Shown here: piece by piece, positions 1 to 22,941 of the stretch
How the letters are laid out: each line of letters opens with the position of its first letter
How positions within the stretch are numbered: position 1 is the stretch's first letter
IMG/VR virus record: IMGVR_UViG_3300022874_001633
Coordinates: 1-22,941 of that record
Length of the DNA: 22,941 nucleotides
Reading direction: 5' to 3' (one strand)
From: a virus
Translations under genes and position numbers: made by a program
Notes under the pieces: generated by a model
What the model was told of the DNA's origin: nothing
Database searches by the model: none
The model's input: only the letters and a program-made list of their open reading frames with translations

Positions 1-285
1 ATCTGTCAATTCGCAAAGTCTATCAACCCGGCTATTACTAACTTCTTGTACTTCTGGTGTTATTGCAATTGGTGCTTGTGGAACAACTATTAAAGCTGCA
101 ACTTCTGCTGCTGTTGGTACGTCAACTGCACTAGCAATATCTGCTGCTGTTGGTACGGCAGGCATTGGAATCTCGCTCACTGCCCTATTTACTTGGCCAG
201 GAACAACTAAGAAAAGTGCCGCCACTGCAACAATAGCTACTGCAAGAGTAATCCATTGAACTGCGTTTGGATCGTTTGTATTCAT
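1..285 (-). CDS. N-terminally membrane-anchored protein with V-P-T-A-A repeats (truncated by window edge)
   Basis: The 95 residues visible start at an ATG (283-285) and run off the left edge with no stop. A strong Shine-Dalgarno site, AAGGAGG at 296-302, lies 10 bases upstream and fixes the start. Residues 11-29 (WITLAVAIVAVAALFLVVP) form a single hydrophobic segment, a signal anchor or signal peptide. After it come two near-copies of the motif V-P-T-A-A-[DE]-[IV]-A, at about residues 44-51 and 56-63, in an Ala/Val/Pro-rich low-complexity linker. I do not recognise a catalytic domain in the visible part. It is the last gene seen, downstream of the hub and the holin-like gene, so it may be a lysis, surface or accessory tail protein. 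Function is unknown; the gene call itself is fairly secure. Confidence 0.75.
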   Translation of the reverse strand, partial: MNTNDPNAVQWITLAVAIVAVAALFLVVPGQVNRAVSEIPMPAVPTAADIASAVDVPTAAEVAALIVVPQAPIAITPEVQEVSNSRVDRLCELTD

Positions 286-295
286 TTTTGTTTAA

Positions 296-302
296 CCTCC
301 TT
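296..302 (-). promoter_or_regulatory. Shine-Dalgarno site AAGGAGG
   Basis: It reads AAGGAGG on the minus strand, 10 bases before the ATG of the truncated anchored protein, and decides that start. Confidence 0.7.
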
Positions 303-339
303 GTTCATGGATAATTCTCTTTAATTTGAATTCCCATAT

Positions 340-501
340 TTAATTTGAACATGGTTTGTCCTCGGGGTTTACTTCTATTGCTCCATTCTTCCATAATTTT
401 TTGTAAACTCCTTTCCAATATTTAATCCTACAAGAATCAGTACAGAACAATCTCTTTTTACTTTTTAATCTATCAATTGGATTCCCACAATAGAAACACA
501 T
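340..501 (-). CDS. small zinc-finger protein (53 aa)
   Basis: A 53-residue ORF from ATG 501 to TAA 340. It carries C-F-Y-C-G near the N-terminus and C-T-D-S-C about 17 residues later, so four cysteines (CxxC and CxxxC) typical of a treble-clef or FCS-like zinc ribbon, followed by a basic Lys/Trp/Tyr-rich helix (R-I-K-Y-W-K). This suggests a small nucleic-acid- or protein-binding zinc finger. The ATG has no Shine-Dalgarno site. The open frame continues 11 codons further upstream to an ATC (532-534) lying 7 bases after AAGAGG (542-547), so translation may begin there, giving 64 residues. It is separated from the structural genes by a gene-poor region with its own possible promoter. The function is unknown. 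Confidence 0.6.
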   Translation of the reverse strand: MCFYCGNPIDRLKSKKRLFCTDSCRIKYWKGVYKKLWKNGAIEVNPEDKPCSN

Positions 502-580
502 TGTTTCATTTGGTTTTAATTTATTTTGTTCGATTTTATTTCCTCTTGTTTTTTAATACTCTTTTAAGAGGAAGAATTAG

Positions 581-592
581 TTTATATATTTA
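581..592 (-). promoter_or_regulatory. possible archaeal TATA box upstream of zinc-finger ORF
   Basis: The minus strand reads AAATATATAAA here, about 80 bases before the ATG of the zinc-finger ORF and in the only sizeable intergenic region of the window. It resembles an archaeal TATA element. A small perfect hairpin (CTCTT-AA-AAGAG, 559-570) lies where a transcript would begin. AT-rich sequence makes chance matches common, so this is tentative. Confidence 0.3.
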
Positions 593-616
593 TCTATCTT
601 CTAAAATTAGTGTTGT

Positions 617-645
617 GAGGAGGATTTCCCTCCTCTATTTTTTTT
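617..645 (+). terminator. intrinsic-type terminator hairpin, plus-strand orientation
   Basis: On the plus strand GAGGAGG (617-623) and CCTCCTC (629-635) form a perfect 7-bp GC-rich stem with a 5-base loop (ATTTC), followed by TA and a run of T. This is the classical shape of an intrinsic terminator. Read on the minus strand the hairpin is not followed by T, so it should act on plus-strand transcripts, although no plus-strand gene is evident to its left. A structural role in a minus-strand RNA is an alternative. Confidence 0.5.
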
Positions 646-844
646 AAAAAAATAAGATTAAGTTAGAATTTTTTTAGCCTTGCTGTTAGGTATTTTATTC
701 GCTTGATCATGAGTTTAATACTCCAAAACAGCTTATAAAGATTGTTATTTGAAAAAGTTAAGGGTTATTCGGCTAATCAAGAAAAAACGCAGTAGCAAGG
801 CTGTGTTGATCAATGGGGCTACTCACTACTGGATCATTTCCCTT
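646..844. other. gene-poor region with long-range inverted repeat; possible structured RNA
   Basis: No convincing gene is seen between 502 and 844. AGCCTTGCT at 676-684 is matched by its exact inverse AGCAAGGCT at 793-801, and G-U/A-U pairs could extend the stem to about 12 bp around a loop of about 108 bases. Inside are small inverted elements (GAGT/ACTC near 711-725) and several TTGATCA-like words (near 702, 806 and 831). A structured non-coding RNA, operator cluster or recombination site are all possible. The strand is not decided: minus-strand copies would end with GGCT followed by seven A, plus-strand copies would read through toward the hub. Confidence 0.4.
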
Positions 845-1030
845 TTACTTATCTCTATTTGTGTATGCGTTTTTTAACATGTAAACTACTGGCCCTGAAA
901 GCCATGCATAATTTTCTGGCACTCCAGCTAATAAAGCAATAGCGAAAGGCACCAACAAAACTACTGAGTTCTTTCCAGTCTTTAATAACCCTGTCCAAAA
1001 ACTATATTTTGTTTTTTCTATTTTTTCCAT
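845..1030 (-). CDS. small membrane protein, holin-like (61 aa)
   Basis: A 61-residue protein with a basic N-terminus (M-E-K-I-E-K-T-K), one or two hydrophobic segments (about residues 21-38, N-S-V-V-L-L-V-P-F-A-I-A-L-L-A-G-V, and a weaker one at 42-53) and a charged tail ending N-R-D-K. CCGGAGG at 1037-1043, six bases upstream, fixes the ATG. It follows the hub gene by 34 bases, where many tailed viruses keep lysis genes. Size, membrane segment and position suit a small holin-like protein, but such proteins share little sequence and no endolysin is visible nearby. The membrane call is strong; the holin role is inference. Confidence 0.65.
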   Translation of the reverse strand: MEKIEKTKYSFWTGLLKTGKNSVVLLVPFAIALLAGVPENYAWLSGPVVYMLKNAYTNRDK

Positions 1031-1064
1031 TTTTAACCTCCGGATTTAATTTGTGAATTTAATT

Positions 1065-2504
1065 TTAAAGATTATACAACAATCCCAACCCATCAATCTC
1101 CGTCGTGGCTGAGTTTAAAATCACTTTTAATTTTAATTTTTTTCCACTTTTAATTGTTTTTGATGTTGTTCTTGGTCCCGCTATTTCTGAATAACTATTT
1201 CCTCCATCCACACTTAGAAATATCTGAGTTTCAGACAAAGAATTCCCTTTAATTCTTGGTTCTATTGCTGTGATTTTCGAAGAGGACTCAAATAAATCAC
1301 TAACCCAAGTTCCTGTTGCGCTTCCATCTGTTTTAAGTGCACCGTCAACAAATTCGGTAGAATTGTGCTCTCCAGAATCAATCGAAAAATCAAGATTCCA
1401 GGAATAATTCATCTTGTTTATATTATTTGGATTTCTTTCTGCTTTTACTTGTTGATCTACTCCTTGAATTAATGAGGAAACTCCAACCTCTTCTTTTTCA
1501 ATCAAACATTCGGTTCTCCATCCTCCATTCTTAATTCCAAAAGAATGGGTAAACTCAAGAATCTTATACTGTCCCATAATCTTTTGTCTTGGGATAAGGA
1601 TCCAGATATTTTCTCCAGGAGTGATTGTTTCCAACCCATAGGATTTTATTTTTGCTTGTGGGACATCATTAGACAATTGAGATAGTTTTAATTCTGCCAA
1701 ATTTTTAACTTTGTCCTCGGTGTTTGAAGATGAATCTTTAAGAAAACTTTCCCTGATTTCATCTCCTTCTGTTGAACTTACTGCAGTATAAATTATTGGG
1801 ATCCCTGAAGAATCTTGTCCCATTGCAGTAATTCTTGTTTTTTGATAAGTGTTATCTGTTCCCCATCCAATTGTTTTTAAAAAATTATCTCCTTCCACAA
1901 TTGCCTCCAATTTATTCGTTGTCGAATTTGCCTCGAAATAATGAAAATCCAAATCATTATCCACATAACAATCAAAGTTTGCATACTTACACAATTCAAA
2001 AATACATTCCCAAAAAGGTTTGTATTCCCATTCAACACTCATTAGTGAATCATCTGCATCAACGTTAGTGTAAGTAAAACCATAAGCCACTGGCAACTTA
2101 TCCACGAGATCTTTTAAGATTTCTCCTGGGCTTTTGTTTACTACAGAATAACACATTAATTGTTCGGTTAACAAATAGCTTCTGTGCCTTCCTTCAATCT
2201 CTAAAAATTGGCCAGCCTCACTAATATCTTCTTTTACAAAATCTATTATTCCCTGAAATTGTAAAGTGGTTGAATCTTCATTATCTGCATAAAATTTTAC
2301 AATGTTTCCCGCAGAATAATCCCCCGTAAATTGACCATGAGCATTGGTAACAATTAAACTGAATGTCCCTATTCCTTTTGTTGCAGGATAAATAAATTTG
2401 CTGTTTACTATTCTTGAAGTTTGATCTACTCCATTAATTTCAACTTTGCAGTGAGTATTTCTTGTTCTTGGAATTGGAATAAAAAGATCTGTGCTATCTC
2501 TCAT
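1065..2504 (-). CDS. baseplate hub / tail-associated protein (gp27- or Tal-like)
   Basis: A 479-residue protein. The N-terminal region (about residues 15-110) is a beta-rich domain carrying K-V-E-I-N-G-V-D-Q-T and G-I-I-D-F-V-K-E-D, a pattern usual in the first hub domain of phage Tal/gp27-like proteins that set the baseplate at the tail tip. The middle (about 110-340) continues the hub fold, with S-P-G-E-I-L-K-D-L-V-D and W-E-C-I-F-E-L-C-K-Y-A. The last 120 residues form a separate beta-domain with S-V-D-G-G-N-S-Y, perhaps a carbohydrate- or fibre-binding module. The ATG at 2502-2504 overlaps the preceding stop as ATGA and has GGGAGG five bases upstream. A longer reading from a GTG at 2531 would lie inside the neighbour and is less likely. 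No peptidase motif was recognised. Confidence 0.78.
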   Translation of the reverse strand: MRDSTDLFIPIPRTRNTHCKVEINGVDQTSRIVNSKFIYPATKGIGTFSLIVTNAHGQFTGDYSAGNIVKFYADNEDSTTLQFQGIIDFVKEDISEAGQFLEIEGRHRSYLLTEQLMCYSVVNKSPGEILKDLVDKLPVAYGFTYTNVDADDSLMSVEWEYKPFWECIFELCKYANFDCYVDNDLDFHYFEANSTTNKLEAIVEGDNFLKTIGWGTDNTYQKTRITAMGQDSSGIPIIYTAVSSTEGDEIRESFLKDSSSNTEDKVKNLAELKLSQLSNDVPQAKIKSYGLETITPGENIWILIPRQKIMGQYKILEFTHSFGIKNGGWRTECLIEKEEVGVSSLIQGVDQQVKAERNPNNINKMNYSWNLDFSIDSGEHNSTEFVDGALKTDGSATGTWVSDLFESSSKITAIEPRIKGNSLSETQIFLSVDGGNSYSEIAGPRTTSKTIKSGKKLKLKVILNSATTEIDGLGLLYNL

Positions 2505-5500
2505 GTAGCCTCCCAGAAGCAATCCACACAAGCAGATTCAATTTGAATTTGGGGTTGTAAAAATCTATTAATTGATGCATTACAACTATACAAATCTACC
2601 CAGAACCATATTTGAGTATGATTTAGATATTCTAAATTTGGTGAAAGAATTTTCCAGGACGTATTAAGTTTATTTCCCTCTGGTTTATCATTTCCAGTTA
2701 TATTCCAAGTGATGTTCATACATGGGTGAGTTTCATTTACTCTTATTGTCAAATTTAAGTTCCTTCCTCCGTAGTTTGTGGTTGTCAAATTAAACAGTGG
2801 TATTGAACTGGTTTGTCCGTAAAATGAAATGTTCTTTTCATTATTTGATCTAGGCATAACAAATATTTTATCTGTCCAATCATACGGCAAATTCTTTAAA
2901 AAACTTGAATAAAAGTATGTAAGATTATAAGAAACATTTAAAGAATAACTCTCATCATGGGCGATAATTTCATAAGTTTGATTTCCTCCTTTGTATACAT
3001 AACTAAAATCATTAAAAGTTATATTCCCTGCATATGTCCCAACAGGAATTGAGACATTTAGGAATCCTTCTGAAGAATTACCCAACTTGGATTGAAAGGA
3101 TGTGTGATTTAGTATGATTGGGTTTGGATCATATGTTAAATTGAAGTTTGTTAAACTAATTAATCCTTGTGAATCAGAAGAGATAACTAAGGGGATCTCG
3201 TAAGTATGATCATAAAGACTCCTTTTTGAAGTAAATGCTGTTGAAATGTTGTGATCTGATAAATCCACTAGAATTGTCCCATTTGTAGAATTTATTTCTC
3301 CTCCAAGAGTATAATTAACAAGTCCTTCTCCTCCAAAATCTAAAGTAATGTTCTTTGGGTTTGACATTGAAGTGTTGACTGTTACCCCACTAATCCACCA
3401 AGTGTTGTTGTGATATACCCCCTCACTTTGATTTAAATTTACTATTGCTTTCCATTTGATGTGTTTTCCAACATCCGAGAAAGAATGTTCAACATTTTCA
3501 GTTACACTTTCCCAATTTTCTCCATTGTCCGCACTTAAATAAAAGGCAAATTCTCCATTTATTCCTCCTCCCCAATATTGGTTTGCCGCATTGAAAGTTG
3601 CACTAGCAATATCTCCATCAGAATCAAAAATTGAATTTGAAACTATTGTGGTATTATCTCTTTTGGATACTGATCTTTTAATATCGTGGACTTTAAAATC
3701 GATATCCATTAGATCGCATCCCTCGGCATATTCATTATTCCAATAGGCCTTATTGTATGTTTCAAAATAAATTCCGTAATTTAAATAATCTGGTTCAACA
3801 TAAAAATCGTTATCTATTGCTTCTTCACTATTCGCATGGTCAGAATATGTCTTACTTAAAACTCCCTCTGTCCAATTGTACATCCACTTATAATTTCCCC
3901 AATCATTATATTCACTTCCATAAGCTATTCCTTTTCCACTTATTTGAACTCTCCAACTACCGTTTTGTTGCTTAGTCATATTTAATATTATATTTTGATT
4001 ATCTATTATTCCTGCATCTTCGGTACAAAAACGCCCTTCACCAGAACATTCTTTCCAAGCACTTTGCCAGACTTGAGTTGCCCCAAGAAAAACTCTTCCG
4101 TTGTTATCATAGCATCTTATATCATTATCATGTCCATTAGCCACATAACTTATATTCATCCAAATATCGTCAGTAGCATGCAAATCAAATTGAGTTATAT
4201 TTGCAAAAATATCATTTGTTAATGTTGCTACTCCGTTATTTGTTCCTTCAAAATCCTCACTAAGAGTTGTATAAAGTCTCAAATATCCTCCAGTTTGACT
4301 TGTTGTTTGTGTGTGATCATAACAATTTTCATTTACACAGTCATAATCTTCATCTGCTTCGGGTAACCATCTTTGATCTGGTGAAGCTCCATCAAAATTA
4401 TCATATGTTTCTATTTTTTTACTTGTGTTTTTTGCAGTTATAAATCCTCCAAATAACATTGCATCTGTTTCAGAAGAAGAAATGTTATTATACTTGCCAA
4501 AAGTATCGTTGAAATTAAACCCATAAAGAGCCCCCACCAGATCTAAAGTAAAATTAAAATCCCCAATATTATCATCTAAATAAAAATAAATTGTTTTACT
4601 TCCGGGATTTGAAAAGGTTAAATTGCTATAATCCTCACTTTCAAAAGTTTTATTCAAATAAATTTGATTCCCTTTTAAAACTCCTTGGTATGCCCTATCA
4701 AAACTGGTAGTGTTTATTTTATAGAATGAAACATCTTTACATTCCCCGTCACAACTCATATTCAACTTCAATAATTCTGCTTCATCATATTTGTGGGTTG
4801 TAAAATTTAATTTCTTTATATCAAAACTACTCAAATTTGTATAATTAATAAAATTTGAAGTACTTCCATTTGCAAAAGTATTTTTAGTGAAATTATTAAC
4901 TGTTAAAATAATACTAACATTCCCATTAGAATAATTAGCTCCAAATTCTGGATGATTAAAATCTATCCATACATTTCCTAATGTACTATTCGCAATTACA
5001 TTTATTCCAGAACCTAATTCTACATTAATTGAATTATTAAATCCTTCAAGTCTTAATTCAATAAAATCTGAAGTTACATAATAAACAATGTTAAAAGCAT
5101 CATAAGTAGAATCCCCTTCAAAGGTTAAATTAACTGGAAATATCCCACTGGAATCAAATAATGTTAAATTATAAATTGGTGAATTACCATTGTTAATTAA
5201 AATATTATTTACATATAATTTTAATTCAACAGAATCATTTACAAATGTACCATTAATATCAATTGAAGAATTTCTCCATATTGTTATATTTTCTTGCCCA
5301 TTATCAAGAAATAAATTTCCTATAAGAGAATCATAAGTAAATGAAGAATTTTCTGTAGAAAATAGTCCAGTACTTGTATTAGCATAAATATTCAAAACAT
5401 AGTCTCCTTCACTTGAAACTTGGGTAGTAACATTTGTAAAATTAGAACAATTCATTTTAGTATTTAAAACTTCTATAGCTCCAGATTTAGTAATATTAAA

Positions 5501-7189
5501 ATAACAATAATCTAAAGTACCACTTGCAGTAATGTTTGCAAAGATATTTAATAATTTTAAATGAATAGTTGTGTTTGGAATTATGTTTGTTATTCTTGGG
5601 TGGTCAACATTAATAACTCTTTGTTCTGTTTCACTATAATTAGAACAATCCCCATCAACATCACAAGCCTGACAAGTCCAAAGTAATGAACTATTAATAG
5701 TAATTGCATCCCAAACCTTAGTATAAAATTGCTGACTACCTTCATGAATCATTCTTGGTATTCCATAATCATCTGTAAAATTCTTTACATTCCAATAATC
5801 TTCTGCACCTGCAAGAGTTTTAACAAAAGACATTGTACCTGTTTGAATTCCCATTAAAGCAGTCATATTTTTTACCGTTTTGTCTCCACTTCCATCATAA
5901 TTTTCAAACTGAATATAATCATTTCCAATATCATTAATTTCATCAGCACTTTTATCTGTTCCAAAAGGAGAATACCAAGTTCCTGATCTACCTTTTAGCG
6001 TTCCATTTGGGATATATAAGCTCCAACGATCTTGGGCTGTTTTTAAATAAAATGTAGCCCAAGTAGAAATTAAATTATCTGTTCCTGATGAAAAATAAAC
6101 ATCAACATAATTATGAGTATTAAAATGGTCAGGATAATTAGTTCTAAGATGATAAAAACTCATATTGGCATCTGTTAAACTACTTGAATAAATATTATTA
6201 ATATTTGTAAAATTTAAAATTCTTGGGCAACCTTCAGGAATACAACTATCTACACCAAAAAATAAAGTTTTAATAACTTTTGCTCTAGATAAATTATAAT
6301 TTGCATCACTTGAATTAACTTTCCATAAACCATTACCTAAATCAGTAATTAAAGTATCATCAACAGCAATCGTACCAGAATCAACAGAATCAGCTTCAAT
6401 AATTAAATAATAATCATCACCATAATTCTTAATTAAATTAAAACTTTGATTAATCTCTAAACTTCCAGAAATATTTGTTAATAAAGATATATTTTGGATA
6501 AATGTTTCATTATTATATGCAGAACAATTAAAAATTATTGAGCCATCTAAATCTACACTATTATTTGCTGGACTATTTAAGGTAACATTTTGTGAAGGAT
6601 TATCCCATGGGTCAAATAATCTAACAGAATAAATTTCATCATTATCTTGTGGTCTATACTTAATTATAATTTTATCACTAACAATTTGTTGAAATACTTT
6701 AGAGTAATAAGATCCTTCTTGCCATTCTATTTTCATGTTGTGTCCAAAGGAAAAAGGGCTTGTGATTATTTGGGTTGGGCCATCATATAAAATATCTCTA
6801 ATTTCATAGTGTACAATTTTGCCTTCACAATTAAAACATTCAAATTTATTTGAGATTGGAAATTGCTCTACTTCTTGATTATCTATTTTAAAAGTATATG
6901 TTTGAATTGTTTTAATTTCATCTTTCCAGAGGGAAGTTCTTTTCGCATAGGCATTATTTGAATCATTCCAATAATCTAATTCTCTGCTTTTTGCCCTCAT
7001 TTTAGTAGTTCCATCATACAAATTAACATATTCGGTTGCAGATTGCACCCAACTTTCATCTTCCCATACAAAATATTTTGCTCTTGTTTTTTCAATAGAA
7101 ATTTTAACTTTCTCAGGCATTAAAAAATATATAGAAACAGATAAAACCACAAGAATTAAAAAGGCCCCCAAATAAATTTTAGTTGCCAT
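2501..7189 (-). CDS. giant N-anchored, sequon-rich multidomain surface or tail protein (1562 aa)
   Basis: A 1562-residue protein. Residues 5-24 form a hydrophobic signal anchor (L-G-A-F-L-I-L-V-V-L-S-V). Residues about 30-200 form a compact domain with paired cysteines (F-E-C-F-N-C-E-G) and F-S-F-G-H-N-M-K-I-E-W, which I associate with DPANN archaeal surface proteins. An Ig-like stretch follows (V-T-L-N-S-P-A-N-N-S, about 201-250), then long Asn/Ser/Thr-rich beta-repeats, a LamG-like region (about 927-1150, beginning Y-D-N-F-D-G-A-S-P), and further beta modules to a Cys-containing C-terminus (C-V-D-C-F-W). I count more than 60 N-x-S/T sequons. The start overlaps the previous stop as TAATG, and the stop overlaps the hub start as ATGA, so it is embedded between distal tail and hub genes. 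A receptor-binding tail protein is plausible, yet the anchor suggests export through the host membrane. Confidence 0.72.
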   Translation of the reverse strand: MATKIYLGAFLILVVLSVSIYFLMPEKVKISIEKTRAKYFVWEDESWVQSATEYVNLYDGTTKMRAKSRELDYWNDSNNAYAKRTSLWKDEIKTIQTYTFKIDNQEVEQFPISNKFECFNCEGKIVHYEIRDILYDGPTQIITSPFSFGHNMKIEWQEGSYYSKVFQQIVSDKIIIKYRPQDNDEIYSVRLFDPWDNPSQNVTLNSPANNSVDLDGSIIFNCSAYNNETFIQNISLLTNISGSLEINQSFNLIKNYGDDYYLIIEADSVDSGTIAVDDTLITDLGNGLWKVNSSDANYNLSRAKVIKTLFFGVDSCIPEGCPRILNFTNINNIYSSSLTDANMSFYHLRTNYPDHFNTHNYVDVYFSSGTDNLISTWATFYLKTAQDRWSLYIPNGTLKGRSGTWYSPFGTDKSADEINDIGNDYIQFENYDGSGDKTVKNMTALMGIQTGTMSFVKTLAGAEDYWNVKNFTDDYGIPRMIHEGSQQFYTKVWDAITINSSLLWTCQACDVDGDCSNYSETEQRVINVDHPRITNIIPNTTIHLKLLNIFANITASGTLDYCYFNITKSGAIEVLNTKMNCSNFTNVTTQVSSEGDYVLNIYANTSTGLFSTENSSFTYDSLIGNLFLDNGQENITIWRNSSIDINGTFVNDSVELKLYVNNILINNGNSPIYNLTLFDSSGIFPVNLTFEGDSTYDAFNIVYYVTSDFIELRLEGFNNSINVELGSGINVIANSTLGNVWIDFNHPEFGANYSNGNVSIILTVNNFTKNTFANGSTSNFINYTNLSSFDIKKLNFTTHKYDEAELLKLNMSCDGECKDVSFYKINTTSFDRAYQGVLKGNQIYLNKTFESEDYSNLTFSNPGSKTIYFYLDDNIGDFNFTLDLVGALYGFNFNDTFGKYNNISSSETDAMLFGGFITAKNTSKKIETYDNFDGASPDQRWLPEADEDYDCVNENCYDHTQTTSQTGGYLRLYTTLSEDFEGTNNGVATLTNDIFANITQFDLHATDDIWMNISYVANGHDNDIRCYDNNGRVFLGATQVWQSAWKECSGEGRFCTEDAGIIDNQNIILNMTKQQNGSWRVQISGKGIAYGSEYNDWGNYKWMYNWTEGVLSKTYSDHANSEEAIDNDFYVEPDYLNYGIYFETYNKAYWNNEYAEGCDLMDIDFKVHDIKRSVSKRDNTTIVSNSIFDSDGDIASATFNAANQYWGGGINGEFAFYLSADNGENWESVTENVEHSFSDVGKHIKWKAIVNLNQSEGVYHNNTWWISGVTVNTSMSNPKNITLDFGGEGLVNYTLGGEINSTNGTILVDLSDHNISTAFTSKRSLYDHTYEIPLVISSDSQGLISLTNFNLTYDPNPIILNHTSFQSKLGNSSEGFLNVSIPVGTYAGNITFNDFSYVYKGGNQTYEIIAHDESYSLNVSYNLTYFYSSFLKNLPYDWTDKIFVMPRSNNEKNISFYGQTSSIPLFNLTTTNYGGRNLNLTIRVNETHPCMNITWNITGNDKPEGNKLNTSWKILSPNLEYLNHTQIWFWVDLYSCNASINRFLQPQIQIESACVDCFWEAT

Positions 7190-7593
7190 TATGCATTCGT
7201 GCTCGATTGTACTAATTTAATTGTCCATGTAACTCTTGTTGGTTCTGCTTGGACTTGGGTGGATGTAAATTCAAGCACTTTGACATTGATAGTTCCTCTT
7301 AAATCATCGACAAATTCATACGGTGCTCCTGCATCAACATCTTGGTGGCCTTGTTGTAATCCTTCAAGGGATTCAACCCAAGTTTTTAAACCTGCGACTG
7401 TATCTGCAATATATCCTCCACTTAAATTAATTGTTTTTACTGTTCCTCCAAAATCAAATACATTCGTGTTTTCGGAATCGTTTAAATATAATGGAATTAC
7501 AGTCAAGGATGAAGATTTGCTACAAGCATTTGAATTGATAACTGCAGAAGATCCATTATGAATTGTTATTCCGTTTAAAGTAGTATTTCCCAT
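7189..7593 (-). CDS. probable distal tail / baseplate-adaptor protein (134 aa)
   Basis: A 134-residue beta-rich protein between the tape measure and the hub. Its core has F-D-F-G-G-T-V-K-T-I-N-L-S-G, then a helix A-G-L-K-T-W-V-E-S-L-E-G-L-Q-Q-G, and a C-terminal strand pair ending W-T-I-K-L-V-Q-S-S. This strand-helix-strand order, with a tube-like K-T-I-x-[IL]-S-G core, resembles small distal-tail or tube-cap proteins found next to the tape measure in siphoviruses. Both ends are translationally coupled: TAATG overlaps join it to the tape measure and to the 1562-residue gene. The structural role is supported by position and fold-like pattern; the precise name (Dit or other adaptor) is inference. 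Confidence 0.6.
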   Translation of the reverse strand: MGNTTLNGITIHNGSSAVINSNACSKSSSLTVIPLYLNDSENTNVFDFGGTVKTINLSGGYIADTVAGLKTWVESLEGLQQGHQDVDAGAPYEFVDDLRGTINVKVLEFTSTQVQAEPTRVTWTIKLVQSSTNA

Positions 7594-8753
7594 TAGATTA
7601 TTCCCCTTTGTTTTAATTGCATCTCTGTTTGTTGGCCGTATCTTCTTGAAAGTTCATCAATGTCTATATCCTGACTAATATTTGCAGTGATTTGAAAGGT
7701 TGGTTGTAAAACCACAGACTTATTTTGTCCATGAGGGATAATTTGCTCTCCTCCATGCACTACTGCTAATTGTGGGCTTCCAACTGCTCCTGGAACCACC
7801 CCTCCTTTTTCAAATCCTAACAATTTTCCTATTGCTTTGATAATTCCTCCTGAAGGATTCAAAAATCCAGAAGGATTAAAGGATTCAAGAGTTTTCTTGA
7901 TTGTGCTTAAAGCATTTGCAACCCCATCAAGAAAACTGATAATTATCCCCCACTTCTCTTTTATTCCATCATAAGCATCATTAAGCATCCCTTTTATGGA
8001 ATTCCAAATTGGCTCAAGCCATTTTCCAATCCAAACAAGAATTCCTTTAATTGTGTCCCAACCACTAAGGAAGAATTCTCCTACCCAATCAAGAGCATCT
8101 TTAATTGTTCCCCATCCTTTGATCAAAAATTCTCCTGCCCAAGTTAATGCCTCGATAATAATAGGCACCATTTTTGCAAGATTTTCTCCCAGAAACTCAA
8201 TAAATGTGATTATTACAGGTAAAATATTAGGAAGAGATTGAATAAATCCACTTAAAATTTGGATTAATGCAATATACAACTCTTGAATTGGTTTTCCGAG
8301 ACTATCAAAGGTTGTTTTAATAACTTCGTTTAGAGGCTCCATTATCCCATCTATCGCCTTGGCCATTTCTGACATTATAGGTCCCATGTGTTTTGCAAGT
8401 TGCCCAAGTAAAATCATCACTGGTTTTAATATTGGAATTAAAGGCATAAACAAAAGAAGAAAAACAGTTTTAAGCAATTCCATAACGGGTTTTATAAAAA
8501 GATATACTGCTTCAATTGCGGTAGCAACAATGGCCAAAAGCCCAGTCATTTTTCCAATTCCTTTTGATAAAAATCCCATCGCCCCTCCATCTCCTGTTTT
8601 AGTTCCGGCAACTCCCGAGATTTTTTTATCTCCAACCCCAATTGTTTTTAATGACTTTTTAATTTGTGAAACTACGTTTTCTCCGATATGTTTCCCACTT
8701 TCTTTTTCTCCCTTAACAGAAATTGGGATTTCTATTTTGAATTTTCCTGCCAT
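7593..8753 (-). CDS. tail tape measure protein (386 aa)
   Basis: The tape measure spans the tail tube and sets tail length. The 386-residue protein has a charged N-terminus, a Gly-rich stretch, and long hydrophobic helices (about residues 70-120 and 165-210). Three tandem 18-residue repeats follow at residues 203-256, of the form L-x-W-x-G-E-F-x-x-x-G-W-x-T-I-K. A conserved tape-measure C-terminal signature is at residues 314-340 (F-E-K-G-G-V-V-P-G ... V-V-H-G-G-E-Q-I-I-P). It follows the G/GT gene, as in nearly all siphoviruses. At about 0.15 nm per helical residue the predicted tail is near 58 nm, which is short. The ATG lies one base after the T-frame stop; no strong Shine-Dalgarno site is seen, so translational coupling to GT is likely. 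Confidence 0.88.
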   Translation of the reverse strand: MAGKFKIEIPISVKGEKESGKHIGENVVSQIKKSLKTIGVGDKKISGVAGTKTGDGGAMGFLSKGIGKMTGLLAIVATAIEAVYLFIKPVMELLKTVFLLLFMPLIPILKPVMILLGQLAKHMGPIMSEMAKAIDGIMEPLNEVIKTTFDSLGKPIQELYIALIQILSGFIQSLPNILPVIITFIEFLGENLAKMVPIIIEALTWAGEFLIKGWGTIKDALDWVGEFFLSGWDTIKGILVWIGKWLEPIWNSIKGMLNDAYDGIKEKWGIIISFLDGVANALSTIKKTLESFNPSGFLNPSGGIIKAIGKLLGFEKGGVVPGAVGSPQLAVVHGGEQIIPHGQNKSVVLQPTFQITANISQDIDIDELSRRYGQQTEMQLKQRGII

Positions 8754-8754
8754 T

Positions 8755-8952
8755 TTATTTAAATTGAGCTCCCTCTATTTTCTTGGATTCTTTTTCCAAC
8801 TCGATAAAATAAATCACCCGATCATATGGGATATTATCTACCTGCTCCGGAGTAAATCCAAAGCTATGTGCAAAAAACCAATAAACAAACTCCTTGGAAA
8901 TCTCAGGATCATCTAAGTAATGTCCTTTTAAGCTTCCTCTGATTCTGAATTT
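8755..8952 (-). CDS. T-like extension of tail assembly chaperone, reached by -1 frameshift
   Basis: This open frame of 65 codons plus stop lies in the -1 frame relative to the upstream G-like gene and ends one base before the tape measure start. It contains no ATG and no plausible early start. It encodes K-F-R-I-R-G-S-L-K-G-H-Y-L-D-D, then helices with F-A-H-S-F-G-F-T-P-E-Q-V-D-N-I-P and a charged end. The F-T-P-E-Q-V-[DE]-x-[IM]-P motif is what I expect in the T part of gpG-T fusions. Read through the A10 run at 8950-8959, the fusion would have about 188 residues (123 from G and 65 from T). It occupies the usual place between G and the tape measure. Confidence 0.75.
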   Translation of the reverse strand, partial: KFRIRGSLKGHYLDDPEISKEFVYWFFAHSFGFTPEQVDNIPYDRVIYFIELEKESKKIEGAQFK

Positions 8953-9320
8953 TTTTTTTGAGTAGGTTCTGCAAAGTTATCATACTCTTCCTGCAAATAA
9001 TCTGAAACTTCTGGTGGAAGTTTTTTTATTCCATCTATTGAAATCTCAAACGGTGCATCAATTATTGCTTTTGATAAAATCTTCTCTTGCAAATCTGATT
9101 GATTAACCTTAATTTGTGGCTGTCCTCCAAGGACTTTTACATCTGTACATTCTTCTCGAATTTTGTTTCTAACCCCCGTGTGGATCTTTTTAAGAGTGAT
9201 CAATATTTCCTTACCATTTATTACTAAAGGAACTTTTTTTGTCTGCTCTACAATTCTATTCTTTGCATCAATCTCCATAGATGGAATTTTATTTTGTGGT
9301 TTCTCCGACTTATCTTCCAT
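8928..9320 (-). CDS. tail assembly chaperone, G-like (130 aa)
   Basis: A 130-residue acidic protein immediately upstream of the tape measure, the position of the phage lambda gpG analogue, which binds the tape measure during tail assembly. It has I-V-E-Q-T-K-K-V-P-L-V-I-N-G-K-E-I near residue 25, a beta-hairpin often seen at the start of tail chaperones, then helices (T-G-V-R-N-K-I-R-E-E-C; L-Q-E-K-I-L-S-K-A-I) and a polar tail. Near the end, codons CAA AAA AAA AAT form a slippery site, and a small share of ribosomes would shift to the T frame. The ATG follows the tail-tube stop by one base. Sequence similarity in this family is weak, so the call rests on context and the frameshift layout. 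Confidence 0.78.
   Translation of the reverse strand: MEDKSEKPQNKIPSMEIDAKNRIVEQTKKVPLVINGKEILITLKKIHTGVRNKIREECTDVKVLGGQPQIKVNQSDLQEKILSKAIIDAPFEISIDGIKKLPPEVSDYLQEEYDNFAEPTQKKNSESEEA
8952..8958 (-). other. -1 ribosomal frameshift slippery heptamer A AAA AAA
   Basis: In the G frame the codons read CAA AAA AAA AAT, within an uninterrupted run of ten A (8950-8959). The heptamer A-AAA-AAA matches the X-XXY-YYZ rule in the correct phase. A one-base backward slip continues directly into the open T frame. RNA-polymerase slippage on the A10 run is an alternative mechanism with the same outcome. No clear stimulatory hairpin is seen downstream. Confidence 0.72.
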
Positions 9321-9321
9321 T

Positions 9322-10269
9322 TTAGATATTATCTGCTGCTGCCATTGCTAACTCAACATCGTTTGTATAGATTATGTTTGTGCATGCTCTTGCCCAACCG
9401 CTTACATCTTCTTTTACAACTTCCGTAACGTTCTGAGGTAATGTTTCCTCATTTAAATGAACTCCAGTCAAATTTATATCCAAAATATCCCCATCATCAT
9501 TTGTAAATGTCAATTCAAGTGTTGCAATTTCTGTTCCACTTCCTGCGTCTGGTGCTGATGCGGTATTTGTCCCGTTCATGAAATACGTTAAAAGATCAGT
9601 ATAATCATTAAATGCTGCAGTCATTGAGAAATTGTATTCCCTATTCTTTGCAACCACTCCTGTTCCAAATCTGCTTCCAACCCCATACACCATTTCTGCA
9701 TTATTAACAATTGTTAATTCAAAACTTTGAACTGCTGCAATAGTTGTTCCATCAGACATTTCTATGGATCCATGTGCAAATGTGAAAATTGGTTCTACAT
9801 CTGCCAAATTTGCTACATGTGTAGTGCCTAAATTCTCATATCTATAAATTCCTTCAAGACTAAATTTAAGAGCCTCATTCACTGCTGCTGAAATTGTGCA
9901 CTGATTAATTACACAACCAATCAAATCACTATTAAAATCTGTTGTTCCTAATTCAAAACTTTGTACTACTGTAAAACTTGGGAGAATATTTGCTTCTGTG
10001 TAGGTGTGAGTATAAGCTCCTGTTGTTTCTGCATCTGCATTTGCTCCTAAAACTCCTAATAACCAGTAAGCATTTGAAAGAACTCCATTGATTGTAATTG
10101 CTCCACCATACTGCTTATTTACTGTTGCTGTTGCATTTCTTGCTCCAACCCCAACAATTCTTTCTGCATTGTTGCTTCTTGTAACATTTATCTCAACACC
10201 CTGTCCAAAAGGCATGTAAGTTTCATCACTTTTTGTATGACTTGCTGCAACTGCAGACCATCCATCCAT
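9322..10269 (-). CDS. major tail tube protein (315 aa from first ATG; probably longer)
   Basis: This builds the stacked rings of the tail tube. It is beta-rich, with the tube-protein pattern Y-M-P-F-G-Q-G-V-E-I near residue 20, an internal duplication of V-Q-S-F-E-L (near residues 102 and 181), and Y-N-F-S-M-T-A-A-F-N-D-Y-T-D-L-L typical of the second half of phage tube proteins. Position between terminator/HNH and the chaperone fits. The listed start is the first canonical one, but it has no Shine-Dalgarno site and begins inside the expected N-terminal strand. The frame stays open upstream, encoding A-Q-T-Y-I-G-G-G-G-S-T, back to an ATA codon (10324-10326) nine bases after GGGAGG (10336-10341). 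I think the true start lies there, giving 334 residues. Confidence 0.82.
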   Translation of the reverse strand: MDGWSAVAASHTKSDETYMPFGQGVEINVTRSNNAERIVGVGARNATATVNKQYGGAITINGVLSNAYWLLGVLGANADAETTGAYTHTYTEANILPSFTVVQSFELGTTDFNSDLIGCVINQCTISAAVNEALKFSLEGIYRYENLGTTHVANLADVEPIFTFAHGSIEMSDGTTIAAVQSFELTIVNNAEMVYGVGSRFGTGVVAKNREYNFSMTAAFNDYTDLLTYFMNGTNTASAPDAGSGTEIATLELTFTNDDGDILDINLTGVHLNEETLPQNVTEVVKEDVSGWARACTNIIYTNDVELAMAAADNI

Positions 10270-10322
10270 GTCCTCAAAAGCGTATAAACAAGTTGAACCT
10301 CCTCCTCCTATATATGTTTGTG

Positions 10323-10514
10323 CTATCGTAATTTACCTCCCGATTTTAATTCTCTAACAACTCCTGCCTCAATTTTCATGTGGCAAGATCTACATGAAGT
10401 AACTAAGTTACTCAATGAATTATTAAATGAAATCAAAAAGGGAATTTTGTGATGAATATCTAATCTTACTCCTTTGATTCCACATTCTTGACACTTAAAT
10501 TTATCCCTTTCCAT
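10323..10514 (-). CDS. small HNH endonuclease-like protein (63 aa)
   Basis: A minimal HNH nuclease domain: E-R-D-K-F-K-C-Q-E-C-G (first CxxC), D-I-H-H-K-I-P-F (the double His with the catalytic His), then N-L-V-T-S-C-R-S-C-H (second CxxC and final His of the metal site). The key residues of the beta-beta-alpha-metal fold are present and the two zinc-knuckle cysteine pairs are intact, so activity as a DNA nickase or nuclease is plausible. At 63 residues it lacks any DNA-binding extension. It lies between tail terminator and tail tube, not near the terminase, where HNH genes more often lie. Its end overlaps the inferred tube start, and its start overlaps the 58-residue ORF by 14 bases. A homing-type insertion is possible. 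Confidence 0.82.
   Translation of the reverse strand: MERDKFKCQECGIKGVRLDIHHKIPFLISFNNSLSNLVTSCRSCHMKIEAGVVRELKSGGKLR
10336..10341 (-). promoter_or_regulatory. Shine-Dalgarno site GGGAGG for the tail tube gene
   Basis: GGGAGG lies inside the last codons of the HNH gene, 3, 6 and 9 bases before the in-frame codons ATT, ACG and ATA of the tube frame. No ATG, GTG or TTG lies at a suitable distance in that frame, which is why a non-canonical start is suspected. Confidence 0.5.
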
Positions 10515-10677
10515 ATTGTTTTAAATCTCCCTTAGCATTTAATTGATTCGTTCTCTTATGGGTGTTTGTTTTTGATTTCTTTTTTGATTCTTTCGGATTT
10601 AAAAGCAAATCTGCTTCTTCTTTTGTGATGTGCCCCGCAGCAAGATTGGTCATGATCTCTTTTAATTTATGATTCAT
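10501..10677 (-). CDS. 58-aa basic protein of unknown function
   Basis: A short ORF whose ATG (10675-10677) overlaps the tail-terminator stop as ATGA, and whose stop (10501-10503) lies 14 bases inside the HNH gene. The product starts M-N-H-K-L-K-E-I-M-T, has a helix G-H-I-T-K-E-E-A-D-L-L-L, and ends in a Lys/Asn/Thr-rich basic tail. The overlaps on both sides argue that it is a real translated gene filling the space between the terminator and HNH. I do not recognise the family. It might be a small tail-assembly factor or a partner of the HNH protein. Confidence 0.62.
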   Translation of the reverse strand: MNHKLKEIMTNLAAGHITKEEADLLLNPKESKKKSKTNTHKRTNQLNAKGDLKQYGKG

Positions 10678-11315
10678 GCTGTGTCCACCTCGAACATTCC
10701 AAGTAAATCTAAATTTTTAGACATAATTTCATTTTTTTTATCCGGACTATTTATTGTTGGCCCAATTAACGTTGATTTAATAAATTTCAAATAATAAAAA
10801 CTCTTAGCATTTGTAACATAAAGATCTTTGATTGTTTGAAGATATTCGTCAATTGCATCGGAAGTATTATCATAAATAACTATTGTAAAAGCCACGTTAG
10901 AAATAAACTGATCTCCACCAATTCCAAAAGCATCTATTCCAACATTCAAAATATCTACAGCGATTCTAGGATATGAACTAATTGTTAGATCATCCCTAGG
11001 GAAATCTGGATAAATTTTATCTGAACCATAGTCATGAGAAACAACATAGTCTCCTGTCTGATTTGCTCCAAAGGTTATTACACATCCACTTGCATGATTA
11101 TAATCTACAGTGTAATCTGTACCTAAATATTTATTCACTGCAGCAACAGTTATGCTTCTAATATTTTTTACATTTGTCCTAGAAATAGTTATTACTTTTG
11201 TTCCAGAAAGAGTTCCAGTTGCATTTGCAGTTGTAACTCCTCTCTGAGTTGTTGTAAAAATATCGTTATTTCTTAGAAATACTACTTGCTCTGACTTAAT
11301 TGATTGGATATTCAC
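10674..11315 (-). CDS. tail terminator-like protein with N-terminal beta-domain (213 aa)
   Basis: The C-terminal two thirds (about residues 100-213) match the plan of tail terminator proteins that cap the tube: Y-P-D-F-P-R-D-D-L ... Y-P-R-I-A-V-D-I-L, then a strand V-A-F-T-I-V-I-Y, a helix A-I-D-E-Y-L-Q-T-I-K-D-L and a C-terminal strand. The N-terminal part (about 20-98) is an added beta-sandwich with D-Y-T-V-D-Y-N and C-V-I-T-F, which recurs in the head-closure protein two genes upstream. The start is GTG (11313-11315) with AAGAGG 12 bases upstream; no ATG fits. It sits directly after the gp10-like gene, the conserved order for this protein. Confidence 0.7.
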   Translation of the reverse strand: MNIQSIKSEQVVFLRNNDIFTTTQRGVTTANATGTLSGTKVITISRTNVKNIRSITVAAVNKYLGTDYTVDYNHASGCVITFGANQTGDYVVSHDYGSDKIYPDFPRDDLTISSYPRIAVDILNVGIDAFGIGGDQFISNVAFTIVIYDNTSDAIDEYLQTIKDLYVTNAKSFYYLKFIKSTLIGPTINSPDKKNEIMSKNLDLLGMFEVDTA

Positions 11316-11375
11316 TTGAATTTTAAACCTCTTGGTTATCCTTTTAAAATTATCAAATTATTTAAAGATTGTTAT

Positions 11376-11732
11376 TCAACTAATCTCTTCGATTATAATT
11401 TGTTTCAATTTGTTTTGGATTGTGTTTCTAATAAAAGGATTTGGTCTTGATCCTGGGTGCCTTACTTTTTTTGCGAAAACAAATTTTCCCTTTCCACCTT
11501 TAAACCTTAATGCTTGTTTATCTTTGGGTTCTATGATGTGTGGAGGAGTCCCAAACTCTACATGTTTTCCATAATCAACCATCCAAATAATTAATCCTTC
11601 CTTCGTCGATTTTACTTTAATAGAATTTACAAGTCTTGAGGTATCTACTGGACAAACAATTGTAAGTTCATTCCACAATCTTCTAGCAATACTTGGTAAG
11701 GCTTTTTCAAGTCTTTCTTCAATTTCATTCAT
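11376..11732 (-). CDS. HK97 gp10-like tail completion / neck protein (118 aa)
   Basis: A 118-residue member of the HK97-gp10 family, which acts at the head-tail joint. Diagnostic features in order are an N-terminal helix (I-E-E-R-L-E-K-A-L-P), V-D-T-S-R-L-V-N-S-I-K-V, V-D-Y-G-K-H-V-E-F-G-T-P-P-H, K-Q-A-L-R-F, and R-H-P-G-S-R-P-N-P-F-I-R before the last helix. These are the hallmark motifs of the family and the length is typical. The start overlaps the head-closure stop by eight bases, so the two are translationally coupled. It is one of the most secure assignments in the window. Confidence 0.92.
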   Translation of the reverse strand: MNEIEERLEKALPSIARRLWNELTIVCPVDTSRLVNSIKVKSTKEGLIIWMVDYGKHVEFGTPPHIIEPKDKQALRFKGGKGKFVFAKKVRHPGSRPNPFIRNTIQNKLKQIIIEEIS

Positions 11733-12345
11733 CTTTTAAGAAAAATAGGTTTACTGTTTTAAACATGGCATTTCCATTGAAGTTTCTAGGGCTTACAGTG
11801 CCTACCTTATAAACTTTAGAATCGTGAGTTATTTTATCATACTTGCTCATTGTCTGATCTTGCTTGATATACATTATTGCATCATAAACTTCTGTCAATC
11901 CAGGTTTATCCAGATTATATGCTTTATTGGGATTTCCGAAAACAACATCAATATCTTCATCCGTTCCATCTGTGTATATTTTATCCCCATGAAAATCTGT
12001 GGTTGTTGTTACAGGAGTTCTAGTTACAGTCACACCAAAATCAGACAAAGGACCATTTATAAAATCATTTCCATCTGCTTGAGATTCTGATCCTGTTATT
12101 TCTTCTGAGTATTGAACTATTATTTTTTGATCATCCCAAACAGGAAGTATAAAAGTGATAACTGTACTTGAAGAATTGTGATCTACGGTGTATTCATCAG
12201 TCAATGCTAATGCCAATCCTGAACTATAAACTAGAAAACCATTTCCTGAAGTTGTCCCTGTGTTTGAAATTGTTAGAGTTCTATTTGCAGTTCCAGTGGT
12301 TCCGGTGCAATCTGAACCATCATAGTGCTCTGTTTTCGTTGCCAT
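11725..12345 (-). CDS. head closure (stopper)-like protein with N-terminal beta-domain (206 aa)
   Basis: The C-terminal part (about residues 90-206) fits a head-closure or stopper protein: T-D-F-H-G-D-K-I-Y, then D-I-D-V-V-F-G, M-Y-I-K-Q-D-Q-T, and Y-D-K-I-T-H-D-S-K-V-Y-K-V-G-T-V-S, the usual strands before a closing beta-strand. The N-terminal 82 residues are a Thr/Ser-rich beta-sandwich (L-T-I-S-N-T-G-T; E-Y-T-V-D-H-N-S-S-S; V-I-T-F) that is extra relative to the family. Position between connector and gp10-like gene supports the role. AGGAGG 12 bases upstream of the ATG is encoded by the last codons of the 1662-residue gene. Confidence 0.68.
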   Translation of the reverse strand: MATKTEHYDGSDCTGTTGTANRTLTISNTGTTSGNGFLVYSSGLALALTDEYTVDHNSSSTVITFILPVWDDQKIIVQYSEEITGSESQADGNDFINGPLSDFGVTVTRTPVTTTTDFHGDKIYTDGTDEDIDVVFGNPNKAYNLDKPGLTEVYDAIMYIKQDQTMSKYDKITHDSKVYKVGTVSPRNFNGNAMFKTVNLFFLKDE

Positions 12346-12350
12346 ATTTT

Positions 12351-15300
12351 TTATAAGCCTCCTTTTCTTTTAAATATTGTTGTCGAAGTAAAAAGTAAAA
12401 GAATTAAATAAATTATTTCACACTCATCACTAAAATAAAAGGTTGTTGCACTTGGAGGTGCATTTCTATTTGATAAGTTTAATTGGGCTGAACAATTAAA
12501 GAATCCACTTGATCCTATCCAACTCAAATTTCCGATAGTTAATGTGCATGGATCTGTAAACTGACATTCATCCTCCATATTCACTTCCCAATTATTTCCT
12601 GCTCCTGGACATACACACGAACCTTGACTAATTATAGAATTTTGTTCTGTACCCAAAATATAACCACTTGTGCTAGTATTTCCTGTTGCAACCAAATCAA
12701 AAGTTCCTGAATCGAGATCAGGTAAAGAACAATTTTGTTCCCAGTGATCAACATTATAAACTGTAGCTCCATGAAGGGTGCAAATTTCACCACCAGCAGT
12801 AATATTTTCTATATTGAATCCACTTATTATTGTTGTACCTTCTTCGGTAAAAGTTAAGTTTACTGTTATATTTTTGGGATAGGTGAAAGTTATTGGATCA
12901 GAAGTTGTAGGTCCAGTAATATCTAAAATAGAACCCCCAGTAATAATCCAGACTTCTGCAAAATCAACATTTAAAAAGGATTGAACATCCCCAGCAATAG
13001 CATTACTTGAAGAAATTAAGTGAACACCATAACTCAATAATCCACTAGTATCTGTAACACTATCAATTATATCTTCGAAACCCTCCCTGGTTTGTTTTAA
13101 GTATAAAGATTTTGTTCTTCCTTTCTTACCAGGAACATAAAGATTTGTTCCAGAATGATTTACAATTTGAGAACTTCTATTATCATAATATTCCCCATAA
13201 TCTTCTGCTGTTTTGGGTTGTAAGATTCCTCCCCAAAAAACATTTGTTGTTATAATATTACTAATATTTTGGGTAACATTTACAACAACATTTATTTGCG
13301 AGTGTTGGTAATTATCTGTAGTATTTTGTAAAGTTCTGGCATAGGCAGAACCACTAAAATAAGAAGCCATATTATTATATTCTGTAGAAGTGAATTCCCA
13401 ATCTAAAGTATCATTATAATCTTTGGCAACTGGAGTTGCAATTTGATAGCTGTCATTCTTTTTATACATCCACATATCTATTCCCCCATGAGTTGAGGGA
13501 TTGTAAATATGTTTAGTTCCCCAATCATATGGGTCCCACCCATCTTTATTATTATCCTTTTCTGTTCCATCATCGTGGGTATCATCATCTGTATCTGATT
13601 CGTAAGGATCGGTTCTTGTTACAAATAATTCTTCATAGTCTGTTATTCCATCACCATCAAAATCTGTTAAATCTAATGCATCCAAGTCCCCTAAATCTGA
13701 ACCATTAATATCATTAAAGATACACCAACTTCTTTGATTTGGAAAAGACATTATTTGCATATTGTCCGAAGTAACTTTGAAACTTCCATTATAAAATTGA
13801 AATTCATCAGCATAATCCCAACCTAAAGAATCATTATAATAAGTTAATAACTTAAAATAAGTTGCATTAATATCTGGGAATGAACTATTTGAATCTGTTG
13901 CAAAAACATTAATTCCTTTATGTGCATCATAATAAGTTTGGGAAAATCCATCACTTTCTTGATAACCAGAATCACTCCAACCAAACCCTGTATCATCCCT
14001 TGTTCCAGTATAATAAATCCAAACATGACAATAAACTTCATCAATAGTTCCAGACCTATATCCTTGTTCATCTAAGAAAAATTCAGACCAAATATCACAA
14101 TGTCTTTCCTCATCACCAATTAAGTTTCCTTCATCATCTTCTGTTGAGTTTCTCCACATTGCACCAAGATCTTGACCATTACCCGTATCAACACTATTTC
14201 TTCTTGAATAACTATTTCCTGTATCTGCATCACTAGAATTTATTGGGGCCCGAAATAACCAGTATCCAGAAACATCTCTTTGAGTTAAATTAACCCAGTA
14301 ACTATTTGTTTCATTAACTATTCTATCACTCGGAGTATATCCATAAACATCTATTGAATAATTTCCTAAAGAAAGATTTGTTGATGAACTATAATTACAT
14401 CTAGCATCTTCATAAGGATCAGAAATATAATGTGTTCCGTTTACATTTATTCCACATCCACCAGTTGCCTTTAATTTTACAGAAGAATCCCAGAAGATAT
14501 CAAATCCTTCATCATAAAATCTTGTTTCATCTTCATCACTAATAGATTCATTTAGTTTCATTGCGGGATAGGAGATAAATAACTTTGGTCTATAAATTGA
14601 ATTACTATCCTCTCTTGGAATAAAAGCATATTTATTATTATCTAAAAATTTAACATGACCTAAATTTAAAACAGTTAAGGAATCAACCACAGCTTCTATG
14701 GGATCAACTATATAATTTGAATCTTGTAATCCAATTGTAAAATTTGAATCGTTTCTCATACAACTTGCATTTGCTTGAATAGTTATTGTAATATTTGTAA
14801 ATTTTCCTGTAGAATCACTAGACATTGTAGGATCACTAGTATTTTCTCGATCCATAGTTAAACTTCCAAAGGCAGTTGCTTCTGTCCAACCTTGATCTGT
14901 TATTAAGTACGCAACATCTAAATCTGGTGAACCTTCTTTTGTCATATACATTTGAAGTTCTGTTGTTCCAATTCCATAATAATCAAACATAGGAATATAA
15001 TCTGAAAGATCCCATTTACTTCTTGGTTCATCATGTTCATCTTTTGTAGCAATATTTTCTTTAATATAAACATCTTCTAAGTTGTAGGAATCATTAAAGA
15101 TACACCATCCGTTTGTACACATTTCTGGAATGGTTGGTTGTTCTGGAACTTCCTCTGATGCTGTTCCATTTATATATCTAATTGTTAAGAGTGGACGTTG
15201 TGCAGTATCTACGTTTTCTTTTGAAAAAACATAAAAATATTCAGAAGCTGAGGCAGTATTATTAAAACCAACTGTAAAATTATCTTCCGCATTATTTCTA

Positions 15301-17339
15301 GCATTCTGAATAGCATTTCCAAGTTGAATAAATTTATATTCATTGGTTTTATCTTGAGCTATTGTAAATAAATTTGTAGTTAAAAAATCTGTCATATTTC
15401 CACACCAATCTGCTCCCGCACATCTATCATTTATTTGTCCTTCTTCCCATGTTTGATTCTCTACAAACCAAACGTCATAAGTTTCAGCATCCTCATCTCC
15501 TGTGTGAAAACCAAACACAGCATTTTCTATAATTGCGTTTGTAGGAATCTCAGAAATATCAAACTTAAAGAAAGGCATTTCACCAGTACCGTCCATAAAA
15601 TCACAATATAAATTTACTTGAGAACCATCTTGAGAAGTTATATCCGCATCAAAGAAATCATCTTCAGTATTGTTTAATAAAATTGGAGTTGAATTTGTGA
15701 TATAATCTGCGTACATACTATAAATAATTTCTGCTTTTGTTGCTGCAGGCCAAGGATCATCTAAAGTAAAGCCTACTGATCTCCACCTACCATTTCCATA
15801 ATCGGCATTATCATAATAAACGTCAGAATCTCCATCTGTAATTTCTCCAACCGCAACTACATAAGATTGATTTGCAGAAAGAGTTAAATTAATACTTTCA
15901 TTTGTATGCCATTGGGGAGTTCCATCTAAAGTAAATCTATATTTATCACTAACTCTATTTTTTAAATGAGATAAATTTGAAGATAAATTATAAATTGCCA
16001 TACTCAATAGAGAAGATCCACTTGTAGTTGCATAAAGACTTAAATTTTCTACCGTATCTGAACTACTTCCAACGTGCATTGAGTTTTTACCAATATGGCC
16101 AATTGTATAACGCATTTGTGTAGAACTTCCACCAATAGAAGTAACCCCAAAAGTAGGACCAATTATTGAACCTCTTTCCAAATATCCTTGTGGACAAGTT
16201 ATTTCCCAAGTTCCATTTGCAATAGTCTGGTTACACCATGCTTTCTCTCCATTTGGATCAATTACAAAAGAACTTTCAATATTAAAGGCCTTTCCAGTTT
16301 TATATTCATTTCCAGACATAGAAGAATGATAACAAGCATAAGAATTTACAAGATTTGCAGGTCTATGTTCAATTGAATTCCCCCCTTTATCCCAACAATC
16401 AGTTTCATTACATCCTGTGGGATTTGGACTTTCGTGAAGAACATCCAATCCTGGTTGATAATAACATTCTAAATTTGATAAATCATAATCAAAAATAAAA
16501 TTGTTTGTAGTGGGTTTCTTTTTCAAAATTAATTCCCATTCTAGAGTGTTATCATCAACCATGTACCAAGAGGTTGTATATTCATCGTAACCATAAGATA
16601 AGTTTGCAATATCTTGGCCTTGGCCTTGTGATCCAGGAGTTATTTCAGAAGCAACGTTTGGAAGAGTAACTTTAAATTCTGATTCTCCCCATTTCTTTAA
16701 ACTAAATCCTGCATTGGTTGTAGATTCTCTAACACTAACTATAAAATCTTTTGAAGGATTATCATAGTCATAAGCAACTCCAGAATTGTCTGTATTTATT
16801 GCCCATTTATTTTGGGAGATTCCTACCCCTTCCCAAGTAGGATCTAAATATTCCTCATCCTCATAATTTACTGCCCATTTAACCACATCTGAAGGTTCAT
16901 TTTTATAAGCAATTACTCTAAATTCATAATCTCTATCCTTCCTTAAAACATAAGAATATTTTACTCCTTTATTATTCGGGGCCCCACACCATGTTCCGGT
17001 ACAAGTTTCATTAAGAGGAATATCTCTCCATCCTGTACCCCAACTTCTTTGAAGTGTCCAGGATTCAACTCCGGGAGCAAATTTAAAAATAGTCTCTCTT
17101 CCCCAAGGATCATAATCTGTGGGATAAATGAAAATATTTTCGTTAGCAGTCAAATTTACATAAGCATAACAAGGATCAGAAATATTTCCAGCACAGGTTT
17201 GATCTCCCGAATACCCAGTAATTATTATTGCTCCAGTAGAAGATAAATAAAGAAAAATTCCCATTATAAGAGTTCCTGTAACTGCTCCACTACTTACAAG
17301 CCATTTCTTTACAGTGCTACTATATACTCGTTTTGCCAT
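12351..17339 (-). CDS. giant, doubly anchored, sequon-rich multidomain protein (1662 aa)
   Basis: The start chosen is ATG 17339, just after the preceding stop; a longer frame from 17405 would overlap that gene. Residues about 13-40 form a membrane segment. Regions in order: an archaeal-type domain (about 40-170; D-P-W-G-R-E, W-R-D-I-P-L-N-E-T-C, C-G-A-P-N-N); a beta-sandwich (about 170-395) with L-E-W-E-L-I-L-K-K-K-P and K-T-G-K-A-F-N-I, seen in metagenomic phage structural proteins; an anchor-of-fold region (about 400-555); two DNRLRE-like modules (about 560-725 and 750-925); a calcium-type D-x-D-x-D-G block (about 1225-1265). A C-terminal membrane helix followed by K-R-K-G-G lies at the end. 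It is Cys-rich with many N-x-S/T sequons. It occupies a tail-neck position yet looks like a membrane-tethered surface protein. Confidence 0.72.
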   Translation of the reverse strand: MAKRVYSSTVKKWLVSSGAVTGTLIMGIFLYLSSTGAIIITGYSGDQTCAGNISDPCYAYVNLTANENIFIYPTDYDPWGRETIFKFAPGVESWTLQRSWGTGWRDIPLNETCTGTWCGAPNNKGVKYSYVLRKDRDYEFRVIAYKNEPSDVVKWAVNYEDEEYLDPTWEGVGISQNKWAINTDNSGVAYDYDNPSKDFIVSVRESTTNAGFSLKKWGESEFKVTLPNVASEITPGSQGQGQDIANLSYGYDEYTTSWYMVDDNTLEWELILKKKPTTNNFIFDYDLSNLECYYQPGLDVLHESPNPTGCNETDCWDKGGNSIEHRPANLVNSYACYHSSMSGNEYKTGKAFNIESSFVIDPNGEKAWCNQTIANGTWEITCPQGYLERGSIIGPTFGVTSIGGSSTQMRYTIGHIGKNSMHVGSSSDTVENLSLYATTSGSSLLSMAIYNLSSNLSHLKNRVSDKYRFTLDGTPQWHTNESINLTLSANQSYVVAVGEITDGDSDVYYDNADYGNGRWRSVGFTLDDPWPAATKAEIIYSMYADYITNSTPILLNNTEDDFFDADITSQDGSQVNLYCDFMDGTGEMPFFKFDISEIPTNAIIENAVFGFHTGDEDAETYDVWFVENQTWEEGQINDRCAGADWCGNMTDFLTTNLFTIAQDKTNEYKFIQLGNAIQNARNNAEDNFTVGFNNTASASEYFYVFSKENVDTAQRPLLTIRYINGTASEEVPEQPTIPEMCTNGWCIFNDSYNLEDVYIKENIATKDEHDEPRSKWDLSDYIPMFDYYGIGTTELQMYMTKEGSPDLDVAYLITDQGWTEATAFGSLTMDRENTSDPTMSSDSTGKFTNITITIQANASCMRNDSNFTIGLQDSNYIVDPIEAVVDSLTVLNLGHVKFLDNNKYAFIPREDSNSIYRPKLFISYPAMKLNESISDEDETRFYDEGFDIFWDSSVKLKATGGCGINVNGTHYISDPYEDARCNYSSSTNLSLGNYSIDVYGYTPSDRIVNETNSYWVNLTQRDVSGYWLFRAPINSSDADTGNSYSRRNSVDTGNGQDLGAMWRNSTEDDEGNLIGDEERHCDIWSEFFLDEQGYRSGTIDEVYCHVWIYYTGTRDDTGFGWSDSGYQESDGFSQTYYDAHKGINVFATDSNSSFPDINATYFKLLTYYNDSLGWDYADEFQFYNGSFKVTSDNMQIMSFPNQRSWCIFNDINGSDLGDLDALDLTDFDGDGITDYEELFVTRTDPYESDTDDDTHDDGTEKDNNKDGWDPYDWGTKHIYNPSTHGGIDMWMYKKNDSYQIATPVAKDYNDTLDWEFTSTEYNNMASYFSGSAYARTLQNTTDNYQHSQINVVVNVTQNISNIITTNVFWGGILQPKTAEDYGEYYDNRSSQIVNHSGTNLYVPGKKGRTKSLYLKQTREGFEDIIDSVTDTSGLLSYGVHLISSSNAIAGDVQSFLNVDFAEVWIITGGSILDITGPTTSDPITFTYPKNITVNLTFTEEGTTIISGFNIENITAGGEICTLHGATVYNVDHWEQNCSLPDLDSGTFDLVATGNTSTSGYILGTEQNSIISQGSCVCPGAGNNWEVNMEDECQFTDPCTLTIGNLSWIGSSGFFNCSAQLNLSNRNAPPSATTFYFSDECEIIYLILLLFTSTTIFKRKGGL

Positions 17340-17346
17340 TTTTCCA

Positions 17347-19218
17347 TTATGCTGCCCCGCAATCCTTCCCTCCTGAGGGCCAGTATATACATGAATCTGT
17401 AGCATTTAAATACCAAGTGCATGAAGGAGAATTCATACAAGTTATATTAATTGTTGTGGCATCAAATTGGATACTGATTGGTTCATAAGTCTCATCAGCT
17501 AAACTTTCATTCCAAGATAAATTTCCTGGAGTTAAAGCATCGTAAGTGGCATTGTAGGTTGAAAGCCATGCATCATTATAGATATTATATGTAGCTGTGG
17601 TTTGATTATAATTCCACTTTATTTCTGAATATAATGTATCTGCAAAACTTTCGTTCCAGGAGGAGTTATCTCCAGTTGTAGAATAACCTTGATCTAAAAC
17701 CCAACCTTTATTATCCCAAGTTGAGTTCCACATTGTAAAAGTGTTTAAACTTTGATTGTATCCCCACTTTATCTCTGCGTAAAGATTATCTGCAAAAGAT
17801 TGGTTCCAAGAAGAATTATCTCCTAATCCAGCAACTTGCCCATCAACATAATTTTTCATTGAAGTGTTAAAAACCACATCTTGCCCATCAACATAGTTTT
17901 TTATGGAGGTGTTAAATATGACATCTTGGGCATCCGCATAATCATTAGATAGGGTGGTATGGTTATAACCCCACTTAATTGCAGAATAAAGAGTTCCTGC
18001 AAAAGATTGGTTCCAGGAAACGTTGTCATCCCCTCCAACTCCTCCCTGATCCCATGTACTGTTCCACATTGTAAATGTTGCTAAACTTTGATTGTAAGCC
18101 CATTTTATTTCTGTATAAAGAGTATCAGAATAAGATTCATTCCAAGATAAATTTCCAGGGGTAGAAATTAAAGAGTCTACCTCGCTTTCATTATAAAATC
18201 CTAAACTCATCATGTTGTTGGTGGTATTAATTTTTAATATTAATGCATCAGCATAGTCGTTCGCCTCTGTGGTTTGATTATAACCCCATTTAATTTCTGC
18301 ATAAAGAGTATCAGAATAAGATTCATTCCAACTTGCATTTCCTCCTGTACCGAATGCTGAATACAAAGTGTCTGCAAAAGATTGGTTCCAAGTTACATTA
18401 TCTCCGGAAACAGAAATATCCGCATAAAGAGTATCTGTTAGAGATTGATTAAAAGATAAATTTCCCCCTGTAGTTCCTATTCCTGCATATAAACCATCAG
18501 CATAAGTTTCATTCCAACTTTGATTATTATATTTATTTGTAGTCCCTTCAGTTAAATCATTTGTTGTTTTAGTTCCTAACCAAGTTGTTAAAAAACCTGT
18601 TAAAGTATTATTAAATAAGGTATTCCACAAAGTGGGAATTATTTCATTTATATCCATATATAAAGTATCAGCATAACTTTCATTAAAAGAAATATTGCCT
18701 GAAGCAGAACCTATTGGTGCATAAAGAGTATCAGCATAAGTTTTGTTCCAATCTGCCCCATAAAGAATAGGAGCGAATAAAATCTCTGCAAAAGATTGGT
18801 TCCAGGAAACGTTGCCAGTACCAGTATTGTCTGTAGCCCAAGTAGAATTCCACATATTAAATGTCGCTAAAGATTGATTATAATCCCATTCTATTCCTGA
18901 ATAAAGAGTATTTGCTAAAGACTCATTCCAGGAAACATTTCCTCCTGTTCCAATAGCAGAATAAAGAAGATCAGCATAACTTTCATTCCATGATAAATTC
19001 CCTGAATTAGAACCTATAATAAAATCTTGTATTGTATAGCACGTAGTTGCATTACAATAGTATGATGCACTTATATTTGTGGCATTTATAATTTGATAAA
19101 CATTTCTTAGATTAATGTCCCCTTGGGGTGTAAATTCTGCTGATCCTACAATTCCCATTATAAAAATCATTCCAGTCAGAACTAAAAATATTCGATTAAT
19201 TTTTCCACTTGTCCTCAT
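17347..19218 (-). CDS. secreted repeat protein with fibre-like N-x-S-W-N-[EQ]-S repeats (623 aa)
   Basis: Residues 1-26 form a signal peptide (basic start, L-V-L-T-G-M-I-F-I-M-G-I-V-G-S-A). Residues 74-581 carry about 14 copies of N-x-[ST]-[WF]-N-[EQ]-S-x-A-D-x-L-Y-x-x-I, often followed by W-x-Y-N-Q-[ST]. Most copies hold two close sequons. Interspersed are M-W-N-S-T-W blocks and a tandem pair F-N-T-S-x-K-N-Y-V-D-G-Q. The C-terminus has paired cysteines and C-I-Y-W-P-S-G-G. The A-D-x-L-Y repeats recall phage tail-fibre repeats. GAGGG ten bases upstream supports the ATG. It lies between the gp6-like connector and the 1662-residue gene. A glycosylated fibre or surface spike is my best guess; function is not shown. 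Confidence 0.72.
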   Translation of the reverse strand: MRTSGKINRIFLVLTGMIFIMGIVGSAEFTPQGDINLRNVYQIINATNISASYYCNATTCYTIQDFIIGSNSGNLSWNESYADLLYSAIGTGGNVSWNESLANTLYSGIEWDYNQSLATFNMWNSTWATDNTGTGNVSWNQSFAEILFAPILYGADWNKTYADTLYAPIGSASGNISFNESYADTLYMDINEIIPTLWNTLFNNTLTGFLTTWLGTKTTNDLTEGTTNKYNNQSWNETYADGLYAGIGTTGGNLSFNQSLTDTLYADISVSGDNVTWNQSFADTLYSAFGTGGNASWNESYSDTLYAEIKWGYNQTTEANDYADALILKINTTNNMMSLGFYNESEVDSLISTPGNLSWNESYSDTLYTEIKWAYNQSLATFTMWNSTWDQGGVGGDDNVSWNQSFAGTLYSAIKWGYNHTTLSNDYADAQDVIFNTSIKNYVDGQDVVFNTSMKNYVDGQVAGLGDNSSWNQSFADNLYAEIKWGYNQSLNTFTMWNSTWDNKGWVLDQGYSTTGDNSSWNESFADTLYSEIKWNYNQTTATYNIYNDAWLSTYNATYDALTPGNLSWNESLADETYEPISIQFDATTINITCMNSPSCTWYLNATDSCIYWPSGGKDCGAA

Positions 19219-19263
19219 TTTTATTATACCCTCTTAGTACGCATTCTATTTAAAAATTGTTGT

Positions 19264-20106
19264 TTAAGCTATGTAAGACCTTGGTTTTAAGATTCCTTGA
19301 ATTTTGGAATTACCCATTAATAAATCTCTTTCTTTGACCAATTGTGTTGCAGTTTCCCTCCATTGAGTATAAGGTTCACCCTTTTGAACATTAAATTCTC
19401 CAAGGCCATAACCTACAATATCTGTATAAGATTGTCCAACAATCCTTGCAACCATTGAAATAGCACAAGCATAATTCATCAATTTTGTCATAATTGGACT
19501 TATCTCTAATTTTGTTACTGTGCTTCCAGATACGTGACCATAAATAAGTTTATCCACTACAATTGCTCCTGCTCCTGGAGTTGCATTAATTTGTGCAACC
19601 TCACTTAATCCATCCATCCCCTTGATTTCTACCCAATCAGCATCTGCAAAATCTGTGATGCTCGCCAGGGCTATGCTCACATCGGTTCCTGCGACCTCAG
19701 CAGCGCTTGTTGTGCTGCTAGTTGAACTTTCCTCCATGAAACCGTATAAATATTTAACTACAACTCTTGTAGCCCCAGTTTTAAACGTGCTATTTGTCAA
19801 ATCTTCATCTTGATTTAAAACTATCTTCCCACTTTCTTTGTAAAGATTCAGATGTGCTGGATCTTCTGTTGATCCGTTTATTTTTAATTCTCTAACTACT
19901 AATAAAGGATTTTTTGATAACATTAACCTTGATGTTCCATTGCCTTCAATAATATCTATTTTTTCAGTTGGAGTGAATTTAGTATTAAAAGATCTCTCTA
20001 TTTGGGGTTCACATTCTGCGATTATTGCAGTTACATCGTCGTCTGAGATTTCAGTTGAACTGATTCCTGCAGTTCTTCTAACAGTTGCAATAGTCACATA
20101 AGTCAT
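19264..20106 (-). CDS. head-tail connector protein, HK97 gp6-like, with inserted beta-domain (280 aa)
   Basis: The N-terminal helices (T-V-R-R-T-A-G-I; D-D-D-V-T-A-I-I-A-E-C-E-P-Q-I-E-R-S-F-N) match gp6/gp15-type connectors that dock under the portal. A strand region follows (I-D-I-I-E-G-N-G-T-S-R-L-M-L, N-P-L-L-V-V-R-E-L), as usual, and V-V-V-K-Y-L-Y-G-F. Residues about 126-201 are an insertion: a Ser/Thr linker and a small beta-barrel (W-V-E-I-K-G ... A-I-V-V-D-K-L-I-Y-G-H). The C-terminal helices (I-M-T-K-L-M-N-Y-A-C-A-I) close the fold. Typical connectors are nearer 100-200 residues, so it is long. Its ATGA start overlaps the stop of the 68-residue gene. Confidence 0.8.
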   Translation of the reverse strand: MTYVTIATVRRTAGISSTEISDDDVTAIIAECEPQIERSFNTKFTPTEKIDIIEGNGTSRLMLSKNPLLVVRELKINGSTEDPAHLNLYKESGKIVLNQDEDLTNSTFKTGATRVVVKYLYGFMEESSTSSTTSAAEVAGTDVSIALASITDFADADWVEIKGMDGLSEVAQINATPGAGAIVVDKLIYGHVSGSTVTKLEISPIMTKLMNYACAISMVARIVGQSYTDIVGYGLGEFNVQKGEPYTQWRETATQLVKERDLLMGNSKIQGILKPRSYIA

Positions 20107-20309
20107 GGATTAGCTCCCAGTTGCATTTTAAATAAAATCCCAACTCCTACAACCAAAAAACTTCCAATTATTGAGGTTAATCGATAATAAATCTTATATC
20201 CTTGGATTAATTTGAGTGTTTTACATTGATTCTCATAAAGACAAATAAGTTGTTGTTTCTGGGGCAATGCTTTAAATTCTCTTATTGAAAGGGACAATCC
20301 ATTAGGCAT
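20103..20309 (-). CDS. small single-helix membrane protein (68 aa)
   Basis: The chosen ATG (20307-20309) overlaps the previous stop; a start ten codons earlier would lie inside the neighbour. The product begins M-P-N-G-L-S-L-S-I-R-E-F-K-A-L-P and ends with a membrane helix, L-T-S-I-I-G-S-F-L-V-V-G-V-G-I-L-F. The R-E-F-K-A-L-P-x-K-Q-Q start and Q-x-K-T-L-K-L-I-x-x-Y-K segment suggest an amphipathic helix before the anchor. It is tightly coupled to both neighbours. I have the impression of similar small proteins beside connector genes in environmental tailed viruses, but no function is known to me. Confidence 0.65.
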   Translation of the reverse strand: MPNGLSLSIREFKALPQKQQLICLYENQCKTLKLIQGYKIYYRLTSIIGSFLVVGVGILFKMQLGANP

Positions 20310-20739
20310 AATGTTCTCCAAGTTTTTGTTCAACATCATCTCTAAAAGGCAAATTTTCTTTTTTATTTATTTTTTCAAGGAGTTTTTCTTTTGTTCCCCA
20401 TTCGACTATATCCTTTGCAGTTTTAGGCCCAATTCCTTTAATTCCTTTTAATTCTTTAAAAAATAAATCATCCGGAGTATAAATAACACCATCTCTTTCT
20501 GCTGCTATTCCATCTTTTAATCCTTCAACATAAGAATCATGTTCAATTTGTTTTGTTTCAACTTTGACTTTTCCAATTTTTCCAATTGTGGTCTTTGGAT
20601 TTACTTTTTCAAACCCCCGAAGATTTCCAATTGCTTCTGGCAATTCTACTACTTGGTTTTTGTATGCGAGGACCCAGTTATACCTTTGTCCCTCATCCAT
20701 TCTAACCTGGACATCCTCACCTCTGTTGATGAATTTCAT
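20302..20739 (-). CDS. head-module protein with C-terminal helix-hairpin-helix domain (145 aa)
   Basis: The first 60 residues form a beta-rich region (M-K-F-I-N-R-G-E-D-V-Q-V-R ... V-V-E-L-P-E-A-I-G) like many small capsid-module proteins. Residues about 95-125 contain a helix-hairpin-helix motif, L-K-G-I-K-G-I-G-P-K-T-A-K-D-I, normally a non-specific DNA-binding element. It could touch packaged DNA at the vertex or be a head-completion protein. GAGG eight bases upstream, encoded by the end of the previous gene, supports the ATG. The domain assignment is good; the role is inference. Confidence 0.68.
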   Translation of the reverse strand: MKFINRGEDVQVRMDEGQRYNWVLAYKNQVVELPEAIGNLRGFEKVNPKTTIGKIGKVKVETKQIEHDSYVEGLKDGIAAERDGVIYTPDDLFFKELKGIKGIGPKTAKDIVEWGTKEKLLEKINKKENLPFRDDVEQKLGEHYA

Positions 20740-20741
20740 TT

Positions 20742-21107
20742 TTATTCCTCATAAATAACATCCATTGTGACTGTTTCTGCAGCTGCCGCACTTGCTAAAG
20801 TTAAAACTAACTTTCCTGAAACTACAATAGGAACATATACCGGGAATGTTGCTGCATACAAACTATTTGCTGCATTGTCAACATCTACTGTTAGTGTTCT
20901 TGGGTACATTACTGTGTCCGTATTTCCTGTATAATTCACAATTGCTTGCGCCACTGGTTCTCCAGTACTATCTAAGTTGATGTCCATTGAATCTCCAGTT
21001 ACATCCCATGAAACTTTCATTATTTTCCCATGTATTGTTTCACTTGTCGCAGTTGCTCCTGTTGCTCCTGTTGCTACCGTCGCTACCATTCTGATTTTTC
21101 TAATCAT
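20742..21107 (-). CDS. probable capsid decoration-like protein (121 aa)
   Basis: A 121-residue beta-rich protein with a Thr/Ala/Gly repeat near the N-terminus (A-T-V-A-T-G-A-T-G-A-T), then G-K-I-M-K-V-S-W-D-V-T-G, D-I-N-L, Y-P-R-T-L-T-V, and a C-terminal strand pair (P-I-V-V-S-G-K-L-V-L-T-L ... V-T-M-D-V-I-Y-E-E). The G-x-I-x-x-V ... Y-P-R ... V-x-G-K-L order recurs in small structural proteins of many environmental phages near the capsid gene. A leader with AGGAG at 21119-21123 precedes the ATG. The decoration role is inference from fold-like pattern and position. Confidence 0.62.
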   Translation of the reverse strand: MIRKIRMVATVATGATGATATSETIHGKIMKVSWDVTGDSMDINLDSTGEPVAQAIVNYTGNTDTVMYPRTLTVDVDNAANSLYAATFPVYVPIVVSGKLVLTLASAAAAETVTMDVIYEE

Positions 21108-21144
21108 TTTGTTTTGTTCTCCTGTTTAATTGTGAGGTCTTTTT

Positions 21145-21181
21145 AGCCATCCTCGAGGCTGTTCTTTTAAAAAATAAAAAT
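21145..21181 (-). terminator. T-rich archaeal-type terminator after the 97-aa gene
   Basis: Directly after the stop of the 97-residue gene the minus strand reads TTTTTATTTTTT, the T-run that stops archaeal RNA polymerase. A short imperfect hairpin (AGCC/GGCT, 21145-21160, around the palindrome CCTCGAGG) follows and may belong to the next leader. Activity is unproven. Confidence 0.35.
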
Positions 21182-21475
21182 TTAATATGCCCAAACTATG
21201 TATGTTCGTACTCTATTATCCGCTGATCCTCCAACGGTAATTGTCAAAGTGCTTGAACTTACAGCTGTTATGGGTGCTTCAGTTACTACTACTGAGCCTG
21301 TGGTTGATTCAGAAAATCCTAATATTCCATGAATGTTAGTACATCCGAAATTACTCAAATCCACTGTCAGAGTATCTGCATCATCTACTGTTGCGTCAGT
21401 TACTACCTGAAACATCTTGACTCCACTTGTTGGGGTTATCTCTGTATTTGTTCCTACGTCGCCTAATGCTGTCAT
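21182..21475 (-). CDS. small beta-rich structural protein, paralogue of the right-edge gene (97 aa)
   Basis: A 97-residue Thr/Val-rich protein. Residues about 37-97 align without gaps until the last few residues with the truncated gene at the right edge, about 39 of 60 identical by eye, including F-G-C-T-N-I-H-G-I-L and V-V-T-E-A-P-I-T. Its size and position among capsid-proximal genes suggest a decoration or vertex protein. AGGAGG (21486-21491), ten bases upstream, fixes the ATG. The protein has a single conserved Cys and no catalytic motif. The family is not one I can name. Confidence 0.7.
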   Translation of the reverse strand: MTALGDVGTNTEITPTSGVKMFQVVTDATVDDADTLTVDLSNFGCTNIHGILGFSESTTGSVVVTEAPITAVSSSTLTITVGGSADNRVRTYIVWAY

Positions 21476-21485
21476 TTGTTTTGTT

Positions 21486-21491
21486 CCTCCT
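21486..21491 (-). promoter_or_regulatory. Shine-Dalgarno site AGGAGG in a repeated leader
   Basis: AGGAGG ten bases before the ATG of the 97-residue gene. The surrounding 28 bases (21475-21502) recur almost unchanged before the 121-residue gene (21107-21134). Confidence 0.6.
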
Positions 21492-21529
21492 GTTTATTTG
21501 TGGGTTTTAAGGCCCCTCGCCTCGAAATA

Positions 21530-21559
21530 ATAAAAAATAAAAAAAATAAATTAATGAAG
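21530..21559 (-). terminator. T-rich archaeal-type terminator after the 42-aa gene
   Basis: After the TAA of the 42-residue gene the minus strand has a T-rich stretch with an uninterrupted run of at least seven T. This fits archaeal factor-light termination and would separate the upstream genes from the 97-residue gene, which has its own leader. Confidence 0.35.
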
Positions 21560-21688
21560 TTATTTCTTCTTCTTTGGTTTTTCAACTAAGTTCAAATTAC
21601 CTTTGCCATCGCAAGTATTACACTCATATCCGTTTGCTATACCTTTGCCACCGCATTCATAACAATGTGTATCTTTTTTATCTACCAT
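21560..21688 (-). CDS. mini zinc ribbon with two DnaJ-type CxxCxGxG motifs (42 aa)
   Basis: A 42-residue protein starting at ATG 21688, one base after the beta-helix stop; a longer frame would lie inside that gene. It holds C-Y-E-C-G-G-K-G and C-N-T-C-D-G-K-G, two copies of the CxxCxGxG motif of the DnaJ zinc domain, enough to bind one zinc, and ends in a Lys-rich tail (K-P-K-K-K-K). There is no J-domain. It could aid protein folding or bind nucleic acid. It is a real gene by its coupling and the intact motif pair, but the function is unknown. Confidence 0.72.
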   Translation of the reverse strand: MVDKKDTHCYECGGKGIANGYECNTCDGKGNLNLVEKPKKKK

Positions 21689-21689
21689 T

Positions 21690-22727
21690 TTATGTTGCTT
21701 CTCTGACAATGACTCCTGCTGCAGTACGGTTATTAACTGTCCAAATACCATCTTCAATATCACATTCTGCTTTTCCTGAACCCCAACCTGCTGTTGTTCC
21801 TAAAGATCCGAAATAGTTTCCGCAAAACATTCCTGATGCACTTGTACCAGATATCAAAATCTTTGCATACAAAGCAACGTCACCTGAACTTAATGCTGGT
21901 AAACCTCCGAATGTGTTATCTTTGATAAGTAATCCTCCTCCAAATCCACTTCCTCCAGTATAGATATTACAATCTGTACTTGCGGGTGAATCTGAAAAAC
22001 TATTGTTTTGAATAGTTACATCTTGTGGTACTGTATTACTTGTTCCTATAATACAAATATCACAAACATTTTTGTAAAAAGTGTTTCCATCGATTAGAAC
22101 TTGCCATGCGTTTCCTGCTGTGCCCCACATAATTGCTCCACCTTTTGAACCATGAGTTGAATGTCCTTTACAATTCTTAAAGTGGCATCCAATTATACTT
22201 GTTCCAAAAGCTGATTTAGTTGAATAATCATCATCCAATAAAATTCCTCCTCCAGTATTTCCTGCTCCATTGAAACCTAAGTTTGCAATTAAACATCCTG
22301 GTGCTTGTACTTTTAGAATAGCGTCAGTTGTTCCAGTTCCATCTTCCATTTGTGGTAATCCACCCTGAGTTCTACCTCTACTAACTCCAATTACAGACAA
22401 ATTACTTGTTGCTAATGGAATTATGACGTTTTCCTCATAACTTGTGGGTTCACCTGTGCCATCAGTAATATCTTTTGCTGTTATGAAAACCGTATCTCCT
22501 GGGCCTGCTGCTGTAATTGCAGCTTGAATTGTAATCATTGCAGTTGTCCAACTTTTACCATTGTTTCCAGATGCTCCATTTGTTCCATCAACATACCAGG
22601 TATCTCCCTCACCGATTGGTGAACCAGAACCTTGCGCGAATGTAACTTGCTGATCCCATGTATACGGTCCATTTCTGTAAGGCGGACTTGCCGGGTTACC
22701 TCCAACTGCCTTTAATCCTTGACCCAT
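21690..22727 (-). CDS. right-handed parallel beta-helix protein, possible head fibre or spike (345 aa)
   Basis: The start is taken as ATG 22727 (M-G-Q-G-L-K-A-V-G-G), because the longer frame from TTG 22778 overlaps the upstream gene. The region G-D-T-W-Y-V-D-G-T-N-G-A-S-G-N-N-G-K-S-W-T-T-A, then I-Q-A-A-I-T-A-A-G-P-G-D-T-V-F-I, is the classic opening of a pectate-lyase-like beta-helix. Short turns such as I-I-G-C-H-F-K-N-C, L-I-D-G-N-T-F-Y-K-N, I-Q-N-N-S-F-S and I-K-D-N-T-F-G mark successive coils. No lyase catalytic residues were recognised. Being capsid-proximal, it may be a head fibre or a receptor-contact spike rather than an enzyme. Confidence 0.75.
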   Translation of the reverse strand: MGQGLKAVGGNPASPPYRNGPYTWDQQVTFAQGSGSPIGEGDTWYVDGTNGASGNNGKSWTTAMITIQAAITAAGPGDTVFITAKDITDGTGEPTSYEENVIIPLATSNLSVIGVSRGRTQGGLPQMEDGTGTTDAILKVQAPGCLIANLGFNGAGNTGGGILLDDDYSTKSAFGTSIIGCHFKNCKGHSTHGSKGGAIMWGTAGNAWQVLIDGNTFYKNVCDICIIGTSNTVPQDVTIQNNSFSDSPASTDCNIYTGGSGFGGGLLIKDNTFGGLPALSSGDVALYAKILISGTSASGMFCGNYFGSLGTTAGWGSGKAECDIEDGIWTVNNRTAAGVIVREAT

Positions 22728-22728
22728 A

Positions 22729-22941
22729 TTAATATGCGAAAAGAATAACAGTTTTTGCTCCAGTAGCTGTTCCTCCAAAAGTAATTGTTACTACTCCTGA
22801 ACTTACAGTTGTGATTGGTGCTTCTGTAACTACGATTGAACCAGTTGTTGTTTCATCAAAACATAAAATTCCATGAATGTTTGTACATCCAAAGTCTCCT
22901 AAGTCTACTGTTGCATTGTCTGATCCACCTATTACAGTGTC
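22729..22941 (-). CDS. small beta-rich structural protein, paralogue of the 97-aa gene (truncated at right edge)
   Basis: Only the last 70 residues are visible; the frame is open to the window edge and ends at TAA 22729-22731. It contains F-G-C-T-N-I-H-G-I-L and V-V-T-E-A-P-I-T-T-V-S-S and ends F-A-Y, so it is about 65% identical by eye to the 97-residue protein 1.3 kb downstream. It probably has the same length. The beta-helix gene begins one base after its stop. A decoration or vertex role is inferred from position only. Confidence 0.72.
   Translation of the reverse strand, partial: DTVIGGSDNATVDLGDFGCTNIHGILCFDETTTGSIVVTEAPITTVSSGVVTITFGGTATGAKTVILFAY

Follow-up and report, generated by a model that had tools for sequence, protein, structure and literature searches.

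Modular giant proteins with export signals in the head-tail operon of a probable DPANN virus, one of them exchanged with tail-fibre genes

The closest described counterparts of the proteins considered here come from tailed viruses of sheathed archaea, whose SH-like proteins carry a signal peptide, resemble the host envelope protein and have been proposed to act at the host surface at egress (PMC11576556); in that 2024 work, they were sought as amyloid-like sheath mimics of 150-350 aa in viruses of sheathed methanogens and ANME-1 (PMC11576556). A second point of comparison is T5 Llp, a small superinfection-exclusion lipoprotein that is made early and acts on the receptor used by the virus (PMC9586334), and a third is the archaeal thread pilin Saci_0406, a Sec-exported, N-glycosylated beta-sandwich (PMC9715654; PDB 7pnb). 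In the literature that we searched, no glycosylated, exported tail fibre of an archaeal tailed virus was found. Here, we describe a modular family of viral proteins, unnamed in the libraries searched, that appear to be exported and are tied to tail-tip exchange. Like the SH-like proteins, they belong to a tailed archaeal virus and one of the three under study (slot 1) bears a signal peptide, slots 2 and 3 having membrane anchors instead. Unlike them, the family spans 600-2500 aa (623-1662 aa in the present virus, outside the SH-like range), is mostly membrane-anchored and rich in N-x-S/T sequons, has probable DPANN hosts, and includes one member locked into a tail-tip cassette. The likeness to T5 Llp concerns proposed function only, both being exported virus proteins that act, or would act, on a receptor; unlike Llp, the giants lie in a structural operon and measure hundreds to thousands of residues.

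The window, that is, the whole stretch of DNA analysed, corresponds to a complete IMG/VR virus record (22,941 bases), whose genes lie on the minus strand (Table 1). Its operon is siphovirus-like (Caudoviricetes): tube, XkdN-like chaperone, tape measure and hub stand in canonical order, and gp10/neck genes are present too. In order of transcription, head proteins are followed by a 280-aa head-completion-like protein, the 623-aa and 1662-aa proteins, a head closure protein (206 aa), a gp10-like and a 213-aa protein, and then by tail tube, chaperone, tape measure, a 134-aa protein, the 1562-aa protein, the hub and small membrane proteins. The initial annotation had pointed to three giant ORFs inside a tail operon that take about half of the window, and both statements hold (11.55 kb of 22.9 kb, all on the minus strand). 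Its picture of ORFs fused by overlaps or one-base spacing fits the 1562-aa gene, which has one base in common with the 134-aa gene before it and, at its other end, runs into the hub gene (ATGA at 2504), but around the other two the spacing is tight without fusion, with gaps of 45 bases (280-aa to 623-aa gene), 7 bases (623-aa to 1662-aa) and 5 bases (1662-aa to 206-aa). The 1662-aa ORF opens at 17405; the start that matches relatives is the ATG at 17339, which has GGAGG upstream. Relatives were gathered with the tail tube (55 IMG/VR loci) and the wider comparison set comprised about 120 related viral loci; a tail-tube scan of named genomes found no provirus. Pfam and PHROGs gave nothing above noise for any of the three proteins, and no fibre match. 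The whole 1562-aa protein as query in the viral scan had no match either, probably because its middle is too variable; module-level alignments worked.

Table 1. Features of the window, with positions in the 22,941-base record.
Feature	Coordinates	Strand	Remarks
623-aa slot 1 protein	17347..19218	-	predicted to be exported, fibre-like; 47 sequons; signal peptide conserved in homologues
1662-aa slot 2 protein	12351..17339	-	module A, variable middle, conserved C-terminal module; 55 sequons
Anchor module A	16820..17339	-	alignments A2/A5; predicted model
1562-aa slot 3 protein	2501..7189	-	module B, variable middle, conserved C-terminal domain (CTD); 79 sequons
Anchor module B	6500..7189	-	alignment A3; 19 viral loci
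Slot-3 CTD	2501..3019	-	common to nearly all slot-3 proteins compared
Baseplate hub, short type	1065..2504	-	PHROG 196 hub, 1.4e-7; partner gene of the slot-3 giant
134-aa tail protein (p134)	7189..7593	-	conserved order tape measure - p134 - giant - hub
Tape measure protein, short (386 aa)	7593..8753	-	PHROG 305, 2.9e-13
Tail tube protein	9322..10269	-	PF18906, 2.1e-22; query for gathering relatives

Each giant begins, as had been noted at the outset, with a signal or membrane segment, as judged from hydrophobicity and the conserved cleavage site. The slot-1 protein opens with MRTSGKINRIFLVLTGMIFIMGIVGSA, a Sec-type signal peptide directly followed by EFTPQGD, so that the mature part would begin EFTPQGDINLR; it contains repeats of SWNESYADTLYA and a conserved C-terminus with Cys. 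Its homologues, gathered by the motif xFTPQG[DN]I, number 26 distinct proteins including that of the window, and in 24 of these (the window among them) a signal peptide stands directly before the motif and the site between A and xFTPQG is kept. The remaining two, from lineages L014 and L010, have no signal peptide and start at the motif itself (MSDFTPQG); the longer of them shows an intermediate sequon enrichment (about 1.6). Slot-1 proteins also contain the fibre-like motifs YGNGSQLTGV and GRVGIGT. The slot-2 protein starts with a basic tail of ~20 residues and a TM segment. At its far end, a conserved module (about residues 1571-1641) precedes a hydrophobic stretch and a basic end; this C-terminus is also found in L008, L057 and L060. 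The slot-3 protein starts with MATK and a membrane anchor of ~18 hydrophobic residues.

The sequon richness reported in the initial annotation withstands two controls: the 623-, 1662- and 1562-aa proteins hold 47, 55 and 79 sequons against 15, 23 and 29 in shuffled copies (z 9.3, 7.6 and 10.9; the first count is inflated by the protein's own repeats), that is, 2.3-3 times the expectation, and the reversed motif [ST]xN occurs 26, 22 and 27 times. All other window proteins have z <= 1.7, and observed/expected ratios (O/E) are near 1 for hub, tube, neck and connector proteins, the long hubs of relatives being likewise unenriched. When every ORF of at least 250 aa in the about 120 loci was surveyed, the 354 proteins without an N-terminal hydrophobic segment had a sequon O/E of 1.09 and a forward/reverse ratio of 1.04, against 2.19 and 2.12 for signal or anchor proteins (2.35 and 2.35 for those with module A; 2.19 and 2.29 for those with module B). 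An export signal combined with sequons above chance, in exported proteins only, is what is expected of archaeal N-glycoproteins, and the AglB/STT3 oligosaccharyltransferase is present in 52 of 60 genomes of the likely host phylum, which we infer for the window virus itself. Export of the giants is thus well supported, by signal or anchor segments conserved in relatives, by a directional sequon enrichment limited to proteins with export signals and by AglB in the likely host phylum. We read the sequon pattern as selection for glycosylation outside the membrane, and the giants are probably coated with sugars. The comparison of sequons with the reversed motif is in itself a simple, genome-only export test for archaeal viruses.

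The anchored giants are built from exchangeable parts. Module A consists of a basic tail, a TM segment and a beta domain of about 130 aa that ends in DPxW; it is 44-68% identical to slot-2 and slot-3 proteins of other viruses, and its predicted model (pLDDT 80) has N-terminal helices and beta strands, with no match standing out when the fold was compared to the PDB. Module B has a short inner tail of only 4 residues, a TM segment and a domain of about 170 aa that ends in RLFDP. There is no clear sequence relationship between A and B; a third version, A', is a divergent A. The modules swap between slots: the window has A in slot 2 and B in slot 3, L008 has B in slot 2 and A' in slot 3, and A occupies slot 3 in L017, L044 and L051. 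Counted by position, slot 3 held module A in 20 cases and module B in 14, slot 2 in 7 and 1, and the place behind a fibre-like gene in 8 and 2, the other 18 and 2 cases lying in unassigned contexts. Docking of the tail tip on a conserved inner tail is unlikely, given that module B is without that tail and yet interchangeable with A in one slot. Both modules are nearly virus-specific: in the cellular search set, 371 genomes of the phylum of the one named match (Nanoarchaeota), A matched 3 and B 1, most of these being marginal or viral. The clear cellular case is a fusion of module A with a DNase I-like endonuclease/exonuclease/phosphatase domain, encoded by a Nanoarchaeota gene (L058:3090-4280) on a chromosome-like contig with FtsZ and Spt5-like genes, showing that module A serves in a cellular setting as well. 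A transposase-like gene adjoins that gene, and capture from a virus is possible.

At the other end of the slot-3 proteins, a conserved CTD closes those of the window and of some 20 loci irrespective of the anchor (L082 and L099 fit poorly and were omitted from alignment A4). Two sequons recur in it, N[VI][TS]xYGQT and CxNxT, and its Cys residues are conserved; its profile matched no other kind of viral protein in the viral set, and its sequence matched no PDB chain. The predicted model is a beta sandwich (pLDDT 80) whose structural matches, many of them donor-strand pilins, reach Z 5.5-7.3 (CsuA/B 7.3, CfaB 7.1, bundling pilus 7ueg 6.2), all below or at the null level of 7-8 that unrelated models also attain in such lists. 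The thread pilin 7pnb aligns over 128 residues at Z 6.2, which is not decisive, and unlike thread pilins the CTD forms the terminus of a much larger, anchored polypeptide. A pilin-like fold of the CTD is therefore a lead. There may also be a distant relationship, weak as it is, to secreted host proteins: in Nanoarchaeota genomes, the CTD has distant relatives among small signal-peptide proteins (hhalign probability 94; the reverse search recovers the giant of L096), with a patchy distribution (6 of 371 genomes). CTD-like host proteins stand in tandem in G018 and G029. The tandem genes at L136:9479-11117 and G029:C16:57036-58875 encode proteins of about 182 and 340 aa, those of L136 with signal peptides, and could represent a surface structure of DPANN archaea. 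Elsewhere in the family, slot-3 giants contain LamG (lectin-like) or DUF2341 segments. Some are broken: in L013 (9228-12657), a 181-aa module-A' piece and an 813-aa remainder flank a 189-aa ORF that looks like an inserted gene, and the giant is also split in L080 (855+705) and L096 (295+1302).

The slot-3 giant lies directly before the hub gene, a position equivalent in about 20 other loci, and it is here that the tail tip is exchanged. Relatives with tubes 81-87% identical to that of the window carry either of two cassettes, in which tape measure and p134 are followed by giant and short hub or by long hub, f132 fibre and collar. The two hub types share homology (E down to 3e-16). The canonical fibre and collar genes (f132, PHROG 4176 tail fiber; collar, PHROG 1800) lack an export signal and do not resemble the giants in sequence. 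In the neighbourhood of the hub, a giant stands without a fibre gene in 16 loci and a fibre gene without a giant in 17-18; both occur in 1 locus and neither in 2 (Fisher about 6e-7, kinship ignored). Over whole records, the f132 fibre gene occurs in 6/6 long-hub viruses and the collar in 3/6, against 0/15 giant viruses for each. Cassette type changes 6 times on the tail-tube tree (bootstrap 5-6), at least 2 changes being forced by well-supported branches, which argues for exchange and not descent alone. As a matter of sequence, then, the operon encodes modular, sequon-rich proteins with export signals, and its slot-3 protein travels with the short-type hub in place of canonical tail-fibre genes; this exchange places the slot-3 giant in host recognition and hints at an unusual viral handling of the cell surface. 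A general rule that fibres and giants always exclude each other was rejected: exclusion is limited to slot-3 giants beside the hub, with L099 as an exception. Anchored slot-2 giants coexist with canonical fibres in L011 and L020, and in other virus groups anchored giants occur together with fibre-like genes (e.g. L075, L076, L092, L095 and L097) or directly after f132-like genes (10 loci). Relatives lacking the slots, which the initial annotation had set against its own proposal, do exist in part: L022-L024, with a tube nearly the same as the window's, have no slot-1 or slot-2 proteins, and L022 has a canonical fibre gene and no slot-3 giant. Slots 1 and 2 are thus accessory and the giants exchangeable, not required for tail building; they form a large modular family in dozens of viruses, for which the anchor modules and the CTD are usable markers.

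Two contigs bear on the host. L126, a contig binned in a genome of L058's phylum, is viral by its SU10-like capsid protein and tape measure; it shares the slots of the window, in that signal-peptide proteins precede its connectors and a module-A-like 397-aa protein follows its tape measure. Together with L058, it points to DPANN hosts, and the window virus probably infects these tiny archaea, likely members of the phylum Nanoarchaeota. What would the giants do there? The initial annotation had proposed either proteins of the host surface or tail components put together through the membrane; the data are compatible with both, and the question is now concrete as a localisation test between tail parts assembled across the membrane and a host surface remodelled from a tail operon. 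Our preferred reading, at about an even chance, is that the giants are viral glycoproteins displayed by the infected cell, and that the slot-3 protein, as part of the host-recognition cassette, acts on the surface structure seen by the tail tip. The giants would cross the membrane by Sec, those of slots 2 and 3 remaining anchored with the N-terminus inside and a long ectodomain outside; host AglB would glycosylate them, and they would be displayed on the DPANN cell late in infection. Less surely, the slot-3 giant would act from outside on the very structure recognised by the tail tip, which it would cap, mask or remodel; progeny would thereby be spared loss to infected cells and debris, and release would be eased. 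The giant would then be the receptor-side partner of the hub, which could explain why giant and hub are exchanged together. We lean towards display because the proteins are anchored, the CTD has relatives in hosts, anchors are interchangeable whether or not they have an inner tail, and a comparable strategy has been proposed for the SH-like proteins (PMC11576556). Several points count against it: a giant that itself served as the fibre would account more directly for the replacement of fibre genes, T5 Llp and similar surface-exclusion proteins are small and early, the pilin-like Z is at most 7.3 and the relationship of the CTD to host proteins is weak and patchy.

The strongest competitor, to which we give roughly one chance in three, is that the giants are the receptor-binding fibres of the virus, exported, glycosylated and joined to the tail tip (or to the neck for slot 1) at or after release. 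The mutual exclusion of slot-3 giant and fibre genes, near the hub and in whole records, the repeated cassette swap on the tube tree, the anchored giants placed directly after f132-like genes, the LamG lectin segments, and the fibre-like motifs of slot 1 with its two signal-less lineages all speak for it, but we know of no route by which a tailed virion acquires a membrane-anchored ectodomain, and the slot-2 giants found alongside canonical fibres indicate that anchoring as such is no fibre substitute. Its more specific form, in which host-recognition fibres are made through host secretion and N-glycosylation, sugar-coated ectodomains replacing cytoplasmic fibres and meeting the tail tip outside or across the membrane, seems to us somewhat unlikely, although glycosylated fibres completed outside would, if true, be the more remarkable result. 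It is improbable that the giants are accessory cargo, captured surface genes set between tail genes by chance: module A fused to a host nuclease, CTD relatives in hosts and the absence of slots 1 and 2 from some relatives would suit this, but the anchor modules are nearly confined to viruses, and the slot-3 position and CTD are fixed across divergent viruses, with the giant exchanged along with hub type. Ordinary cytoplasmic tail components, with a structural helix at the N-terminus and sequons as a by-product of Asn/Ser/Thr-rich composition, are very improbable in spite of the tail-operon position and the signal-less slot-1 homologues, since shuffles and reversed-motif counts rule out composition, a signal-peptidase-like site is conserved in 24 homologues and hubs (long ones included) and tubes are unenriched, which contradicts the cytoplasmic alternative raised in the initial annotation.

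Some smaller features of the operon deserve mention. Between the tube and 213-aa genes, a 63-aa ORF (10323-10514) starting MERDKFKCQECGIKGVRLDIHHKIP is HNH-endonuclease-like by eye, and this junction holds extra ORFs in L013 and L045 too. Two small membrane proteins follow the hub, one of 95 aa cut by the record end (1-285), whose relatives have about 200 aa and lie downstream of the hub region, and one of 61 aa, a holin-like size (845-1030). In the head region, a 362-aa protein with a beta-helix look (21690-22778) has no Pfam or PHROG match and is kept upstream of the connectors in L011, L019 and L020/L059. Relatives repeatedly have, next to head genes or slots 1-2, a small TM-anchored protein of 100-140 aa that contains Cys (L007:2804-3214, L017:4262-4654, L011:2145-2474).
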